From Gammaproteobacteria bacterium (GTDB taxonomy: Bacteria; Pseudomonadota; Gammaproteobacteria; Steroidobacterales; Steroidobacteraceae), in the NCBI GenBank assembly GCA_018970145.1, contig JAGWWY010000002.1, forward strand, positions 186,001 to 250,000: a DNA stretch of 64,000 nt, in the 5' to 3' direction. Under the pieces are notes generated by a model that had not been told where the DNA came from, made no database searches, and was given only the letters and a program-made list of their open reading frames with translations. Positions 1 to 64,000 of the stretch are shown here, piece after piece (within the stretch, counting starts at the first letter, position 1; the number at the start of each line of letters is the position of its first letter). The position numbers and the translations under genes are program-made.

Positions 1-2
1 CG

Positions 3-1547
3 AGGGCCGGCGAGCACTGTGAGTTGCTCGATGGGCGGATCGTCGAATTGCAAGCCGACATGCTCGTCATCGCGGATGAGGCAGGGCCGGTTGCACTCGC
101 GGGCGTCATGGGTGGTGCGCGCACGGCCGTATCCGCCGAGACGCGGCGCGTGTTGTTTGAGGTTGCGTGGTTCGCACCCTCGGCCATTGCCGGTCGCGGC
201 CGTCGTTTCGGTTTGACCACCGATGCGAGCCAGCGCTTCGAGCGTGGCGTTGATCCCGAGATCGGTGCTTTGGCGATCGAGCGCGCCACTCGCTTGTTGC
301 AGTCGGTCGCAGGCGGCCAAGCGGGCCCTGTGGTCACGGTTGAAGAGACGGCCCACCTGAAGCGTTATCCGGCCGTGTCGTTGCGTGTGCCGCAAATCGC
401 GCGACTGCTCGGCCTCTCGGTGAGTGCCGACGAAGCCACGGCGTTGTTGCAGCGGCTTGGCATCTTGCGCCAGAGCGTGGGTCGCGAGTCGTCGGGTGGC
501 GAAACGCTGCGCTTCGTGAGTCCCTCGCATCGTTTTGACTTGTCGATCGAGCGTGATCTGATCGAAGAGATCGCGAGGCTCGTCGGGTTCGAGCAGATAC
601 CGACGAGGCCCGCACAAGTTGCTCAAGTCATCCAGCCGCTGGCGTCCGCGGCGGCCACCGAGCAGCGACTGCTTGATACGCTCGCCGCTCGCGGCTACCA
701 CGAAGCCATTCATTTCGCCTTCGTCGAGCCGGGCTTCCAATCCGCGCTGTTCCCAGACGTAGCCGCGCATACGCTCTCGAATCCGATCTCGAGTGATCTT
801 GCGGTCATGCGCTTGTCGTTGTGGCCGGGTCTGATCAAGGCCGCCATGGAAAATCAGCGTCGTCAGCAACCGCGGCTGCGGTTGATGGAGCACGGCGTCG
901 TGTTTCCCGTGGGTGCGCCGGAATCCGATCGAATTGCAGGCCTTGCGATGGGGCCACGCTGGCCCGAGCAATGGGGTGGCGGCCGCGAGCCCGTCGAATT
1001 CTTTGATGTCCGTGCTGATGTTGCGGCTTTGTTGTCGCTCGCCGCGCCGACGCAGAACATTCGCTTCGAAGCGGCGGTGTCGCGCTGTCTCCATCCGGGC
1101 CGCAGCGCGCGCATTGTTCGCGGTGACCAACCCATCGGTTGGATCGGTGAGCTACATCCCGAGCATGTGCGTCGTTTGGAATTCGTCTCGGCACCGATCC
1201 TCTTCGAGCTCGAGGTCGAGGTGGCGTTCGCACCGGCGCGTCAAACTTTCGCGGAGCCCTCGCGCTATCCGCAGGTTCGTCGAGATCTGGCGTTCGTTGT
1301 CGATGAGGACGTGAGCTACGCCGATATCCGAGAACGCGTTTTGAGCGCTTCGTCAAGTGCTTTGCGCGAGGTAGTCCTCTTCGATATCTATCGCGGACCC
1401 GGAATTGAAGAGGGGCGAAAAAGCGTCGCTTTAGGGTTGATTTTGCAGGACAAAGGTCGCACCCTCACGGACGAAGGCACGGATCGATTGATCGAGTCGG
1501 TCAAGGGGTCTCTCGTGGCGGGGTTGCGGGCGACTTTCCGTGAGTAA
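3..1547 (+). CDS. pheT: Phenylalanine-tRNA ligase beta subunit (C-terminal 514 residues; 5' end cut by the window)
   Basis: This is the beta chain of the alpha2-beta2 PheRS, which charges tRNA-Phe in the cytoplasm. The reading frame is already open at base 3, so the N-terminal part (OB-fold and the start of B3/4) lies outside. Visible are the B3/4 editing region (GVMGG, then RFERGVDPE), the B5 domain (around [21 protein letters not shown]), a catalytic-like core and a C-terminal FDX-ACB anticodon-binding domain ([17 protein letters not shown] through [10 protein letters not shown]-like residues). The frame ends with a TAA 43 bases before ihfA, the usual gammaproteobacterial order pheS-pheT-ihfA. 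No damage is seen. Confidence 0.97.
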
Positions 1548-1590
1548 GTCGTCGGCAGGAAGTTTCGATCAGACGGAACAGAACAACAAC

Positions 1591-1890
1591 ATGGCACTGA
1601 CCAAAGCAGAAATGGCCGAGGCGCTGTTCGATCAGCTCGGCCTCAACAAGCGCGAGGCGCGTGAACTGGTTGATCTGTTTTTCGAAGAGCTGCGCACCGC
1701 GCTCTCGACCGGCGCTCAAGTCAAACTCTCCGGCTTCGGCAACTTCGACCTGCGTGACAAAAACCAGCGCCCTGGGCGCAACCCCAAGACGGGTGAGGAG
1801 ATTCCCATCAGCGCGCGGCGCGTGGTGACTTTCCGTCCCGGACAAAAGTTGAAGGCACGAGTCGAAGCGTATGTTGGAAGCCAAGAATAA
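1591..1890 (+). CDS. ihfA: Integration host factor alpha subunit
   Basis: 99-residue DNA-bending protein of the HU/IHF family. IhfA pairs with IhfB, binds the minor groove and bends DNA sharply at promoters (notably sigma54 promoters, two of which occur in this window) and at recombination sites. The ATG at 1591 gives the standard IhfA start [10 protein letters not shown]; an upstream in-frame GTG at 1540 would add an atypical 17 residues and is not preferred. The DNA-binding arm is recognisable as [20 protein letters not shown]. It lies directly after pheT and overlaps the downstream MerR-type gene by 20 bases, so the three are probably co-transcribed. Confidence 0.97.
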
Positions 1891-2227
1891 CGACGAACTA
1901 CCGGCGATCCCGGGCAAACGTTATTTCGCCATCGGTGAGGTGGCGGAGTTGTGTGGCGTGAAGCCGCACGTGCTGCGTTATTGGGAGCAGGAGTTCCCGC
2001 AGCTTAAGCCCGTCAAGCGGCGTGGCAATCGCCGCTACTACCAGCGGCAAGACGTCATCGTGATCCGTCAGATCCGTGGCTTGCTCTATGAAGAGGGTTT
2101 CACGATCGGTGGCGCGCGCAACAAGTTGCAGGGTGAAGAGGCCCGCAGCGACGTCACGCAAAGCCAGCAGATCGTCCGCCAGATGCGGATGGAGCTCGAG
2201 GACATGCTGCGCCTGCTTCGGCGCTGA
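1871..2227 (+). CDS. MerR-family transcriptional regulator next to ihfA
   Basis: 118-residue protein with an N-terminal MerR winged helix: [22 protein letters not shown] at about residues 18-39, then [13 protein letters not shown]. The short C-terminal part is a helix ([20 protein letters not shown]) that could dimerise but carries no cysteine or other obvious effector-binding motif. A MerR gene of this size directly after ihfA is a conserved gammaproteobacterial arrangement; its target and inducer are not evident. The start overlaps the end of ihfA by 20 bases, suggesting translational coupling. Confidence 0.9.
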
Positions 2228-2276
2228 TTCACTCGCCGCGCCGGCAGCGGCGGGGTATCATCACTTTCGGTTCGGT

Positions 2277-2353
2277 CGGGACGTGGCGCAGCCTGGTAGC
2301 GCACTTGCATGGGGTGCAAGGGGTCCCGAGTTCAAATCTCGGCGTCCCGACCA
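2277..2353 (+). tRNA. tRNA-Pro (GGG anticodon)
   Basis: A 77-base cloverleaf can be folded by eye. The acceptor stem CGGGACG pairs with CGTCCCG, followed by discriminator A and an encoded CCA. The D arm is GCGCAGCCTGGTAGCGC. The anticodon stem CTTGC/GCAAG encloses the loop ATGGGGT with anticodon GGG. The T arm contains GGTTC-like GAGTTCAAATCTC. It follows the ihfA-merR pair, as in many gammaproteobacteria. No integrase or duplicated tRNA 3' end is nearby, so it is not being used as an attachment site here. Confidence 0.97.
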
Positions 2354-2413
2354 TTTCGATCCCTCAGGGCTCATCGCTGAGCCGCCAAGCTTGTTCCGCA
2401 GTGATTACCCCAT

Positions 2414-4411
2414 TCAGCGCTGCGCCACCTGTTCCTCCACCGTCACTTTGTACTGACTGCCGATGTGCTGATCGAGGAAGCGATCGAGTTGCGCGAGCAT
2501 CTCGATGCGGCTCGGGCTGCGCGAGAGCCAGTGATCTTCAGACTTGAGCTTGAACACCTCATGCGGCGTCTTGGCGCGACGCATGGCGGTTTCCATGTAC
2601 TCGGTCTGAACGTAGGGCACGACCGTGTCGTCGACGCCGTGCATCATCAACACCGTGGCGGTGACCTTGTCGGCGGCCCGTGCCGGCGAAAACGCCGCCA
2701 CATCCGGGTCGCCCGTCTTGCCGATGTGCTTGCGCCAGAAGCGCACGGCCGGATCTTCGATGCCGCCGCGATCCTCGACCCAGCGCAGCATCTCGACCAA
2801 ATCCGAGACGCCCGCGACGCTGACTGAGCAGCGATACAGATCCGGCGTGAAGGCCGCACCGGCGAGTGCCGCATAACCGCCGTAGCTCGCGCCGACGATG
2901 CAGACGCGATCCGGATTCACCATGCCGGACTCGACCAAATACTTCACGCCGTCGGTGACGTCGTGCTGCATCAGTTGGCCCCACTGCCGGTATCCCGCGA
3001 GTTCATGCTTCTGACCAAAACCGGTCGAGCCGCGAAACTGCGGCTGCAACACGGCGTAACCACGCGAGGCCACGAACTGCGACCACCAGTCGAAGCCGAC
3101 GCCTGAATCACGCGCGCGCGGGCCACCGTGCGGCAAGACGACGAGCGGCAAATCTTTGGTCGATGCGGTCGCGCCGGCGGGCAGAGTCAGATAAGCGGGG
3201 ACCTTGTAGCCATCGCGGGCGGGGTAGGTGATGTTGCTCACTTTGCCGAGGGCGACCTTGGCGAGCTGCGGGTATTCCTGACCCACGACTTCCGCGCGAT
3301 TGGTTGCGAAGTCGATCAGGTAGTAGACGCCCGGGTTGTTACGACTCCCCGCGAAAGCGAGGACCGTCTTGCCATCGCGGGTATATCCGGCGATCTGGAT
3401 ACGGCGACCCGGGAGAGCCGCCTCGAGCGACTTGACGCGCGCCTCGGCGGCCGAATCGAGCCACTGAACCCGCTGCTCCAAGCCACCGACACTGACGCCT
3501 AGCAAACGGCGATCGTAGATATCACGTACCACGCCTTCGACGTCGTGTTCCGGATCCTGGTAGAGCGGCTGCGGACCGCCACCCGTGAACGGGATGCTCC
3601 ACAGGCGCACTCGATCGCCGCCGCGCGCGCCAAGGGCAAGAACGGATTGACCGTCTGCTGCCAGACCGATGGTGTTGAAATCGGGATCCGTGTGCTCGTA
3701 GATGATGCGGTAGTCGTCACCGTCCTTGATGCGAATCGTGCGGCGCTGCTCTTTACGGTTGAACTCGGACCGGCCAACGATGCGTCCTTCGGCGTCGATG
3801 AGCCAACCGTTGGTGGTTCGACTGCCTTTCTCGATGACGCGCCACTTGCCCGTTAGCGGATTCACACTCAGGACGCTGTTCGAGGCTTCATCCGGCGAAG
3901 AACCTGCAGCCGCGTTCTCGAGCAACAGGGCGCTCATCAAGATTTCATCGGGCGAGGCGCCCTTACGCGAGAGGAAACCGCCGCTCGACGGGTAGATGCG
4001 GCTATTGGTTTTCGCCTCGAGCAATTGCCGCGACGAGCCGTCGCGCACATCGATCGAGAAGACTGCACCGATTTCGGCTTTTTCCTCAGTATTACCGCGC
4101 TGCGTGTAGGTGATCGAGAACTGCGCGATGAGCACGTGATCGCTCACGAAGTTCATGCCACGCAGTTTCAGGCTCTGGTCGAAATCGACCCGTTGGGTGA
4201 GCTTTTTAGTACTGCGATCGAGGATGACAATAGAGACCTTCTCACCGGCATACGATGAGGCGATGTAGCGCCCATCGAGTGAGAGCGTCACGTTATCGAT
4301 AATCGGGGTCGTACCAAACGATTCGACCGGAGGCAGAGCCGCCCGAGCAGCGGTGACCGCGAACAGGCAAAGCAGGGTGACCAACACAGGAGCGGAACGC
4401 AGCAGTCGCAT
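2414..4411 (-). CDS. Exported S9-family (prolyl oligopeptidase-type) serine peptidase
   Basis: 665 residues. An N-terminal Sec signal peptide (MRLLRSAPVLVTLLCLFAVTAARA) points to the periplasm. The middle (about 30-390) is a beta-propeller-like region with repeats such as LSLDGRYIAS. The C-terminal alpha/beta hydrolase domain carries the nucleophile elbow GASYGGYAAL (Ser near 509), the acid in HGVDD (Asp near 594) and the histidine in SEDHW (near 627), matching dipeptidyl aminopeptidase/acylaminoacyl peptidases. It probably clips short peptides from the N-terminal side. It stands alone, convergent with the tRNA-Pro and divergent from the leuC-like operon. Exact specificity (DPP-IV-like or acyl-peptidase) cannot be read from sequence. 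Confidence 0.9.
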   Translation of the reverse strand: MRLLRSAPVLVTLLCLFAVTAARAALPPVESFGTTPIIDNVTLSLDGRYIASSYAGEKVSIVILDRSTKKLTQRVDFDQSLKLRGMNFVSDHVLIAQFSITYTQRGNTEEKAEIGAVFSIDVRDGSSRQLLEAKTNSRIYPSSGGFLSRKGASPDEILMSALLLENAAAGSSPDEASNSVLSVNPLTGKWRVIEKGSRTTNGWLIDAEGRIVGRSEFNRKEQRRTIRIKDGDDYRIIYEHTDPDFNTIGLAADGQSVLALGARGGDRVRLWSIPFTGGGPQPLYQDPEHDVEGVVRDIYDRRLLGVSVGGLEQRVQWLDSAAEARVKSLEAALPGRRIQIAGYTRDGKTVLAFAGSRNNPGVYYLIDFATNRAEVVGQEYPQLAKVALGKVSNITYPARDGYKVPAYLTLPAGATASTKDLPLVVLPHGGPRARDSGVGFDWWSQFVASRGYAVLQPQFRGSTGFGQKHELAGYRQWGQLMQHDVTDGVKYLVESGMVNPDRVCIVGASYGGYAALAGAAFTPDLYRCSVSVAGVSDLVEMLRWVEDRGGIEDPAVRFWRKHIGKTGDPDVAAFSPARAADKVTATVLMMHGVDDTVVPYVQTEYMETAMRRAKTPHEVFKLKSEDHWLSRSPSRIEMLAQLDRFLDQHIGSQYKVTVEEQVAQR

Positions 4412-4554
4412 GATGCAAGCGCCTCAATGAACGCAATTTGGATGACCCAACTGTAGTGCAGTCAGGGAGTGGCCGCCAGAGGGTGACGAGAGACTGGAAA
4501 GGGGGGCTGTCCAGACCCCATCGGCGGCTCCTCGGGGCATAATTCGGAGTTGAC

Positions 4555-5979
4555 ATGACTGCCCCAGCCACCCCTCGAACGCTCCTCGACAAACTCTGGA
4601 CCTCCCACCTCGTTCGCGAGCTTGGCGAGGGTGTCGCGCTGATCGCAATCGATCGGATTTTTCTCCACGAGCGCACCGGCTCGGTGGCGCTCAAGAGTCT
4701 GAAGGACACCGGACGCCCCGTGCTCGACCCCTCGCGGGTTTTTTGCACGATGGACCACATCGTCGACACCACGCCAGACCGCGGTGACGCGACACGCATG
4801 CCGGGTGGCACGGCCTTCATCGTCGAGACTCGTGAGGCGGCGCAGGCTGCCGGCATACACCTCTTCGACGTGCGCGACCCGCTGCAGGGGATCGTGCATG
4901 TGATCTCTCCGGAGCTGGGCATCGTGCTGCCGGGGGCAACGGTCGTCTGTCCTGACAGCCACACCTGTACACAGGGTGCGATGGGTGCGTTCGCATGGGG
5001 AATCGGCTCGACCGAGGCCGAGCATGCGTTGGCCACGGGCACGCTACGCGTGAAGCGACCGAAGACGATGCGGGTGCGTTTCGAGGGAGCGCTGCCTGAG
5101 GGCGTCACCGCCAAGGACATGACGCTCGCGCTGATTGCAGCGCATGGCTCGGTGGGGGGCAATGGCTATGCCGTCGAGTACGCAGGTCCTGCGGTCGAGG
5201 CGCTCGAAATCGAAGCCCGACTGACGCTGTGCAACATGGCGACCGAGTTCTCAGCGGTAACGGGCTTCATCGCGCCCGACGCGAAGACGTTCGAGTATCT
5301 GCGTGGCCGAGCGCACGCACCTGTTGGTGCCGAATGGGAGCAGGCGGTCGAGTCATGGCAAGCATTGCGCAGCGATGACGGTGCCGTGTTCGACAAAGAA
5401 ATCGTGATCGACGTGTCGAACTTGTCGCCGATGATCACCTGGGGCACGAGTCCGCAGCATGCGGTGCCGATTCGCGCCTCGGTGCCAGCTCAGGCTGAGA
5501 GTGGCACGACGGCCGAGGCCTATTCGCGCGCATTGCAATATATGGATCTAAAGCCGGGCGTCCCGCTCGAGTCGCTCAAGATCGATGCGGCTTTCATCGG
5601 GTCCTGTACGAACAGTCGCTTGAGCGACTTAAGACGCGCCGCCCATATTTTGCGTGGTCGGCGCGTAGCCGCCGGTGTGCGCGCGATTTGCGTGCCGGGT
5701 TCGATGTCCGTGAAAAAAGCAGCCGAAGCCGAAGGGCTCGACCAAGTGTTTCGTGACGCTGGCTTCGAATGGCGCGAGTCGGGTTGCTCAATGTGCTTTT
5801 TCGCCGGCGGCGAAAGTTTCGGCAAGCAGGAGCGAGTCGTGTCATCGACCAATCGTAATTTTGAAAGTCGACAGGGGCCTGAGACGCGTAGTCACCTTGC
5901 AAGCCCCGAGACCGTCGCAGCGAGTGCGGTGGTTGGGCACTTGGTGGATTTCCGCCGCTTGACGGGTGAGGTGATCTGA
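4555..5979 (+). CDS. LeuC-like aconitase-family hydratase large subunit (catabolic paralogue)
   Basis: 474 residues, first gene of a five-gene operon. The family is the large subunit of isopropylmalate isomerase-type [4Fe-4S] hydro-lyases; cluster ligands are visible in GSCTNSR and in CSMC near the C-terminus. It differs from the biosynthetic LeuC at 35134-36540: after CSMC it reads FFAGGESFGKQERVVSS instead of [18 protein letters not shown] second LeuC beside lyase, CoA-transferase and dehydrogenase genes suggests hydration or dehydration of another dicarboxylate, such as citraconate/citramalate or dimethylmaleate. That substrate assignment is inference. The stop is immediately followed by the start of the LeuD-like subunit. 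Confidence 0.88.
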   Translation: MTAPATPRTLLDKLWTSHLVRELGEGVALIAIDRIFLHERTGSVALKSLKDTGRPVLDPSRVFCTMDHIVDTTPDRGDATRMPGGTAFIVETREAAQAAGIHLFDVRDPLQGIVHVISPELGIVLPGATVVCPDSHTCTQGAMGAFAWGIGSTEAEHALATGTLRVKRPKTMRVRFEGALPEGVTAKDMTLALIAAHGSVGGNGYAVEYAGPAVEALEIEARLTLCNMATEFSAVTGFIAPDAKTFEYLRGRAHAPVGAEWEQAVESWQALRSDDGAVFDKEIVIDVSNLSPMITWGTSPQHAVPIRASVPAQAESGTTAEAYSRALQYMDLKPGVPLESLKIDAAFIGSCTNSRLSDLRRAAHILRGRRVAAGVRAICVPGSMSVKKAAEAEGLDQVFRDAGFEWRESGCSMCFFAGGESFGKQERVVSSTNRNFESRQGPETRSHLASPETVAASAVVGHLVDFRRLTGEVI

Positions 5980-6633
5980 ATGGAACCCTTCCGTTTCTTG
6001 CGCGCCGTGGCGGCGCCGATTCTACGGGCCAACGTCGATACCGATGCGATCATTCCTTCGCGCGAAATGAAGTCGGTGTCGAAGACAGGACTCGTCGATG
6101 GCTTGTTTGCCGGCTGGCGCTACACCGAGATCGGCGGTCGCGAGCCGAATCCCGAGTTCGTCCTCAACCAGCCGGCGTACGCGGGCACCAAGATCTTGCT
6201 CGGCGGTGAGAATTTCGGTTGCGGTTCGAGTCGTGAGCACGCCGTGTGGGCGCTGCACGAATATGGTATCCGAGTCGTGATCGCGCCCTCGTTCTCGCCG
6301 ATTTTTCGCGGCAACTGTGTACGCAACGGCATCGTGCCGGTGACACTGCCTGCTGAGTCGGTGGCGCAACTTGCCGAGTTCATTGCACCCGATCCGCAGG
6401 CGCGTCAAATCGATGTGGATCTCGAGGCTTGCCAAGTGCGCGCGGGCGTCCATGTTTATTCTTTTGAGTTGGAGAGTGAGGCGCGTGAGATGTTGCTCGA
6501 GGGTCTCGATGGCATTGATCTGACGCTGAAGCATCGCGCGGACATCGACGCCTTCGTCGTGCGCGACCGACTGCAACGCCCCTGGATTTATTCGCTTGTA
6601 ACTCCGACGAACGTGGAGAAACCGAGAGCATGA
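5980..6633 (+). CDS. LeuD-like aconitase-family hydratase small subunit (catabolic paralogue)
   Basis: 217 residues; partner of the preceding LeuC-like subunit, completing the substrate-binding swivel domain. The family signature NVDTDAIIPSR and the loop [14 protein letters not shown] are clear. The substrate-recognition loop after NTDAI/P reads EMKSVSKTGLVDGLF, whereas the biosynthetic copy at 34547-35125 has [15 protein letters not shown], so a different substrate is likely. It is also about 25 residues longer than the biosynthetic copy. The ATG begins directly after the TGA of the large subunit and the stop overlaps the next start (ATGA). Confidence 0.88.
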   Translation: MEPFRFLRAVAAPILRANVDTDAIIPSREMKSVSKTGLVDGLFAGWRYTEIGGREPNPEFVLNQPAYAGTKILLGGENFGCGSSREHAVWALHEYGIRVVIAPSFSPIFRGNCVRNGIVPVTLPAESVAQLAEFIAPDPQARQIDVDLEACQVRAGVHVYSFELESEAREMLLEGLDGIDLTLKHRADIDAFVVRDRLQRPWIYSLVTPTNVEKPRA

Positions 6634-7571
6634 TTCTGATCAGCGAGGTAGGTCCGCGCGATGGCCTGCAAAGTATTTCGAACATCATGCCGCTCGAGGC
6701 GAAGAAGGCCTGGATCGCTGCCGAAGCAGCCGCGGGTGTCACCGAAATTGAAGTCGGTAGTTTCGTGCCGGCAAAGCTTTTACCGCAGTTGGCTGACACT
6801 GCAGAGGTCGTGGCTTTTGCCCGCACGATTCCGGGTTTGACCGTCGCGGTGCTCGTGCCCAATTTCAAAGGTGCTGAGGCGGCTATCGCCGCGGGCGCGC
6901 ACAAGATCACGATTCCTTTATCTACCTCCGAAACGCACAGTCTCAAGAACGTGCGGCGTACTCACGCGCAGATGATCGAAGAGTCGCGCTTGATCGCCGA
7001 GCTCATCAAAGCGCAGCCCATCGATCGTCGACCGAAGTTCGAAGGCGGGCTCTCGACGGCGTTCGGGTGCACCCTCGAGGGCGTGGTACCACCCGAGCGG
7101 GTGGTCGCGCTGGCGGAAGCCTTGATGAAGGCGGGTTGCGACGAAGTCGGGCTGTCAGACACGACCGGCTACGCAAATCCGACGCAGGTCAAAGATTTGG
7201 TCAAACGTGTACGAGCGGCCGTCGGTGAGGATGCACTGTCCGGGCTGCATCTGCACAACACGCGGGGTCTTGGACTCGCCAACGTCATGGCGGGTCTTGA
7301 GGTCGGGATCACCACCTTCGATAGTTCCTTAGGGGGGCTTGGCGGTTGTCCGTTTGCGCCCGGTGCCTCGGGCAATATCGTGACCGAAGATCTGGTCTTC
7401 ATGCTCGAGGCCATGGGTTTACCCACGGGTATCGATTTGCCGAGGTTGCTCGACGTTCGGCGCATTCTCAAAGCAGCACTGCCGAACGATGCGCTGTATG
7501 GTTTCACCCCGGATGCCGGGCTGCCGCTGGGTTTCCAGCCAGCGTCGTCCATGACTGGAGTTCGTCAATGA
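6630..7571 (+). CDS. HMG-CoA lyase-family protein (candidate citramalyl-CoA or related lyase)
   Basis: 313-residue DRE-TIM barrel enzyme. Family hallmarks are EVGPRDGLQ near the N-terminus (catalytic Arg and metal-binding Asp), LHLHNTRG (two metal-binding His) and GGLGGCPFAPGASGN (the mobile catalytic Cys loop). These enzymes cleave 3-hydroxyacyl-CoA thioesters by retro-aldol reaction: HMG-CoA to acetyl-CoA plus acetoacetate, or (R)-citramalyl-CoA to acetyl-CoA plus pyruvate. Neighbouring hydratase subunits and a CoA-transferase favour a citramalyl-CoA-like substrate, but this is inference. Overlaps LeuD-like and the CoA-transferase gene by 4 bases each. A second homologue is at 52656-53570. 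Confidence 0.85.
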   Translation: MILISEVGPRDGLQSISNIMPLEAKKAWIAAEAAAGVTEIEVGSFVPAKLLPQLADTAEVVAFARTIPGLTVAVLVPNFKGAEAAIAAGAHKITIPLSTSETHSLKNVRRTHAQMIEESRLIAELIKAQPIDRRPKFEGGLSTAFGCTLEGVVPPERVVALAEALMKAGCDEVGLSDTTGYANPTQVKDLVKRVRAAVGEDALSGLHLHNTRGLGLANVMAGLEVGITTFDSSLGGLGGCPFAPGASGNIVTEDLVFMLEAMGLPTGIDLPRLLDVRRILKAALPNDALYGFTPDAGLPLGFQPASSMTGVRQ

Positions 7572-8770
7572 GTTTGCCTGATCCTGCCGATTTGCCTTTG
7601 CACGGCATCAAAGTCGTCGAGTTTACGCACATGGTGATGGGACCGGCGGTCGGTGCCATTCTGGTCGAACTCGGCGCTGAAGTGGTACGGGTCGAGCCCA
7701 TCGGCGGCGACTCGACGCGCAATTTGTTGGGTTCGGGCGCGGGTTACTTCCCGATGTATAACCGCAACAAGAAAAGCATTTGCCTCGATCTCAAATCGGC
7801 AGAGGGCCTCGAGATCGCGCGGCGTCTGTGTGATTCATCCGATGTCGTTGTCGAGAATTTTCGCACCGGTGCGATGGACAAGCTCGGTCTCGGTTATGAC
7901 GCCCTCGCGGCCCGCAACCCGCGGTTGATTTATTGCTCCGAGAAGGGCTTTTTATCCGGTCCCTATGAGAATCGCACGGCGCTCGATGAGGTCACCCAGA
8001 TGATGGGTGGCCTCGCCTACATGACCGGCCCACCGGGACGGCCGTTGCGCGCCGGCACCTCCGTCATTGATGTGACCGGCGGGATGTTCGGTGTCATCGG
8101 TGTACTCGCGGCGATCGAACAGCGACATAAGACGGGCAAGGGTCAAAAGGTCAGCAGCTCGCTCTTCGAAACCACCGTCTACCTCGTGGGGCAACACATG
8201 GCGCAGATGGCAGTGACGGGGCAACCTGCGAAGCCGATGCCAGTTCGTATCTCGGCTTGGGCCATTTACGATGTCTTCGAAACGAAGGATCAGGAGCAGG
8301 TGTTCGTCGGTATCGTGAGTGATGGGCTTTGGCAAAAATTCTGTCAGGCATTCGCACTCACCGAACTCGGTGCCGATGAATCCTTAAAGACGAATTCGCA
8401 GCGCGTTTTACAGCGCGAGGCGCTGCTGCCCAAGGTGCGCGAGCTGTTCAAGGGCTATAACAAGGCCGAACTCGTGCCGATCCTCGAGAAGACCGGGCTA
8501 CCGTTCGCGCCCATTGGCAAACCCGAAGAAATGTTCGACGATCCGCATCTGGCGGCCAGTGGTGGTCTTGGCGCGACGACGTTGCCTGATGGGCGCGCGA
8601 CACGGCTGCCGATCTTGCCGCTCGAGATGGATGGTCGCCGACCTTCGCAGGGCGGTGATCTCGCCAAGCCTGGCGAGCATGCGGTCGAAGTACTGCGTGC
8701 CCTGGGTTTTGATGCCGCTGGCATCCAAGATTTGCAGACGCGTCAGGTCGTCGGCAAATCGTCTATTTAA
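7568..8770 (+). CDS. Class III (CaiB/BaiF/SUGCT-type) CoA-transferase
   Basis: 400 residues. The N-terminal Rossmann half begins GIKVVEFTHMVMGPAVGAILVELGAEVVRVEP, typical of the family. The expected catalytic aspartate is present (Asp140 in TALDEVTQMMGG), followed by the conserved RAGTSVIDVTGG segment. Such enzymes move CoA from succinyl-CoA or acetyl-CoA onto a carboxylate. Beside a glutaryl-CoA-dehydrogenase-like gene and an HMG-CoA-lyase homologue it probably activates a C5 or methyl-branched dicarboxylate or hydroxydicarboxylate. The ATG at 7568 overlaps the upstream stop; longer in-frame extensions into that gene are not supported. Confidence 0.88.
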   Translation: MSLPDPADLPLHGIKVVEFTHMVMGPAVGAILVELGAEVVRVEPIGGDSTRNLLGSGAGYFPMYNRNKKSICLDLKSAEGLEIARRLCDSSDVVVENFRTGAMDKLGLGYDALAARNPRLIYCSEKGFLSGPYENRTALDEVTQMMGGLAYMTGPPGRPLRAGTSVIDVTGGMFGVIGVLAAIEQRHKTGKGQKVSSSLFETTVYLVGQHMAQMAVTGQPAKPMPVRISAWAIYDVFETKDQEQVFVGIVSDGLWQKFCQAFALTELGADESLKTNSQRVLQREALLPKVRELFKGYNKAELVPILEKTGLPFAPIGKPEEMFDDPHLAASGGLGATTLPDGRATRLPILPLEMDGRRPSQGGDLAKPGEHAVEVLRALGFDAAGIQDLQTRQVVGKSSI

Positions 8771-8804
8771 GTCAGTTTTTGGTCGGATAGGCACGGGGGA
8801 CACC

Positions 8805-9968
8805 ATGGCGCACGATCCGCTCGATCTAACGGGCATCGAAGACGAGTTGCAGGAGGACGAACGCCTCGTTCGCGATTCCGTTGCGCGCTTCGTAGACGCT
8901 GAGGTTTTGCCTGACATCGGCCGTCACTTTGCCGACCATTATTTTCCGCGCGAACTCGTGCTGCCTTTGGCGCGGCTGGGTCTGCTCGGTTCCTCGCTCG
9001 AAGGCTACGGCTGTGCGGGACTCAATGCCGTTTGTTACGGGCTGATCTGTCAGCAACTCGAACGGGGCGACTCGGCACTGCGCAGTTTCGTCTCCGTGCA
9101 GTCGTCGTTATGCATGTACCCGATCCATGCTTATGGAAGTGAGGCGCAGCGCGAACGATGGTTACCTTTGATGGCGCGAGGCGAGGCGATCGGCTGCTTC
9201 GGTCTGACTGAGTCGCACGGAGGCTCCGATCCGCTGAATATGAACACGACGGCGCGCCAGCGCGGCGGTGATTGGGTGTTGAACGGGTCGAAGATGTGGA
9301 TCACCAATGCGCCGATCGCCGATGTAGCGGTGGTATGGGCGTTGACAGACGAAGGCGTGCGGGGTTTTTTGGTCGAGCGAGGCATGAAGGGCTTCAGCAC
9401 CCAAGAAATCGAACGTAAGATGTCGTTGCGCGCGTCGGCGACGGGCGCTCTATTCTTTGATGACGTCGTCTTACCGCAGGCCAACGTCTTGCCAGGCAGC
9501 AGTGTGGGCCTCAAGGCGCCGCTGTCCTGTCTCACACAAGCGCGCTTCGGCATCGCTTGGGGCGTGCTCGGGGCCGCCCAAGCTTGCTTGTCCGAGACCC
9601 TGCACTACACGCGTGAACGCCTGTTGTTCGGCCGACCGCTTGCCGCCACGCAGGCGGTGCAAATCCGACTCGCTGAAATGGCACGCAAAATTGCTGTGGG
9701 CCAATCGCTTGCGCTGCAACTCGCGCACCGAAAAGACCGCGGCATCCTCTCGCCGGTGCAGGTGTCGCTAGCGAAGTGGAATAACTGCCGCGCTGCCATC
9801 GATGTGGCGCGAGAGGCCCGGGATCTGCTCGGTGGCGCAGGTATCACCACCGAATATGCGGCTATTCGCCATGCACTCAATCTGGAGAGCGTGATCACCT
9901 ACGAAGGAACCGAGACCATCCATCAGCTCTCGGTCGGTCGAGAGCTGACGGGACTCAATGCGTTCTAA
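8805..9968 (+). CDS. Glutaryl-CoA dehydrogenase-like acyl-CoA dehydrogenase
   Basis: 387-residue FAD-dependent acyl-CoA dehydrogenase. It resembles glutaryl-CoA dehydrogenases throughout: RSFVSVQSSLCMYPIHAYGS (Arg93 at the position of the carboxylate-binding Arg), CFGLTE, KMWITN, KMSLRASATG, GIAWGVLGA and the catalytic Glu367 in TYEGTETIHQ. Family knowledge: oxidative decarboxylation of glutaryl-CoA to crotonyl-CoA with electron transfer flavoprotein as acceptor. In this operon a related dicarboxylyl-CoA such as methylsuccinyl-CoA is also possible. The ATG at 8805 is chosen because upstream in-frame codons run through the CoA-transferase gene. It lies 34 bases after that gene. Confidence 0.88.
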   Translation: MAHDPLDLTGIEDELQEDERLVRDSVARFVDAEVLPDIGRHFADHYFPRELVLPLARLGLLGSSLEGYGCAGLNAVCYGLICQQLERGDSALRSFVSVQSSLCMYPIHAYGSEAQRERWLPLMARGEAIGCFGLTESHGGSDPLNMNTTARQRGGDWVLNGSKMWITNAPIADVAVVWALTDEGVRGFLVERGMKGFSTQEIERKMSLRASATGALFFDDVVLPQANVLPGSSVGLKAPLSCLTQARFGIAWGVLGAAQACLSETLHYTRERLLFGRPLAATQAVQIRLAEMARKIAVGQSLALQLAHRKDRGILSPVQVSLAKWNNCRAAIDVAREARDLLGGAGITTEYAAIRHALNLESVITYEGTETIHQLSVGRELTGLNAF

Positions 9969-9971
9969 GAA

Positions 9972-10958
9972 CTAGCCAGTCATCGCGTTTGGTAGGGACA
10001 TCAGTTGGGCGCCACGGCTGCGACGAGCAATCTTGCTCTGGAATCGCCCCGGCTTGATGACCAACACATCGCAGGTCAGCGCATCGAGAATCGCCTCGGC
10101 TGTATTGCCAATCAACAAACGCTTGAGGCCTGAACGCGATACGGCGCCCATTACGACGAGCGATGCCTTCAGTTGGCGCGCGGCGTGTGGGATCACCTCG
10201 CGCGCCGCACCCTCAAGGACAGCGAGTTTGTGCGAGGGCAGCGCGTGCCGTGCAACCTCCGCTGCGAGGGCTTGCTTGGCTCGGCTCAAGGCCTTGATGC
10301 CTCGGCCAGCATCGACCACGATGGGCCCCGATGCCCAACCGGTCGCCACCAACGTGGACGGTGGAACGCAGTGCACGATGTGCAATTTGCCTTTGAGCGA
10401 CTCAGCGACGGAGCCGCTCGCCGCGAGCAGGGCCGCGTCGAGGCGCGCCGGCTTTTCGTGCGCATGGAACGGATCGATCGCGGTCAATACCACCGGTCGA
10501 TGGTAGGGCTTGGCCACCTTCACGAGCAGCACGGCGCAGGGAGCGTGGCGCAGTAATTCCCAGTCGGTATAGGCCAACATCCAGCCGGCCACATGGCGAG
10601 AGGCGTGGCGCTCGGCGACGACGAGATCTGCCTTGATACGCATCGCCCGACGCACGATGGCTTCGGCAGGCGGGTAGTCCCACTCGGCCGCGCAGGTGAC
10701 TTCGATATCGTGTTTGCGGATACGCTGGGCGAGTGCCTCGAGGCGTTTTTGCACGACGGCGAGGCGCTCCGCTTCGAAGTCTTTGAGGCTGATGCGTCTT
10801 GCCTCGAGCGCATCGACCAGGACCGTGTCAGACAAGCCGTGGAAGAGTTCGAGCGTCGCGCCCTGCAACTTGGCAAGCTGCGCGGCCTTACGGACGGCGG
10901 GCATGCTGCGGGCGTCGAGATCCTTGATTGCAACGAGTATCGTTTTGTACGAGGGCAT
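9972..10958 (-). CDS. Tandem-domain universal stress protein (UspE-like)
   Basis: 328 residues with two Usp domains. The first (about 1-150) starts SYKTILVAIKDLDA and ends PCAVLLVK. The second (about 155-310) has PVVLTAIDPFH and ends with the nucleotide-binding signature MGAVSRSGLKRLLIGNTAEAIL then CDVLVIKPG. Two-domain Usp proteins are cytoplasmic stress and energy-limitation responders that often bind ATP; no enzymatic role can be inferred. The gene is monocistronic, convergent with the acyl-CoA dehydrogenase (3 bases apart) and divergent from the FAD oxidase. Confidence 0.9.
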   Translation of the reverse strand: MPSYKTILVAIKDLDARSMPAVRKAAQLAKLQGATLELFHGLSDTVLVDALEARRISLKDFEAERLAVVQKRLEALAQRIRKHDIEVTCAAEWDYPPAEAIVRRAMRIKADLVVAERHASRHVAGWMLAYTDWELLRHAPCAVLLVKVAKPYHRPVVLTAIDPFHAHEKPARLDAALLAASGSVAESLKGKLHIVHCVPPSTLVATGWASGPIVVDAGRGIKALSRAKQALAAEVARHALPSHKLAVLEGAAREVIPHAARQLKASLVVMGAVSRSGLKRLLIGNTAEAILDALTCDVLVIKPGRFQSKIARRSRGAQLMSLPNAMTG

Positions 10959-11028
10959 GGTCGACCTCCAGATGGTTCGTTCCAGTTTTCCGACTGCGGG
11001 CGCGACCTACATCAGTAGGATTACCTAT

Positions 11029-12579
11029 ATGACTCTAACGCTAAACTCCCTAGACCCGTCTGAAATTTTGCAGGATCAAGCCACCCTCGAAGCCTGTTCG
11101 GCCGACGTCTACGCACGCGGCCTCACCGCGTATGCACTTGTTCGACCCCGAAGCGCCGCCAGATGTGCTGCGGCGATCGCGGAGCTCACCGCGGCGCGCC
11201 ACCCCATCGTCGTTCGCGGCGGCGGCATGTCTTACACGGGTGGCTATGTCCCGGTGCGCGAACGAACGGTCATGCTCGATACCTCGGCGCTGGATACGAT
11301 CGTCGAGATCAATGCGGCGGACATGTACATCACCGTCGAAGTCGGTGTGACATGGAAACGAATCTATGAGGCCCTGCGACCGCTCGGTCTGCGGCTGCCG
11401 TTCTTCGGTACTTTCTCCGGCGCGCAGGCGACGGTTGGTGGGGGTCTCTCCAACGGCGCGCTATTCTTGGGCACGGCGCGGTACGGCACGGGAGCCGATG
11501 CGGTGCTTGGGCTCGAGGTGGCGCTGGCGGATGGGTCCATCGTCCGCACCGGGCAGATCGGCTTTGCCGCCGCGCAGAAGCCTTTTTATCGAACCTGCGG
11601 TCCGGACATGAGCGGCTTGTTCCTGCACGACGCCGGATCGCTCGGCGTCAAGCTGCGCGCGACGCTACGCTTGATCGAAGCACCCAAAGAAACGGGCCAC
11701 GCTTCGTTCGTGTTCGACCACATTGAAGCTGCCGCACGTGCGCTGTCGGCCATTGGGCGCAGCGGCGCAGCTGAAGAGGCCTACGTTTTCGATCCCGCGA
11801 CGACCCGCAAGAATCTCCGCTCGGAAGGGTTGCTCTCGGATGCCAACATGCTCTTGAACGTCGTGCGCAGCGAGAGTGCATGGTGGCGTGGGCTCAAAGA
11901 AGGCTGGGGGTTAGTCAAAGCGGGACGGCACTTCTTGCCCGAGCAAGCGTACTCGTTGCACGTAACCTGCGCAGCGCGCAGTGTCGCCGCGCTCGAGGCC
12001 GATCTCGAGACCTGTCGTCAGGCCGCTTTGCAGCAGGGTGGGTCCGTGATTCCCCATTCGATCCCTAAAGCGGTTCGAGCGAATCTCTTTCCGCCGCTCG
12101 AGGGCGTGGTCGGTGCTGAGGGTGAACGTTGGGCGGCGCTCAATGCCAAAGTCGCACACTCGGATGCCGAGAAAATCATTCGCGCCAGCGCCGAGAAGCT
12201 CGCTCCTTATCGAGAGCGGATGCAGACGGAAGGGGTCTGGATGAGCCATCTGCTGATCGCCATCAGTAACCATGCCTTCAGTTTCGAGCCCGTGTTCCAC
12301 TGGCACGACGAGTGGTTACCGGTACATCAACGCTTTGCGAACGCGAGTCTTCAGCAGAGGTTGGGAGCGCCGCCCGCCAAGCCAGCCGCTCGCGAACTCG
12401 TCGCCGAAATGCGCGCGGAGCTGATTACCCTGTTTACAGAATTGGGCGCCGCGTCCAATCAACTCGGTAAAACCTATCCTTACCGATCGGTGCTCCGACC
12501 CGAAACCGCGGCGCTCTTTGACAAACTCAAGGCGGCGGTAGACCCGAGGGGCGTGATGAATCCGGGCGCACTCGACTGA
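11029..12579 (+). CDS. FAD-binding oxidoreductase (PCMH-fold, GlcD/vanillyl-alcohol oxidase superfamily)
   Basis: 516 residues. The N-terminal PCMH FAD domain shows VVRGGGMSYTGGYVP (FAD pyrophosphate loop), TVGGGLSNGALFLGTARYGTGADAVLGLEV and HDAGSLGVKLRATLRLI. The C-terminal part ends KLKAAVDPRGVMNPGAL, the common ending of lactate/glycolate/alditol-type FAD oxidases. It probably oxidises a hydroxy acid or phenolic alcohol, but the substrate is not identifiable. ATG 11029 is preferred because the upstream extension lies antisense over the Usp gene. It stands alone between the Usp gene and the flagellar block. Confidence 0.82.
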   Translation: MTLTLNSLDPSEILQDQATLEACSADVYARGLTAYALVRPRSAARCAAAIAELTAARHPIVVRGGGMSYTGGYVPVRERTVMLDTSALDTIVEINAADMYITVEVGVTWKRIYEALRPLGLRLPFFGTFSGAQATVGGGLSNGALFLGTARYGTGADAVLGLEVALADGSIVRTGQIGFAAAQKPFYRTCGPDMSGLFLHDAGSLGVKLRATLRLIEAPKETGHASFVFDHIEAAARALSAIGRSGAAEEAYVFDPATTRKNLRSEGLLSDANMLLNVVRSESAWWRGLKEGWGLVKAGRHFLPEQAYSLHVTCAARSVAALEADLETCRQAALQQGGSVIPHSIPKAVRANLFPPLEGVVGAEGERWAALNAKVAHSDAEKIIRASAEKLAPYRERMQTEGVWMSHLLIAISNHAFSFEPVFHWHDEWLPVHQRFANASLQQRLGAPPAKPAARELVAEMRAELITLFTELGAASNQLGKTYPYRSVLRPETAALFDKLKAAVDPRGVMNPGALD

Positions 12580-12595
12580 GAGTCGAACGCTCGCG

Positions 12596-13078
12596 TCAAA
12601 TTTCCGTCGCGAGCATCCGCCCTGACTGGACCCAATGCTGCTCGGCCTGGCGGCCATAAACGTTTGGACCGTCTCGACTGCCCGTGAGCACTTCAAGCAC
12701 ACCCTGAATACGGCGCATGCGCGAGCTCACTAGTGCGCCATTATGATCGTTCAGGGTGCGACAGCGTTTAGCCAGTTCTGCGCACTCCGCCCAGCGGGGC
12801 GGCAGTTCACGCTTTGGATCGCATTCGCGAATCAGCAGTAGCATGCCCGCGTTGTCGGTCGGATAGCCTGACATCCGCAAGAGCTGCGAGCGCTCATCCT
12901 GCAAGCGCAGCAGCGCGCCCATGCATTCTTGGCGGGAGGCACAGGCTATTTCCAGGCGTTCGGGTGAGTCGTCCTCGAGTAACAAGGCTTTCTCGTCCGC
13001 AAGCAACTGCTCGAGGCGCTGCAGTAGTCGCAGTTCATCCTCGAGCAGTTTGCCGATGGCGACGCGCGCGTCGTTCAT
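12596..13078 (-). CDS. flgN: Flagellar export chaperone FlgN
   Basis: 160 residues, mostly helical and rich in Leu, Glu and Arg (for example LLEDELRLLQRLEQLLADEKALLLED). It ends YGRQAEQHWVQSGRMLATEI, resembling the FlgN C-terminus (YG..G....SGR.LA..A). FlgN binds the hook-filament junction proteins FlgK and FlgL and delivers them to the flagellar export gate. The gene overlaps flgM upstream by 4 bases (ATGA), the standard flgM-flgN pair. Neither FlgK nor FlgL is encoded in this window. Confidence 0.85.
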   Translation of the reverse strand: MNDARVAIGKLLEDELRLLQRLEQLLADEKALLLEDDSPERLEIACASRQECMGALLRLQDERSQLLRMSGYPTDNAGMLLLIRECDPKRELPPRWAECAELAKRCRTLNDHNGALVSSRMRRIQGVLEVLTGSRDGPNVYGRQAEQHWVQSGRMLATEI

Positions 13079-13431
13079 GAGCCTTTTTGGATATTGCCCG
13101 TTACGCGTCCAAGCAGAAACTCGAAGCGCAAAAGCTGGTCGGCGACCTTCTGACCATCGACTCGATAGCTGCCATCGGCGATCGCTGCACGCAGGCGCTC
13201 GACTTTGGCCATATCGACGACATCGGTGGCATTACCGCTCTTGGCAAGATCGAGCAAATGACGCGTGGTCGCGCCTATTTCAACGGTACTACCCTCGTTA
13301 GCGGCCGGTGCGACTAGCTTGACCGTAGACAAGTCCTCTGACGTCTCGCGTCGAGCGACGCCGCCAGCTCCTCCACTAGCCCCTCCACCTTGCGGCGGGC
13401 GGACCTCATTCCCGGTGACTTTGACGTTCAT
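13075..13431 (-). CDS. flgM: Anti-sigma28 factor FlgM
   Basis: 118 residues. A Gly/Ala-rich N-terminus precedes the conserved FlgM C-terminal helices (VDMAKVERLRAAIADGSYRVDGQKVADQLLRFE), which bind FliA (sigma28). FlgM holds FliA inactive until the hook is complete and FlgM is exported. A well-matched sigma28 promoter lies 31 bases upstream of the ATG, so the gene is probably under FliA control itself, as in other flagellar systems. It heads the flgM-flgN pair. Confidence 0.92.
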   Translation of the reverse strand: MNVKVTGNEVRPPQGGGASGGAGGVARRETSEDLSTVKLVAPAANEGSTVEIGATTRHLLDLAKSGNATDVVDMAKVERLRAAIADGSYRVDGQKVADQLLRFEFLLGRVTGNIQKGS

Positions 13432-13461
13432 GACACGGTTCTCCCAGTTCCCTCGTAACGG

Positions 13462-13488
13462 TTAACGGCCGGCTTCGGAAAATCTTTA
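13462..13488 (-). promoter_or_regulatory. Sigma28 (FliA) promoter of flgMN
   Basis: On the minus strand TAAAGATT is followed after 11 bases by GCCGTTAA. The consensus is TAAAGTTT-N11-GCCGATAA, so 14 of 16 positions match at exact spacing. It points into flgM, whose ATG begins at 13431. Confidence 0.8.
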
Positions 13489-13504
13489 GGCCGTTCCGTC
13501 AACG

Positions 13505-14209
13505 TTATCGATCCACTCTCGCGACACCCGGAGTATCGGCTCGAGCCTGCACGATGCGTAGGGAGCTCGAGTGCCGAATGCGAACTGGTTCCCCAGATCG
13601 CGCATCGCCAAGGGCGACGCCGGTCGCCCGAATCTCCATGCCGGGGTTGCTGGCTACGATCGTGACCCGTTCTCCGCGACGGATTGCGGGTGGGGTATCG
13701 AGCGATTCAAAGCGGATCGGCTCGCCACTGCCGATGGGGCGGCGTACGGTCTGGCCGATGATCTCGTCGAGCTCGGTGGCGCAACAGTTACCGAGGCCGG
13801 CAATCCGCCGAGACACGATTTCAAGATCCGCGGGCGATACCGCTTGACCCGTGCGTAGCGCGCGCGTGGCGACCACGACGGGCATGTCGGTGCTGACTTC
13901 GGCCGTCACGGCAACATTCCAGGGTGTGGGGCCATCGCACTGCACGCGGGTGGTGGTCCGACTGGTCTGGGTCGACTGAGACGGTGGTACCGACGCGCGC
14001 AATGCGCTGTCACAACGGGGTAATCGCACTCGCGGATCCAGTGGCGCAATTTCGATCGTCGCTGCGGGTGCGGCCGCGGTGAGTGTCGCTTTGGCCGTTG
14101 CGATGATGTCGCCCAGATCATGAGGCGCGGGCGCGGCGTGAAGCGGCGGCGTCGCGAGCATGGTGCCGATAACGGCGACTGCGTTGGTAAATCGCGTAGT
14201 CCTATTCAT
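13505..14209 (-). CDS. flgA: Flagellar basal body P-ring formation protein FlgA
   Basis: 234 residues. An N-terminal signal peptide (MNRTTRFTNAVAVIGTMLATPPLHA) indicates periplasmic export. The C-terminal SAF/ChapFlgA domain is seen from VVVATRALRTGQAVSPADLEIVSRRIAGL to GERVTIVASNPGMEIRATGVALGDARSGEPVRIRHSSS. FlgA is the chaperone for FlgI during P-ring assembly; flgI is not in this window. It is transcribed divergently from flgB and has its own sigma54-type promoter very close to the start codon. If that promoter is used, the transcript would be almost leaderless, or translation could begin at Met17. Confidence 0.9.
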   Translation of the reverse strand: MNRTTRFTNAVAVIGTMLATPPLHAAPAPHDLGDIIATAKATLTAAAPAATIEIAPLDPRVRLPRCDSALRASVPPSQSTQTSRTTTRVQCDGPTPWNVAVTAEVSTDMPVVVATRALRTGQAVSPADLEIVSRRIAGLGNCCATELDEIIGQTVRRPIGSGEPIRFESLDTPPAIRRGERVTIVASNPGMEIRATGVALGDARSGEPVRIRHSSSLRIVQARADTPGVARVDR

Positions 14210-14220
14210 GGCATTGACAG

Positions 14221-14236
14221 AGCAATCGTCGTGCCA
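14221..14236 (-). promoter_or_regulatory. Sigma54 promoter of flgA
   Basis: Minus strand reads TGGCACGACGATTGCT: a perfect -24 TGGCAC and -12 TTGCT with the required five-base gap. The predicted transcription start falls within a few bases of the annotated flgA ATG at 14209. Confidence 0.75.
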
Positions 14237-14374
14237 TGCGGGTGTGTCAATAAAACGGCACGGGCGAGTGCGTGCGGCTCGCGATTGACGCCCGTGTTTT
14301 CAACCTTATCTATAAGGACGTCGCGTCTCTGCCTCGGCTGAAGTGTATCCATTTCGAAGTGAACAACATCGTTG

Positions 14375-14390
14375 TGGCACAACCGTTGCT
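14375..14390 (+). promoter_or_regulatory. Sigma54 promoter of flgBCD
   Basis: Plus strand reads TGGCACAACCGTTGCT: a perfect -24 TGGCAC and -12 TTGCT with five bases between. The flgB ATG is 42 bases further on. Rod and hook genes are under sigma54 and FleQ-type control in many polar-flagellated gammaproteobacteria. Confidence 0.82.
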
Positions 14391-14431
14391 GAATACCACC
14401 CGAGGCCATTTTTTTGGCGGAGGTTCCGGCG

Positions 14432-14860
14432 ATGTTCGATCTCGATGCTCATCTGCGACTACATACCGAGTCGCTCAAGCTCAGCGCGAAGCGCAGTGAG
14501 GTGCTCGCGCGTAACTTGGCCAATGCCGAGACGCCGAATTACAAAGCGGTCGATTTCGATTTTCAACACGCGCTGGCCGCCGCGACGGGTGTTGATCGAT
14601 CCGCCTCTGGCGCGGCTTTGCACCTAGCGACAACGCGCAGCGGTCACGCCGGCGGTGCGGCATCCGCCGCCGACTCGCTCGTCGATGCCTCGCTCGCGCT
14701 CACCGAGCGTGAAGTACGCATGCCGTCGCTCGATGGCAATACCGTCGATGTGCAAATGGAGCAGGCGGCGTTTGCGCAAAACGCGGTTCGTTATCAGGCC
14801 TCGCTCAACTTCGTGAACTCGCAGCTGCGTGGTCTGATGACCGCGATCACAGGGCAATAA
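14432..14860 (+). CDS. flgB: Flagellar basal body rod protein FlgB
   Basis: 142 residues. The N-terminal rod/hook helix (LDAHLRLHTESLKLSAKRSEVLARNLANAETPNYKAVDFDF) contains the LARNLANAETPNYKA signature. The C-terminal helix (YQASLNFVNSQLRGLMTAITG) completes the axial coiled coil. FlgB is the proximal rod subunit. ATG 14432 gives the expected N-terminus; an upstream in-frame start at 14414 lies in the leader. It is two bases from flgC and 42 bases downstream of the sigma54 promoter. Confidence 0.95.
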   Translation: MFDLDAHLRLHTESLKLSAKRSEVLARNLANAETPNYKAVDFDFQHALAAATGVDRSASGAALHLATTRSGHAGGAASAADSLVDASLALTEREVRMPSLDGNTVDVQMEQAAFAQNAVRYQASLNFVNSQLRGLMTAITGQ

Positions 14861-14862
14861 TC

Positions 14863-15276
14863 ATGGCCAGCCTCAAGATCTTCGATATCGCCGGGTCCGG
14901 AATGGCGGCGGAATCTGTCCGTCTGAACACCGTCGCGAGCAACATCGCCAACGCCAACAGCGTCGCCTCCAGTGCCGATAAGGTCTACAAGCCGCGCCAA
15001 GTGGTATTTGAAGAAGTCCGTCGCCAGACGCGCGAGGTTGAGGCGGCCTCTGCGGTACGCGTCAAAGACGTGGTTGAAGCGGATGTCGAAGCGTTGATGC
15101 GCTACGAGCCTGGCAACCCGGTGGCCGACACCAATGGTTATGTCTATGCGCCCAACATCAGCGCCGTCGATCAGATGGTCGACATGATTGCCGCTTCGCG
15201 CTCTTACCAAAACAACATCGAGGTCATGAACACCTCGCGTGAGCTGATGCTCGCGACCTTACGCCTCGGACAGTAA
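14863..15276 (+). CDS. flgC: Flagellar basal body rod protein FlgC
   Basis: 137 residues, normal for FlgC. The N-terminus (SLKIFDIAGSGMAAESVRLNTVASNIANANS) and C-terminus (NISAVDQMVDMIAASRSYQNNIEVMNTSRELMLATLRLGQ) carry the conserved rod-protein helices. FlgC forms the proximal rod with FlgB and FlgF. Lies between flgB and flgD with 2- and 4-base gaps in a tight operon. Confidence 0.96.
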   Translation: MASLKIFDIAGSGMAAESVRLNTVASNIANANSVASSADKVYKPRQVVFEEVRRQTREVEAASAVRVKDVVEADVEALMRYEPGNPVADTNGYVYAPNISAVDQMVDMIAASRSYQNNIEVMNTSRELMLATLRLGQ

Positions 15277-15280
15277 CGCC

Positions 15281-15940
15281 ATGACCGCACTCGATGCCAT
15301 CAATACGAGTCAACCTGCCAACGCTGCGGCCTCCAAAGGGGCTCTCGAGCAGTTCGGCTCCGATCAGTTTTTGACGCTCATGCTCGCGCAGTTGCGTAAT
15401 CAAGACCCGATGAAACCGTTGGAGCCGACCGAGTTCATTGGCCAACTCGCGCAGTTCACGACCGTGAGCGGCATTCGGGAGATGCAGGACTCGATGAGTT
15501 CGATGGTCGATTCACTGCGATCGTCACAAGCACTGTCGGGCGCCCAAATCGTCGGTCGTGATGTCTTAGCAGCAGGATCCATCGCGAGATTCGATGGCGC
15601 TCGTGCGATCGAAGGCGCGGTGGAATTGCCAGAAGGAGTGCGCGAGGCGAGTGTGATCGTACGCGATGCGAGTGGCGCCTTGGTCGCTCGATTGCCGGTT
15701 TCGCCCACTGCTGGATCGCACTCGTTCAGCTGGTCGGGAGCGCGTCTGGACGGCACTGCAGCCGCGCCCGGCGCCTATCAAATGGAGTCGATCGCCAATG
15801 TCGGCGGTCGCAATCAGTCGATGGAGGTCATGCTGCGCAGCCGCGTCAATAGCGTGACTCTGGATGCCAACGGACGCGGCTTGACCCTCAATACGCCAAA
15901 CGGATCGCTGTTGCTCAGCGATGTGCGGCAAGTGATGTAA
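15281..15940 (+). CDS. flgD: Flagellar hook-capping (scaffold) protein FlgD
   Basis: 219 residues. The N-terminal signature FGSDQFLTLMLAQLRNQDPMKPLEPTEFIGQLAQFTTVSGI is diagnostic of FlgD, followed by the FLG-D tudor/Ig-like module (VIVRDASGALVARLPVSPTAGSHSFSWSGARLDGTAAAPGAY). FlgD caps the growing hook while FlgE subunits are added. It should be followed by flgE. A hybrid flgE-motD ORF begins 18 bases downstream instead. Confidence 0.95.
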   Translation: MTALDAINTSQPANAAASKGALEQFGSDQFLTLMLAQLRNQDPMKPLEPTEFIGQLAQFTTVSGIREMQDSMSSMVDSLRSSQALSGAQIVGRDVLAAGSIARFDGARAIEGAVELPEGVREASVIVRDASGALVARLPVSPTAGSHSFSWSGARLDGTAAAPGAYQMESIANVGGRNQSMEVMLRSRVNSVTLDANGRGLTLNTPNGSLLLSDVRQVM

Positions 15941-15958
15941 TTTTTCGGAGAATTTACC

Positions 15959-16843
15959 ATGAGCTTCAATATCGCTATCAGTGGTCTGAACGCAGCGCAA
16001 AGCGATCTTTCGACGACGGCTAATAATATCGCTAACGCTGGAACTTTGTTGCTGGCTTTCTTTGTTGTCATGTATTCAGTTTCAAGTCTGAATACGGGTA
16101 AGTATCGTGTGATGTCCGAGGCGCTGATGGCCGCGTTCCGTGGTGAACCGCAACGCGACATGCCCATCACCGTCGAGGTTCGCGAGGGGATCCCCACCAC
16201 GGATCTCGTCACGATGCCCGAAAGTGAGTCGCAAGCTGGAGCGCCGCCCGCGCCGGGGCGCACCACCCGTGGTTTGTCCTCGCAGCAAGCACCGGATCTG
16301 TCGACCTTGGCCAATCGGATGGCGCAAGCCATGGCCAAATTGGTCATGGTCGACAAAGTCATTATCCGGCAGCACAAGGACTGGCTCGAAGTTGAAATAC
16401 AGAACGATGTTCTCTTTCCTTCTGGGTCGGCGATTTTGTCCGCGGAGGCCATCGCTTTGATGAGGACTGTTGGACTGGCCCTCGCGGATATCAACAATCC
16501 GATTTTCATCGAGGGGCATACCGACAATGTCCCGATCAATACGATCCAATTTCCGAGTAACTGGGAGTTATCTGCCGCTCGAGCGGCATCGGTGTTGAAG
16601 TTGCTCAGCGAAAATGGCGTTGCGCCATCACAGATGACGGTGCTTGGTTATGGCGAGCAACGGCCGTTACAAACAAACGAGACGGTCGAGGGTCGTGCGG
16701 CGAATCGTCGAGTCATCTTAGCCATACTCGAGCCGGAGAGATTGCGTCGCGGCCTCTACACCATCGCACCGCCGAGTGCGCCGCGTCCGTCGTCGCCGCG
16801 CGTTGAGGCGCAACTCAATGCCGTCGGTCCGACTCCGCCATGA
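15959..16843 (+). CDS. Hybrid ORF: first 28 residues of hook protein FlgE joined in frame to the C-terminal part of MotB/MotD
   Basis: 294 residues. Residues 1-28 (MSFNIAISGLNAAQSDLSTT then ANNIANAG) are the start of a FlgE hook protein, in the expected place after flgD with its own ribosome site (CGGAG). From residue 29 (bases 16043-16045) the protein becomes a MotB-type stator: TM helix TLLLAFFVVMYSVSSLNTGKY, linker, then an OmpA-like peptidoglycan-binding domain (IEGHTDNVPI, SNWELSAARAASVL, GYGEQRP, NRRVILAI). MotB normally has YADFMTLLL here; the cut removes the cytoplasmic N-terminus and the essential proton-binding Asp. The rest of flgE and all genes usually between it and motD are absent. 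Probably non-functional; either a deletion or an assembly join. Confidence 0.85.
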   Translation: MSFNIAISGLNAAQSDLSTTANNIANAGTLLLAFFVVMYSVSSLNTGKYRVMSEALMAAFRGEPQRDMPITVEVREGIPTTDLVTMPESESQAGAPPAPGRTTRGLSSQQAPDLSTLANRMAQAMAKLVMVDKVIIRQHKDWLEVEIQNDVLFPSGSAILSAEAIALMRTVGLALADINNPIFIEGHTDNVPINTIQFPSNWELSAARAASVLKLLSENGVAPSQMTVLGYGEQRPLQTNETVEGRAANRRVILAILEPERLRRGLYTIAPPSAPRPSSPRVEAQLNAVGPTPP

Positions 16844-17202
16844 TGACAACACTCTGGTTGGTGCTACTAAGTACGGTGTCTCTCGGCGGCATGGTGGCAT
16901 CGGTGCTCTTGTGGCGTGGAAGTGCGCGAGTACTGCAGGATCTACAGCAGCGCGTGCAAGCGCTGTCCGAGCAAGGAGCGGCGTCGCGGCTACGTCTCGA
17001 TCGTCTCGAAGTGGAGATGCGCGCGGTACTCGAACGTACCCGTCAGGTGGCACCGCCACCCGCAACTGCGCCGCTCGGTGCCGACCTCGCGCCGCGTCTC
17101 GCCGCTGCGGGCGCTAGCACCGACGAATTGATGCGGGCCTGCGGGATGACCGCGGATGAGGCGGAACTCGTACGGCGATTGCACGGACGAGGTGGTGAGT
17201 GA
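16840..17202 (+). CDS. DUF2802-like membrane-anchored protein of the chemotaxis/flagellar locus
   Basis: 120 residues: one N-terminal transmembrane segment (TLWLVLLSTVSLGGMVASVLLW), a coiled-coil stretch (RVLQDLQQRVQALSEQGAASRLRLDRLEVEMRAVLERT) and a C-terminal helix-turn-helix-like tail (STDELMRACGMTADEAELVRRLHG). This architecture matches DUF2802 proteins commonly found after cheW at the end of polar flagellar/chemotaxis operons. Its role is unknown. It overlaps the hybrid motD ORF and the HDOD gene by 4 bases each. The parA and cheW genes that often precede it are missing. Confidence 0.75.
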   Translation: MMTTLWLVLLSTVSLGGMVASVLLWRGSARVLQDLQQRVQALSEQGAASRLRLDRLEVEMRAVLERTRQVAPPPATAPLGADLAPRLAAAGASTDELMRACGMTADEAELVRRLHGRGGE

Positions 17203-18056
17203 CCCAGCGCGGCTACGAGTTTGTCGATCGAATCAAGCGCCAAGTTGATCAGGGCGGACTCGAAATTGCCTGCTTCCCGGAAGTGGCCAACGAGCTGATC
17301 CGTCATCTTGATAGCGAGTTTGTATCCGTCAACGATATCGCGCGCATCGTCACTCACGAGGCGGCACTCGCTGTCCGTGTCATTGGAATGGCGAACTCGG
17401 CAGCCTATCGTTCAGGGGGCCGAACGATCACGGACGTTCGCAGTGCGATCACTCGCATCGGTCTGCGCGCGCTGCGCGGTGTGATTTTCGCGTTTGCGGT
17501 GATGCAGATCCGCGCTGCACAGCAGCTGCGGCCGGTGCAGTATCGAATCGGCGACGTCTGGCAACGCAGCACGATCGTGGCGACCTTCGCGCACCTGTTG
17601 GCAATGGAGCTGCGCACTGAGCATCGGCAACTCGATCCCGAGCTCGCGATGCTCGGCGGTCTGATGCACGGCGTCGGCAAGATTTACATCCTCGCGGAGT
17701 CTGCACTCTATCCGGAGTTGGCCGATGACGGCTCGCTGCTGGATGACATCGTACGGGCTTGGCATGCCGCGGCCGGTGCAAAACTGCTTGGCCAGTGGGG
17801 GCTTGGCGCGCAAGTCGCCGAGGCCGTGAGCGAACACGAGGCTGCCGACGAGGCATTGCGTAGTTATGCAACGCTCGCCGATCTGCTGCATGCGGCGGTA
17901 ATCTTTGCACAGTTGCGCGGTGAACCGGCCGAGTTGGCGCTGCAACTGGCGGCGTCGCGCGCTTGCCAGAGACTCGGTTTGTTTCGCTTGGATCTGGCTT
18001 ATGTACTGCAACAGACCGCCGGTGACGGAGGCTCACTCGATCGCGTGCTGCTCTAG
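17199..18056 (+). CDS. HDOD domain protein
   Basis: 285 residues, GTG start overlapping the upstream stop. The HDOD core is clear: LEIACFPEVANELIRHLDSE, IARIVTHEAALAVRVIGMANSAAYRS, TRIGLRALRGVIFAFAV, then MLGGLMHGVGKIYIL and AEAVSEHEAAD. In HDOD proteins the HD-type metal site is usually degenerate; here LMHGVGK replaces HDIGK, so phosphodiesterase activity is unlikely. HDOD proteins act as scaffolds in signalling and motility. The position after the flagellar block and coupling to the DUF2802 gene suggest a motility-related role. Confidence 0.82.
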   Translation: MTQRGYEFVDRIKRQVDQGGLEIACFPEVANELIRHLDSEFVSVNDIARIVTHEAALAVRVIGMANSAAYRSGGRTITDVRSAITRIGLRALRGVIFAFAVMQIRAAQQLRPVQYRIGDVWQRSTIVATFAHLLAMELRTEHRQLDPELAMLGGLMHGVGKIYILAESALYPELADDGSLLDDIVRAWHAAAGAKLLGQWGLGAQVAEAVSEHEAADEALRSYATLADLLHAAVIFAQLRGEPAELALQLAASRACQRLGLFRLDLAYVLQQTAGDGGSLDRVLL

Positions 18057-18082
18057 AGGCGCTTTGTCCAGAGCGCTTTGGC

Positions 18083-18088
18083 TACAAT
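18083..18088 (+). promoter_or_regulatory. Possible -10 element giving a leaderless transcript for the L,D-transpeptidase
   Basis: TACAAT lies 6 bases before the ATG at 18095, so transcription would begin at or next to the start codon. No good -35 was seen, and no Shine-Dalgarno sequence can fit. Confidence 0.4.
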
Positions 18089-18094
18089 AGTCGT

Positions 18095-19084
18095 ATGCAT
18101 CGATTGATCGGTTATCTATTCTGTGTGATCAGCTGTCTCGGGTCGGCGTGGGCGACGGAATATCCGCTGCGGGAAGACGGTGCAGATATCTTCGGACAGG
18201 TTGAACGTATCCGTACCCGTTATGAAGACACGCTGATCCAAGTCGCGCGTCGCTACAGCTTGGGTTTCGAAGAGTTGCTGCGCGTCAATCAGGGCGTGGA
18301 TCCTTGGTTGCCCGGCGAGGGCACCGAGATTCTCATTCCCGGGCAACGCCTATTGCCGCCGGGTGAACGCGAGGGAATCGTCGTTAACCTGCCGGAGCAT
18401 CGTCTCTACTATTTCCCAACGCCCAAGCAGAACGAGCCCGCAACGGTGCTGACCTATCCGGTGAGTGTCGGCAAGATGGATTGGCGCACGCCGATTGGCT
18501 CGACCAAGATCGTGCGCAAACAACAAAATCCGAGTTGGACTCCACCCGAATCGGTTCATGAGGAACGGCGACGATTGGGCGAGCCGCCGTTACCAAGCGT
18601 GGTTCCGCCCGGGCGTGACAATCCTTTGGGAGCGCACGCCATGCGTCTGGCGATACCCGGTGGCTCGTATCTCATTCATGGCACGAACAATCCGGATGCC
18701 GTCGGTATGGCGGTGACTCACGGCTGCTTGCGCATGTATCCGGAGGACATCGCAACTCTCTTTGAGCGAGTGCCAATTGGAACCAAGGTCACACTGATCG
18801 ATGAACCGGTCAAGATGACTAAGATCGATGGTGAAGTGTGGCTCGAAGTGCACCCGCCGATCGACGATCAGGGTCGTGCGACAACGGTATCGCTCGAAGT
18901 TTTCGAGGGAAAACTCGACGCCTTGCTCGGCGCGTCGGAAGTCGTGATCAATTGGGATATCGCACTCGAGGCGTTGCGCGAGGCGCGCGGCATCCCAGTG
19001 ATCATCGGGTTGGAGTTGTTACCGGAAGAGGCGAGCCCCGCCGAATCAGACCAAGGCGACGTGGTGGCCCCCGTCAACGGGTAA
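18095..19084 (+). CDS. L,D-transpeptidase (YkuD/ErfK type) with LysM-like domain
   Basis: 329 residues. A signal peptide (MHRLIGYLFCVISCLGSAWA) directs it to the periplasm. A LysM-like segment (about 34-85, RIRTRYEDTLIQVARRYSLG ... ILIPGQ) should bind peptidoglycan. The YkuD domain (about 93-220) has the catalytic motif HGTNNP (His195) and THGCLRM (Cys211). Such enzymes form 3-3 cross-links in murein or attach Braun-type lipoprotein; the ErfK/YbiS/YcfS group is closest by layout. The last 39 bases overlap the convergent SDR gene. A -10-like TACAAT six bases upstream of the ATG hints at a leaderless transcript. Confidence 0.9.
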   Translation: MHRLIGYLFCVISCLGSAWATEYPLREDGADIFGQVERIRTRYEDTLIQVARRYSLGFEELLRVNQGVDPWLPGEGTEILIPGQRLLPPGEREGIVVNLPEHRLYYFPTPKQNEPATVLTYPVSVGKMDWRTPIGSTKIVRKQQNPSWTPPESVHEERRRLGEPPLPSVVPPGRDNPLGAHAMRLAIPGGSYLIHGTNNPDAVGMAVTHGCLRMYPEDIATLFERVPIGTKVTLIDEPVKMTKIDGEVWLEVHPPIDDQGRATTVSLEVFEGKLDALLGASEVVINWDIALEALREARGIPVIIGLELLPEEASPAESDQGDVVAPVNG

Positions 19085-19822
19085 AACGACACCGTTGACA
19101 TACGAGCCGGCATCCGAGGCGAGCAGCAGGGCAGGTCCCGCCAACTCGCTTAACTGGCCTGCGCGACCGGGTGGGATGCGCTTTAGATAGTCACGACCCG
19201 CGTCGGTGGCGAAATAGGCCTCGTTCATTTCGGTGACAAACCAACCTGGCGCCAGCGCGTTGACCCGAATGCCGTAGCGAACGAACTCGAGTGCCAGACT
19301 GCGCGTCAAAGAAATCAAGGCGGCCTTCGAGGCGGAGTAGGCGGAGTAACCCGGGCCAACGCCGAGACCCAGCACCGAGGCGATGTTGATGACGCTACCA
19401 CCCCGCTTGGCAGCGACTAGGCGCTTGGCGACTTCGGCCGTGAGATTCCAAGCGGCAGTGAAATTCGTCGCCATGGTCGAATCGAGCGTCTCGGTTGACG
19501 TCTTCAGAAAAGCGGCAGGCTGCGCAACGCCCGCGTTGTTGACGAGCACATCGACGATGCCCAACTCTGCTTCAATCTGTGCAAGTGCGCCGGCGATCGT
19601 GTCGTTTCGCGTCACATCGAGTGCGACCGTCGTCACGGCAGCGCCCGTCGCTCGCAATTCGTCGGCCAGCGCTTGCAAGCGTTCGACGCGCCGTGCCGCC
19701 AAAGCGACACGTCCACCCGCCGCAGCGAAGTGGCGCGCCAGCATTGCACCGATGCCGCTGGAGGCACCCGTGATCAGGATGGTCTTGCCGTCGAGACGAA
19801 AGCTTTTGATAGGGTCAAGCAT
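19046..19822 (-). CDS. Short-chain dehydrogenase/reductase (SDR family)
   Basis: 258 residues of the classical SDR fold. The NAD(P)-binding motif is TGASSGIGAMLAR, followed by NNAGVAQP and the catalytic YSASK (Tyr-x-x-x-Lys) with an upstream Ser in INIASVLGLGVG. The C-terminal PVDGG is also typical. The substrate is unknown; the sequence resembles 3-oxoacyl or steroid-type SDRs only in a general way. ATG 19822 gives MLDPIKSFRLDGK, a normal SDR N-terminus; the longer in-frame extension overlaps the divergent gene. The 3' end overlaps the L,D-transpeptidase gene by 39 bases. Confidence 0.88.
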   Translation of the reverse strand: MLDPIKSFRLDGKTILITGASSGIGAMLARHFAAAGGRVALAARRVERLQALADELRATGAAVTTVALDVTRNDTIAGALAQIEAELGIVDVLVNNAGVAQPAAFLKTSTETLDSTMATNFTAAWNLTAEVAKRLVAAKRGGSVINIASVLGLGVGPGYSAYSASKAALISLTRSLALEFVRYGIRVNALAPGWFVTEMNEAYFATDAGRDYLKRIPPGRAGQLSELAGPALLLASDAGSYVNGVVLPVDGGHHVALV

Positions 19823-19842
19823 GCGATGATGATAACGTAATG

Positions 19843-19870
19843 CCGGTGGATACAGACCGGTGGATACAGA
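19843..19870. repeat. Perfect 14-base tandem duplication in a divergent intergenic region
   Basis: CCGGTGGATACAGA occurs twice head to tail (19843-19856 and 19857-19870), between the SDR start and the SAM-hydroxide adenosyltransferase start. It may be a recent slippage event or a paired binding site. Confidence 0.9.
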
Positions 19871-19904
19871 GGTGAGGACCTCGGTGCAGCAGAGCGGTCG
19901 CAAC

Positions 19905-20705
19905 ATGAGCGGCGTCATCACACTGACCTCCGATTTCGGTCTGAAGGATCCGTTCGTTGGCGTGATGAAGGGCCGGATCTACAGTCACTTTCCGTTGGCC
20001 AAGATCGTTGATCTGACCCACGAGATCGTGGCGCACTGGCCTGCGGAGGCCGGCTTTTGGCTGCGTCGGTCGTTCCCGTATTTTCCAGTCGGCACGGTCC
20101 ACGTAGCTGTCGTCGACCCCGGCGTTGGGACGGCCAGAGACATCGTCCTGATCGAATCGCAGCAGCACTGGTTTCTCGCGCCGGACAATGGGTTGTTGGC
20201 GCCGATCGTCGAGCACGACGGCGCAGCCCGTATCTGGTGTTTGCGCAACGAACGCTTGCAAGCACTCGGCTTGCCGAAGCCGAGTTCGACTTTTCACGGT
20301 CGCGATATCTTCGCGCCCGTGGCAGCGGAGCTGGCGGCGGGGCGCTGGCTGGCCGATTCCATCGGCGAGCGCATATCGGCGGTGATCCCCGCGTGGGTTG
20401 ACGAGCCCGAAGTGGGTCTAGGTCACATCGCGGGTGTCGTGATCACGATCGATCACTTCGGCAATCTGCTCACCAACATCGGCGTGGCGTTGCTCGAGCG
20501 CTGGGTCGAGCCCCGAGTGCACATCGGTCAGTCGATTTTGCCCTTGCGTCGCACCTACGGTGATGTGCAGCCGGGTCAACCGATCGCGCTGATCAACTCT
20601 TTTGGCGTAGTTGAGATCGCAGTGGCGGAAGGCCGAGCCTGCGATGTACTCGGTCTCTCCCGAGGCGCTCCGGTCGTGTTGCGGGACGCGGTTGGCAAAC
20701 GCTGA
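19905..20705 (+). CDS. SAM hydroxide adenosyltransferase (DUF62 family)
   Basis: 266 residues. The conserved N-terminal block is ITLTSDFGLKDPFVGVMKGRIYSH, followed by VVDPGVGTARD, APDNGLL, FHGRDIFAPVAAEL and ITIDHFGNLLTNI, all signatures of the SAM hydrolase/fluorinase-like superfamily. Chlorinase and fluorinase members have an extra loop that is not seen here, so the hydroxide adenosyltransferase role (SAM to adenosine plus methionine) is the best assignment. ATG 19905 is chosen over an upstream in-frame start because it begins at the conserved strand. Confidence 0.9.
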   Translation: MSGVITLTSDFGLKDPFVGVMKGRIYSHFPLAKIVDLTHEIVAHWPAEAGFWLRRSFPYFPVGTVHVAVVDPGVGTARDIVLIESQQHWFLAPDNGLLAPIVEHDGAARIWCLRNERLQALGLPKPSSTFHGRDIFAPVAAELAAGRWLADSIGERISAVIPAWVDEPEVGLGHIAGVVITIDHFGNLLTNIGVALLERWVEPRVHIGQSILPLRRTYGDVQPGQPIALINSFGVVEIAVAEGRACDVLGLSRGAPVVLRDAVGKR

Positions 20706-20707
20706 AC

Positions 20708-20735
20708 TTGCGCCGGGACGTGGTTTCGTTATAGT
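20708..20735 (+). promoter_or_regulatory. Sigma70 promoter ahead of the small acidic gene and lysC-lysA
   Basis: TTGCGC and TATAGT separated by 16 bases, about 60 bases upstream of the small ORF start. Confidence 0.5.
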
Positions 20736-20797
20736 GCTCGGCTCCGACCGGGGAGGTTGTTTCTAACTCCTTGATTTTTAAGGATAAGAGAGCATTG

Positions 20798-21028
20798 ATG
20801 ATGTCCGAACGCGACGCCGAGAGCTTCGAAATTGACGAGGACCTGCTAGGCGAGGTCAGTAATCAGGAAGACAACAACGACTATGACCGGTTTTTGGACC
20901 GCGTCGAGCGTCGTGCCAAACCCGTCGCCGGCAAACGCGGCAAGGCGGCCTGGAGCAAAGTCGAAGAAGTCATGGCGGACAAGAAACTCGCCAAGGATTT
21001 ACGCGAAGTTTACGACGACGAACTTTGA
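20798..21028 (+). CDS. Small acidic hypothetical protein upstream of lysC-lysA
   Basis: 76 residues. The N-terminus is very acidic (SERDAESFEIDEDLLGEVSNQEDNNDYDRF), followed by a basic middle (RRAKPVAGKRGKAAW) and a helical charged tail (LAKDLREVYDDEL). It has no transmembrane segment and no recognised domain. Two adjacent ATGs (20798 and 20801) are possible; AAGGATAAGAG upstream provides a ribosome site. Its TGA overlaps the ATG of lysC-lysA, implying translational coupling. A sigma70-type promoter lies about 63 bases upstream. Confidence 0.75.
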   Translation: MMSERDAESFEIDEDLLGEVSNQEDNNDYDRFLDRVERRAKPVAGKRGKAAWSKVEEVMADKKLAKDLREVYDDEL

Positions 21029-23640
21029 TGTCGCGCTCAACCATGGGCACTTCGCTCCCTTGGATCGTGTTGAAGTTTGGCGGCACCAGCGTCTCCTCGC
21101 TCGGCAATTGGCGGCATATCGGCGATATCGTCCGTGAGCGTCGCGCCAGTGGTGCGCGCGTCCTGATCGTTCATTCGGCCCTGAGTGGTGTCACGGATCG
21201 ACTCGAGAAGTTATTGGAGGCGGCGCTGCGGGACGAATACCTCAAACCGCTCGCCGCGCTGCGTCAGCGCCACACGGAGTTAGGCATCGCCCTCGGCATC
21301 GCGACACAAGTCGAGCGTGCACTCGATCCGTGGTTCGCAGAATTGGCGCATCTCATCGACAGCGTCGCCTTGATTCGCGAGGTGACCGAGAAATCTCGTG
21401 CACGCGTCATGGCGATGGGCGAGCTGCTGGCGACCGAGATCGGCGCCTGCTACCTGCGTAGTTTGGGTCTCGAAGCAGCTTGGCTCGATGCGCGCCGCGT
21501 ATTGCGCGCGGAGCGGCGCGAGGCCGCAAGTGTCAGAGCGAGTTACCTATCGGCGACGTGCGACTTCGCGCCCAACGCCGAGGTGGCTGCGAAGGTCGCC
21601 GCCGTCGGTGACATCGTGATCACCCAAGGATTCATCGCGAGCGACGTTACCGGTGATACGGTGTTGCTCGGGCGCGGCGGGTCGGACACGTCGGGCGCCT
21701 ATTTCGCGGCTTTGCTCGAGGCGCAACAACTCGAGATCTGGACGGATGTTCCGGGAATGTTCAGCGCGAATCCGCGCTCCATGCCGATGGCCCGCCAGCT
21801 ATTGGAACTCACTTATGACGAGGCGCAGGAGATCGCGACGGCAGGCGCGAAAGTGCTGCACCCGCGTTGTTTGCTACCGGTCAGACAGTACAGCATTCCG
21901 TTGTTGGTTTACGCCACTCAGATGCCGCAGTTGCGCGGCACACGGATCACATCCGTGCCGGGCAGCGATGCGGCCCAAGTAAAGGCGATCTGTGTCAAGA
22001 AGGGCATCACGCTCGTCTCTCTCGACAGTCCCGGGATGTGGCATCAGGTGGGTTTTCTCGCCGATGTGTTCCAGATCTTTAAGAAGCACGGACTTTCGGT
22101 CGATCTGGTGTCGACCTCCGAGACCAACGTGACGGTATCCCTAGACCCGCAAGCCAACGCGCTCGATTCGGCGGTGTTGGCGCAGTTACAGGCCGATTTG
22201 AAGCCGCTCTGTCGAGCGGATCTGATCGGACCGTGTGCCTCCGTCAGTGTAGTTGGACGTAACATTCGTAGCATCCTGCACCAATTGGGCGGCGCGCTCG
22301 AGCTCTTTGCCGAGCAAAGAATTCATCTGGTCAGCCAAGCGGCAAACGATTTGAATCTAACTTTCGTCGTCGATGAGAATCAGGGTGATCGTCTCGTCGA
22401 GGGCTTGCATGAACGGCTGATTCGACCGGTCCGCGATGACGCTGTCATCGGACCGACGTGGGCACACTTGTTCGGCAGTGACCGAGCGACGGCTGTAACG
22501 AAGGTCGAGCCTTGGTGGCACACACGTCGATTGGCGTTACTCGAGTTGATGCGCACGCGTGATTGCCTCTTCGTGTACGACGTTGCAACTGTCGAGCAAC
22601 GCTGCGCTCGTTTGCGCTCCATGAAATCGCTCTCTCGCGTGTCGTATGCGATGAAAGCCAACTCGAACCCGGAACTGCTCGGCGTGATCTACTCCAGCGG
22701 GCTGAAGATCGAGTGCGTCTCGAGCGGCGAGATCGAGCGCGCGTTCGCAGCGATACCCGCGCTCAAAGCGGACGAGGTTCTGTTTACGCCGAACTTCGCG
22801 CCGCGCGAAGAGTATGCGGCCGCGTTGGCGCTCGGGGTGCAGGTCACGCTCGACAATCTTCACCCGCTCGAGCACTGGCCTGAGTTGTTTAAGGGGCGCA
22901 GCGTCTTCGTTCGGATCGACCCGGGTAGCGGACGTGGTCACCATCAGCACGTCAGGACGGGTGGCGTCCATTCGAAATTCGGTGTCGCACAGGAGGATGC
23001 GCCACGATTTGCCGCCGCAGCTAAAGCCGCCGGTGCGTCCGTCGTGGGTTTGCACGCCCATGCCGGCAGCGGCGTGCACGATATCCAGAATTGGATCCAT
23101 ACCGCGCGCTTGTTGCTCGCTCTGCGGGAAACCTTCCCGCAAGTGCGCGTGCTCGATATCGGCGGCGGGATCGGGGTACCGGATCGACAGGGCGGGGCGG
23201 ATTTCGACATCGCAGGGCTTGACGCTGCGCTGCTCGCACCCGAGTTTTCGAACGCGGGTGTCCAATGGTGGATGGAGCCGGGGCGATATGTCGTCGCCGA
23301 GGCGGGCGTACTGCTCGCCAAGGTCACTCAGACCAAGACAAAGGGTGCAGCGGGCTACGTCGGTGTGGCGACGGGCATGAATTCGCTGATTCGCCCAGCG
23401 CTCTACGGCGCGCATCACGATATCGTCAATCTCTCTCGATTGAGCGAGGTCACCGACGGAATCTTTGATGTCGTCGGACCCATTTGTGAGACAGGAGATG
23501 TGCTTGGCCATGATCGCGCGTTGCCGTCCACGACGGTCGAGGGTGACGTGCTGCTGGTCGCAACCACCGGCGCTTATGGCGCCTCGATGTCCTCTCACTA
23601 CAACTTACGTTCGCCTGCGACGGAGTGGCTGCTGCGCTGA
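21028..23640 (+). CDS. Bifunctional aspartate kinase / diaminopimelate decarboxylase
   Basis: 870 residues joining the first and last enzymes of lysine synthesis. Residues about 10-460 are aspartate kinase: KFGGTSV (Lys16), [16 protein letters not shown], then two ACT regulatory domains ([30 protein letters not shown]). Residues about 490-870 are PLP-dependent diaminopimelate decarboxylase (LysA): [13 protein letters not shown] with the PLP lysine at 543, [26 protein letters not shown]. The fused chain is known from Xanthomonadales. The ATG at 21028 overlaps the stop of the small acidic gene. The 3' end overlaps the convergent hisIE gene by 43 bases. Confidence 0.95.
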
Positions 23641-24245
23641 TGGCGCTCGGCGAGACGGGCTGTGACATCTTCCAACGCCACGCCCTTCGCTCGTAACAAC
23701 ACGAGGGTGTGATAAATCAGGTCCGCGGCCTCGTCGATGATCTTGTTGCGATCGTCGGTGGTCGCCGCCAGCGCGAGTTCCACGCCCTCTTCGCCGACCT
23801 TTTGCGCTACGCGCTGCGTGCCGGCAGCCAGTAGCTTGGCGGTGTAACTCGATTCAGGTGTCTCGCCCGCGCGCTTGGCGATGATGTGCTGCAGGCGCGC
23901 GAGGAATCCGACCCCGGCGTCGGGCTCGCCGAAGCACGTCGAACTGCCGGTATGGCAGACGGGACCGGCAGGTTCTGCACGGGCGAGCAGGGTGTCGTGA
24001 TCGCAATCGACGGTCAGCGAAACGAGCCTCAAGAAATTCCCCGAGGTCTCGCCTTTTTCCCACAACCGCTGTCGGCTACGACTCCAGAACACGAGCCGCT
24101 GGCGTTCGAGCGTGCGCTCGAGCGACTCGCGATTCATCCACGCGACCATCAACACCTCGCCGCTGTGGGCGTGCTGAACGACCGTCGTGATGAGTCCGAC
24201 GGTGTCGAACTTGAGGCCGTCGATGTTGTTCGCATGCAAATTCAT
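23598..24245 (-). CDS. hisIE: Bifunctional phosphoribosyl-AMP cyclohydrolase / phosphoribosyl-ATP pyrophosphatase
   Basis: 215 residues, last gene of the his operon. The N-terminal HisI domain (about 1-115) has [18 protein letters not shown], the metal-binding DCDHDT and CHTGSSTCF. The C-terminal HisE domain (about 118-205) has [17 protein letters not shown] and [13 protein letters not shown]. It performs steps 2 and 3 of histidine synthesis. The ATG overlaps the hisF stop by 4 bases; the 3' end overlaps the convergent lysC-lysA gene by 43 bases. Confidence 0.97.
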
Positions 24246-25009
24246 ATCCGAACCTCGATGTCGGCGAGCCGCAGCGCTTGCTTCAAATCGGGAATCGCGA
24301 GCTCGCCGCTGTGAAAGATGCTCGCGGCGAGTGCAGCGTCTACGCCAGCGTGGCGGAACACATCGATGAAGTGCGCGATGCTACCTGCGCCGCCAGAGGC
24401 AACCAACGGTACGCGACACTCGGCGCGTATCGCGCGCAGTTGCGTCAGATCGTACCCGCGACGGACGCCGTCGCTCGCCATGCAGTTGAGCACGATCTCG
24501 CCCGCACCACGATCTTGCACCTCCTGCAGCCAACTCGGCGTGTCTCGCCCCGCGTCGCCTGCGCGTTCGGGATCACCGGTATACCGATGCACTCGATAGC
24601 CATCGACTGTGGTTTCGCTGTCGATGCCAACCACCACGCATTGGGAACCGAAGCGACGCGCCAAAGCGTCAATGAGTGAGGGATTCTCGAGTGCTGGTGA
24701 GTTGATCGAGACCTTCTCGGCACCGGCATTCAAAACGGCTTCGGCATCGCCGACGCTGCGAATGCCACCGGCGACGCAAAAGGGAATATCGAGCACACGG
24801 GCGACACGCTCGACCCAGCCGCGATCGACCGAGCGACCTTGGGGGCTCGCCGTGATGTCGTAGAAAACGAGCTCATCGGCACCGGCATCGCGGTATCGGC
24901 CGGCGAGTTCGAGGATGTCACCGACGACGCGGTGATCACGAAATCGCACTCCCTTGACGACTTGACCGTCACGTACGTCCAGACACGGGATGATCCGTTT
25001 GGCCAGCAT
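24242..25009 (-). CDS. hisF: Imidazole glycerol phosphate synthase, cyclase subunit
   Basis: 255-residue (beta-alpha)8 barrel. Signatures are [20 protein letters not shown] at the N-terminus (catalytic Asp11 in CLDV), [13 protein letters not shown] and [11 protein letters not shown]. With HisH it turns PRFAR and glutamine-derived ammonia into IGP and AICAR. The start at 25009 matches the conserved HisF N-terminus; an extension to 25027 would overlap hisA. A two-base gap follows hisA. Confidence 0.97.
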
Positions 25010-25011
25010 GC

Positions 25012-25749
25012 TCAGCCTTCCAGCCATCGGCGCATCTGCGGCGCGTCGATACGGCCCTCGAGCAGAGCTTTGCCGCTGATAGCTGCAGCGGCACCGGTAT
25101 CAGCGAGCGCCTGCAGATCGGCGTCGTCGCGCACGCCGCCTGAGGCCTGCCAAGCGATCGTTGGAAAACGCGTGACGCATCGCCGGTAGAGCTCAACATT
25201 GGGACCCGCGAGCGCGCCGTCTCGGTCGATATCGGTACATAGAACATGCCGAAGTCCGTGTTCGGCAAATCGTTCAACCGCGTCGAACAGGCCCACGGTC
25301 GACGCGTCGCGCCATCCGCGCGTTTGCAGATGCGCCAGCCCATCGTGATTGAGCCGAATGTCGAAAGCGAGGCAGATGCGCTCGGGACCATACTCGCGTA
25401 GCCACGCGGCCACCTCGCCGGGTCGCTCTACTGCGGCACTTCCCACCACCACGCGCGCGGCGCCGAGCGAGAGCAGCTCATCGACGCTAGAACGCTGCCG
25501 AATCCCGCCGCCGACTTGGACCGATAAACCGGCGACCCCGATCATCGCCGTCAGCGCAGCATGATTGGTGAGTGCTCCGTCGCGGGCGCCATCGAGGTCC
25601 ACGAGGTGGAGCCAACGGGCGCCGCGTTCGGCGTAATCGCGGGCCACCTCGAGCGGTGGACGCGCATAGATCGTCTCAGCCGAGAAGTCACCTTTGAACA
25701 ATCGGACACAGTGACCGCCGCGAATATCGATAGAGGGAATCAACAACAT
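25012..25749 (-). CDS. hisA: ProFAR isomerase
   Basis: 245-residue barrel, paralogue of His[23 protein letters not shown] gives the catalytic Asp in IDIRGG; the second catalytic Asp is in [15 protein letters not shown] and QASGGVRD are the phosphate-binding loops. It isomerises ProFAR to PRFAR (step 4). Sits between hisH and hisF with gaps of 3 and 2 bases. Confidence 0.97.
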
Positions 25750-25752
25750 GAG

Positions 25753-26346
25753 TTATGCGTTCAGAAAGTTGCGCAAGATTGTTGCGCCGACGGCACCCGA
25801 TCGCTCGGGATGGAATTGCACACCCGCGATGTGGCCTCGGCGTACTACCGCCGCGATCGATCGACCGTAGTCGCTTGTAGCGACGACGTCCGGGAGTGCC
25901 CCGGACGCAAAGTAACCGTGCACAAAATAGCAGCGATCGGTTGGCTGCAACCCTGCAAGCAGTGGTTCGGTACGCCGCGCGGACACCGTATTCCAGCCCA
26001 TATGCGGTGCAGGTAATGCGGGCGAGGCCGGAAGTCGCTCAACTCTTCCCGCTAGCAAGTCGAGCGTGTCGGTTTCATCCTCGGCCGAGTGTTCGAACAA
26101 TAATTGCATGCCAAGGCAAATACCGAGCAGTGGCTTTCGCAAATTACGCAACACCGGTATGAGTCCCGCAGATCGCAGCCGCGTCATCGCTGCACCGGCC
26201 GCTCCGACGCCGGGAAGCAACACGCGATCAGCCTTCGCAATGACATCGGTCTCGAGACTTACAATTACATCCGCCCCGAGGCGCTGCAAAGCGTATTGCA
26301 GCGACGCCAAGTTCGCTCCGCCCGAATCGATGACGACGATGCTCAT
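25753..26346 (-). CDS. hisH: Imidazole glycerol phosphate synthase, glutaminase subunit
   Basis: 197-residue class I glutamine amidotransferase. The nucleophile elbow GICLGMQLLF holds the catalytic Cys, and GVQFHPERSG carries the His-x-Glu of the triad. It supplies ammonia to HisF. ATG 26346 yields MSIVVIDSGGANLAS, the standard N-terminus; an upstream extension would run into hisB. A gap of 8 bases follows hisB. Confidence 0.96.
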   Translation of the reverse strand: MSIVVIDSGGANLASLQYALQRLGADVIVSLETDVIAKADRVLLPGVGAAGAAMTRLRSAGLIPVLRNLRKPLLGICLGMQLLFEHSAEDETDTLDLLAGRVERLPASPALPAPHMGWNTVSARRTEPLLAGLQPTDRCYFVHGYFASGALPDVVATSDYGRSIAAVVRRGHIAGVQFHPERSGAVGATILRNFLNA

Positions 26347-26354
26347 GTTGGCGC

Positions 26355-27416
26355 TCAGAGCGTTCCCTTGGTCGAGGGCAGATCGAGTCCTTCGCGCCGG
26401 AACGCGGCGCGCAGGGCGCGACCGGCTCCCTTGAAGCACGCCTCAATCATGTGATGGGTGTTGTCACCCACCACTGAGATGTGAATTGCGGCGCCGACGC
26501 TGTCGGCGAGCGAGCGGAAGAAGTGGGGCACGAGTTCGGTGGGCATCGTCCCGACCTGCTCGCGATGGAAGCGTCCTTCGAATACCGAATAAGCACGACC
26601 CGACAAGTCGATCGCGACCTGCGCCCGCGCTTCGTCCATTGGCAGAAGAAAGCCGTAGCGGTGTATGCCGCGCTTGTCGCCCAACGCCTTTTTCAACGCC
26701 TCGCCAAGAGCGATCGCGCAATCTTCGATGGTGTGGTGCTCATCGATGTGCAGATCGCCAAAACACTCGAGTGCGAGTGCGAATCCCCCGTGCTTGGCGA
26801 GTTGCTCGAGCATATGATCAAAGAATCCGATTCCGGTCTTCGCGCTGATCGGTCCCTCGGCATCAAGGTCGACCGTGACCCGAATCTCGGTTTCACGGGT
26901 CTGGCGATGGACGGCAGCACGCCGTGCCGTCAGTTCCTTGACGATCGCGGGCCAGCGGTAGGCTGCCTCGCCGTCGGCGAGCACCTTAAAGCCCTTGACG
27001 CCGAGGTTACTGGCAAAATCGAGATCGCTTTGTCGATCACCGATCATCGCACTTTGTCGCAGATCGACTGCATTATCGCGCACCCACTGATCGACGAGCC
27101 GAGTCGATGGCTTGCGGCAATCACAGCCAGCCGATTGGTGGTGCGGACAGATGAAGATCGCCTCGAAGGTGACGCCTTGGCTGGCAAACGTGTTGAGGAT
27201 GAACCGTTGCGGGAGTTCGAAGTGCTCTGTCGGGAAGGAGGCGGTACCGAGTCCATCCTGATTGGTCACCATGACGAGGCGAAAGCCGGCGGTTTGCAAG
27301 TCGTGCAGTGCAGCGAACACACCGGGTAGAAAGCGGACTTTCTCGAGCGAGTCCACCTGTTCGTCCGACGGCTCTTCGACCAAGGTTCCGTCGCGATCGA
27401 CGAACAAGACCTTCAT
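26355..27416 (-). CDS. hisB: Bifunctional histidinol-phosphatase / imidazoleglycerol-phosphate dehydratase
   Basis: 353 residues. The N-terminal HAD phosphatase (about 1-165) has DRDGTLVEEP with the nucleophilic Asp, MVTNQDGLG and CDCRKPSTRL, the zinc-binding type. The C-terminal IGPD domain (about 170-353) has GIGFFDHMLEQLAKHG, DEHHTIEDCAIALGEAL and HHMIEACFKGAGRAL, which hold the Mn sites. The fused form is characteristic of gammaproteobacteria and some relatives. Overlaps hisC by 4 bases. Confidence 0.97.
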   Translation of the reverse strand: MKVLFVDRDGTLVEEPSDEQVDSLEKVRFLPGVFAALHDLQTAGFRLVMVTNQDGLGTASFPTEHFELPQRFILNTFASQGVTFEAIFICPHHQSAGCDCRKPSTRLVDQWVRDNAVDLRQSAMIGDRQSDLDFASNLGVKGFKVLADGEAAYRWPAIVKELTARRAAVHRQTRETEIRVTVDLDAEGPISAKTGIGFFDHMLEQLAKHGGFALALECFGDLHIDEHHTIEDCAIALGEALKKALGDKRGIHRYGFLLPMDEARAQVAIDLSGRAYSVFEGRFHREQVGTMPTELVPHFFRSLADSVGAAIHISVVGDNTHHMIEACFKGAGRALRAAFRREGLDLPSTKGTL

Positions 27417-28483
27417 GACAGACTCCGGATGATGCGATCGTTTTGTTCTGGGGTGCCGATGGTGATTCGGATCGATTCACCGAGACCGCTCTTGCCGCGA
27501 AAATCGCGCACGATCAGACCAACCGCGGCTAACCGATCGAGCACGAGCCCGCCGTCGTAGGCGTCGACCAGCAGGAAGTTTGCCTCGCTCGGCCAGACGC
27601 GGGTCAGCAGTGGGCTGCTCGACAGGGCAACTCGTACTCGCTCGCGCTCACGCCGCAGACAATCGATGCGCTCGCGAGTGACGGCAAGCGCTGGCGGTTG
27701 CATGGCGATCGTCCCCCAGCGTGCGCTGTCGCAGGGTAGCGCGTAGGGCGGGATGATCTTGCGCAACAACTGCACCAAGGCCCGATGAGCGACCACGGCA
27801 CCGATGCGCAGACCGGCTAAACCATGCGCCTTCGAAAGCGTTCGAAGCACGATGAGATGTGGGTGCTGTGCCAAAGAAGCGATCCAGGAGGGCGTCGCGT
27901 CGAACTCGGCATACGCCTCATCGACGATCACGACAGATCGACCACGGGCAGCCTCAATGACCTGCCGGATGTCGGATGGCTCGAGACGATTACCCGTCGG
28001 ATTGTTTGGTGAGCACAGCCAAACCAACTTTGGCGTGTTGGCGCAAGACGCCTGCAAGGCTGCCACGATCGCCGGAACATCCAGCTGAAAATGCTCTCGC
28101 AATGGGATCGAGAGGGTGCGAGCGCCCTGAATCGCCGCAGCGACGGCGTACATGCCAAAAGTTGGCGGACAGACGATGACCGAATCTTCTCCGGCGCGAC
28201 AAAACGCTCGGGTCACCAGATCAATGCCTTCATCGCTGCCACGCCCAAGAAGAATTTGGTCAGCGTCGACGCCATAGTAGGCGGCCATTGCCGCAACCAG
28301 TGCGGTGGGCTGAGGCTCGGGATAGTAGTGACGTGCAAGACCATCACTCGATGAGATCGGCGGCCACGGCGACTCGTTGGCATGCAGGCGCTCGAGCTCC
28401 GGTCGCCACTGCGCGTGCTCGTACGCTTTGAGCGCTCGGATCTCGGCGCGCGCAAGCGACAGAACGCGATCGATCTCGCTCAT
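27413..28483 (-). CDS. hisC: Histidinol-phosphate aminotransferase
   Basis: 356-residue class I/II PLP aminotransferase. LGRGSDEGIDLVTRAF, SPNNPTGN and the PLP-lysine site LRTLSKAHGLAGLRIG are visible; the N-terminus includes LHANESPWP, the HisC substrate-binding segment. It converts imidazole acetol phosphate to histidinol phosphate. Overlaps hisD and hisB by 4 bases each, in line with a single transcript. Confidence 0.96.
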   Translation of the reverse strand: MSEIDRVLSLARAEIRALKAYEHAQWRPELERLHANESPWPPISSSDGLARHYYPEPQPTALVAAMAAYYGVDADQILLGRGSDEGIDLVTRAFCRAGEDSVIVCPPTFGMYAVAAAIQGARTLSIPLREHFQLDVPAIVAALQASCANTPKLVWLCSPNNPTGNRLEPSDIRQVIEAARGRSVVIVDEAYAEFDATPSWIASLAQHPHLIVLRTLSKAHGLAGLRIGAVVAHRALVQLLRKIIPPYALPCDSARWGTIAMQPPALAVTRERIDCLRRERERVRVALSSSPLLTRVWPSEANFLLVDAYDGGLVLDRLAAVGLIVRDFRGKSGLGESIRITIGTPEQNDRIIRSLS

Positions 28484-29787
28484 ACTCTGAGCTCCGCCAA
28501 ACGCAGATCGACGGCAAGCGCATGCGCATCGAGACCCTCGATACCGGCCAGCACGCTGGCTGTCGGCCCGAGCTCTCGCAGCCCGGCGGGTGACAATTCC
28601 TGCACGGTGATGCGCTTAAGGAAATCGTGCACCGACAGACCACTGTATGCGCGGGCATAACCGTAGGTCGGCAGCACGTGGTTGGTGCCCGAGCAGTAAT
28701 CTCCCATCGACTCTGGGCTCCATGCGCCCAAAAATATCGAGCCTGCGGACGTGATCGTTGGCAGATGCTGCCGCGCGTCTCTTAGCTGCAAAATCAGGTG
28801 CTCAGGTGCATAGTCGTTCGAAAGACGCAACGCCATCGCGAGGTCACTCACGACGATCAGTCGGCTGCGCTGCAGCGATTGATCGAGAATGTCGCGGCGC
28901 GAGAGCTTGGGCAATTGCGCCAGCGCGCTGGCACGAACAGCAGCGGCCATATCTTTGCAGGTCGTGAGCAAAATTGCCTGTGACAACGGATCGTGTTCGG
29001 CTTGCGCCAACAGGTCTGCTGCGACGAACTGCGGGTTGGCGCCATCATCGGCGATGACGAGTACCTCGGAAGGGCCGGCAGGCAGATCGAGCGCCGCGCC
29101 ACCGGCATCTTCGGCGACAACTTGCTTGGCCGCGGTCACCCATGCGGAGCCGGGACCGACGATCTTGTCAACCTTAGGAATCGTTTCGGTGCCATAAGCC
29201 ATCGCCGCAATGGCTTGTGCGCCGCCGACGGCGAACACCTCGGTGATGCCGAGCAGGCGTGCCGTCGCCAGTATCGAGTGGTGGATGGGATTGCCGCGCG
29301 CTGCCGGAGTGCAAAGAATACGCCGCGGACAGCCCGCAAGTTCCGAAGGCACCGCTGACATGATCAAAGCCGACGGCAACGGCGCCGAGCCACCGGGCAC
29401 GTATAGCCCGACGGAGTCGATCGGCCGGGTGATGCGTTCACATCGAACGCCCGGTGAGGTCTCGACCGATAGCGGAGTGGGCAACTGCGCCGCGTGGAAG
29501 CGCCGCACGTTGTCGATCGCGCGCTGCAGGGCGTCTCGCTCGATCGGTGATAGTGAACGCAGTGCCGCATCGAGATGCTCGAGGGGCACACGCAATGACT
29601 CAGGTTCGCCACCATCGAATCGTCGCGCGTAGTCGAGCACCGCTGAATCGCCCTCCGCACGCACCCGAGCCACCGTCTCGCGAACCAGTGCGACTACTTG
29701 TGCGCGCTCAGCGACGGCGGGACGCGACAGGGCTTCGCGCTGCGCGTTCGCGTCGAGCGTCGCGTAATCGAGGATTGGCAACATCAT
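28480..29787 (-). CDS. hisD: Histidinol dehydrogenase
   Basis: 435 residues. Zn- and NAD-dependent enzyme for the last two oxidation steps to histidine. Signatures are YVPGGSAPLPSALIM, KVDKIVGPGSAWVTAAKQ, AGPSEVLVIADDGA, QAEHDPLSQA and GTNHVLPTYGYAR. It overlaps hisG and hisC by 4 bases each. No lesion is seen. Confidence 0.97.
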   Translation of the reverse strand: MMLPILDYATLDANAQREALSRPAVAERAQVVALVRETVARVRAEGDSAVLDYARRFDGGEPESLRVPLEHLDAALRSLSPIERDALQRAIDNVRRFHAAQLPTPLSVETSPGVRCERITRPIDSVGLYVPGGSAPLPSALIMSAVPSELAGCPRRILCTPAARGNPIHHSILATARLLGITEVFAVGGAQAIAAMAYGTETIPKVDKIVGPGSAWVTAAKQVVAEDAGGAALDLPAGPSEVLVIADDGANPQFVAADLLAQAEHDPLSQAILLTTCKDMAAAVRASALAQLPKLSRRDILDQSLQRSRLIVVSDLAMALRLSNDYAPEHLILQLRDARQHLPTITSAGSIFLGAWSPESMGDYCSGTNHVLPTYGYARAYSGLSVHDFLKRITVQELSPAGLRELGPTASVLAGIEGLDAHALAVDLRLAELRV

Positions 29788-30689
29788 GCCAGCATCTTCT
29801 CGACGGGCAACACGAGCAGGGCACTCGCGCCCGCGGCTTTAAGGCTCTCCAGCGTCTCCCAAAAGACATTCTCGCGACAAACCGCGTGCACGGCGACTCG
29901 ATCCGGGTGCCCCTCGAGCGGAATGATGGTCGGTGATTCGCTGCCGGGCAGCAGTTGGCGAATGGCGGGCAGGGCACTGCGCGGTGCGTGCAGCATGATG
30001 TATTTGCTTTCGCGAACTTGTTGCACGCCATCGATTCGCATCAGCAGACGCTCGACCCATTCTGTCTTGATGGGATCGATAGCAACCGGCGTTCGAATCA
30101 AGACGACCTGACTCTCGAGGATGGTTTCCACCTCACGCAGGCGATTTGCGAGCAAAGTGGACCCCGTTGATACCAGATCGCAGATCGCATCGGCGCGCCC
30201 GAGACGCGGTGCGATCTCGACTGCACCTGAGAGCGTGACGATATCGGCCTTGATGTCTCTCTCGCGCAGGAAACGTCCGAGTACATACGGATAGGTGGTC
30301 GCGACGCGCTTGCCCTGCAGCGAGGCGACTCCTGTCCACGTGATCTCTTCCGGTATCGCGATCACGAGTCGACATCGCCCAAAGTCAAGTGGGCGCAACA
30401 CCGTGAACTTCGGCTCGTGACCGCGCGCAATCCACTCGAGGCGCTTCTCCTCGAGCACGTTGAGTCCGACGAGGCCCAAATCGCAAACGTCCTCCTCGAC
30501 CAAGTCGGGAATGTCATCGTCGCGAACGAACAGCAAATCGAGCGGCATATTTTCGCCGAAGCCAACGAGTTGATCCTTGCCGCGGGAAAACTTGAGACCA
30601 CATCGGACCAGCAGATCGGTCGAATGGTCGGTCAAGCGACCAGACTTCTGTACCGCGAGCTTCAGACGATTCGGATCGGCCGCGGACAT
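29784..30689 (-). CDS. hisG: ATP phosphoribosyltransferase (long form)
   Basis: 301 residues, the long HisG form with a C-terminal regulatory domain that needs no HisZ. Signatures: LKLAVQKSGRLTDHS, DLGLVGLNVLEE, ATTYPYVLGRFLRE (PRPP region) and SGAVEIAPRLGRADAICDLVSTGSTL. The C-terminal domain includes PRSALPAIRQLLPGSESPTIIPLEG. It is the histidine-inhibited first step. The ATG at 30689 shares a base with the stop of the TrpR-like gene; longer N-terminal extensions overlap that gene. Confidence 0.96.
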   Translation of the reverse strand: MSAADPNRLKLAVQKSGRLTDHSTDLLVRCGLKFSRGKDQLVGFGENMPLDLLFVRDDDIPDLVEEDVCDLGLVGLNVLEEKRLEWIARGHEPKFTVLRPLDFGRCRLVIAIPEEITWTGVASLQGKRVATTYPYVLGRFLRERDIKADIVTLSGAVEIAPRLGRADAICDLVSTGSTLLANRLREVETILESQVVLIRTPVAIDPIKTEWVERLLMRIDGVQQVRESKYIMLHAPRSALPAIRQLLPGSESPTIIPLEGHPDRVAVHAVCRENVFWETLESLKAAGASALLVLPVEKMLA

Positions 30690-31000
30690 CAGCGATTCTC
30701 CTGCAAGCGTTGACGGGCAAGCTCGTAGCCGCCGTTGCCATCGCCAACGTAGCGCGCGACTCGCGCGATGGTGGTCACACTGACACCGGTGTGTTTGTGG
30801 ATCTCGCGGTACGGCACACCGCGCTCGAGCCACTCGACGACGGCCCAACGATCCGACATCGCCTCGAGCTCAGCAGGTGTGCAGAGGTCGCGAAAGAAGG
30901 CGCGACACTCTTCGACCGACTTGAGGGTCAGAATCGCTTGGTAGAGCTGTTTTTCGGCGCGGGCCTCTTGCCGAGGCGAGACCGTGGGGTGGGGCTTCAT
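30689..31000 (-). CDS. TrpR-fold regulator (YerC/YecD family), probable his-operon repressor
   Basis: 103 residues. The TrpR/YerC superfamily helix-turn-helix is seen as CTPAELEAMSDRWAVVEWLERGVPYREIHKHTGVSVTTIARVARYVGDGNGGY. It is the first cistron of the his operon, its stop overlapping the hisG start. A promoter and an 18-base imperfect palindrome resembling a trp operator lie 16-60 bases upstream. By analogy with TrpR, which binds tryptophan, it may bind histidine as co-repressor and autoregulate; that is inference. No tryptophan genes are nearby. Confidence 0.88.
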   Translation of the reverse strand: MKPHPTVSPRQEARAEKQLYQAILTLKSVEECRAFFRDLCTPAELEAMSDRWAVVEWLERGVPYREIHKHTGVSVTTIARVARYVGDGNGGYELARQRLQENR

Positions 31001-31015
31001 GGAATCTGTTTGAAT

Positions 31016-31033
31016 GTATTAACGTGTTAGTAC
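31016..31033. promoter_or_regulatory. Candidate operator for the TrpR-like regulator
   Basis: GTATTAACGTGTTAGTAC is an imperfect inverted repeat; 14 of 18 bases match its reverse complement. The half-site TTAGTAC resembles the E. coli trp operator half CTAGTAC. It overlaps the downstream edge of the his -10 element, so a bound repressor would block transcription. Confidence 0.6.
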
Positions 31034-31060
31034 AATAGAACACGACGGTGAAAAATTCAA
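31032..31060 (-). promoter_or_regulatory. Sigma70 promoter of the trpR-like/his operon
   Basis: Minus strand: -35 TTGAAT (31055-31060), 17-base spacer, -10 TATTGT (31032-31037). The -10 runs into the palindromic operator, and the first start codon (31000) lies about 25 bases after the predicted transcription start. Confidence 0.7.
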
Positions 31061-31068
31061 GGAGTAAC

Positions 31069-31098
31069 TTGACGCCTGTCGGGCCAGCCACTTACCAT
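31069..31098 (+). promoter_or_regulatory. Sigma70 promoter of metX-metB
   Basis: TTGACG (31069-31074) and TACCAT (31093-31098) with an 18-base spacer. The predicted start near 31105 coincides with the first base of the SAM riboswitch, which supports both calls. Confidence 0.6.
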
Positions 31099-31105
31099 CC
31101 GCCGC

Positions 31106-31217
31106 CTCATCGAGACCGGCAGAGGGACAGGCCCGACGAAGCCGGGGCAACCAACGGTGCCAACCACACCGTGAAGGTGCCAACTCCTGCCGCAGCACAG
31201 GACTGCGGTCAGATGAG
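31106..31217 (+). ncRNA. SAM-I (S-box) riboswitch upstream of metX
   Basis: The conserved S-box core is readable: CTCATC (P1 5' strand), CAGAGGGACAGGCCCGACGA, then GCCGGGGCAACC, a P3 arm around CGGTGCC...GGTGCC, AACTCCTGC, and GATGAG closing P1 (31212-31217). It senses S-adenosylmethionine and turns off methionine genes; the genes behind it are metX and metB. The downstream stem CCGACAG/CTGTCGG (31220-31251) is followed by no U-run, so the expression platform is not an obvious intrinsic terminator and may act on translation or Rho access. Confidence 0.88.
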
Positions 31218-31219
31218 TG

Positions 31220-31251
31220 CCGACAGGGCTCCGAAAGGGGATGGCTGTCGG
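31220..31251 (+). promoter_or_regulatory. Hairpin after the SAM riboswitch, possible expression platform
   Basis: CCGACAG (31220-31226) pairs with CTGTCGG (31245-31251), with inner pairing of CTCC to GGGG around a GAAA loop. A second small stem of CCGC/GCGG follows. No U-tract is present. Confidence 0.5.
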
Positions 31252-31324
31252 TCCCCGCCAAACGCGGGCACTCGTCGAGAGAGTTGGTCGGTGTGAGCTA
31301 TTGCAACCGGAATACCACTCGAAC

Positions 31325-32311
31325 ATGTCGTCTCACAAAGTCCACCCAGTCCGCGAAGGGATTTTGTCCTCTGGCAAGCCGTTTTCTTTGCACCATGGCG
31401 GGAAGCTGGCCACGCTCGAGATCGGGTGGCGTTGCGTCGGTGATCCGTCACATCCGATCTTGGTAGCGCTCGGCGGCATTTCTGCACACCGGGTGGTTTG
31501 CGATCAATCTGACCCGGATAGCGGTTGGTGGCGCACGATTGTCGGTCCCGGTTTGCCGGTCCCGTCAGACCGTTTCCAGATACTCTCGTTCGATTATCTC
31601 GGCGGTAGCGGCCACACGTCAGGTCCAAGGGACTCTCTCGTCTTTCCGAGTGTATCGACCGTTGATCAAGCCGAGCTGTTGAACCGCATCATGGGTCACC
31701 TCGAGATCGAGTCGATTCACGCCTTTGTCGGAGCCTCGTACGGCGGTATGGTCGGCCTCGCGTTCGCCGCGCGTTACCCGCAGCTGCTGCAACGACTGAT
31801 CGTGCTCAGCGCTGCGCATCGCACGCATCCGATGGCGACTGCGTGGCGCAGCGTGCAACGCCGTATCGTCCGGCTAGGTGATCGACTCGGCGATACACGA
31901 TCCGCACTCGCGCTCGCCCGAGGGCTTGCGATGTCAACCTATCGCTCGCCCGAGGAATTCCTACAGCGCTTTAACGGCAATGCCCGTCACACTGCCGATG
32001 GTGCCGTCTTTCCGGTTGAGGAATATTTGATGTCCCGCGGCGAACAATATGCCGCACGCTACTCGGCCGGCAGTTTTGTCACGTTGTCGGAATCGATCGA
32101 TTTACACCGGATCGATCCGAGCCGGATTGCCGTCCCGGTATCGGCGCTGGCGGTGAGCTCCGATCAGCTTGTTCCGCTCGCTGATATGCAAATGCTCGCC
32201 ACCATGCTGCCGAACGGTCGACTGACGCAAATCGATTCGATTTTCGGGCACGATGCGTTCCTGAAAGAGCCGCAGCCGTTGCACTCGTTTTTTGATCAAA
32301 GCTTAAGGTAA
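31325..32311 (+). CDS. metX: Homoserine O-acyltransferase (MetX-like)
   Basis: 328-residue alpha/beta hydrolase-fold acyltransferase that activates homoserine for methionine synthesis. The nucleophile elbow is GASYGGM, the acid lies in SSDQLVPLADM, and the histidine in FGHDAFLKE, the last being a MetX hallmark. The oxyanion-side segment DYLGGSGHTSGP differs from the usual GS..GSTGP pattern of acetyl-specific MetX, so the acyl donor (acetyl- or succinyl-CoA) is uncertain. ATG 31325 starts after the riboswitch; the longer in-frame start at 31217 would begin inside it. metB starts 2 bases downstream. Confidence 0.87.
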   Translation: MSSHKVHPVREGILSSGKPFSLHHGGKLATLEIGWRCVGDPSHPILVALGGISAHRVVCDQSDPDSGWWRTIVGPGLPVPSDRFQILSFDYLGGSGHTSGPRDSLVFPSVSTVDQAELLNRIMGHLEIESIHAFVGASYGGMVGLAFAARYPQLLQRLIVLSAAHRTHPMATAWRSVQRRIVRLGDRLGDTRSALALARGLAMSTYRSPEEFLQRFNGNARHTADGAVFPVEEYLMSRGEQYAARYSAGSFVTLSESIDLHRIDPSRIAVPVSALAVSSDQLVPLADMQMLATMLPNGRLTQIDSIFGHDAFLKEPQPLHSFFDQSLR

Positions 32312-32313
32312 CC

Positions 32314-33480
32314 ATGAATCGCAAGACCGAGGCCGCTAGTGATCCGCAAACCCGTGCCGTACGAGCCGGGCTCGAATCCGACCCCACGACCGGTGCGGTC
32401 GTCCCGCCGATCCATTTGAGTTCCACATTCGCGTTTCCAAGCTTTGGTGTGAAGGGTCGCTACGACTACTCGCGCTCGGGCAATCCCACGCGCGACCTGC
32501 TCGCGGAGGCGGTGGCTGACTTGGAGGGTGGGGCCGGTGCCGTGGTGACGGGATCAGGGATGGGTGCGATCGCGTTGGTCGGGCAAATCCTCAAGCAAGG
32601 CGCGCGCATCGTCGTACCTCACGATTGCTACGGTGGCACGTTTCGTTTGTTCACGGCCTGGCAGCGACGCGGCGATTTTCGTGTCGAGTTCGTCGATTTC
32701 GGCGATGACAGCGCCTGGCGCGCTGCGCTCGGCACGCCGGCGGATTTAGTTTGGGTGGAGTCACCGAGTAATCCGTTGCTGCGTATCACCGACATCCGAG
32801 AGGTCGCACGTGTGGCCCATGCGGCTGGCGCGAAGGTCGCGGTTGATAACACCTTCCTCTCGCCGGTGCTGCAACAGCCCTTATCGCTCGGCGCCGATCT
32901 CGTGGTGCACTCGATGACCAAATATCTCAACGGGCACAGCGATGTGATCTCAGGCGCGGTCGTTGCCGCGACGGCAGAGGATGCAACACAGCTCGCCTGG
33001 TGGGCCAACGCACTTGGCATGACCGGCGGGGCGTTCGACAGCTTCCTCGTGCTGCGCGGGTTGCGAACGTTACACGCCCGAATGGCGATCCACGAGCAGA
33101 ACGCGAATGAACTGGCGAGTTGGTTGCAGACTCAGGCGGGTATCCGTCGGGTTCTTTATCCCGGCTTAGTCGACCACCCGGGTCATTCGATAGCGCGAGC
33201 GCAACAACGCGGTTTCGGCGCTATCGTGACCATCGACCTGGCAGGTGGCTTGAGCGCCGTCGAAAAATTGGTTGGCGAACTCCAATTGTTTTCGTTGGCT
33301 GAATCGCTTGGCGGTGTGGAGAGCCTCGTTGCCCATCCAGCCACGATGACGCATGCCGCGATGGACCCGGCGGCGCGAGCAGCCGCGGGGCTGACCGAGG
33401 GTCTGCTGCGCTTGTCGGTCGGTATCGAAGCAGTCAGCGACCTGCGCAAGGACCTCGCGCAGGCCCTGCAAAAGCTGTAA
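32314..33480 (+). CDS. metB: Cystathionine gamma-synthase / Cys-Met metabolism PLP enzyme
   Basis: 388 residues of the Cys/Met PLP family. Signatures: YDYSRSGNPTRDLLAEAVADLEGG, SGMGAI, ESPSNPLLRITDI, DNTFLSPVLQQPL and HSMTKYLNGHSD with the PLP lysine, then SLGGVESL. It joins O-acylhomoserine with cysteine to cystathionine. Cystathionine gamma-lyase has the same fold, but the pairing with metX under a SAM riboswitch supports the synthase. It is convergent with leuB, 11 bases apart. Confidence 0.88.
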   Translation: MNRKTEAASDPQTRAVRAGLESDPTTGAVVPPIHLSSTFAFPSFGVKGRYDYSRSGNPTRDLLAEAVADLEGGAGAVVTGSGMGAIALVGQILKQGARIVVPHDCYGGTFRLFTAWQRRGDFRVEFVDFGDDSAWRAALGTPADLVWVESPSNPLLRITDIREVARVAHAAGAKVAVDNTFLSPVLQQPLSLGADLVVHSMTKYLNGHSDVISGAVVAATAEDATQLAWWANALGMTGGAFDSFLVLRGLRTLHARMAIHEQNANELASWLQTQAGIRRVLYPGLVDHPGHSIARAQQRGFGAIVTIDLAGGLSAVEKLVGELQLFSLAESLGGVESLVAHPATMTHAAMDPAARAAAGLTEGLLRLSVGIEAVSDLRKDLAQALQKL

Positions 33481-33491
33481 ACGCGAGGACG

Positions 33492-34550
33492 CTAAACCAA
33501 CGCGGCGAGTACCGCATCGCCCATCTCGCTCGTCGAGAGGGGCTTGACGTCCGGCGTCGCGATATCGGCAGTGCGCGCGCCGGCATCGAGCGCGCGGCCA
33601 ACGGCTTTCTCGATCGCCGCGGCCTCGGCATCCAAGCCGAGCGAATGCCGGAGCAACATCGCCGCGCTCATGACCGTACCGATCGGATTGGCGATACCCT
33701 TGCCGGCGATATCGGGTGCCGAGCCATGGATCGGCTCGTAGAGGCCGCGCTTGCCATCACCCAACGCGGCCGAGGGCAATACGCCCAAAGAACCCGCGAG
33801 CATCGCGCCCTCGTCTGTGAGTACATCGCCGAACAAGTTCTCGGTGAGGATGACATCGAAGTCGCGCGGGTTACGAATCAGTTGCATGGCCGCGGAGTCG
33901 ACCAGCATGTGCTCGATGCTGACCGAGGGGAATTCTTCCCTGATCACACGCTCGCTCACGTTGCGCCACAAGCGTGAGGTCTCCAGCACATTCGATTTGT
34001 CAATCTGCGTGATTTTGTTTCGGCGACGGGCGGCGAGGCGGCCTGCCATGCGGGTGACCCGTTCGATTTCGCCGACGGTATACGCACACTCGTCGACGGC
34101 GCGATCACCGTCGCGCCACTTCTTGCCGAAGTAGATTCCACCGGTAAGTTCCCGCACGAAGAGCAGGTTCACGCCATCGATGATCTCGGGCTTCAGGGGC
34201 GAGGCCGCTTTCAATGTGGGATGGACCCGGATCGGGCGAAGGTTCGCGTAAACGCCGAGCTCGGCGCGCAGGCGCAGTAGTGCCGCCTCCGGCCGAATGG
34301 CTGCGTTTGGCCCCCACTTGGGTCCACCGATGGCACCGAGCAGCACGCCGTCAGCGGCGAGGCAGCCCTGGCGCGTGTGTTCAGGGAGGCCGTCACCGAA
34401 TTGGTCGATAGCCACGCCGCCAAAAGGTAACTCGTCGAGGATGAACTCGTGTTGGTGCAAATTCGCGACGGCCCTCAGCACGCGCAAAGCCTCGGCGATC
34501 ACTTCAGGGCCGATTCCGTCGCCCCCGAGCACGGCGATTCGCGCCTTCAT
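33492..34550 (-). CDS. leuB: 3-isopropylmalate dehydrogenase
   Basis: 352 residues. The IDH/IPMDH fold is clear: [67 protein letters not shown] and [19 protein letters not shown]. It uses NAD to oxidise and decarboxylate 3-isopropylmalate. ATG 34550 overlaps the leuD stop by 4 bases; longer frames enter leuD. Last gene of the ilvC-leuACDB operon. Confidence 0.97.
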
Positions 34551-35125
34551 GCGTGGCGACGCGACTCGTAGGCCTTTATTTTGGCATCTTGCGAAAGCAG
34601 GTAGCCGAGTTCGTCGACGCCATGGGTCAAACAATGACGAGCAAACCCGTCGATTGGAAAACTCACGCTGCGATCATTCGGCAGCTTCAACGAGGCGTGC
34701 ACCAGGTCGATTTCGACCTCAACACCGGGATTCGCGAGCAACCACGCATGCGTTTCGTCATCGACGATAATCGGCAATAATCCGTTCTTCAAAGAATTAT
34801 TTCGGAAGATATCGGCGATCTCAGCGCTGATTACCGCTTGAAAACCGAAGTCCACGAGCGCCCACGGCGCATGCTCTCTCGATGAGCCGCAGCCGATGTT
34901 ACGACCGGCGACGAGCACGCGACATCCGACGGCTTCGGGACGATTAAGGATAAAGTCCGGCTTCGGTTGACCCGCGGCGTCGTAGCGCCAGTCGGCAAAG
35001 AGTTGTTTGCCCAGGCCTTCCTTGGTGGTCGTCGTCAAAAAACGCGCCGGCACGATCTGGTCGGTGTCGATGTTGGTAGAGGGCATCACGACAGTGCGTG
35101 AGCGAATGACGGTAATCGGATCCAT
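34547..35125 (-). CDS. leuD: 3-isopropylmalate dehydratase small subunit
   Basis: 192 residues, normal biosynthetic length. Signatures [31 protein letters not shown] and [22 protein letters not shown]. It pairs with LeuC of the same operon. Its TTTTKEGLG loop separates it clearly from the catabolic LeuD-like protein at 5980-6633. Overlaps leuB by 4 bases and follows leuC by 8. Confidence 0.97.
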
Positions 35126-35133
35126 GGTGGGCC

Positions 35134-36540
35134 TCAGATGATGAATTCACGCGGGTCGGTCACCCGACCCCGAATGGCCGATGCGGCCGCGGTCTCAGGG
35201 CTCGCGAGCAACGTGCGAGCGCCGATACCTTGACGGCCTTCGAAATTGCGATTGCTGGTGCTGACGGCGTACTCGCCCTTCGCAACGGTGTCGCCGTTCA
35301 TGCCAAGACACATTGAGCAACCCGATTCGCGCCACTCCGCGCCCGCTTGCTTGAAGATCTCGTGCAAGCCGAGTTGCTCGGCCTCGCGCTTGACCTCTTG
35401 CGAGCCCGGCACGACGAGCATGTGCACACCGGGCGCGACACGCTGCCCCTTCAGTACCCGTGCCGCCGCTTGCAAATCCCCAAGCCGACCGTTGGTGCAG
35501 CTGCCGATGAACACCACATTGACGGGCGCAGCCGTGATCGGAGCGCCCGGAGTCAGTCCCATGTACGTCATCGCTGCGTCAAATACGGCATCGCCGCGCC
35601 GATCCGGGATTCGCCCCGAGATCGGAACGACCATGCCGGGATTGGTGCCGTAGGTGATCATCGGTTCGAGTGAGGCGGCATCGATTTCGATGGTCTTGTC
35701 GAACGTCGCGCCTTCATCGGTCGCCAAGGTGCGCCAGTAAGCTACCGCCTCATCCCACGCTGCCGCTTTGGGCGAGCGCGGCTTATCTTTGAGGTAGGCG
35801 AACGTGATCTCGTCCGGCGCGATCATACCGGCACGTGCACCGGCTTCGATCGACATGTTGCAGATGGTCATACGCTGCTCCATGTCCATGGCGCGAATCG
35901 CTTCACCACGATACTCGAAGACGTAACCCGTGCCGCCAGAGACGCCCACCGTGCCGATGATGGCGAGGATCAGATCCTTGGGAGTCACACCGGGGCGCAA
36001 GCGACCGGATACCTCGATGGCGAAGGTCTTGGGTTTCTTCTGCAACAGGCACTGCGTCGCCATAACATGGCCAACTTCCGTCGTGCCGATGCCGAAGGCG
36101 AGGGCACCGAAGGCACCGTGCGTCGAGGTGTGACTGTCGCCGCAGACGATCGTTTTTCCCGGCTGCGTCACGCCCAGTTCAGGACCGATGATATGCACGA
36201 TGCCGCGACGCGAATCCTGCAGGCCCAGCAGTTCCACGCCGAATTCGGCGCAGTTCACCTCGAGTTGTCGAATTTGCTTTGCCGCCGATTCGATCGAAAT
36301 CGGTGCGCCACCGAAGACCTGCTCGGTACGGGTCGGCGTTGCGTGATCCATCGTGGCGAGCGTCAGATCCGGGCGGCGAACCTTCAGACCGCGTGACTTC
36401 AGCATTGCGAAGGCTTGCGGCGAGGTGACCTCGTGGGTCAGGTGCAGGTCAATGAATATGACTGCCGGGGTATCAGCCGTCTGCGGCAACACTTCGTGTG
36501 CGGCCCAAACTTTCTCGAACATGGTTTTCGGATCGGACAT
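35134..36540 (-). CDS. leuC: 3-isopropylmalate dehydratase large subunit
   Basis: 468 residues. [4Fe-4S] ligands are in FIGSCTNGR and [17 protein letters not shown] and [14 protein letters not shown] are LeuC motifs. It isomerises 2- to 3-isopropylmalate with LeuD. ATG 36540 gives [12 protein letters not shown]; an upstream in-frame start adds 11 residues without support. A 58-base gap separates it from leuA. Confidence 0.97.
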
Positions 36541-36598
36541 GGTCTTCTTTGTGAAAGTAGAGTTAAGGAACAAGGCGACGGCCTCGCGTCGCCGCGAT

Positions 36599-38131
36599 TT
36601 AGGCGGCCTGCGCCCGCTGTGACAGTTCGATGCGGTTGATCACCTCGAGGAATGCACGGGTCGCCGATTCGACGATATCGGTGGTCGCGCTTGAGCCTCG
36701 ATAACTTCGATCCTGGAAGTTGACGTACACGATCGCTTCGCCCTGTGCATCTTCACCCTCGGAGAGGCTGCGCAGTTCGAACTTCTGCAACGAGGGCTTG
36801 ACGCCGGTGATGTCCTCGATCGCCTTGAAAGCCGCATCGACCGGACCGTCACCAATGGAGCGGCGCTCGAGACAACGGCCGTCCTGATGCCGCAGGGTCA
36901 CCGTGGCGGTGGCGCTCTGCAAACCCGATGACGTGCTGAGCCCCTCGAGCGACCAGGGGCCTTGGTCGTGGCCCTCCGCCTTCAACACCAAGGCCTCGAT
37001 ATCGCCATCAAACAATTCTTTCTTCTTGTCGGCGAGCGCTTTGAACTCCTCGAATACACGAGCGAATTCCGCCTCATCGATATCGAAACCGAGTTCTTTG
37101 ACGCGCTCGCGCAAGGCGTGACGACCGCTGTGCTTGCCGAGCACGAGCGCCGAGCGGCTCAGGCCGACATCCTGCGGACGCATGATCTCGTAGGTGCTCG
37201 CGTGTTTGAGCATGCCATGTTGATGGATGCCCGATTCGTGCGCGAAAGCGTTCTCGCCGACGATCGCCTTGTTGCGCGGGATCGGCATGCCGGTAATGCT
37301 TGAAACCAAGCGCGAGGCTGGATAGAGCTTGTGCGACTGGATGTTCGTCCGCGCGTTGAAAAACGTTTCGCGTGTGCGCAGTGCCATGACGACCTCTTCG
37401 AGCGAGCAATTACCCGCTCGCTCGCCGATGCCGTTGATGGTGCACTCGATCTGGCGAGCGCCCGCAACCACGGCCATCAAGCTATTGGCCACCGCCATGC
37501 CAAGATCGTCATGGCAGTGGACCGACAGGCGCGCGCGATCGATATTGCTGACGTTCTTGCGCAGGTAACGGAAGAGTTCAGCGAATTCATGCGGTACCGT
37601 GTAGCCGACGGTATCCGGAATGTTGACCGTCGTGGCACCAGCGTCGATCACGGCTTCGACGACCTGTGCGAGGAACTCGAGCTCCGTGCGCGAGGCGTCC
37701 TCGGGTGAGAACTCGACGTCCTCGCAGTATTCGCGCGCAATCCTCACGCCCTCGACGGCGCTACGGATGATTTCCTCTTTCGCCATGCCTAACTTGTATT
37801 GCCGGTGGATCGCGCTCGTGGCGAGGAAGACGTGGATTCGGTGCTTAGGCGCAGGGCGCAGAGCACGTGCGGCCTTTTCGATGTCATCGCGCGTGCAACG
37901 AGCGAGACCACAGATGATCGGCCCCTCGACCTCGCGGGCGACGGAGTGCACCGAATCCCAATCGCCGGGCGAGGCTGCGGGGAACCCTGCCTCAATGACA
38001 TCGACGCCGAGGTCGGCTAGCGCCTTCGCCACACGCAGCTTCTCCGGCTGCGTCATGCTGCAACCCGGGGCTTGCTCCCCGTCGCGCAGCGTCGTGTCGA
38101 AGATCATCACCCGATCGGCGTTCGATGTCAT
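36599..38131 (-). CDS. leuA: 2-isopropylmalate synthase
   Basis: 510 residues. DRE-TIM barrel [16 protein letters not shown] at the N-terminus, [16 protein letters not shown] (metal His pair), [14 protein letters not shown], then a linker and the C-terminal LeuA dimer/regulatory domain (about 390-500), site of leucine feedback. It condenses 2-ketoisovalerate with acetyl-CoA. ATG 38131 matches the LeuA N-terminus; upstream extension overlaps ilvC. It lies 14 bases after ilvC. Confidence 0.96.
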
Positions 38132-38145
38132 GGCAGGGTCTCCTT

Positions 38146-39135
38146 TTATCGGGCTTGGTCCAACCAGGGCATGCGGGCACGCAGCGCGTAACCCACTTTC
38201 TCGATCGGACGGTCGAGGTCGTTCTTCAGCATCTTGTCGTACTTCTTGCGGCCGCTCGCGTTCTCGCGGATCCACTGACGGGCAAACTTGCCCTGCTGGA
38301 TTTCCTTGAGAATCTTGCGCATCTCGGCCTTGGTCTTGGCGTTGACCACCCGCGGACCGCGCGTGAGATCGCCGTACTTAGCGGTCTCGCTGATGAACTT
38401 ATGCATCTTCCAAATGCCGCCTTCGTGCAACAGGTCGACAATGAGTTTGAGCTCGTGCATGCATTCGAAATACGCGACCTCCGGCTGGTAGCCTGCTTCG
38501 ACGAGTGTCTCGAAACCCTTCACGACGAGTTCCGTGGCGCCACCGCAGAGCACGGCCTGTTCGCCGAACAGATCGGTCTCGGTTTCCTCAGCAAAGGTTG
38601 TCTTCAACACGCCGCCGCGGGTGCCGCCGATCCCGTCAGCGTAGGCGAGCGCCTTCGCGAAGCCCTTGCGCGAGGCGTCTTGGAAGACGGCGATCAGCGA
38701 GGGAACGCCGCGACCTTGTTCGTATTGGCGACGAACGAGATCACCGGGACCTTTCGGTGCGATCAGGACGACATCGAGATCCTTGCGAGGCTTGATCTGC
38801 TTGAAGTGGATGTTGAAACCATGCGCGAACAGCAGCGTTGCGCCCTTCTTGATATTGCCGAGCACCGACTCATACAAATCTTTCTGCGCCAGATCCGGCG
38901 CGAGCATCGCGATGAGCTCGGCGCCCTTGACGGCATCGACAGGCAACGCGACGGGCAGGCGATCCTTCTTGGCTTTCTTCCAACTGTCGCCCTTGCGAAC
39001 GCCGATGACGACGTCGTAACCGCTATCTTTCAGGTTGAGCGCATGCGCACGACCCTGACTACCGTAGCCGAGCACACAGATGCGCGCGCCTTTGAGCGCT
39101 TTCTTGTCGACGTCCTTCTGCGAAAACAACTTCAT
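38146..39135 (-). CDS. ilvC: Ketol-acid reductoisomerase (class I)
   Basis: 329 residues, the short class I form. The dinucleotide-binding loop is [45 protein letters not shown] and [12 protein letters not shown] are family motifs, with acidic metal ligands in the C-terminal knotted domain ([14 protein letters not shown]). First gene of the ilvC-leuACDB operon, so it links isoleucine/valine and leucine synthesis under one leader. ATG 39135 follows a GAGTG-like ribosome site. Confidence 0.97.
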
Positions 39136-39174
39136 CACATCACTCCCGTTTGCACTTGATTCGTGAACGAACAA

Positions 39175-39218
39175 TAAAAAACCCCGCATCGGCGGTCGGC
39201 CGGTGCGGGGTTTGTCTG
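39175..39218 (-). terminator. Intrinsic terminator of the ilvC-leu attenuator
   Basis: On the minus strand a GC-rich stem (CCCCGCA paired with TGCGGGG) is followed by TTTTTTATT, 40 bases before the ilvC start. Its 5' arm and flank (39200-39218) are also complementary to 39264-39280, which would form an alternative antiterminator. Confidence 0.85.
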
Positions 39219-39252
39219 ATCCTCCTCGGTCGCTGGATCTGGCCCTTGGGCT

Positions 39253-39342
39253 TCAGACCCCGACAGACAACCCGCACCGGCTGCTTAGGCGTAGCAGCGG
39301 CGATAGCCCGACCGCGACCACGCTGCGCGAGGCAACGGGCAA
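39253..39342 (-). CDS. Candidate leader peptide of the ilvC-leuACDB attenuator
   Basis: A 30-codon frame (TTG start at 39342 or GTG at 39321; TGA at 39253) encodes MPVASRSVVAVGLSPLLRLS then SRCGLSVGV. It is rich in Val and Leu, with Val-Val-Ala-Val and Leu-Leu-Arg-Leu clusters, including three codons of the rare leucine codon CTA. Ribosome stalling here when charged Val or Leu tRNA is low would free the antiterminator. No convincing Shine-Dalgarno site or ATG was found, so the exact start is uncertain. Confidence 0.5.
   Translation of the reverse strand: MPVASRSVVAVGLSPLLRLSSRCGLSVGV
39264..39280 (-). promoter_or_regulatory. Antiterminator arm in the ilvC-leu leader
   Basis: Minus strand CCGGTGCGGGTTGTCTG is complementary to CAGACAAACCCCGCACCGG (39200-39218) except for two unpaired bases. 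Pairing here would destroy the terminator stem. A weaker upstream match, CCGCACC near 39357-39370, could sequester this arm. Confidence 0.65.
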
Positions 39343-39379
39343 CCGGCGAGTCGGGTTATGGGTGCGGATCATGCGAGTA

Positions 39380-39409
39380 ATGTCATCACAGGCACGGATC
39401 GGGTGTCAA
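39380..39409 (-). promoter_or_regulatory. Probable promoter of the ilvC-leu operon
   Basis: Perfect -35 TTGACA (39404-39409) on the minus strand. The -10 is weak (ATGACA or TGACAT, 17-18 base spacer). It sits upstream of the leader peptide and divergent from the aminopeptidase gene. Confidence 0.5.
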
Positions 39410-39428
39410 TCGGGATAACATCCTGTCC

Positions 39429-40811
39429 ATGGTCATCCCCCACGCTAATTCCCGGCCGATTTGGCTCGTCACCGAGGCGGCGATGCCGCGATTCTTGGCT
39501 GCGCAGGGCCCCGCGTCGCGCGCGGTGTTGTCCGCCCAGAACTTCAATGCAGAACGTCATCGCGTGATGCTTCTGCCGAACGAAGCAGGCGACCCGACGG
39601 CGGCGGTCGTGCTCGGCCTCGGCGAGCTGGCGTCGCTGGAATTGCTGCGCTGGTGGCACGTCGCGGGCTTGCCCGATAAGTTGCCGGTCGGGCGTTATCA
39701 TTTCGCCGACGCGCTTCCCGATAGCGTTCGCTATCAATCCGAGCTCGGTTGGCGCTTGGGCGAATATCGCTACCTCCGCTACCGCGCGGCTCCAAGCAGC
39801 GCTCGCGCACAACTAGATAGCCTCGGCAACGAGGCGAGTGAACGCGCCAAACGCCATGCGGTCGCTTGCAGCCTGACGCGCGACCTCATCAACACCCCGG
39901 CCAATGATCTCGGCCCCGCTGAGCTCGAGGCCGTCATGCAGGATTTGGCGTTGCGACACGGGGCCATGTTTCGCAGCATCGTGGGCGACGAGTTGCTCAC
40001 CGCCAATTTTCCCTTGGTGCACGCAGTTGGCCGGGCCAGCGATCGTGCTCCGCGGCTGCTCGAGTTGCGCTGGGGTAGTGAGGATCATCCGCGGATCACT
40101 CTGGTCGGCAAGGGCGTGTGCTTCGACTCAGGCGGGCTCGATCTGAAGCCTGCTGCGGCAATGCTGTTGATGAAGAAGGACATGGGTGGCGCGGCCGTTG
40201 CTCTCGGGCTCGCCCAGGCGCTGATGCAGCGCGGTGCGCCGTTGCGCCTTCGAGTGCTGATACCGGCGGTGGAGAACGCGGTCGGCAGCAACGCGTTTCG
40301 TCCAGGGGATGTCCTACGCTCGCGTCGCGGGCTGTCGGTCGAAATCGGCAATACGGATGCCGAGGGCAGGTTGGTCCTCGCTGATGCGCTAGCCGAGGCG
40401 CAAAGCGATCGTCCGGATTTGGTGGTCGATTTCGCGACGCTGACCGGCGCTGCCCGAGTCGCGCTAGGTCCCGAGTTACCGGCGCTCTTCTGCAACGATC
40501 CTGTGGTATCGCAAAGTTTGCAGCATCTCGGCGATCTGGAGGCGGATCCGGTGTGGCCGCTACCACTCTGGGATGCCTACGACGACGAACTCTCCAGCCG
40601 GATCGCCGATATCAATAACGTCTCGAGTTCCAGTTTCTCGGGTGCGATCTTCGGCGCGTTGTTTCTCCGCCGCTTCATCGAGCCGGGCACGGCTTGGATT
40701 CACTTTGATTTGTACGGTTGGAATGCGCGTGAGCGTCCCGGCCGACCCGTCGGTGCCGATGCGCAGGTGCTCCGACTGATGGATCGTTACCTCGCCGAGC
40801 GCTTTGGCTGA
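39429..40811 (+). CDS. Leucyl aminopeptidase family protein (M17)
   Basis: 460 residues. The C-terminal catalytic domain has the M17 metal and catalytic motifs: LVGKGVCFDSGGLDLKPAAAMLLMKKDMGGA (Lys and Asp ligands), NTDAEGRLVLADAL, and ATLTGAARVALG. The N-terminal domain is short and divergent, as in the PepB/YbjQ-like subgroup rather than canonical PepA. It is a cytosolic, divalent-metal dependent, probably hexameric aminopeptidase. Divergent from the ilvC-leu leader; ilvD lies 63 bases downstream. Confidence 0.9.
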   Translation: MVIPHANSRPIWLVTEAAMPRFLAAQGPASRAVLSAQNFNAERHRVMLLPNEAGDPTAAVVLGLGELASLELLRWWHVAGLPDKLPVGRYHFADALPDSVRYQSELGWRLGEYRYLRYRAAPSSARAQLDSLGNEASERAKRHAVACSLTRDLINTPANDLGPAELEAVMQDLALRHGAMFRSIVGDELLTANFPLVHAVGRASDRAPRLLELRWGSEDHPRITLVGKGVCFDSGGLDLKPAAAMLLMKKDMGGAAVALGLAQALMQRGAPLRLRVLIPAVENAVGSNAFRPGDVLRSRRGLSVEIGNTDAEGRLVLADALAEAQSDRPDLVVDFATLTGAARVALGPELPALFCNDPVVSQSLQHLGDLEADPVWPLPLWDAYDDELSSRIADINNVSSSSFSGAIFGALFLRRFIEPGTAWIHFDLYGWNARERPGRPVGADAQVLRLMDRYLAERFG

Positions 40812-40874
40812 GCCTCGGTCGGATCTGCGACTACCGTTGATCGAATTCCTTCAACTGAAATCTTTGAGGCTGTC

Positions 40875-42581
40875 ATGACTCGCACGCGTTCTCCAAAAAT
40901 ACCCGCGACTTCGGTGAAGAGCGACCCTCGCCGGTGGTCGCGTCTCGTGGTCGATGGACCGAAACAAACACCATCGCGTGCGATGTTGCGCGCAGTGGGT
41001 TTCACGGATGCGGATTTCAAGAAGCCACAAATCGGGATCGCCTCGACGTGGGCGAATCTCACTCCATGCAACATGCACATCAACGATTTAGCCAAAGAGG
41101 CCGAAGCCGGCGCCAATGCGGCCGGAGGCAAGGGGGTACTGTTCAACACCATCACGGTGTCCGATGGCATCTCGATGGGCTCACCGGGCATGCGGTACTC
41201 CCTGGTCTCGCGCGAAGTGATCGCCGATTCCATCGAAACCGTGGCCGGCGCCGAAGGCTTCGACGGCCTCGTCGCGATCGGTGGCTGCGACAAAAACATG
41301 CCCGGCTGCGCGATTGCGCTCGCGCGCCTCGATCGTCCGGCGGTGTTCGTCTACGGTGGCACGATTCGGCTCGGCGCCGAGCGTCGCGATATCGTGTCGG
41401 TTTTCGAAGCGGTAGGCGGGCATGCCGCAGGGAAGGTCAGTGATCGCGAGTTGTTGGAGGTCGAGCGCACTGCGATCCCCGGCCCTGGGAGTTGCGGTGG
41501 CATGTACACCGCCAACACGATGGCCTCGGCGATGGAGGCGCTCGGCATGTCCTTGCCTGACAGCTCGGCGCAGGATGCGATTAGTCCGAACAAACGGATC
41601 GATTGCCGTAAGGCGGGCGAAGCCGTGGTCGCGCTTGTGAAGGCGGGAATCACACCGAGACAGATCATGACGCGCAAGGCGTTCGAGAACGCCATCACCG
41701 TCACGATCGCGCTCGGCGGCTCGACCAACGCGGTGCTGCACATGCTTGCCATCGCGCGAGCGGCTCATGTGAAGTTGACGCTCGATGACTTCACGCGGAT
41801 CGGTAAGCGCGTACCGGTGCTCGCCGATCTGCGCCCGAGCGGCAAATACGCAATGTCCGAATTGATCGCGATCGGCGGAATCCAGCCGCTGATGAAGCGC
41901 TTGCTCGAGCGTGGTTTGTTACACGGCGATTGCTTGACGGTTACCGGCCGAACGATGGCCGAGAATCTACGTCAGGTTCGCGATTACCCAACCCATCAAA
42001 AAATCATCCAACCCTTTTCTTCGCCGATCAAAGCGGATAGCCATCTCGTCGTGATGTACGGTGGCGTGGCACCCGAGGGGGCGGTCGCCAAGATTTCGGG
42101 CAAGGAAGGGCTTGCGTTCGAAGGACGCGCACGCGTGTTTGACGGCGAGGAAAAAGCGACCGCTGCGATACTCGCAGGCAAGGTCAAAGCCGGTGATGTC
42201 GTCGTCATTCGGTACGAGGGACCGCGGGGCGGACCGGGCATGCGCGAGATGTTGAGCCCGACGGGCGCGATCATGGGCCTCGGACTCGGCGATAAAGTTG
42301 CGTTGATCACCGATGGGCGTTTCTCCGGCGGCAGTCACGGTTTTGTCGTTGGCCACATTTCGCCCGAGGCTGCCAGTGGCGGTCCGATCGCGCTCATCCG
42401 TAACGGTGATCGCATTCGCATCGATGCATCGACGCGACGGATCGATCTGGATGTCGGTGCGCAGGAAATGCGCGCGCGCGCGCGGGCGTGGAAAGCACCG
42501 AAGCCGTACACCACCACCGGCGTTCTCGCAAAGTACGCGCGCTCAGTTAGCAGTGCATCGTTAGGGGCTGTCACCGATTGA
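40875..42581 (+). CDS. ilvD: Dihydroxy-acid dehydratase
   Basis: 568 residues. The Fe-S ligands are in GGCDKNMPGC and PGSCGGMYTANTM; the N-terminal segment ASTWANLTPCN and the C-terminal TDGRFSGGSHGFVVGHISPEA are also IlvD motifs. It makes 2-ketoisovalerate and 2-keto-3-methylvalerate in the Val/Ile pathway, complementing ilvC across the divergent leader. ATG 40875 has no strong ribosome site. No ilvB or ilvE is found in the window. Confidence 0.96.
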   Translation: MTRTRSPKIPATSVKSDPRRWSRLVVDGPKQTPSRAMLRAVGFTDADFKKPQIGIASTWANLTPCNMHINDLAKEAEAGANAAGGKGVLFNTITVSDGISMGSPGMRYSLVSREVIADSIETVAGAEGFDGLVAIGGCDKNMPGCAIALARLDRPAVFVYGGTIRLGAERRDIVSVFEAVGGHAAGKVSDRELLEVERTAIPGPGSCGGMYTANTMASAMEALGMSLPDSSAQDAISPNKRIDCRKAGEAVVALVKAGITPRQIMTRKAFENAITVTIALGGSTNAVLHMLAIARAAHVKLTLDDFTRIGKRVPVLADLRPSGKYAMSELIAIGGIQPLMKRLLERGLLHGDCLTVTGRTMAENLRQVRDYPTHQKIIQPFSSPIKADSHLVVMYGGVAPEGAVAKISGKEGLAFEGRARVFDGEEKATAAILAGKVKAGDVVVIRYEGPRGGPGMREMLSPTGAIMGLGLGDKVALITDGRFSGGSHGFVVGHISPEAASGGPIALIRNGDRIRIDASTRRIDLDVGAQEMRARARAWKAPKPYTTTGVLAKYARSVSSASLGAVTD

Positions 42582-42960
42582 TTCGCGACGTTCGCATCCC
42601 GCGCCCACATGAAGTTTCGGTGAAGGTGGGTTGTCAGTCGCCACTACCGCGGTTAAAGTTGGCGCCGGTTAGGGGGATCTGCAAGGGACTGCACTGGCGC
42701 TGGTTGCGTCTGCTCTAGAGCGGCGCACATCAGGAGTAGGGAAGTGTCTTGTCGCCCCCGGCCCATTCCGCCCGCTGAAAAAGACGGCGCCTCGCGAAGA
42801 TGCGGTCGTCATCGGATGTGTACGGAGTGAGGGTTCTCCCGATCGGTTCGCGCCTCAGGGGCGAGTGCCGAACGGGAGTCGACGGTTGCGCGGGGTCGAG
42901 AAGGCAGATAGCTTTGCGACCCGCAGTTTCGTAACCATTGGATAGCGACCACGAGAGACC
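42582..42960. other. 379-base intergenic region between ilvD and tonB with a long stem-loop
   Basis: No convincing gene. The one clear structure is a nested hairpin at 42836-42878: CTCCCG pairs with CGGGAG, TCGGT pairs with GCCGA after one mismatch, and an inner CGCC/GGCG encloses the loop. It lies about 80 bases before the tonB ATG on the plus strand and could be a structured leader. No tRNA, riboswitch class or terminator U-tract was recognised. Confidence 0.5.
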
Positions 42961-43581
42961 ATGGCCCGCTACGTAGAACAGAACAACTCACGCCGTATGG
43001 CCGTTTTCGGGGCCATCATCGGATTCCATTTGCTGTTGGTGTACGGGCTCGTCAGCGGCCTTGCCCGCAAGGTCGTTGAGGTGGTTGCGCCGCCTCTCGT
43101 CACCGACATCATCGAAGAGATCAAGCCGGAGGATAAGCCGCCGCCGCCGCCGCCGCCGCAGATGGAGCGGCCGCCCGTCCAGGTGCCGCCTCCGGACGTC
43201 GTCATCGACATCCCGATGGAGACACAGACCACCGCGATCAGCAACGTTACCGACAAGCCCGCTCCGGCGGTGGTCGCACCCCCCGCGCCGCGCGTGGTGA
43301 TGGCGCCTGCGAAGATCGGTCGCATGCCCTCGAGCGAAGACTATTACCCGGCCGCCTCCAAGCGTGCTGAAGAACAGGGCTCGGCCACCGTACGCGTTTG
43401 CGTCGACGCCAAGGGCAAGCTGCTCGGTGACCCGCAGGTTGCGCAGTCCTCCGGTTTCCCGCGTCTCGATGAAGGCGCCGTGAAACTGGCTCGGGCGGGT
43501 CGCTATCAACCGGGCACCGCCAACGGTCAACCGCAGGAGCAGTCCTGCGTGTCGTTCCGCGTCAAGTTTGAGATCAAGTAA
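42961..43581 (+). CDS. tonB: TonB-family energy transducer
   Basis: 206 residues. One N-terminal membrane anchor (MAVFGAIIGFHLLLVYGLVSGLA), a periplasmic proline-rich stretch (KPPPPPPPQMERPPVQVPPP, about 60-80) and a C-terminal TonB domain (about 125-206: YYPAASKRAEEQGSATVRVCVDAKGKLLGDPQVAQSSGFPRLDEGAVKLARAGRYQPG). It carries ExbB-ExbD-derived energy to outer-membrane receptors. It heads tonB-exbB-exbD-exbD, an order known from Xanthomonads. No TonB-dependent receptor is nearby. Confidence 0.93.
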   Translation: MARYVEQNNSRRMAVFGAIIGFHLLLVYGLVSGLARKVVEVVAPPLVTDIIEEIKPEDKPPPPPPPQMERPPVQVPPPDVVIDIPMETQTTAISNVTDKPAPAVVAPPAPRVVMAPAKIGRMPSSEDYYPAASKRAEEQGSATVRVCVDAKGKLLGDPQVAQSSGFPRLDEGAVKLARAGRYQPGTANGQPQEQSCVSFRVKFEIK

Positions 43582-43604
43582 AGAGTTCACCCGCTGAGGA
43601 AATC

Positions 43605-44333
43605 ATGGAAAACGAAGTAGCCACCGCAGTAGTCGAGAACCCGTACGGCCTCGGAGCTCTCTGGGAACAGGGAGATTTCGTCGCCAAGGGCACGCTCATC
43701 ATTATGGTCATCATGTCGTTGACGTCTTGGTACGTCATCATCATGAAGTTCCTTGACCAGCGTAAGCTTTTGGCTTCGGCCAAGCTTGCGGAACAAAAGT
43801 TCTGGACGGCTGGATCCGTCAACGAAGCCGTTGATCGTTTGCCGAAGGGCGACACCTTCCGCACGATCGCTGAGGATGGCGTTCGCGCCCGTCAGCATCA
43901 CGAGGGTCGCTTCAACGAGCGCGTCGACCTGCACGAGTGGATCACGCTGTCGCTGCAGCGTTCGATCGAGGGTATCAACATGAACCTCACCGGTGGTCTG
44001 CCGTGGCTTGCGACGGTGGGCTCGACCGCTCCGTTCGTCGGTCTGTTCGGTACGGTGTGGGGCATCTATCACGCCCTCGTCGCGATCGGTGTGTCGGGTC
44101 AGGCGAGCATCGACAAGGTCGCTGGCCCGGTCGGTGAGGCGCTGATCATGACCGCCATCGGTCTCGCGGTCGCCGTTCCGGCGGTCATGGGATACAACTG
44201 GTTGATCCGTCGTAACAAGGCAGTGCAGGAAGAGCTCGCGAGCTTCACGAATGACCTGCATGCGTTCTTGGTCGGCGGCGCGCGCATCCCGCTGCCGACT
44301 TCGGCTGCTCCGGCGGCCGCTGCCAAGAAGTAA
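43605..44333 (+). CDS. exbB: ExbB-type proton channel protein (MotA/TolQ/ExbB)
   Basis: 242 residues with three transmembrane helices (TLIIMVIMSLTSWYVIIMKF; LPWLATVGSTAPFVGLFGTVWGIYHAL; ALIMTAIGLAVAVPAVMGYNWLI). The motif TAPFVGLFGTVWGI is typical of ExbB/TolQ. It forms the pentameric channel around the ExbD dimer in the inner membrane. It follows tonB by 23 bases; a strong stem-loop separates it from exbD. Confidence 0.94.
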   Translation: MENEVATAVVENPYGLGALWEQGDFVAKGTLIIMVIMSLTSWYVIIMKFLDQRKLLASAKLAEQKFWTAGSVNEAVDRLPKGDTFRTIAEDGVRARQHHEGRFNERVDLHEWITLSLQRSIEGINMNLTGGLPWLATVGSTAPFVGLFGTVWGIYHALVAIGVSGQASIDKVAGPVGEALIMTAIGLAVAVPAVMGYNWLIRRNKAVQEELASFTNDLHAFLVGGARIPLPTSAAPAAAAKK

Positions 44334-44360
44334 AAGACGAAAATCATTCTCGGGTGAACG

Positions 44361-44393
44361 CCTGAGGTGCATCGAGTCCCGGTGCACCTCAGG
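44361..44393 (+). other. Perfect 11-bp stem-loop between exbB and exbD
   Basis: CCTGAGGTGCA (44361-44371) is exactly complementary to TGCACCTCAGG (44383-44393) around an 11-base loop. No U-run follows, so it is not an intrinsic terminator. It could stabilise the tonB-exbB mRNA or mark an RNase site that sets a higher ExbB:ExbD ratio. Confidence 0.8.
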
Positions 44394-44421
44394 CTCCTGA
44401 GGCAGACGAGGAAAACAGTCC

Positions 44422-44856
44422 ATGGCGATGAGTCTCGGTTCTGGCAGCGAAGAAGAACTCAACAGCACGATCAACACGACCCCACTTGTGGACGTCATGC
44501 TGGTGTTGCTCATCATCTTCCTCATCACGATCCCCGTGATCACGAAGACGGTCAAGGTGTCCCTGCCCAAGGCAGCCAACATTGCGACCGAAACCAAGCC
44601 CGAGAACATCACCATCGCGGTTGATTCTCAGGGAAACGTCTATTGGAACAACGAGCAAGTTTCCGGTCGCGACCAATTGGTCGAGATGATCAAGGCCGAG
44701 GCCATCAAGGACCCTCAGCCAGAGATCCACATCCGCGGTGATGCCAACTCGCGTTACGAAGATGTCGGTCGCGTTCTGTACTCGGTGCAACGTGGTGGCA
44801 TCGTCAAGGTCGGTTTCATTACTGAGCCTGATCGCGGTATCCGCGGCTCGCGTTGA
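44422..44856 (+). CDS. exbD: ExbD-type protein, first copy
   Basis: 144 residues. The N-terminal TM helix TTPLVDVMLVLLIIFLITIPV contains the essential proton-carrying Asp (PLVDVML), followed by a periplasmic ExbD domain. It is the first of two adjacent ExbD paralogues. Each could form homodimers or a heterodimer inside the ExbB pentamer. ATG 44422 follows GGAAAAC. Confidence 0.93.
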   Translation: MAMSLGSGSEEELNSTINTTPLVDVMLVLLIIFLITIPVITKTVKVSLPKAANIATETKPENITIAVDSQGNVYWNNEQVSGRDQLVEMIKAEAIKDPQPEIHIRGDANSRYEDVGRVLYSVQRGGIVKVGFITEPDRGIRGSR

Positions 44857-44880
44857 TCGAACGATTAGGAGTTCAAAGTC

Positions 44881-45303
44881 ATGGGAATGAATGTAGGCGG
44901 CAGCGATCAAGGCGCGATGTGTGACATCAACACGACGCCGCTTATCGACGTCATGCTGGTGTTGCTCATCATGTTCATCATCACCATCCCGGTAATGACG
45001 CATGCGGTGAAACTCGACATGCCGCGTCCGACCAACGCGCCACCGCCGCCGGTTCCGCCCGAAGTCATCGACATCGAGATCGACTTCGACGGCACGGTGC
45101 TGTGGAACGGCACGGTCGTCGACAACCTCGACAAACTCGAAACGTTTTTTCGACAAGAGTCGCAGAAAGATCCGCAACCCGAGTTGCACATGCGTCCCGA
45201 CAAGCGCGCGAAGTACGACGTGGTCGCCAAAGTGCTCGCATCGGCGCAGCGCAACCGTATGAAGAAGATCGGCTTCGTCAACGTGGCGGAGTTCCAGGAA
45301 TAA
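44881..45303 (+). CDS. ExbD-type protein, second copy
   Basis: 140 residues. TM helix TTPLIDVMLVLLIMFIITIPVM, again with the membrane Asp, then a proline patch (NAPPPPVPPEV) and a periplasmic domain. In Xanthomonads the second exbD is needed only for some TonB functions; here its specific role is unknown. It follows the first exbD by 24 bases and ends ahead of an intrinsic terminator. Confidence 0.92.
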   Translation: MGMNVGGSDQGAMCDINTTPLIDVMLVLLIMFIITIPVMTHAVKLDMPRPTNAPPPPVPPEVIDIEIDFDGTVLWNGTVVDNLDKLETFFRQESQKDPQPELHMRPDKRAKYDVVAKVLASAQRNRMKKIGFVNVAEFQE

Positions 45304-45340
45304 GGGACGCCGCCGAGTTTGCAGCAGGTCTGGAAATATC

Positions 45341-45377
45341 GTCGCCGCATCCCCAATCGGGTGCGGCGACTTTTTTT
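45341..45377 (+). terminator. Intrinsic terminator between exbD and the repeat-protein pair
   Basis: GTCGCCGCATCCC pairs with GGGTGCGGCGAC around a short loop and is followed by seven T residues (45371-45377). The next gene starts only 13 bases after the T-run, so read-through or regulated termination probably sets its level. Confidence 0.85.
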
Positions 45378-45389
45378 ATGAGGAAAGTC

Positions 45390-46598
45390 ATGAACAAGTC
45401 TGTCGCTCTGATCCCCGCCATGTTGGTCGCCGCCGTGGTTTTCGCGCCCGTCTCGGATGCACAAGCTGCTAAGAATAGTGCGGCAGCCGCCAAAACCTTG
45501 GCCGCGGCCCAAGCGGCCAGTAAGGCGAATCGTTGGGCGGAGTGCAACGCCAAGGCGCGCGACGCGCAAGGTGTGGCTGGCAAGAATGCCTACGACGATT
45601 TCATCGCTAACGAGCTCATCGGTTTCTGCGCGACGCGCTCCAACGATTTCGCCTCGGCGGTGAAGGCCTACGAGACCAACCTCACGTCGCCCTTCGTCGA
45701 CGCGAAGGCGGCACCCGCTCGAACCAAGGCGATCTTGCAGCTGTACTACAGCATGAAGAGCTACCCGAAGGTAATCGAGTATGGTCAAAAGATGATCAAA
45801 GACGGTTCGGCTGACGCCGACACCTACTTGCTTGTCGCGCAGACCTACTACCAGCAGGGCGACAACAAGGCGACGCGTGACTTCGTCGGCAAATGGATCG
45901 CCGATCAGGAGCGTCGCGGCCAGCGTCCGCGAGAGAACGCCATTCAGATGTACGTTACCGCGTGCATGAAACTCAAGGACGAGGCTTGTTCGGCGAAGGG
46001 CTTCGAGAAGCTCGTCACCTACTACCCGAACCCCGCCGGCTGGGCGAATTTGATGCAGTCGTTGTTCGCCAGCCGCAACGACGCCGCGGCCTTCGGCGCG
46101 TATCGACTCGCGATGGACGTGGGCGCGATGGGCGGCTCCTCGGACTATACCGAGATGGCACAGCGCGCCATCGAGCTGAACATCCCGGCCGAGGCACAGA
46201 AGACCCTCGAAGCTGCCTTTGCCAAGAACGCCTTTACCGAGAAGCGCGATATCGATCGCAACACGCGTTTGCTCAATGCCGCCAAGGAGCGTGCCGTCGC
46301 GTCTAAGGCGGCGGTCGCAAAGCAGGAGCGTGAGGCAGCGGCCGGAAAGAGTGGCGATGCCGACCTTGCGGTTGGTCAAGTCCATCTCAGTCTCGGTGAC
46401 TCCGCAAGCGCCGTGAAGGCAATTCAGCGCGGTCTCGCTAAGGGTAATCTGACCAATGCGGCCGAGGCGCAACTCGTTCTTGGCATCGCGCAGCTGCGCG
46501 CCGGTAACAAAGGCGAAGCTACCAAGGCTTTCAAGGCGGTCAAGGGTGACGCGGATCTCGAGCGCGTTGCGAAGCTTTGGGCGCTGCGCGCCAACTAA
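45390..46598 (+). CDS. Secreted tetratricopeptide-like protein A of the tonB locus
   Basis: 402 residues. A signal peptide (MNKSVALIPAMLVAAVVFAPVSDAQA) sends it to the periplasm. The rest is helical with repeated 30-40 residue blocks, e.g. ILQLYYSMKSYPKVIEYGQKMIKDG and LLVAQTYYQQGDNKATRDFVGKW, consistent with TPR/Sel1-like folding, and it ends KLWALRAN. ATG 45390 is preferred over 45378 because AGGAAAG is well placed before it. A homologue follows (46623-47852), suggesting a tandem duplication. Function is unknown; location points to TonB-dependent transport or envelope assembly. Confidence 0.82.
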   Translation: MNKSVALIPAMLVAAVVFAPVSDAQAAKNSAAAAKTLAAAQAASKANRWAECNAKARDAQGVAGKNAYDDFIANELIGFCATRSNDFASAVKAYETNLTSPFVDAKAAPARTKAILQLYYSMKSYPKVIEYGQKMIKDGSADADTYLLVAQTYYQQGDNKATRDFVGKWIADQERRGQRPRENAIQMYVTACMKLKDEACSAKGFEKLVTYYPNPAGWANLMQSLFASRNDAAAFGAYRLAMDVGAMGGSSDYTEMAQRAIELNIPAEAQKTLEAAFAKNAFTEKRDIDRNTRLLNAAKERAVASKAAVAKQEREAAAGKSGDADLAVGQVHLSLGDSASAVKAIQRGLAKGNLTNAAEAQLVLGIAQLRAGNKGEATKAFKAVKGDADLERVAKLWALRAN

Positions 46599-46622
46599 GG
46601 CGTCCGACGAGAGGTGAATTCC

Positions 46623-47852
46623 ATGTCGATGTATCGTCTCAAGCATTGGATCGTCGCTGCCGGACTCGTAGCGGTATTTGCCCCCGCGGCATACGCTCAA
46701 AAAGAGGCGGCCGCCAAAGGTCCCTCCATCAGCAAGGCGGTCGCTAAGCAAGTCAAGGCCGCCCAAGACGCGATCAAAAAAGAGAAATGGGCAGATTGCG
46801 TCGCCGCGCTTCAGTCCACCGAAGCGGTGGCTGACAAGCCCCCCTACGACGTCTTTGCGGTCGCTGAATTGGTCGGTTTCTGTGCCGCACGCAGTGGCGA
46901 TACTGCCGGCGCAGAAGCTGCGTTTTCGAAGGGTCTCGAGGCAGGTTTTCTCGATGACTCCAACCGGCTGGTTCGCTACAAGCAGTTGCTGCAATTGAAC
47001 TATAACTTGAAGGCGTACGAGCGCGCCGCCGGCTTCGGCGAACAGGCTATTGCGGCGGGCAACACCGAAGAGGCTGTGGCACTGCTGACCGCACAGTCGT
47101 ACTACCTGCTCAATGATTTCAAGCGTACAACCAGCTTCATCGACAAGTGGTTGGTCGCTTTGCAGGCGCGCGCGGAGAAGCCCGCAGAAATTGCGTTGCA
47201 GCTGTACGTCAGCTCGTGCTCGAAGCTCGATGACGATACCTGCATTCTCAAAGCCCTCGAGAAGCAACTCGAATTCCATCCGCGGCCGGAAACTCCGGGC
47301 AATGTCACGCTCGTGTTGTTGCGCAACGCGGTCGAAGCCAACACCCTCAACGTGTTCCGTTACGCGTTTGAAGCGGGTGGCATGCGCCGAGGTGAGGATT
47401 ACGCGGAGATGGCGCAGTTATCGATCGAAAAAGGTTTTCCCGGTGAGGCTTTGGCCGTGGTCGAGGCAGGGATCGCGGCCAATGTATTCAACACACCGGC
47501 GTTGACGGATCTCAGCAAGCGGCTCTTGGCCTCCGCCAAGACGCAGGTTGCCGCCGACAAACCAACGCTCGCCAAGCAGGACAGCGACGCTGCGGCGCGC
47601 AAGAACGGCGAGATCGACGTACGGATCGGGCAAGCCTACCTAAGCTACAACGACTACATCAAAGCGGTCAGCAGCATCGAACGCGGTATTGCCAAGGGTG
47701 GCGTGCGCAATGCCAACGAAAGCCAACTGATGTTGGGGATCGCGCGTCTCAAAGCCGGTAACAAGGAGGGCGCTCGGGAGGCATTTGCCGGCGTTCAGGC
47801 CGACCAGACCTTGAAGGACCTCGCACGCCTCTGGACCCTGCGGACGCGTTGA
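46623..47852 (+). CDS. Secreted tetratricopeptide-like protein B, paralogue of the preceding gene
   Basis: 409 residues. Signal peptide MSMYRLKHWIVAAGLVAVFAPAAYA. The same framework as protein A is seen (KWADCVAAL versus RWAECNAKA; LVGFCAARSGD versus LIGFCATRSND; LLTAQSYYLLNDFKRTTSFIDKW versus LLVAQTYYQQGDNKATRDFVGKW; ending LARLWTLRTR versus VAKLWALRAN). The two are co-linear with no large insertion. It ends one base before the convergent small gene at 47853. Confidence 0.82.
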   Translation: MSMYRLKHWIVAAGLVAVFAPAAYAQKEAAAKGPSISKAVAKQVKAAQDAIKKEKWADCVAALQSTEAVADKPPYDVFAVAELVGFCAARSGDTAGAEAAFSKGLEAGFLDDSNRLVRYKQLLQLNYNLKAYERAAGFGEQAIAAGNTEEAVALLTAQSYYLLNDFKRTTSFIDKWLVALQARAEKPAEIALQLYVSSCSKLDDDTCILKALEKQLEFHPRPETPGNVTLVLLRNAVEANTLNVFRYAFEAGGMRRGEDYAEMAQLSIEKGFPGEALAVVEAGIAANVFNTPALTDLSKRLLASAKTQVAADKPTLAKQDSDAAARKNGEIDVRIGQAYLSYNDYIKAVSSIERGIAKGGVRNANESQLMLGIARLKAGNKEGAREAFAGVQADQTLKDLARLWTLRTR

Positions 47853-48221
47853 TCAGCTCTCGACCGCGGCGACCGGGTCATCCTCGGCGCCGCGGTGCGT
47901 GCTTCGCATCACTTCATCGAGCTCGGCGTGCACCGATCGCATCATGCGATCGACGAACGCCTTGCGGCGCGTGTCGCGCTGCAGCGCCGATTTCGGATCC
48001 GGTCGCCATAAATCGACCTCGTTCGCTTTCAGCACTCGCTTTTTGGCCAGCAGCCTCTCGACGGTATCGAGGCGATCCCGCGTCACGGAAAGCTCCTCCA
48101 TCAAGGTCACCGTCATCCAGAGCAGTTTGTCGATAGCCGGGTCGCTGAAGTACTGAGGTTTCTTGCCCTTGGCTACACGCGCGATACGCGGCGCGGTTTT
48201 TTGGGGTTTGCGGGTTGTCAT
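47853..48221 (-). CDS. Small hypothetical protein A, paralogue of 49427-49750
   Basis: 122 residues, no signal peptide or membrane segment. A basic N-terminus is followed by PQYFSDPAIDKLLWMTVTLMEELSVTRDRLDTVERLL, then a charged helical tail (RRKAFVDRMMRSVHAELDEV). The central block is about half identical to small protein B two genes upstream. No known domain was recognised. It is the last gene of a six-gene minus-strand operon and overlaps the methyltransferase gene by 4 bases. The duplicated pair flanks that methyltransferase, suggesting they are its partner subunits. Confidence 0.75.
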   Translation of the reverse strand: MTTRKPQKTAPRIARVAKGKKPQYFSDPAIDKLLWMTVTLMEELSVTRDRLDTVERLLAKKRVLKANEVDLWRPDPKSALQRDTRRKAFVDRMMRSVHAELDEVMRSTHRGAEDDPVAAVES

Positions 48222-49387
48222 CCACCGACTCCGTGCTTAGCCGCGACCAAGATATTCCAGACGAAGCGCTCGGTGTAGTTCATCTGCGTGACGTCCATCG
48301 TTGGCACGAACTCCTCCAGCGCAACTTCCTCGGCGGTAAAGCCGGCACCACGAGCTTCCGCGGTTAGGTCGATACGGGTCATGTATCGGCTGAACGTCTC
48401 GTTGTTGTTGTACGACTCCCAGTTGTGCATGAACTGCTCGATTGGCGTGCGACCACGCGGAATCTCCAGGTGCAGCATCAAGCCGCCTGGTTTCAGTAAT
48501 CGTCGGCACTCGGCGAGGATGCGAAGGAGCGCGGATTTGGAGGTTTCATGCAGCATGATATGCGAGGTCACAAGGTCAAAGCTGTGGTCGCAAAAGTCGG
48601 TGCGCTCGGCGTTCTGTTGACTGAAGTGAATGCGAGCACCGAGCGACTCCGCGCGTGCATGCGCATAGCGTAGGACGGGTGCGCCGACATCAATGCCGTG
48701 CACCTCTGCTTTCGGAAACGCTTTAGCCCAAACGACGGTGCTGTTACCAATCGCGCAACCGAGATCGAGAATTCGCTTTGGCTGGCGCGACGGATGCCGC
48801 TCGCGCAGGTAGGCGAGCAGCGTATTCCCCATCAAATCATTCTCGGCACCGAGTGCACCACCCATGTAAAGGTTGATGCCCTTGTCGTAAATGGCACCGG
48901 CCGCAACGTCATCGGCGGTGAAGTCGGTGTGGTAGCCACCCGGTTGCAGATGGATGTCCGCGGCGGCATGGTAGCGCGGCACCGTCAGGGCCGCGTCGAG
49001 ACGTAGCGAACCTCGCTTGCGCGCGTTGGTCCTCGCGCTCGCTTTTGCGCCTGCCTTAGAACGTGCGCGGTGGATCAACTTGGACCATTCACGTTCGGTG
49101 GGATCGATGACTGACTCCCACAGCAGCTCTTGGCTACGACGCTGCAGCGCGCTCCAAAACTGATAATAGGGCTCGCGCGTCATCCACTCGCGGATCTCCT
49201 GCTCATCGGCGGGGGCTCGACCGTGTTCGGCAGCGAAGAGCGGGGCAACCCGTCGCTCGAAGAGCTGGTAATTACCGGGCATCACTCGCCCGGAGAGGTG
49301 TCCACGCAAGGCACCAACAAAATCTTGTCGAGCTTGCTCGTCGTGCTGCGGCGTCGGTAGCAGCGCGTGCTGCTTGAAATCCTTCAT
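48218..49387 (-). CDS. Class I SAM-dependent methyltransferase with a long N-terminal domain
   Basis: 389 residues. Residues about 200-310 are a Rossmann methyltransferase: ILDLGCAIGNSTVVWAK (motif I), VHGIDVG, then FDLVTSHIMLHE and LLKPGGLMLHLEIPRG (motifs IV-V). An N-terminal helical region of about 190 residues (MKDFKQHALLPTPQH ... YQFWSALQRRSQELLWESV) and a conserved-looking linker (GGYHTDFTADDVAAGAIYDKGINLYMGG) are unusual. The acceptor is unknown; O-methylation in the neighbouring catabolic pathway or modification of a protein partner are both possible. Flanked on both sides by paralogous small genes. Confidence 0.82.
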   Translation of the reverse strand: MKDFKQHALLPTPQHDEQARQDFVGALRGHLSGRVMPGNYQLFERRVAPLFAAEHGRAPADEQEIREWMTREPYYQFWSALQRRSQELLWESVIDPTEREWSKLIHRARSKAGAKASARTNARKRGSLRLDAALTVPRYHAAADIHLQPGGYHTDFTADDVAAGAIYDKGINLYMGGALGAENDLMGNTLLAYLRERHPSRQPKRILDLGCAIGNSTVVWAKAFPKAEVHGIDVGAPVLRYAHARAESLGARIHFSQQNAERTDFCDHSFDLVTSHIMLHETSKSALLRILAECRRLLKPGGLMLHLEIPRGRTPIEQFMHNWESYNNNETFSRYMTRIDLTAEARGAGFTAEEVALEEFVPTMDVTQMNYTERFVWNILVAAKHGVGG

Positions 49388-49426
49388 GCCGGTCGACCTC
49401 CCTGATGGCGAACAGATCGCTCGATG

Positions 49427-49750
49427 CTAGCGCCGGCGGCTGCCGCGTGTGATCCGATCGTCGCGAAATTCGCGGAACGGTCGCAGCAGGCGCTGTGCCA
49501 AGTCCGCACGACGGGCTTGCCGCTCGGCCTCGACGACCTCGTTGGGTTTGTAGGCATCGATCTCTGCGCGGCTCATACCAAGACGTTCTTGCAAAAGACG
49601 CTCGAGGGTATCGATACGATCGAAGGCAACTGCAAGTTCGGTACCGAGGATGACGTAGCCGTCATACAACTGGTCAATCGCAGGATCAGAGAAAACCTGC
49701 GGCCGATGCCCTTTAGGGAATTCGGGTGGCGGCTGGGTCGGGTCGGTCAT
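49427..49750 (-). CDS. Small hypothetical protein B, paralogue of 47853-48221
   Basis: 107 residues. PQVFSDPAIDQLYDGYVILGTELAVAFDRIDTLERLL aligns without gaps to the core of small protein A; both then have an acidic helix and an RR-rich tail (RRADLAQRLLRPFREFRDD). No known domain. ATG 49750 is 2 bases after the VOC gene stop, and a longer in-frame start would overlap that gene. It lies upstream of the methyltransferase, with a 39-base gap. Confidence 0.72.
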   Translation of the reverse strand: MTDPTQPPPEFPKGHRPQVFSDPAIDQLYDGYVILGTELAVAFDRIDTLERLLQERLGMSRAEIDAYKPNEVVEAERQARRADLAQRLLRPFREFRDDRITRGSRRR

Positions 49751-49752
49751 AG

Positions 49753-50643
49753 TCACGCCTCGATGACTTCTATCCACTCACCGGTTGGACCCACACACAC
49801 ACCGGCGCGACGCCCGTAATAGGGCGCTTGCGGCAGCGCCCGTGGGGGGGCGATCCATGGTAGGTCGGACGGCCACGCACTGACAGTAAACGACACCATC
49901 GAAATGGCGGGCGGAAGTTCACCCTCCAAGGCACGCCGGGGCAGGGTGCCAGGGGGCATTCGGTCCGCCTCGATAAAAGACTGACCCTGCAGCGTTAACG
50001 CAGCGAGATCATGTCGTGCATCATCCGGAAGCCCGTGCGCTCGCGAGATCACCGAGATCACCGACGGCACGACGGTAGCCGGCGCGATACCGAAATGACG
50101 AGCGTAGAAATCGTTGATCGCAGCACAGGACTCGCCGCCCAAGATCACGATGAAAACGCGATCGACATAGTGCTTCGGGTCCGGTGTATCGAATTCAGGC
50201 AGCTTTTCTTTGAAAGACGTGAGATAGATCGACTCCTTCGCCGGTCCGAGCGCCTGCATCGCGCGGATCTTGTCTGAAAACGACAGGTCAGCCGGCGGAC
50301 CGATGATATCGAAGGGCGAGCCGATCAGGCGCGCCGCGATGCCGTCGGTGTCTTGCACCATGAACTCGGCGGCATTCCAACCCATGTGGCGGAAGGCGAC
50401 GTACTCGTGATGCGGGCGACTTTCGACAAAGCGCAAAAACGTTTGACCATCACCGCCCGGTAACATCAGCGCATAGCGGCGCCCCGCGAGCTTTGGCAGG
50501 TTCCAAAGGTTGGCCTGTGCAGGCGACAAGCGTCCGTGATCGACCAACTGATAGCCGAGATGCAAATGATACGAATCGATCATGTGTTGCAATTCGGGCG
50601 CGGCAATCGTCACACACGTAATCGGTCCTAAAGTGCTGCTCAT
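49753..50643 (-). CDS. VOC-superfamily protein (glyoxalase/dioxygenase fold)
   Basis: 296 residues. Two VOC-like beta-alpha-beta-beta-beta modules are visible: ITCVTIAAPELQHMIDSYHLHLGYQLVD near the N-terminus and DRVFIVILGGESCAAINDFYARHFG near 170, ending GVCVGPTGEWIEVIEA. VOC enzymes include ring-cleaving dioxygenases, glyoxalases and epimerases. A His/Glu metal site is only partly apparent, so the activity is uncertain. It sits in the CoA-transferase/isochorismatase operon, its start overlapping the isochorismatase stop by 4 bases. Confidence 0.72.
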   Translation of the reverse strand: MSSTLGPITCVTIAAPELQHMIDSYHLHLGYQLVDHGRLSPAQANLWNLPKLAGRRYALMLPGGDGQTFLRFVESRPHHEYVAFRHMGWNAAEFMVQDTDGIAARLIGSPFDIIGPPADLSFSDKIRAMQALGPAKESIYLTSFKEKLPEFDTPDPKHYVDRVFIVILGGESCAAINDFYARHFGIAPATVVPSVISVISRAHGLPDDARHDLAALTLQGQSFIEADRMPPGTLPRRALEGELPPAISMVSFTVSAWPSDLPWIAPPRALPQAPYYGRRAGVCVGPTGEWIEVIEA

Positions 50644-51284
50644 CGAGGAAGACTCCGCAAGTAATCGAGCACATCGGCTAACGAGGCGACCTCGGCGTAC
50701 TTGGCCTGCAGGTCGAACAGGTTAGCCTCATGCGGACCCGGGGCGCGATCACCCACGGCTTCACGCACCACAACGGGGACGAAACCGTGCTGGCAACAAT
50801 CGACGGTACTCGCGCGAACGCAGCCGCTCGTGGAGAGTCCCGCGATTAGGACCGTGTCTACCTGCAACGCCGTCAGCGTCGAGGCGAGCGAAGTGCCGAA
50901 GAAAGCACTCGCATATTGCTTCGAGATGACGGTCTCGCCCGCTACGGGCTCGAGACCCTCCGCGAACGCCGCGAGATCCGGGTGCGCACCGGCTTCGAAG
51001 CAGGCCAGTGCCGGCACTTTGCGAAAGAACACGCCGCCATCGCGACCACCCGGCTGATACACCACGTTGGTATGAACGATCGGGATACCGGCGGCGCGTG
51101 CGCCGTTTAACAGCGTGACGCAATCGGTCCGAGCCTGCTCGACGCCGGCGTAAAGCGGCGAGTCCGGCACGAGATAAGCGCTTACGAAGTCGATCACCAA
51201 CAGAGCGGGACGACGCCCGGGTGCGAGGCGCTGTCCGAAGCCGCCGCGCGCGTAGTTGTCCTGTAACGATTCGCCGGTGTTCAT
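50640..51284 (-). CDS. Isochorismatase-fold amidohydrolase (cysteine hydrolase), copy 1
   Basis: 214 residues. The family triad is present: Asp32 (ALLVIDF), Lys122 (VISKQYASAFFGT) and Cys155 (LSTSGCVRAST). The superfamily includes N-carbamoylsarcosine amidase, maleamate amidohydrolase, ureidoacrylate amidohydrolase and nicotinamidase. Because a second copy and hydantoinase subunits lie in the same locus, a carbamoyl or half-amide substrate is likely; this is inference. Overlaps both neighbours by a few bases. Confidence 0.87.
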   Translation of the reverse strand: MNTGESLQDNYARGGFGQRLAPGRRPALLVIDFVSAYLVPDSPLYAGVEQARTDCVTLLNGARAAGIPIVHTNVVYQPGGRDGGVFFRKVPALACFEAGAHPDLAAFAEGLEPVAGETVISKQYASAFFGTSLASTLTALQVDTVLIAGLSTSGCVRASTVDCCQHGFVPVVVREAVGDRAPGPHEANLFDLQAKYAEVASLADVLDYLRSLPR

Positions 51285-52498
51285 CAGATGACCTTTGCCG
51301 CACGCAATTGTGCGAGTCGTTCCGCGGTGTAACCGAGCAACTTCGTGTACACGGCATCGTTGTGTTGACCGAGCTCCGTCGGCGCAGGGGTGCGAATGCT
51401 GCCCGGAGTCTCGGAGAACTTCGGCACCGTATTTTGCATGCGAAGCTCGCCGAAATACGGGTGCTGCGTCGTCACGATCGCATCGCGCGCTTTAAAGTGC
51501 GGATCCTCGAGCATTTCCGGAGCACGATAGATCTGACCGGCTGGCACACCGAACTGATCCATCAATTCCAGTACCTGCTTGGTGTTCATGGTTGAGGTCC
51601 ACGCCTCGATCAAGCCATCGAGCAGTTTTTGATTGGCGCCGCGGGCTTGATGGTTGACGAAGCGTGCGTCTTTCGGCCACTCATTTTGACCCATGGCCTC
51701 ACACAGACGTGCGAAGACGGTGTCCTGATTCGCTGCGATCAGCACCAGTCCATCGCAAGTTTTGTACACATTCGACGGAGCGACATTCGGCAAGATCGCA
51801 CCAGTGCGCTCGCGGATATAGCCGGTCTTGTCGTACTCGGTGATCAAAGATTCCATCATCGCGAGCACCGCCTCGTACAAGGCCGAATCGACCACCTGTC
51901 CGCGGCCGGTTTTCTCACGATAGTGCAGAGCGGCGAGCGCACCCAAGCAGGCGAACGTGGCGGCCAACTCATCGCCGATGCTAATGCCCATGCGCGAGGG
52001 TGGCGTGGACGGATCGCCGCAGACATAACGCAGACCGCCCATCGCTTCACCGACGGCGCCGAAACCGGCACGGTGCGAGTACGGTCCGTTTTGACCGTAA
52101 CCGGATACGCGGATCATGATCAAACGAGGATTGATCTTGCTCAGCTCGTCGTAGCCACAATTCCATTTCTCCATCGTGCCGGGACGAAAGTTTTCGAGCA
52201 CGAAATCCGCTTCTTTGACCAACTCCTTTAACACGCGTTGGCCTTCGTCCTGACGCATGTCTAGCGTGATGGCCTGCTTGTTGCGGGCGACGACCGGCCA
52301 CCAGAGCGACGGTTCACCGGCCTTCTGTCGTCCCCACACCCGCAGCGGATCGCCTTGACCCGGCGGCTCGATCTTGATGACTTCCGCACCCAAGTCGCCG
52401 AGTAGCTGCCCGCAGAAAGGTCCCGCTAGCAACGTGCCCAACTCCAGCACGCGAAGATCGGCAAGGGGGCCACGCTTGAAATTCGGTTCGGCGGTCAT
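51284..52498 (-). CDS. Class III (CaiB/BaiF) CoA-transferase, second copy
   Basis: 404 residues. Family core: LADLRVLELGTLLAGPFCGQLLGDLGAEVIKIEPPGQGDPLR. At the place where the usual nucleophilic Asp is found, this protein reads AGFGAVGEAMGG (Gly147, Glu151), unlike Asp140 of the copy at 7568-8770; the downstream RMGISIGDELAA segment is conserved. First gene of the minus-strand operon. Divergent from the HMG-CoA-lyase homologue, with which it probably forms a CoA-activation/cleavage pair. ATG 52498 gives the usual N-terminus; longer frames cross the divergent gene. Confidence 0.85.
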   Translation of the reverse strand: MTAEPNFKRGPLADLRVLELGTLLAGPFCGQLLGDLGAEVIKIEPPGQGDPLRVWGRQKAGEPSLWWPVVARNKQAITLDMRQDEGQRVLKELVKEADFVLENFRPGTMEKWNCGYDELSKINPRLIMIRVSGYGQNGPYSHRAGFGAVGEAMGGLRYVCGDPSTPPSRMGISIGDELAATFACLGALAALHYREKTGRGQVVDSALYEAVLAMMESLITEYDKTGYIRERTGAILPNVAPSNVYKTCDGLVLIAANQDTVFARLCEAMGQNEWPKDARFVNHQARGANQKLLDGLIEAWTSTMNTKQVLELMDQFGVPAGQIYRAPEMLEDPHFKARDAIVTTQHPYFGELRMQNTVPKFSETPGSIRTPAPTELGQHNDAVYTKLLGYTAERLAQLRAAKVI

Positions 52499-52655
52499 GA
52501 TCGGCAATACCTCGGCGGTCGAAGGGTTCGAATGAGCAGAAATGTCACGGGGTTTGTACCGAGTGACGTTTGTCCGGTCAAGGATGCCTCGACGATCACA
52601 CACGAGGCGGTTAACGGGGTTAGAATGCATTGCGGAGTGGATGTCAGGAGGCTCG

Positions 52656-53570
52656 ATGTCGCGCACGATCGAAATCGTCGAAGTTGGCCCACGCGATGGG
52701 CTGCAGAGCGAGCCCGGCGTCATGCCGACAGCCGCCAAGATCGACTTCATCGAGCGCCTGATCGACGCCGGTTTGCGTCGTCTCGAAGTCACCAGCTTCG
52801 TCAATCCCAAGAAGGTCCCGCAGATGGCCGATGCCGAGCAGGTGCTTGCCGGTCTGAACAAACGCCACGATGTCCGTTACGTCGGACTCGTCCTCAATCA
52901 CAAAGGTTTCGAGCGCGCTGTGGCCGCTGGCTGCAACGAAATCGGTATGGCCGTGGTAGCGAGCGACACCTTCAATCGCCGTAATCAGGGGGTTGGCACC
53001 GACGAGTCGATCACTGCGTGGCTTGAGATCGCTAGAGAGGCCCATGCCATCGGCGTTCGCCCACAAGTGACGGTATCGGCCGCTTTCGGTTGCCCTTTTG
53101 AAGGTGAAATATCCGTTGATCGCGTGATCGAGGTCGCCAAGCGGGTCGCCGAGGCAAACCCGTTCGAGGTCGCTTTCGCGGACACCATCGGTGTAGGCGT
53201 GCCATCGCAGGTCACCGAGATTCTCACCCGCGCTGCTGAGGCGCTGCCTGGCGTGCGCCTTCGCGCGCATTTCCACAACACGCGAAACACCGGTCTGGCG
53301 AATGCTTACGCCGCCGTCGCGGCAGGCGTGTCGGCACTCGACTCGAGTGCGGGAGGCATTGGGGGTTGTCCGTTCGCACCGGCTGCGACCGGTAACATAC
53401 CAACCGAAGACCTCGTCTACATGTTGCAACGGATGGGTGTATCGACGGGCATCGATCTCGACAAACTGCTCGCGACGGGCGAGTGGTTGCAACAAACTCT
53501 CGGGCGCGGTGTGCCTGGCATGTTGCTCAAGGCCGGACGATTTCCTCAATCGACCGCGCAAGCGGCGTGA
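52656..53570 (+). CDS. HMG-CoA lyase-family protein, second copy
   Basis: 304 residues. EVGPRDGLQ, AHFHNTRNTG (metal-binding His pair) and GGIGGCPFAPAATGN (catalytic Cys loop) identify the DRE-TIM lyase family. Probable retro-aldol cleavage of a 3-hydroxy-acyl-CoA such as HMG-CoA or citramalyl-CoA formed by the divergent CoA-transferase. ATG 52656 is preceded by a good AGGAG (CAGGAGG) at the right distance; longer upstream starts are not preferred. First gene of the plus-strand catabolic operon. Confidence 0.87.
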   Translation: MSRTIEIVEVGPRDGLQSEPGVMPTAAKIDFIERLIDAGLRRLEVTSFVNPKKVPQMADAEQVLAGLNKRHDVRYVGLVLNHKGFERAVAAGCNEIGMAVVASDTFNRRNQGVGTDESITAWLEIAREAHAIGVRPQVTVSAAFGCPFEGEISVDRVIEVAKRVAEANPFEVAFADTIGVGVPSQVTEILTRAAEALPGVRLRAHFHNTRNTGLANAYAAVAAGVSALDSSAGGIGGCPFAPAATGNIPTEDLVYMLQRMGVSTGIDLDKLLATGEWLQQTLGRGVPGMLLKAGRFPQSTAQAA

Positions 53571-53677
53571 CCGTTCAACGGTTGATGTCGCGCATCGAAC
53601 GGATTGCAGAGCATGGGGTGAGGCCGGATACTTCGGTCTCTTTGTTTCACCACGGATAGCGAGCCCAAGGGGGGCGC

Positions 53678-55768
53678 ATGTCATATCGATTGGGTGTAGA
53701 TGTCGGCGGCACGTTCACGGACCTGCTGCTAGTTCATGAAAAGTCGGGCCAAGTGTGGACCGCGAAGGTGCCCTCGACACCGGCCGATCAGTCGATCGGC
53801 GTGTTGAATGGGATCCAGAAGGTCTGCGAGCGCGCGGGCATTGATCCTAAGCAGATCGATCACGTGATGCACGGTACGACCGTCGCGACCAACACCGTGC
53901 TGACTGGCACCGGTGCGAAGGTAGGCTTGGTCACCACCAAGGGCTATCGTCAGGTTTTGCAGATCGCTCGCTCTTACGTTCCGGGCGGTCTCGGTGGCTG
54001 GATCATCTACAACAAGTCGCTGCCGATGGCGCCGCTCGCCTGCACCATCGAAGCGGACGAGCGAGTCAGCGCTAAGGGCGAGATCGTGCGCAAGCTTGAC
54101 GAGAAAGCGCTGCGCATCAGCCTGCGCTCACTCAAAAAGCAAAACATCGAAGCACTGACGATTTCTTTGATCAACTCGTTCGCGAACACATCGCACGAAC
54201 AACGCGTCCGCGAGATCGCGATGGAAGAGCTGCCGGGCATGCCGGTGTCGATCTCCTCGGATGTTGTCCCCGAGATGCAAGAGTACGAGCGCACGGTCAC
54301 CACCGTCGCCAACTCCTATGTTCGTCCGCGCGTCGACCGCTACGTCAAGAATCTCAAAGCGAAGCTCGGTCAAGTGGCTGACAAGGTCAAACTGCACATC
54401 CTGCGTTCGGACGGCGGCCTCGCCTCCGCGCAGTCGGCAGCGGATTACCCGGTCAATTTGTTGATGTCCGGTCCCGCCGGTGGCGTGACGGGTGCGTTGT
54501 GGGTCGCCAAGCAGGCGGGTTTCCCGAACCTGCTGACCGTTGACGTCGGTGGGACATCGACCGACGTCGCGCTGATCCAGGGCGGTCAACCGCGCCTGCG
54601 TCGCGAGACGACGGTCGGCGACGTCACGGTTCGCGCCTCGTCGGTGGACATCCGCACGGTCGGTGCGGGCGGTGGTTCGATCGCCCACGTGCCGGAACTC
54701 ACCAAGGCACTGCGCGTCGGCCCCCAATCGGCCGGCGCCGATCCGGGTCCGGCGGCCTACAACCGTGGCGGTACGGAGCCAACCGTGGCCGATGCCAACA
54801 TCGTGCTCGGTTATTTGCCCGAGATGCAAAAGCTCGGCGGTGACATGGAGCTGCGTCGCGATCTTTCGCAGATCGCCGTCAAGAAGGTCGGTGACGCCTT
54901 GGGCCTCAAGGTGAAGGATGCGGCTCAAGGTATTTACAACATCGTCAACGAGAACATGGTGGGTGCACTGCGTCTCGTGTCGGTGGAGCAGGGCTACGAT
55001 CCGCGCGACTACGCACTGATCGCCTTTGGCGGCGCCGGTCCGATCCACGCCAACGCCTTGTCGCGGCTGCTCGGTTCATGGCCGTCGATCATTCCGCCCG
55101 GCCCCGGTGTGCTCTGCGCACTCGGTGACGCCACCACGGCAGTTCGTGACGAACGCGCGCGAACCTACGTGCGTCAGTTCTCTGAGACCTCGGCCAAAGA
55201 AATCGAGAAGATTCTCAAGGAGCTTGCGACCGATGCCTCGAAGGGTATCGAGGCTGAGGGTGTCAAAAAGTCGGAAATGACCACGAGCTATCAGGTCGAT
55301 CTGCGATATCACGGCCAAGGTCTGCGCCTAACGGTCGAAGTCGACCTGAAGGATCTGCAGAAGAAGGGTCTGAAGTCGATCAGCGACAAGTTCGACGCTG
55401 AGCATAAGCGCCTCTTCACTTTCGCGCTGCCGCTCGAGCACGAGCTCGTCACGCTGCGCTCGGCGGTGCAGGGCCAAGGCATCAAGATCAAGCGTCAACT
55501 GCTCAAGAGCGGCGGTTCGAATCCGAAGGCCGCGATCGTCGGCAAGCAGAAGTCCTATATGGACGGCAAGGATGTCACGGCTACCGTTTATGCTCGCGGC
55601 AAACTGCAAGCCGGTAACAAGATCGCAGGGCCTGCGATCGTGATGGAAATGGACTCGACGTCGGTGATCCTGCCGAAGCACACCGGCCACGTCGATAAGT
55701 CTGGCTGCATCCTGATCTACCCCGACAACCACAAGGCGCCCAAGAAGGCAGCCTCGAAGAGGAAGTAA
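53678..55768 (+). CDS. Hydantoinase/oxoprolinase family protein, subunit A (HyuA-like)
   Basis: 696 residues. ASKHA-type ATPase fold: N-terminal LGVDVGGTFTDLLLV, then MHGTTVATNTVLTGTGAKVGLVTTKGY, SDGGLASAQSAADYPVNLLMSGPAGGV and VDVGGTSTDVALI. The family includes N-methylhydantoinase A, 5-oxoprolinase, caprolactamase and acetophenone carboxylase alpha-type subunits. It activates a cyclic amide or a ketone carbonyl at the expense of ATP, together with the B subunit. AAGGGGGG before the ATG is a strong ribosome site. Codon use looks optimised compared with neighbours, suggesting strong expression. Confidence 0.9.
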   Translation: MSYRLGVDVGGTFTDLLLVHEKSGQVWTAKVPSTPADQSIGVLNGIQKVCERAGIDPKQIDHVMHGTTVATNTVLTGTGAKVGLVTTKGYRQVLQIARSYVPGGLGGWIIYNKSLPMAPLACTIEADERVSAKGEIVRKLDEKALRISLRSLKKQNIEALTISLINSFANTSHEQRVREIAMEELPGMPVSISSDVVPEMQEYERTVTTVANSYVRPRVDRYVKNLKAKLGQVADKVKLHILRSDGGLASAQSAADYPVNLLMSGPAGGVTGALWVAKQAGFPNLLTVDVGGTSTDVALIQGGQPRLRRETTVGDVTVRASSVDIRTVGAGGGSIAHVPELTKALRVGPQSAGADPGPAAYNRGGTEPTVADANIVLGYLPEMQKLGGDMELRRDLSQIAVKKVGDALGLKVKDAAQGIYNIVNENMVGALRLVSVEQGYDPRDYALIAFGGAGPIHANALSRLLGSWPSIIPPGPGVLCALGDATTAVRDERARTYVRQFSETSAKEIEKILKELATDASKGIEAEGVKKSEMTTSYQVDLRYHGQGLRLTVEVDLKDLQKKGLKSISDKFDAEHKRLFTFALPLEHELVTLRSAVQGQGIKIKRQLLKSGGSNPKAAIVGKQKSYMDGKDVTATVYARGKLQAGNKIAGPAIVMEMDSTSVILPKHTGHVDKSGCILIYPDNHKAPKKAASKRK

Positions 55769-55771
55769 TCC

Positions 55772-57703
55772 ATGCCTGCAACTATCGTTCAGCGCAACAA
55801 GAAGCCGTTCAAGAAGGTCAAGGTCGACACCGTCACCATCGACATCATCGAGAGCGCACTGCGCAATGCGCGTTACGAGATGGACACGGTGCTGTTCCGC
55901 ACGGCGATGTCTCCGGGCATTCGCGAGCAGCATGACGAGTTCCCGATGATCGCCAACACCGACGGCAAAATGGTCGTTGGTCAGTTTGGTTCGTTCATCT
56001 GGGGCTTTATGAAGGGCTACGATGGCACGATCGAAGAGGGCGATATCTTCTTGACCTCTGACCCGTACTCGGTCAACGGCGCGATCAGCCACGCCAACGA
56101 CTGGCTGATGTTGATGCCCGTTTACCGCGGTGGTCGCATCATCGCTTGGGCGGCGATGTTCGGTCATATGACGGACGTGGGTGGCAAGGTCCCCGGTTCC
56201 TTGCCGACCGACGGCACCACCATCTACGAAGACGGCATCGTCGTTCCGCCGACGAAGATCTTCAGGGCGGGCAAGCTCAATGAGGACGTGCTGCGCGTCG
56301 TGCTGCACAATTGCCGCCTGCCGGAATGGAACCTCTCGGACTTCAACGCGATCACGGCCGCGCTGCGTACCGCAGCGGCCCGCTGCGTCGAGATTTCCGA
56401 GCGCTTTGGCGACGACGTGTTCTATTCGGCCATGGATGCCATGCTCGATCGCAACAAGCGTGCGATGCGAGCTCTGATTCGTCAGAACGTGCCGGAAGCG
56501 AAGCAATTCTTTGAGGACTATATCTGCGACGACGGTCTCAACATGGGACCGTATCGCATCAAGTGCAGCATGTGGCGCGAAGGTGACAAGTGCATCTTCG
56601 ACTTCACGGGCACCGACCCGCAGTCGATTTCCTCGATCAACTTCTTGTTGAACGAGGAAATGTTCAAGATGTTTGCTGGCATCTACATGATCATGGTCTT
56701 CGACCCGCAGATCCTGTTCAACGACGGGTTCTACGACCTGATGGAAGTACGCATTCCGCCCGGCTCGCTGCTAAAGCCCTTGAAGCCCGCTGCGCTCTCG
56801 TGCCGCACGCACGCTCTCGGCCGTATCTTTGACATCTTGGCCGGGCTTCTCGGCCAAGGTAATCCCGACTTTATGTGCGGTGCCGGCTTTTCCGACAGCC
56901 CGCACTTCATGTACTCGGGCTACGACAAGAATGGCGAGTGGTACCAGCTCTACCAGATCACCTTCGGTGGTATACCGGGTAAGCCCTTTGGCGACGGTCC
57001 GGACGGTCACTCGCTGTGGCCGTCGTTCACCAACGTGCCGAACGAGTTCCTCGAGAGCTATTTCCCGCTGCGCATCGACATTTACGAAACCATCGCGGAC
57101 ACCGGCGGCGCAGGTAAGAACCGTGGTGGCAACGGTCTGCGTATCGGCTACCGCTTCCTCGAGCCAGGCGAGATCTCGATCCACGACGATCGTTGGCTTA
57201 CCTATCCTTGGGGAGCCAATGGTGGTGAGCCCGGTGCCCGTAGTCGCAAACTCCTGCAGCGTGCCAACGGCACCGAGGAGTTGCTCCCGTCCAAGATCGA
57301 CCACGTCAAAGTCGAAGCGGGCGACCTGCTGATCGCCGACACCTGGGGTGGCGGCGGTTGGGGTGATCCGCTGGAACGCGACGCCAAGCAGGTGGCGTTC
57401 GATGTCGTTGCCGGTCTTGTGACCGTCGAGGGCGCCAAGCGCTATGGCGTGATCGTCGATGCGGACGGCAATGTCGACGAGACGGCGACCGCGAGCCTGC
57501 GCAAGCAGATGGCAAGCAAGCGTGGGAAAAAGAAGATCTTTGATCGCGGATTTGAGTCGATCGAAGAGCTCAAGTCGCGCTGCAAGGCCGAGACGGGTTT
57601 CGATCCGCCGGCAACGCCGCGCTTCACCAAGTGGGCTGCCGTAGCTGCCGAGGCGATGAAACGCGCTGAAGCGGCGGCGAAGAAGGGCTCGAAGGCTGCC
57701 TGA
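55772..57703 (+). CDS. Hydantoinase/oxoprolinase family protein, subunit B (HyuB-like)
   Basis: 643 residues. HyuB motifs include MSPGIREQHDEFPMIANTDGKMVVGQFGSF, DPYSVNGAISHANDWLMLMPVY, GHMTDVGGKVPGSLPTD and GGAGKNRGGNGLRIGYRF. It contributes the hydrolytic half of the complex with HyuA. It starts 3 bases after HyuA. An intrinsic terminator follows, so HyuAB may be expressed more strongly than the genes downstream. Confidence 0.9.
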   Translation: MPATIVQRNKKPFKKVKVDTVTIDIIESALRNARYEMDTVLFRTAMSPGIREQHDEFPMIANTDGKMVVGQFGSFIWGFMKGYDGTIEEGDIFLTSDPYSVNGAISHANDWLMLMPVYRGGRIIAWAAMFGHMTDVGGKVPGSLPTDGTTIYEDGIVVPPTKIFRAGKLNEDVLRVVLHNCRLPEWNLSDFNAITAALRTAAARCVEISERFGDDVFYSAMDAMLDRNKRAMRALIRQNVPEAKQFFEDYICDDGLNMGPYRIKCSMWREGDKCIFDFTGTDPQSISSINFLLNEEMFKMFAGIYMIMVFDPQILFNDGFYDLMEVRIPPGSLLKPLKPAALSCRTHALGRIFDILAGLLGQGNPDFMCGAGFSDSPHFMYSGYDKNGEWYQLYQITFGGIPGKPFGDGPDGHSLWPSFTNVPNEFLESYFPLRIDIYETIADTGGAGKNRGGNGLRIGYRFLEPGEISIHDDRWLTYPWGANGGEPGARSRKLLQRANGTEELLPSKIDHVKVEAGDLLIADTWGGGGWGDPLERDAKQVAFDVVAGLVTVEGAKRYGVIVDADGNVDETATASLRKQMASKRGKKKIFDRGFESIEELKSRCKAETGFDPPATPRFTKWAAVAAEAMKRAEAAAKKGSKAA

Positions 57704-57733
57704 GGTCTTGAGCCTGACCAGGCCTTGAACGAA

Positions 57734-57773
57734 AGTCCTCGCATCAGAGTATGGTGCGGGGACTTTTTCTTTT
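57734..57773 (+). terminator. Intrinsic terminator after the HyuB-like gene
   Basis: AGTCCTCGCA pairs with TGCGGGGACT and is followed by TTTTTCTTTT. It splits the plus-strand operon; the next gene starts 35 bases later. Confidence 0.85.
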
Positions 57774-57808
57774 GTAACGACACTTGAGAACGTCGAGCGG
57801 GGGAGAGC

Positions 57809-58438
57809 ATGACGGACAAGTACCTCGGAGTGGGTTACGCCAGCAGCCAGATCGGGTTCGGGCGCCGGGCGGCGGTACTGGTGGTCGATTGGCAAGTCGC
57901 CTTCACTGACCCACGCTACGAGCTTGGCGGTCTCGATCGACTGCATCAGGCTCGCGATAACACCGCCGATTTTTTGAAGGTCGCAAGAGAACACGGTTTG
58001 CCGGTGGCCGCGTGTTACACCGCTTACTGCAGCAGCAAGGATATGCCGCTGTGGAAAGTCGCCGCCGTTCGCAAAGAGTTTTTCTACGGCCACGAGTGCA
58101 CGCTCATGGATCCCAAAATCCATGATCCGTCGGACTTCACCTATTGCAAGAATGCTCCGTCGATGTTCTTCCAGACGCCGCTCATCACCTTTTTAGTCAA
58201 AGAAAACATCGATACGGTATTGATCACCGGTTGTACGACGAGTGGTTGCGTGCGCGCCACGATCGTCGATGCCTTCTCCTATGGTTTTCGGGTGCAAGTG
58301 CTCGCCGATTGTTGCGGTGATGCCGAAGAGGGGCCGCACAACGACGCCCTGCGCGATGTCGGTCGGCGCTATGCCGACGTCACCGACCGAGCTTCGGTGG
58401 AGGCGTGGATACGCGCCACCGTTAACCGCGGGCACTGA
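57809..58438 (+). CDS. Isochorismatase-fold amidohydrolase (cysteine hydrolase), copy 2
   Basis: 209 residues. Triad: Asp27 (AVLVVDW), Lys114 (TYCKNAPSMFFQTPL) and Cys147 (CTTSGCVRATI). It resembles N-carbamoylsarcosine amidase-type members in general layout, but is clearly diverged from copy 1 at 50640-51284. With HyuAB upstream, hydrolysis of a carbamoyl or amide product of ring opening is plausible. GGGGAG precedes the ATG. It is 4 bases from the molybdenum enzyme gene. Confidence 0.87.
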   Translation: MTDKYLGVGYASSQIGFGRRAAVLVVDWQVAFTDPRYELGGLDRLHQARDNTADFLKVAREHGLPVAACYTAYCSSKDMPLWKVAAVRKEFFYGHECTLMDPKIHDPSDFTYCKNAPSMFFQTPLITFLVKENIDTVLITGCTTSGCVRATIVDAFSYGFRVQVLADCCGDAEEGPHNDALRDVGRRYADVTDRASVEAWIRATVNRGH

Positions 58439-58442
58439 CGCC

Positions 58443-60626
58443 GTGACTCTCGAAAGTCGGCAACGTCGTCGGCTCCTGCAAGCGGCTGTTGCGGTCAGCG
58501 GCGGTCTCCTCCTGCGTAGTTCGCCAGCAACCGCGCAAGTCAGTGCGCTACCAGATGGTGCGTCCGCCCGCTTCAGTGTTTATCTCGAGATCACACCGGC
58601 GGGACGCATCCGCATCACGAGTCCGCAATCGGAAATGGGCCAGGGTATTCACGATGCGCTCGCCAAGATTCTCGCCGAGGAGCTCGAAGCGAGCTGGGAG
58701 GATGTTGAGATCCTCTCGCCGACAGCCGACGATGCCTTGATCAATCCGATTACTCGTCGTCATCGCACCGCCGCAAGTGAGTCGGTCGTGATCTACCGCG
58801 ATGTCATGCGTCGGATGGGCGCGAGCGCGCGCATGATGCTACAGCAGGCCGCCGCGGATCGATGGCAAGTCGACCCCAGCGAGTGCCGCGCCGAAGCGTC
58901 GGCAGTCCATCATGTCGCGTCGCAACGGCGGCTCGATTACGGTGTCCTCGCGCCGCTGGCGGCCACATTACCGATCCCGGATAACCCTCTTCTCAAGCCG
59001 CGCGAAGCCTATCGCTTGGTCGGCCACTCGACCCCGCGCAAGAATACGCCAGCCAAAGTCACAGGACGCGCCGTCTACGGTATCGACGTCCAGTTACCCG
59101 GCATGCTTTACGCCGCCTTGCGTCGCTCGCCGCTGGTGGCCTCGCGAGTCAAACACTTTGATCGCGCTGCCGCTCTCGCACAACGAGGTGTCGTCGACGC
59201 CTTCGAGATCGACGAAGGTGTGGCCATCGTCGCCAACTCGACCTGGACCGCTTGGCAAGCGGCCAAAGAAATCTCGGTCGAGTTCGACGAGGCGCCCGCC
59301 GAAGCCTTCGATAGTGAAGCCCTGCGCAAAGCCATGCGGGCAGCCCTCGATGCCGACAACGAAGCACGACCCGGACGTGCACTGAGTGGCCCGCCCTACG
59401 ATAGAGCGGCGACCTGGGCGGCGCTGTCCGACGCGCCGCGACGAGCCGAGTGGGTTTACGAAGTGCCGTTCCTCGCGCACGCCGCACTCGAGCCGCTGTG
59501 CGCCACGGCGGTGGTACATGCCGATCGCGCCGAGGTCTGGGCACCCACGCAGCAACCGGATCGGTGTCGCGATGCCATCGTCGCGATCACCGGCTTGCCG
59601 CGTGAGCGCTGCATTTTGCATGTCACGTTGTTAGGTGGCGGCTTCGGCCGAAAATGGGAAACGGACTTCGTGAGACAAACCATCACCATCGCGCGTGAGG
59701 TGGCCCGCCAACGACCCGGAACACCTGTCAAACTCACGTGGACGCGAGAGCAGGACTTTCTGCACGATCGATTCCGGCCAGCGCACACGGCGCGCTCGCG
59801 AGCGGGCTTGAGCGAGGATGGTCGTCTGCTCGCATTGCACAGCCGAATCACCGGCCCGAGTATTTTCTCGTTTCAGAAGCGTAATCTGCCGCCGGGCGTC
59901 GCCGACCCCTTCGCCAGCGGACTATTGATTAACGATTTTTATCGGATGCCGGTTCGACTCGCCGACTATGTAGAGACCAAAGCGCCGGTTCCGATCGGGA
60001 CGTGGCGCTCCGTCGCGCAGTCGCAAAATGGTTTCTTCTCCGAAAGCACCATCGACGATATCGCGACAACCACCCGTCGCGACCCGCTTGCCTTGCGACG
60101 CGAGCTGTGTGCGCACGACCCAAGAGCACTCGCCGTGCTCGAGCGCGCTGCGCTATTAGCACAGTGGGATCGGCCACTACCGAAAGGACGCGGTCGGGGA
60201 ATTTCGTTGAGCATCGCTTACGGCTCGTACTGTGCCGAAGTCGTCGAGGTTCGAGTCACGGGGCAGCGGGTGCGAATCGAGAGAATTACGGCCGTATTTG
60301 ATTGTGGCTTGATGATCGACCCGGGCACGGTCGATGCGCAGATCTCGGGCGGTATCGTCTTTGGACTCTCCGCCGCCCTCGATGGCGAGATCCGTTTCAT
60401 GCACGGCGCGGCAACCGCCCAAAACTTTGACGCGGCGCCAGTGCTGCGTATGCAGCAGGTTCCCGTCATCAAAGTGGAGCTCCTGCGCACCGATCATCCC
60501 CCCGGTGGTGCAGGCGAGGCCAGTGTTCCCGGAGTCGCGCCGGCGCTTGCAGGTGCCATCCACGCGGCTACCGGTCAGCGGCCCCGTCGCTTGCCGCTCG
60601 TTGCCGAAGGCTGGAGTTTCTCGTGA
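58443..60626 (+). CDS. Tat-exported molybdopterin-binding hydroxylase large subunit (isoquinoline oxidoreductase beta-like)
   Basis: 727 residues, GTG start. A twin-arginine signal is present (SRQRRRLLQAAVAVSGGLLL), so it acts in the periplasm. Mo-cofactor motifs: SEMGQGIHDALAKILAEELEA, LLGGGFGRKWETDF, PIGTWRSVAQSQNGFFSES and PPGGAGEASVPGVAPALAGAI, with a Glu typical of the xanthine oxidase active site. The IPTGTWRSV-type segment is close to isoquinoline 1-oxidoreductase and aldehyde dehydrogenase large subunits. These need a [2Fe-2S] subunit; none is encoded nearby. Probable hydroxylation of an N-heterocycle or aldehyde. Confidence 0.85.
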   Translation: MTLESRQRRRLLQAAVAVSGGLLLRSSPATAQVSALPDGASARFSVYLEITPAGRIRITSPQSEMGQGIHDALAKILAEELEASWEDVEILSPTADDALINPITRRHRTAASESVVIYRDVMRRMGASARMMLQQAAADRWQVDPSECRAEASAVHHVASQRRLDYGVLAPLAATLPIPDNPLLKPREAYRLVGHSTPRKNTPAKVTGRAVYGIDVQLPGMLYAALRRSPLVASRVKHFDRAAALAQRGVVDAFEIDEGVAIVANSTWTAWQAAKEISVEFDEAPAEAFDSEALRKAMRAALDADNEARPGRALSGPPYDRAATWAALSDAPRRAEWVYEVPFLAHAALEPLCATAVVHADRAEVWAPTQQPDRCRDAIVAITGLPRERCILHVTLLGGGFGRKWETDFVRQTITIAREVARQRPGTPVKLTWTREQDFLHDRFRPAHTARSRAGLSEDGRLLALHSRITGPSIFSFQKRNLPPGVADPFASGLLINDFYRMPVRLADYVETKAPVPIGTWRSVAQSQNGFFSESTIDDIATTTRRDPLALRRELCAHDPRALAVLERAALLAQWDRPLPKGRGRGISLSIAYGSYCAEVVEVRVTGQRVRIERITAVFDCGLMIDPGTVDAQISGGIVFGLSAALDGEIRFMHGAATAQNFDAAPVLRMQQVPVIKVELLRTDHPPGGAGEASVPGVAPALAGAIHAATGQRPRRLPLVAEGWSFS

Positions 60627-62059
60627 GTTTGCAGCGGGTCGGTTTCTGGTTAGGTGCAAGTCTCTTTTCTTTGATGCTTGCGTGGCCAGCACCGGACGGC
60701 TTATCGCTCGAAGGCTGGCGCGTAGCCGCGCTCACGGTGCTGATCGGCTGCTGGTGGTTCACCGAGGCGGTACCTGTGACGCTCACAGGCAGTCTACCGT
60801 TTCTGTTGCTTCCGCTACTGGGAGTCTCTAAGGCCGAGACGGTCGCCGGGCAATACATGTCACCGGTGCTTTTCCTGATTCTCGGCGGCACGCTCATCGG
60901 TGCTGCCTTCGAAAAATGGAATCTGCACCGACGAGTTGCCTTGTTTGTGGTGTCGCACGCAAACCCGGAGCCACGCTCTTTGCTGTTCGCCGTGATGTCG
61001 GTGACCGCTGTCGTGTCGATGTGGGTCAACAATTCGGCGACCACCGTCATGATGTTACCGATAGCGCTCGCAGCCATCAGCGCCATCGTTCCCAATCTTG
61101 ATGCACCGGAGACGGACGGCCATCGACGTAATTTCGCCGCTGCCATGATCCTCGGCATTTCGTTGGCTTCGAACATCGGCGGGTTCGCCACACCGATCGG
61201 TACGCCCGTAAACTCGATCGCGGTCGGCATTCTCGAGCGTAGTTTCGATACCTCCATTTCTTTTGCGCAGTGGATGAGCTTCGGCGTTCCGTTCATGTTG
61301 GTGATGCTGCCGATCACTTGGTGGGCTCTCTGCCGGGTTACCTTGCCGTTCCAATTCGATGGTGGCTCGCGTGAGTCCATTCGGACAGCGATCGGCGTCA
61401 TGGGGCCGATGGGAACGCCAGAGAAGAGGGTGGTGATCATCGTAAGCGTGGTGGCGCTCGCGTGGGTATTTCAGCCGTTCGTCGAACGACACGTGCCGGG
61501 TATGACCGATGCCGGTATCGCGATCGCGGCGGCTTTGTTGCTGGCGCTGCTGCCTTCGGGCTCGGCTGGCACGGATCAGCCCAAAACGCTGCTCGAGTGG
61601 GAGGACGCGAAACGGGCCCCGTGGTATCTCATCCTGCTGTTGGGTGGCGGACTTGCGCTCGCCGATGCCGTCGTGAAATCGGGTCTGTCGGCGTGGCTCT
61701 CACAGGCTCTTAGCGCCGTGAGCGATTTGCCGTTGCTACCGATGCTGCTCGCGATCGCGTTACTCTGTGCATTGATCACCGAGGCGGCGAGCAACGTTGC
61801 CACTGCCACGATATTCATGCCGATCGCGGCGAGTCTCGCGCTCGGTGCGGGTTATGACCCCGTGCTCGCGGCATTGGCCGCCGCCATGGCGGCGAATCTC
61901 GGCTTTGCGAATCCCGCGGCGACGTCATCCAATGCGCTCGTCTACTCGACCGGTCGTATCCCGATCACGGCGATGCTGAAAGCGGGTTTACTGGTCGATC
62001 TTGTCGGGGCGATCACCATTGCCGCCGTGTGCCTGTGGATCGTCCCCGCCGTGCTGTAA
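60623..62059 (+). CDS. SLC13/DASS-family carboxylate transporter
   Basis: 478 residues, about 11 transmembrane helices. GTG start overlaps the preceding stop. DASS signatures include CWWFTEAVPVTLTGSLPFLLLP, VNNSATTVMMLPIALA, SNIGGFATPIGTPVNSI, ITEAASNVATATIFMPI and ANLGFANPAATSSNALVYS. The SNT-type sodium/carboxylate sites appear in both halves. It probably imports a dicarboxylate or related anion with Na+, possibly the substrate or product of the pathway. Confidence 0.92.
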   Translation: MSLQRVGFWLGASLFSLMLAWPAPDGLSLEGWRVAALTVLIGCWWFTEAVPVTLTGSLPFLLLPLLGVSKAETVAGQYMSPVLFLILGGTLIGAAFEKWNLHRRVALFVVSHANPEPRSLLFAVMSVTAVVSMWVNNSATTVMMLPIALAAISAIVPNLDAPETDGHRRNFAAAMILGISLASNIGGFATPIGTPVNSIAVGILERSFDTSISFAQWMSFGVPFMLVMLPITWWALCRVTLPFQFDGGSRESIRTAIGVMGPMGTPEKRVVIIVSVVALAWVFQPFVERHVPGMTDAGIAIAAALLLALLPSGSAGTDQPKTLLEWEDAKRAPWYLILLLGGGLALADAVVKSGLSAWLSQALSAVSDLPLLPMLLAIALLCALITEAASNVATATIFMPIAASLALGAGYDPVLAALAAAMAANLGFANPAATSSNALVYSTGRIPITAMLKAGLLVDLVGAITIAAVCLWIVPAVL

Positions 62060-62062
62060 GCG

Positions 62063-62398
62063 ATGAGTTTCTACCCGTTGCTCGTCGCGCTGTTGGCTTG
62101 GAGTGCGGCAACGGCTGCTGCGCTCACACCCGGTCGAGTCAACCGGCCAGCAGCAATGTTTGTCGCGATGCATGTCATTGCCGTCGGTGCGGTGACCGCG
62201 CTCGTGGCCACGCAGACCATCCACTGGGGTGCACTGGTCTTGCCGCTCGCAACCTTGCGTAGTGTCTTTAGCGTGGCCAACGATTGGTCGAACAATGGCG
62301 ATGAGGCGGCGACTCGTATCCGTGGAACTGCGATCAAAGTTCCGTTAGTCGGCCTCGGGTGGGTCTTGGGCTGGGCGATCGTGGGTGCGACGGCCTAG
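62063..62398 (+). CDS. Small integral membrane protein
   Basis: 111 residues with three hydrophobic segments (LLVALLAWSAATAAAL; AMFVAMHVIAVGAVTALVA; VPLVGLGWVLGWAIVGATA). No known domain. It follows the transporter by 3 bases and could be an accessory subunit; that is inference. Confidence 0.7.
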   Translation: MSFYPLLVALLAWSAATAAALTPGRVNRPAAMFVAMHVIAVGAVTALVATQTIHWGALVLPLATLRSVFSVANDWSNNGDEAATRIRGTAIKVPLVGLGWVLGWAIVGATA

Positions 62399-62401
62399 GC
62401 T

Positions 62402-63118
62402 CTAATGCCGCGGCCAGTGCCGCAACACACCGAGCGCGGTCGCGCCACTGCGATGCGCTAGGGCGTACACCTGCTCTGGGGTCAAACGCGCATCGGCGTG
62501 GTCGGAGATCATGCGCAGACAGGCGTAGGGGAGTCCGAACTCGTGACAGACCTGCGCGACGGCAGCGCCTTCCATTTCGACGCAGAGTGCCTCCGGTGTG
62601 ATCTTCCGAACGCGCTCCCGGGCGAGTTCGTCGCCGATAACCTGATCGCCGGTGGCGATCGCGCCACGGTACAAGCTCGGAGCCACGCGACCGGCTTGTC
62701 GTTCCGCCGCCGCCCAATGCCCATAGGCTTCCTCCAGGCGTGCCGATAGCGACGCGCAGGCGGGCAGCGCGGCGAGCCCGAGCAGCGGTACCTCAGTAGG
62801 CGCAAAGAACGGTCGCGCATCCAGATCGTGTTGGTACAGACGGTCGGCAAGGACCAAGTCACCAATCTGCAGATGCGATTGAAGAGCTCCCGCGATTCCA
62901 GTGAAAACAATCGCTTGGATGGGATATCTCGAGAGTGCGTGTGCTGCAGTGGCCGCCGCGGCAACCTTGCCCCAGCGCGAGAACGCGAGCACGACCGGCT
63001 GCACACCGATCATGCCCAACGCAAATTCCCGGCCGGCCCCGTATTCCAGCTCGACGACCGATATCCCAGCGCGGAGGGCGACTATCTCCTCGGGCATCGC
63101 CGACAAGAGAAGGATCAT
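62402..63118 (-). CDS. 5'-methylthioadenosine/S-adenosylhomocysteine nucleosidase-like protein
   Basis: 238 residues. MTAN/PNP-fold signatures are MILLLSAMPEEIVALRAG, VVLAFSRWGKVAAAATAAHAL, FTGIAGAL, VEMEGAAVAQVCHEFGLPYACLRMISDHAD with the catalytic Glu and Asp. It should split MTA or SAH to adenine and a thioribose product in the SAM cycle. Hopanoid-associated phosphorylases have a related fold, so the exact substrate is not certain. Divergent from the next gene across an AT-rich region. Confidence 0.85.
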   Translation of the reverse strand: MILLLSAMPEEIVALRAGISVVELEYGAGREFALGMIGVQPVVLAFSRWGKVAAAATAAHALSRYPIQAIVFTGIAGALQSHLQIGDLVLADRLYQHDLDARPFFAPTEVPLLGLAALPACASLSARLEEAYGHWAAAERQAGRVAPSLYRGAIATGDQVIGDELARERVRKITPEALCVEMEGAAVAQVCHEFGLPYACLRMISDHADARLTPEQVYALAHRSGATALGVLRHWPRH

Positions 63119-63156
63119 ATTTTATTTAACATAATATACATTATACGTACTGAATC
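63119..63156. promoter_or_regulatory. AT-rich divergent promoter region
   Basis: TTTTATTTAACATAATATAC and neighbouring bases form a strikingly AT-rich block between the nucleosidase and the phosphatase-family gene, with several TATAAT-like matches in both directions. Confidence 0.45.
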
Positions 63157-63162
63157 CCGGCA

Positions 63163-63189
63163 CCGAGAGTGCCGAGAGTGCCGAGAGTG
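63163..63189. repeat. Three tandem 9-base repeats
   Basis: CCGAGAGTG occurs three times head to tail in the leader of the phosphatase-family gene. Too short and too few for a CRISPR array. Confidence 0.9.
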
Positions 63190-63217
63190 TCGCATTCCTT
63201 CGCGTAAACTGCGCGTC

Positions 63218-63988
63218 GTGTCGATCGCCGAACCCCCCCTGCGTTTACTGGTTTACAACATCCGTTACGCGACCGGAACAGGTCCGGCTTTTCATCTGCC
63301 GCTGCCCGGCGCGGGCTACCTGCGCAGCAGCCGGCGGGTGCTCGATGACATCACGCAATTTGTCCGCCGCGAGGATCCCGATATCGTCGGTCTCATCGAA
63401 GTCGATTCCGGGTCGGTCCGCAGTGGGCTCGTGAATCAGGCTGAGTACATCGCAGATCGCCTTGGCCATTACACCGCTTACGAATGCAAATACGGCTCCG
63501 CATCGATCAACCATCAGCTGCCGATCGTGCGCAAGCAAGGCAACGCCATCTTGGCGGCGCCACGGGTCACCGGCGAGCGCTTCCATTATTTTCCGACCGG
63601 GATCAAGCGGCTGATCATCGAGATGGAACTCGACGACGTTTGTATCTTTCTCGTGCATCTGTCGTTGCGCTATCGACATCGTCAGGAACAATTACGTCAC
63701 TTGCACGATCTGATTTTGAAGGCGCAAAAGCCCGTCGTCGTGGCTGGCGACTTCAACACCTTCTCGGGGACCAACGAGCTCTATCTTTTTATGAGTGCCA
63801 CGGGCCTTCGTAGTGCGAACATCGGCGGGCTCGCATCGTTTCCGTCGCGCTATCCGCAGTTCGAACTCGACTTCGTGCTGGTGTCTCGCGAAATTGACAT
63901 ACTCGACTTTCGAATCCCTGATATCCGGCTTTCGGATCATCGGCCGATCGTGTGCGACTTTCAAATCAGACGTGAGGTTGGCGCGTGA
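63218..63988 (+). CDS. Endonuclease/exonuclease/phosphatase-family protein
   Basis: 256 residues, GTG start at 63218. The DNase I-like fold shows LLVYNIRYATG, PDIVGLIEVDSG (Glu metal ligand), HLSLRYRHR, VVVAGDFNTFSG (catalytic Asp-Phe-Asn), DFVLVSREI and LSDHRPIVCDF (His). It may hydrolyse phosphodiesters of nucleic acids or lipids. An open frame extending upstream to 62828 overlaps the divergent gene and is not a real N-terminus. Complete within the window. Confidence 0.82.
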   Translation: MSIAEPPLRLLVYNIRYATGTGPAFHLPLPGAGYLRSSRRVLDDITQFVRREDPDIVGLIEVDSGSVRSGLVNQAEYIADRLGHYTAYECKYGSASINHQLPIVRKQGNAILAAPRVTGERFHYFPTGIKRLIIEMELDDVCIFLVHLSLRYRHRQEQLRHLHDLILKAQKPVVVAGDFNTFSGTNELYLFMSATGLRSANIGGLASFPSRYPQFELDFVLVSREIDILDFRIPDIRLSDHRPIVCDFQIRREVGA

Positions 63989-64000
63989 CTGCAACTTGTT

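Follow-up and report, generated by a model that had tools for sequence, protein, structure and literature searches.

A recurring HyuA-HyuB, CoA-transferase, and HMG-CoA-lyase gene unit that may serve the degradation of small cyclic imides

The window analyzed here, a 64,000-nucleotide stretch of DNA from a freshwater gammaproteobacterium, contains two operons that diverge around 52.5 kb and in which same-strand neighbors overlap or are separated by at most about 107 bases. The gene families of both operons were confirmed by ORF calls, translations, and Pfam and NCBIfam family scans, in agreement with the initial annotation, which had described two head-to-head operons with these families. Comparative genomics redraws the boundaries of the locus: the conserved unit consists of HyuA-HyuB, a class III CoA-transferase, and an HMG-CoA-lyase homolog (HMGL), usually accompanied by an isochorismatase-fold hydrolase. 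The families, the conserved residues named below, and the linkage are all evident from the sequence.

HyuA (hydantoinase/oxoprolinase A; 53678..55768, forward strand; 696 aa) is the ATP-binding subunit, with PF05378, PF01968, and PF19278 above cut-off, and HyuB (55772..57703, forward strand; 643 aa; PF02538, E = 1e-139) is the metal-dependent ring-opening subunit, both belonging to the conserved core. HyuAB genes are widespread and are by default mostly annotated as hydantoinase or oxoprolinase. Family membership is supported by both domains and by metal ligands of the CapB type, as HyuB Asp55, His107, Asp110, and His132 align (phmmer) with CapB Asp41, His99, Asp102, and His124. N-methylhydantoinase is the closest solved relative of both subunits, 7hk5 being nearest to HyuA (E = 6e-135). 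The caprolactamase CapAB of Pseudomonas jessenii is likewise a HyuA/HyuB heteromer with these ligands, and IaaCE of the anaerobic indoleacetate pathway is a HyuA homolog (PMC8453981). CapAB differs from the locus proteins, which scored 550.9 and 188.5 bits against an NCBIfam equivalog cut-off of 1000 bits per subunit and were not assigned as caprolactamase; moreover, its product is an amino acid, and therefore no amide remains for hydrolysis. HyuAB might also be an ATP-dependent carboxylase of the acetone/acetophenone carboxylase type, with its product degraded by the CoA branch, since the fold family is shared and acetophenone carboxylase models match weakly. However, these matches (327.4, 191.6, and 130.1 bits) lie far under the equivalog cut-offs of 1250–1500 bits, a third-subunit gene was not seen adjoining HyuAB in the window, and the best solved matches are hydrolases, which makes a carboxylase highly improbable.

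Isochorismatase-fold hydrolase 1 (50640..51284, reverse strand; 214 aa), the usual partner of the core, and hydrolase 2 (57809..58438, forward strand; 209 aa), a frequent partner, are probable amidases of PF00857 with 33% mutual identity. The catalytic Asp-Lys-Cys triad of isochorismatase-fold cysteine hydrolases was found in both (Asp32, Lys122, and Cys155; Asp27, Lys114, and Cys147). Both scored 30–42 bits with the RutB and biuret hydrolase models (NCBIfam cut-offs 378 and 370) and were assigned to neither. The solved structure nearest to hydrolase 1 is N-carbamoylsarcosine amidohydrolase (26st), followed by the putative isochorismatase 3ot4/3uao, which we take to be NicF, the bacterial maleamate amidase of the nicotinate pathway. 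The class III CoA-transferase (51284..52498, reverse strand; 404 aa; PF02515, E = 3.5e-128), a core member, matches seven NCBIfam CoA-transferase models, below cut-off in all seven; its scores of 270.9 and 254.5 bits against cut-offs of 750 and 700 did not identify it as a succinate-glutarate or mesaconate CoA-transferase, respectively. The HMGL, also in the core (about 52656-53570, forward strand), is a predicted retro-Claisen lyase whose membership in the HMG-CoA-lyase family (PRK05692) is supported by 326.7 bits with NF004283 (subfamily cut-off 246) and by catalytic motifs, the GPRDGLQ, HFH, and GGCPF stretches aligning with human HMGCL (2cw6). The same genome encodes a second HMGL, 43% identical to that of the locus.

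Among 200 genomes of the family, a close HyuA and a close CoA-transferase occur together in 64, singly in 5 and 13, and not at all in 118 (relatedness uncorrected), which is more co-occurrence than expected by chance. Conservation was counted over 80 named loci, where the counts are lower bounds as contig ends interrupt many loci, and over the 45 of these in which HyuA is flanked by no less than 5 kb upstream and 6 kb downstream (full flanks). The full-flank loci carry HyuB in 45/45, the CoA-transferase and HMGL each in 39/45, and isochorismatases 1 and 2 in 31/45 and 25/45, with neither isochorismatase detected at the thresholds applied in seven. HMGL is missing from six Halieaceae/Luminiphilus loci. 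In 14 far loci drawn by phylum, CoA-transferase and HMGL occur together in 12 and an isochorismatase in 12. Within the stretch searched, no isochorismatase was found at L157, L161, and Novosphingobium L153 and L154, the last two being loci with LeuC/D-HMGL-CoA-transferase. The far proteins can be divergent, CoA-transferases of L159, L160, and L162–L164 being just 30–34% and HMGLs 37–43% identical to those of the window. On a single strand, L163 reads CoA-transferase-HMGL-HyuA-HyuB-isochorismatase-LeuC-LeuD, and the Geobacillus plasmid pGYMC5201 carries isochorismatase-HyuA-HyuB-CoA-transferase-HMGL, plus LeuC-LeuD beyond a transposase. Occurrences of the unit span the Gamma- and Alphaproteobacteria and include a Geobacillus plasmid; Rubrobacter and haloarchaeal plasmids carry variants of it. 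By contrast, 18 control regions around HyuA paralogs contained no HMGL, isochorismatase, or LeuC/D, and only one had a weak CoA-transferase. HyuA proteins of the cluster loci tested form one supported clade, separate from the control HyuA; this clade also includes HyuAB loci without the gene set (pJE1, TomTYG65). The co-conservation that the initial annotation had suggested checking holds for HyuAB, CoA-transferase, and HMGL, both among the named relatives and well outside the family, and most of these loci also encode one or more isochorismatase-fold proteins.

The remaining genes are conserved less widely. The VOC-fold protein (49753..50643, reverse strand; 296 aa) and the SAM-dependent methyltransferase (48218..49387, reverse strand; 389 aa; PF13649, Methyltransf_25, E = 4e-22) are accessory genes of intermediate conservation, found in at least 29/80 and 18/80 loci. 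The VOC protein gave no match at E 0.001 in Pfam and NCBIfam scans, and its AlphaFold2 model, with a pLDDT averaging 95.4, aligns in Foldseek with proteins of the glyoxalase fold, glyoxalase I among them at E = 8e-13. Relatives of the methyltransferase occur close to HyuAB on Sphingomonas pJE1 and at L152 and L161. Small helical protein 1 (47853..48221, reverse strand; 122 aa), often adjoining the methyltransferase, gave no family in a Pfam scan, and its helical model (pLDDT 75.8) matched nothing at E 0.001 in a PDB structure search; its paralog, small helical protein 2 (49427..49750, reverse strand), shares 34% identity with it. Three forward-strand genes are genus-level neighbors: the molybdopterin hydroxylase large subunit (58443..60626; PF02738, PF20256) with a Tat-like RRRLLQ start, the DASS-family transporter (60623..62059; TIGR00785, 238.2 bits, cut-off 198.6), and a 111-aa protein that appears membrane-like by eye (62063..62398), found in at least 2/80 loci (2/45 with full flanks). 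The initial annotation had placed periplasmic molybdenum hydroxylation and DASS import ahead of the core steps. In the window, the hydroxylase begins 4 bases after isochorismatase 2 and overlaps DASS, and both recur within part of the genus, but they occur in at least 8/80 (6/45 with full flanks) and 10/80 (8/45) loci, and some relatives have TonB receptors or EamA-like or MFS transporters instead. A [2Fe-2S] subunit, a point absent from that annotation, was not found within the locus, and the only Fer2_2 match in the genome adjoins a second hydroxylase on a different contig. Because both are genus-level neighbors, hydroxylation and DASS import are unsupported as parts of a conserved route, and the full route is improbable.

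A LeuC/LeuD-type hydratase, another component absent from the initial annotation, adjoins HyuAB in 7/14 far loci, the other half having no LeuC/D nearby. All six genomes examined with LeuC next to HyuA encode another LeuC, while six of seven other far genomes have a single one. In the window, a second forward-strand cluster (4555..8770), about 40 kb from the HyuAB locus, comprises LeuC-like (4555-5979), LeuD-like (5980-6633), HMGL-paralog (6630-7571), and CoA-transferase-paralog (about 7571-8770) genes according to family scans. Two Novosphingobium plasmids carry the same four genes in the same order, 57–70% identical, near HyuAB (L153, L154); the window cluster could be the hydratase/lyase module for the HyuAB pathway. 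LeuC/D lie near the locus in 7/80 named loci, although at L075, L076, and L078–L080 they stand next to genes resembling those for aminotransferases or LeuA, and a biosynthetic role is possible there. In haloarchaea the lyase is replaced: four plasmids encode an isocitrate-lyase-family protein downstream of the isochorismatase, and two further ones carry the CoA-transferase with a LeuA-family protein. For the one such isocitrate-lyase-family protein searched, the solved relatives include methylisocitrate lyase and, in second place, 2,3-dimethylmalate lyase; the one haloarchaeal protein scored against the methylisocitrate lyase PrpB model reached 226.6 bits (NCBIfam cut-off 354.4) and was not identified as PrpB. 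The hydratase and the haloarchaeal replacement both speak for a malate-type intermediate, which favors an imide of the maleate/malate type over a hydantoin or an isoquinoline-type heterocycle. A six-membered imide (glutaconimide, i.e., 2,6-dihydroxypyridine) might instead be opened and hydrated to 3-hydroxy-3-methylglutarate or a homolog, which a CoA-transferase and a true HMG-CoA lyase would convert to acetyl-CoA and acetoacetate. The lyase's subfamily score and motifs would fit, as would a solved succinate-hydroxymethylglutarate CoA-transferase ranking among the nearer CoA-transferase relatives, but isocitrate-lyase-family and LeuA-family enzymes split or make 2-hydroxy acids rather than 3-hydroxyglutarates, and malate-type compounds are also LeuC/D substrates, making this very unlikely.

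We give about even odds (probability roughly 0.5) to the reading in which the core serves the catabolism of a small cyclic imide of the maleate/malate type. Each reaction, the step order, and the substrate are predictions. A ring carbonyl would be activated by HyuA with ATP and hydrolyzed at the HyuB metal site to a maleamate-type half-amide, from which an isochorismatase-fold cysteine amidase would release ammonia to give the diacid; the second amidase may act on the other regioisomer. A LeuC/LeuD-type hydratase, perhaps required only for an unsaturated ring, would add water to form a substituted malate, the CoA-transferase would produce a malyl-CoA-type thioester, and retro-Claisen cleavage of this thioester by the HMGL would yield a 2-oxo acid together with acetyl-CoA (or propionyl-CoA). 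The previously proposed order of ring opening, amide hydrolysis, CoA activation, and cleavage is plausible. Imides are usually opened without ATP, which counts against the imide reading. Also against it are the N-methylhydantoinase identity of the nearest solved HyuAB, the loci lacking an isochorismatase, HMGL, or nearby LeuC/D, the named loci whose LeuC/D may be biosynthetic, the roughly 40 kb between LeuC/D and the locus in the window, and the clade members without the set.

A hydantoin or other cyclic-ureide pathway would have HyuAB form an N-carbamoyl compound that an isochorismatase-fold enzyme decarbamoylates, as in N-methylhydantoin (creatinine) breakdown, with the CoA branch handling what remains of the carbon skeleton once enzymes encoded elsewhere have deaminated it. 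The two-enzyme logic and the best solved relatives, N-methylhydantoinase and N-carbamoylsarcosine amidohydrolase, agree with it, though at family-level similarity only; RutA-like monooxygenases occur in Halieaceae L091, L093, and L096 (L092 partly), the one member scanned being below the RutA cut-off, as does an allantoinase-like hydrolase, also below cut-off, in L056. However, decarbamoylation yields an amine, yet neither an aminotransferase nor an amine oxidase belongs to the conserved core, and such a route would not be expected to involve LeuC/D or malate-type lyases. The N-methylhydantoin pathway leads to sarcosine, without CoA-transferase, HMGL, or LeuC/D. We regard this reading as unlikely.

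The malate-type imide route shares parts with other known systems. HxnM of the Aspergillus nicotinate pathway differs from HyuAB in working independently of ATP. Nicotinate fermentation employs dimethylmaleate hydratase and 2,3-dimethylmalate lyase, a LeuC/D-type hydratase paired with a lyase of the isocitrate-lyase family, for which L153 and L154 offer a parallel, but it is anaerobic and is not known to involve HyuAB or isochorismatase. The anaerobic indoleacetate pathway has in common with the locus a HyuA-family opening, a CoA-dependent route, and a molybdenum hydroxylase, but its substrate is an aromatic lactam, and isochorismatase, HMGL, and LeuC/D are, to our knowledge, not part of its gene set. 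The itaconate-route lyase is of the CitE type. In that route, as far as the available text describes it, a CoA-transferase, itaconyl-CoA hydratase, and citramalyl-CoA lyase act in turn, and the steps in common are the CoA transfer and the splitting of a branched malyl-CoA into acetyl-CoA and pyruvate, but hydration occurs on the CoA ester by another hydratase, nitrogen-releasing steps are absent, and the term "HMG-CoA" does not appear in the text (PMC12290011). HxnM and HxnN of the Aspergillus nicotinate pathway share the logic of the proposed route, the former opening an imide to a half-amide and the latter deamidating it to a diacid, but HxnM resembles a polysaccharide deacetylase-type protein rather than HyuAB and HxnN a fatty acid amide hydrolase, and the available portions of the source describe no CoA-dependent cleavage (PMC9304392).

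Chlorophyll/heme-derived maleimides are plausible substrates. We regard it as unlikely that the module represents the bacterial and archaeal route for mineralization of the maleimides from chlorophyll/heme oxidation (methylmaleimide, methylethylmaleimide, and hematinic acid), spread by plasmids and recruiting lineage-specific lyases. In such a version, ATP-dependent imide opening, deamidation, and LeuC/D-type hydration would give an alkylmalate or methyl-homocitrate-like acid, cleaved to acetyl- or propionyl-CoA and a 2-oxo acid (2-oxoglutarate from hematinic acid). Chlorophyll turnover is put at a scale of 10^12 kg per year, and maleimides and hematinic acid are cited from senescent leaves and lake sediments, although that study's own leaf samples contained hematinic acid with maleimides undetectable (PMC7318184).

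No paper in the literature collection searched combines "hydantoinase" and "hydroxymethylglutaryl-CoA lyase", and what emerges looks like an undescribed route for ATP-driven opening of a small nitrogen-containing ring, nitrogen removal, and splitting into building blocks of central metabolism. A single HyuAB clade goes together with a downstream set that recurs in two classes of proteobacteria and on a Geobacillus plasmid and has haloarchaeal variants in which the lyase is exchanged; this linkage predicts a specific chemistry and narrows the substrate candidates to a short list. Should a maleimide derived from tetrapyrroles prove to be the substrate, the module would provide a sink for the small pyrrolic products of chlorophyll turnover.

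The gene content ascribed to the locus at 47853–62398 in the initial annotation agreed with the open reading frames, their translations, and family scans, and its core comprises the hydantoinase/oxoprolinase subunits HyuA and HyuB, a class III CoA-transferase (CoAT), and an HMG-CoA-lyase homologue (HMGL), with two isochorismatase-fold proteins as frequent partners. A carboxylase function of HyuAB was rejected on profile-family scores. The VOC gene had no Pfam or NCBIfam match at E 0.001, and its product is a glyoxalase-fold protein according to a confident predicted model. Both small paralogous proteins are present as genes in the window; the predicted model of the first is helical, and a fold search of the PDB with it gave no match at E 0.001 (a piece from relative L037, which contained a stop, was left out of the small-protein comparison). 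Relatives of the methyltransferase, which together with the two small proteins occupies 47853–49750, lie near HyuAB in several lineages (L091, L093, L096, L140, L152, L161), often, though not always, with a homologue of the small helical protein alongside. Just upstream of the locus lie a TonB-type protein (42961–43581) and two proteins that look TPR-like by eye (45102–47852); genes related to the TPR-like pair are found beside many HyuA loci, and scans confirmed flanking members in L074 (TonB-type) and L095 (TPR). The molybdenum hydroxylase (58443–60626) has no [2Fe-2S] subunit beside it. The sole match to the [2Fe-2S]-subunit family in the genome adjoins a second hydroxylase (L120, 4462–7127, contig C7) that is 37% identical to that of the window, and the two hydroxylases may share this one subunit.

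The window comes from a draft genome of 2.43 Mb (23 contigs, 94.65% complete). Metagenome bins, titled for example Nevskiaceae, Steroidobacteraceae, or Gammaproteobacteria bacterium, are its closest named relatives. Two records titled Klebsiella pneumoniae (L028, L077) match the freshwater genus of the window (99% for the L077 HyuA), and these titles look wrong. The neighborhoods of 80 named HyuA relatives (66–99% identity) usually display a divergent CoAT/HMGL pair with HyuA-HyuB mostly behind HMGL. For 45 loci the flanking sequence was long enough for counting; at the identity thresholds used, HyuB was found in all 45, CoAT and HMGL in 39 each, isochorismatase 1 in 31, and isochorismatase 2 in 25, with neither isochorismatase in seven. 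VOC (25/45) and the methyltransferase (16/45) were less frequent, followed by the DASS transporter (8/45), the hydroxylase (6/45), and the 111-aa membrane-like protein (2/45). Because these last three genes, at the 3′ end, are conserved at genus level only, the earlier proposal of a single pathway spanning all 14.5 kb was rejected. A compact set is seen in L042, consisting of an EamA-like transporter, isochorismatase, CoAT, HMGL, HyuA, HyuB, a GntR-type regulator, and a TonB receptor; 22 of the 80 named loci contain a TonB-receptor-like gene cluster (one member scanned).

All six of these 45 loci without HMGL bear the title Halieaceae or Luminiphilus. They carry a CoA-transferase of only ~30% identity, an isochorismatase-2-like protein, an alpha/beta hydrolase, and a further isochorismatase-fold protein, which is RutB-like in the single one scanned. 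Several Halieaceae loci have CitE-like, PrpD-like, and HpaB-family genes nearby, and four, including one that is cut, have a RutA-like gene close by. This variant around HyuA was noted in L086, L087, L091–L093, and L096. The scanned neighbors in L091 include a TauD-type oxygenase, CitE-like, PrpD-like, and HpaB-family proteins, a RutB-like hydrolase, and a RutA-like monooxygenase scoring 363 bits vs. a RutA cut-off of 498.

Across 200 genomes of the family, close HyuA and close CoAT occur together in 64, HyuA alone in five, and CoAT alone in 13, while HyuA and isochorismatase 1 occur together in 63 and alone in six and eight, respectively; the lowest identities in these counts, which were compiled by hand and assume the same 200 genomes in each search, were ~73% (HyuA), 65% (CoAT), and 62% (isochorismatase 1). 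In at least three of the five genomes with HyuA alone (G057, G066, G081), HyuA or a CoAT stub lies at a contig end. As controls, 18 regions around HyuA paralogues of 34–40% identity, picked for contig room and covering 19 of 38 such places, gave no HMGL, isochorismatase, LeuC/D, isocitrate-lyase-family, or LeuA-family match, with a weak CoAT match in one and a weak GntR match in three. The HyuA tree (76 rows with 27 of the 80 named loci, by a quick method and with long branches among the controls) grouped the window and the 27 named loci with 14 far and 15 plasmid loci as a single clade of 57 rows (SH-aLRT 100), outside which fell the 18 controls and a Martelella plasmid locus (L147). Loci that lack the downstream set, L140 and L143, also fall inside this clade.

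The far loci were taken from 398 genomes drawn from the phylum, of which 14, the window's own among them, had a HyuA match with an E-value of 1e-180 or lower; the other 13 genomes supply 14 loci. For 12 of the 14, CoAT and HMGL lie up to ~10 kb away, and isochorismatase is likewise present in 12, the exceptions being L157 and L161. LeuC and LeuD are nearby in seven (L157, L159–L164), representing six genomes of four families, and L163 reads CoAT-HMGL-HyuA-HyuB-isochorismatase-LeuC-LeuD on a single strand. The rough chance of LeuC in seven of 14 loci is 3e-11, taking p = 0.01 for LeuC within reach and ignoring relatedness. All six genomes carry at least one further LeuC, and six of the seven other far genomes have one only, so the copy adjoining HyuA is probably not that of leucine biosynthesis. 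In L159, L160, and L162–L164, CoAT and HMGL are only 30–34% and 37–43% identical to those of the window and, judging from these low identities, may be different orthologues in the same place.

Related sets were also found on plasmids, for which 16 of 25 listed records were examined, three of the 16 having no annotated genes there and being read by synteny search only. By annotation, the Acidiphilium JZ-6 plasmid carries LeuC, LeuD, an FAD oxidoreductase, porin, MFS, GntR, HMGL, CoAT, HyuA, HyuB, and isochorismatase; Geobacillus pGYMC5201 carries isochorismatase, HyuA, HyuB, CoAT, HMGL, and a transposase, then LeuC and LeuD; and Novosphingobium capsulatum carries a TonB receptor, GntR, HMGL, HyuA, HyuB, CoAT, and an “N-carbamoylsarcosine amidohydrolase.” A Rubrobacter plasmid has GntR, CoAT, HyuA, HyuB, and isochorismatase with no annotated HMGL. 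Four haloarchaeal plasmids combine HyuA, HyuB, and isochorismatase with a protein annotated as isocitrate lyase/PEP mutase family, and two others combine the same three with CoAT and a LeuA-family protein (“citramalate synthase” in one). Counting against a uniform set, the HyuAB loci of Sphingomonas pJE1 and Sphingobium TomTYG65 have no CoAT, HMGL, or isochorismatase match and carry succinate-semialdehyde dehydrogenase, and the Martelella locus has none of these. The pJE1 locus (L140, 2469–17479), with HyuAB, PrpD, a HapK-like protein, a methyltransferase and small protein, FAD enzymes, and the dehydrogenase, is a different downstream route on the same HyuAB clade.

The window itself holds LeuC-, LeuD-, HMGL-, and CoAT-like genes at 4555–8770 (family scans), which form with the adjacent acyl-CoA dehydrogenase a cluster at 4555–9968, ~40 kb from the locus. 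Leucine biosynthesis would more plausibly fall to a second LeuC (35146–36537, minus strand). On two Novosphingobium plasmids (L153, L154), these four genes recur in unchanged order, 57–70% identical to those of the window and ending 3.0 and 5.4 kb before HyuA; an isocitrate-lyase-family gene follows HyuAB, and no isochorismatase match was found in 20 kb. By analogy with this arrangement, the two clusters of the window may be tied. The second CoAT is present in 42 of the 200 family genomes, and the locus occurs in 34 of these 42 vs. 48 of the 158 without it, which is weak evidence because many near relatives are included.

In the mechanism proposed for caprolactamase, one HyuAB-type subunit activates the cyclic amide with ATP and the other hydrolyzes it at a metal site (PMC8453981). 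The HyuAB product would then pass to an isochorismatase-fold amidase, a step fitting either an imide (via a half-amide) or a hydantoin (via an N-carbamoyl compound), and the choice would rest on the next enzymes. Combining established knowledge with inference, LeuC/D-type hydratases and HMGL-type lyases acting on a CoA ester have a possible common molecule in a substituted malate, a 2-hydroxy diacid, which reversed LeuA-type enzymes and methylisocitrate/dimethylmalate-type lyases can also share. An unsaturated or hydroxylated five-membered imide would yield it without deamination, whereas a hydantoin would not. The core is therefore best explained as a catabolic module for a maleate/malate-type cyclic imide, with the hydantoin/ureide route and a glutaconimide route through HMG kept as rivals. 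The weak point of the imide explanation is ATP, since imides are usually hydrolyzed without it. In fungal nicotinate breakdown, HxnM and HxnN likewise perform imide opening and then deamidation, as described in PMC9304392, although the enzymes are unrelated.

The enzyme families are already known; for their combination and its spread, no description was found among the papers listed from the open-access literature searched, most subscription papers lying outside that scope. No paper there matched all five enzyme families, and the one matching four of the five was unrelated. The papers listed for imides, maleimides, and amidases, and for enzymes akin to these, dealt with chemistry, cyclic amidohydrolases, tetrapyrrole chemistry, creatinine, and nicotinate, and among them no HyuAB route of this kind was found. 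Maleimides and hematinic acid are drawn as chlorophyll and heme oxidation products in PMC7318184, which cites them from lake sediments and senescent leaves and, for its own leaf samples, presents hematinic acid as found and maleimides as not. Maleimides from chlorophyll and heme oxidation are a possible lead for the substrate, the candidates being methylmaleimide, methylethylmaleimide, methylvinylmaleimide, and hematinic acid.
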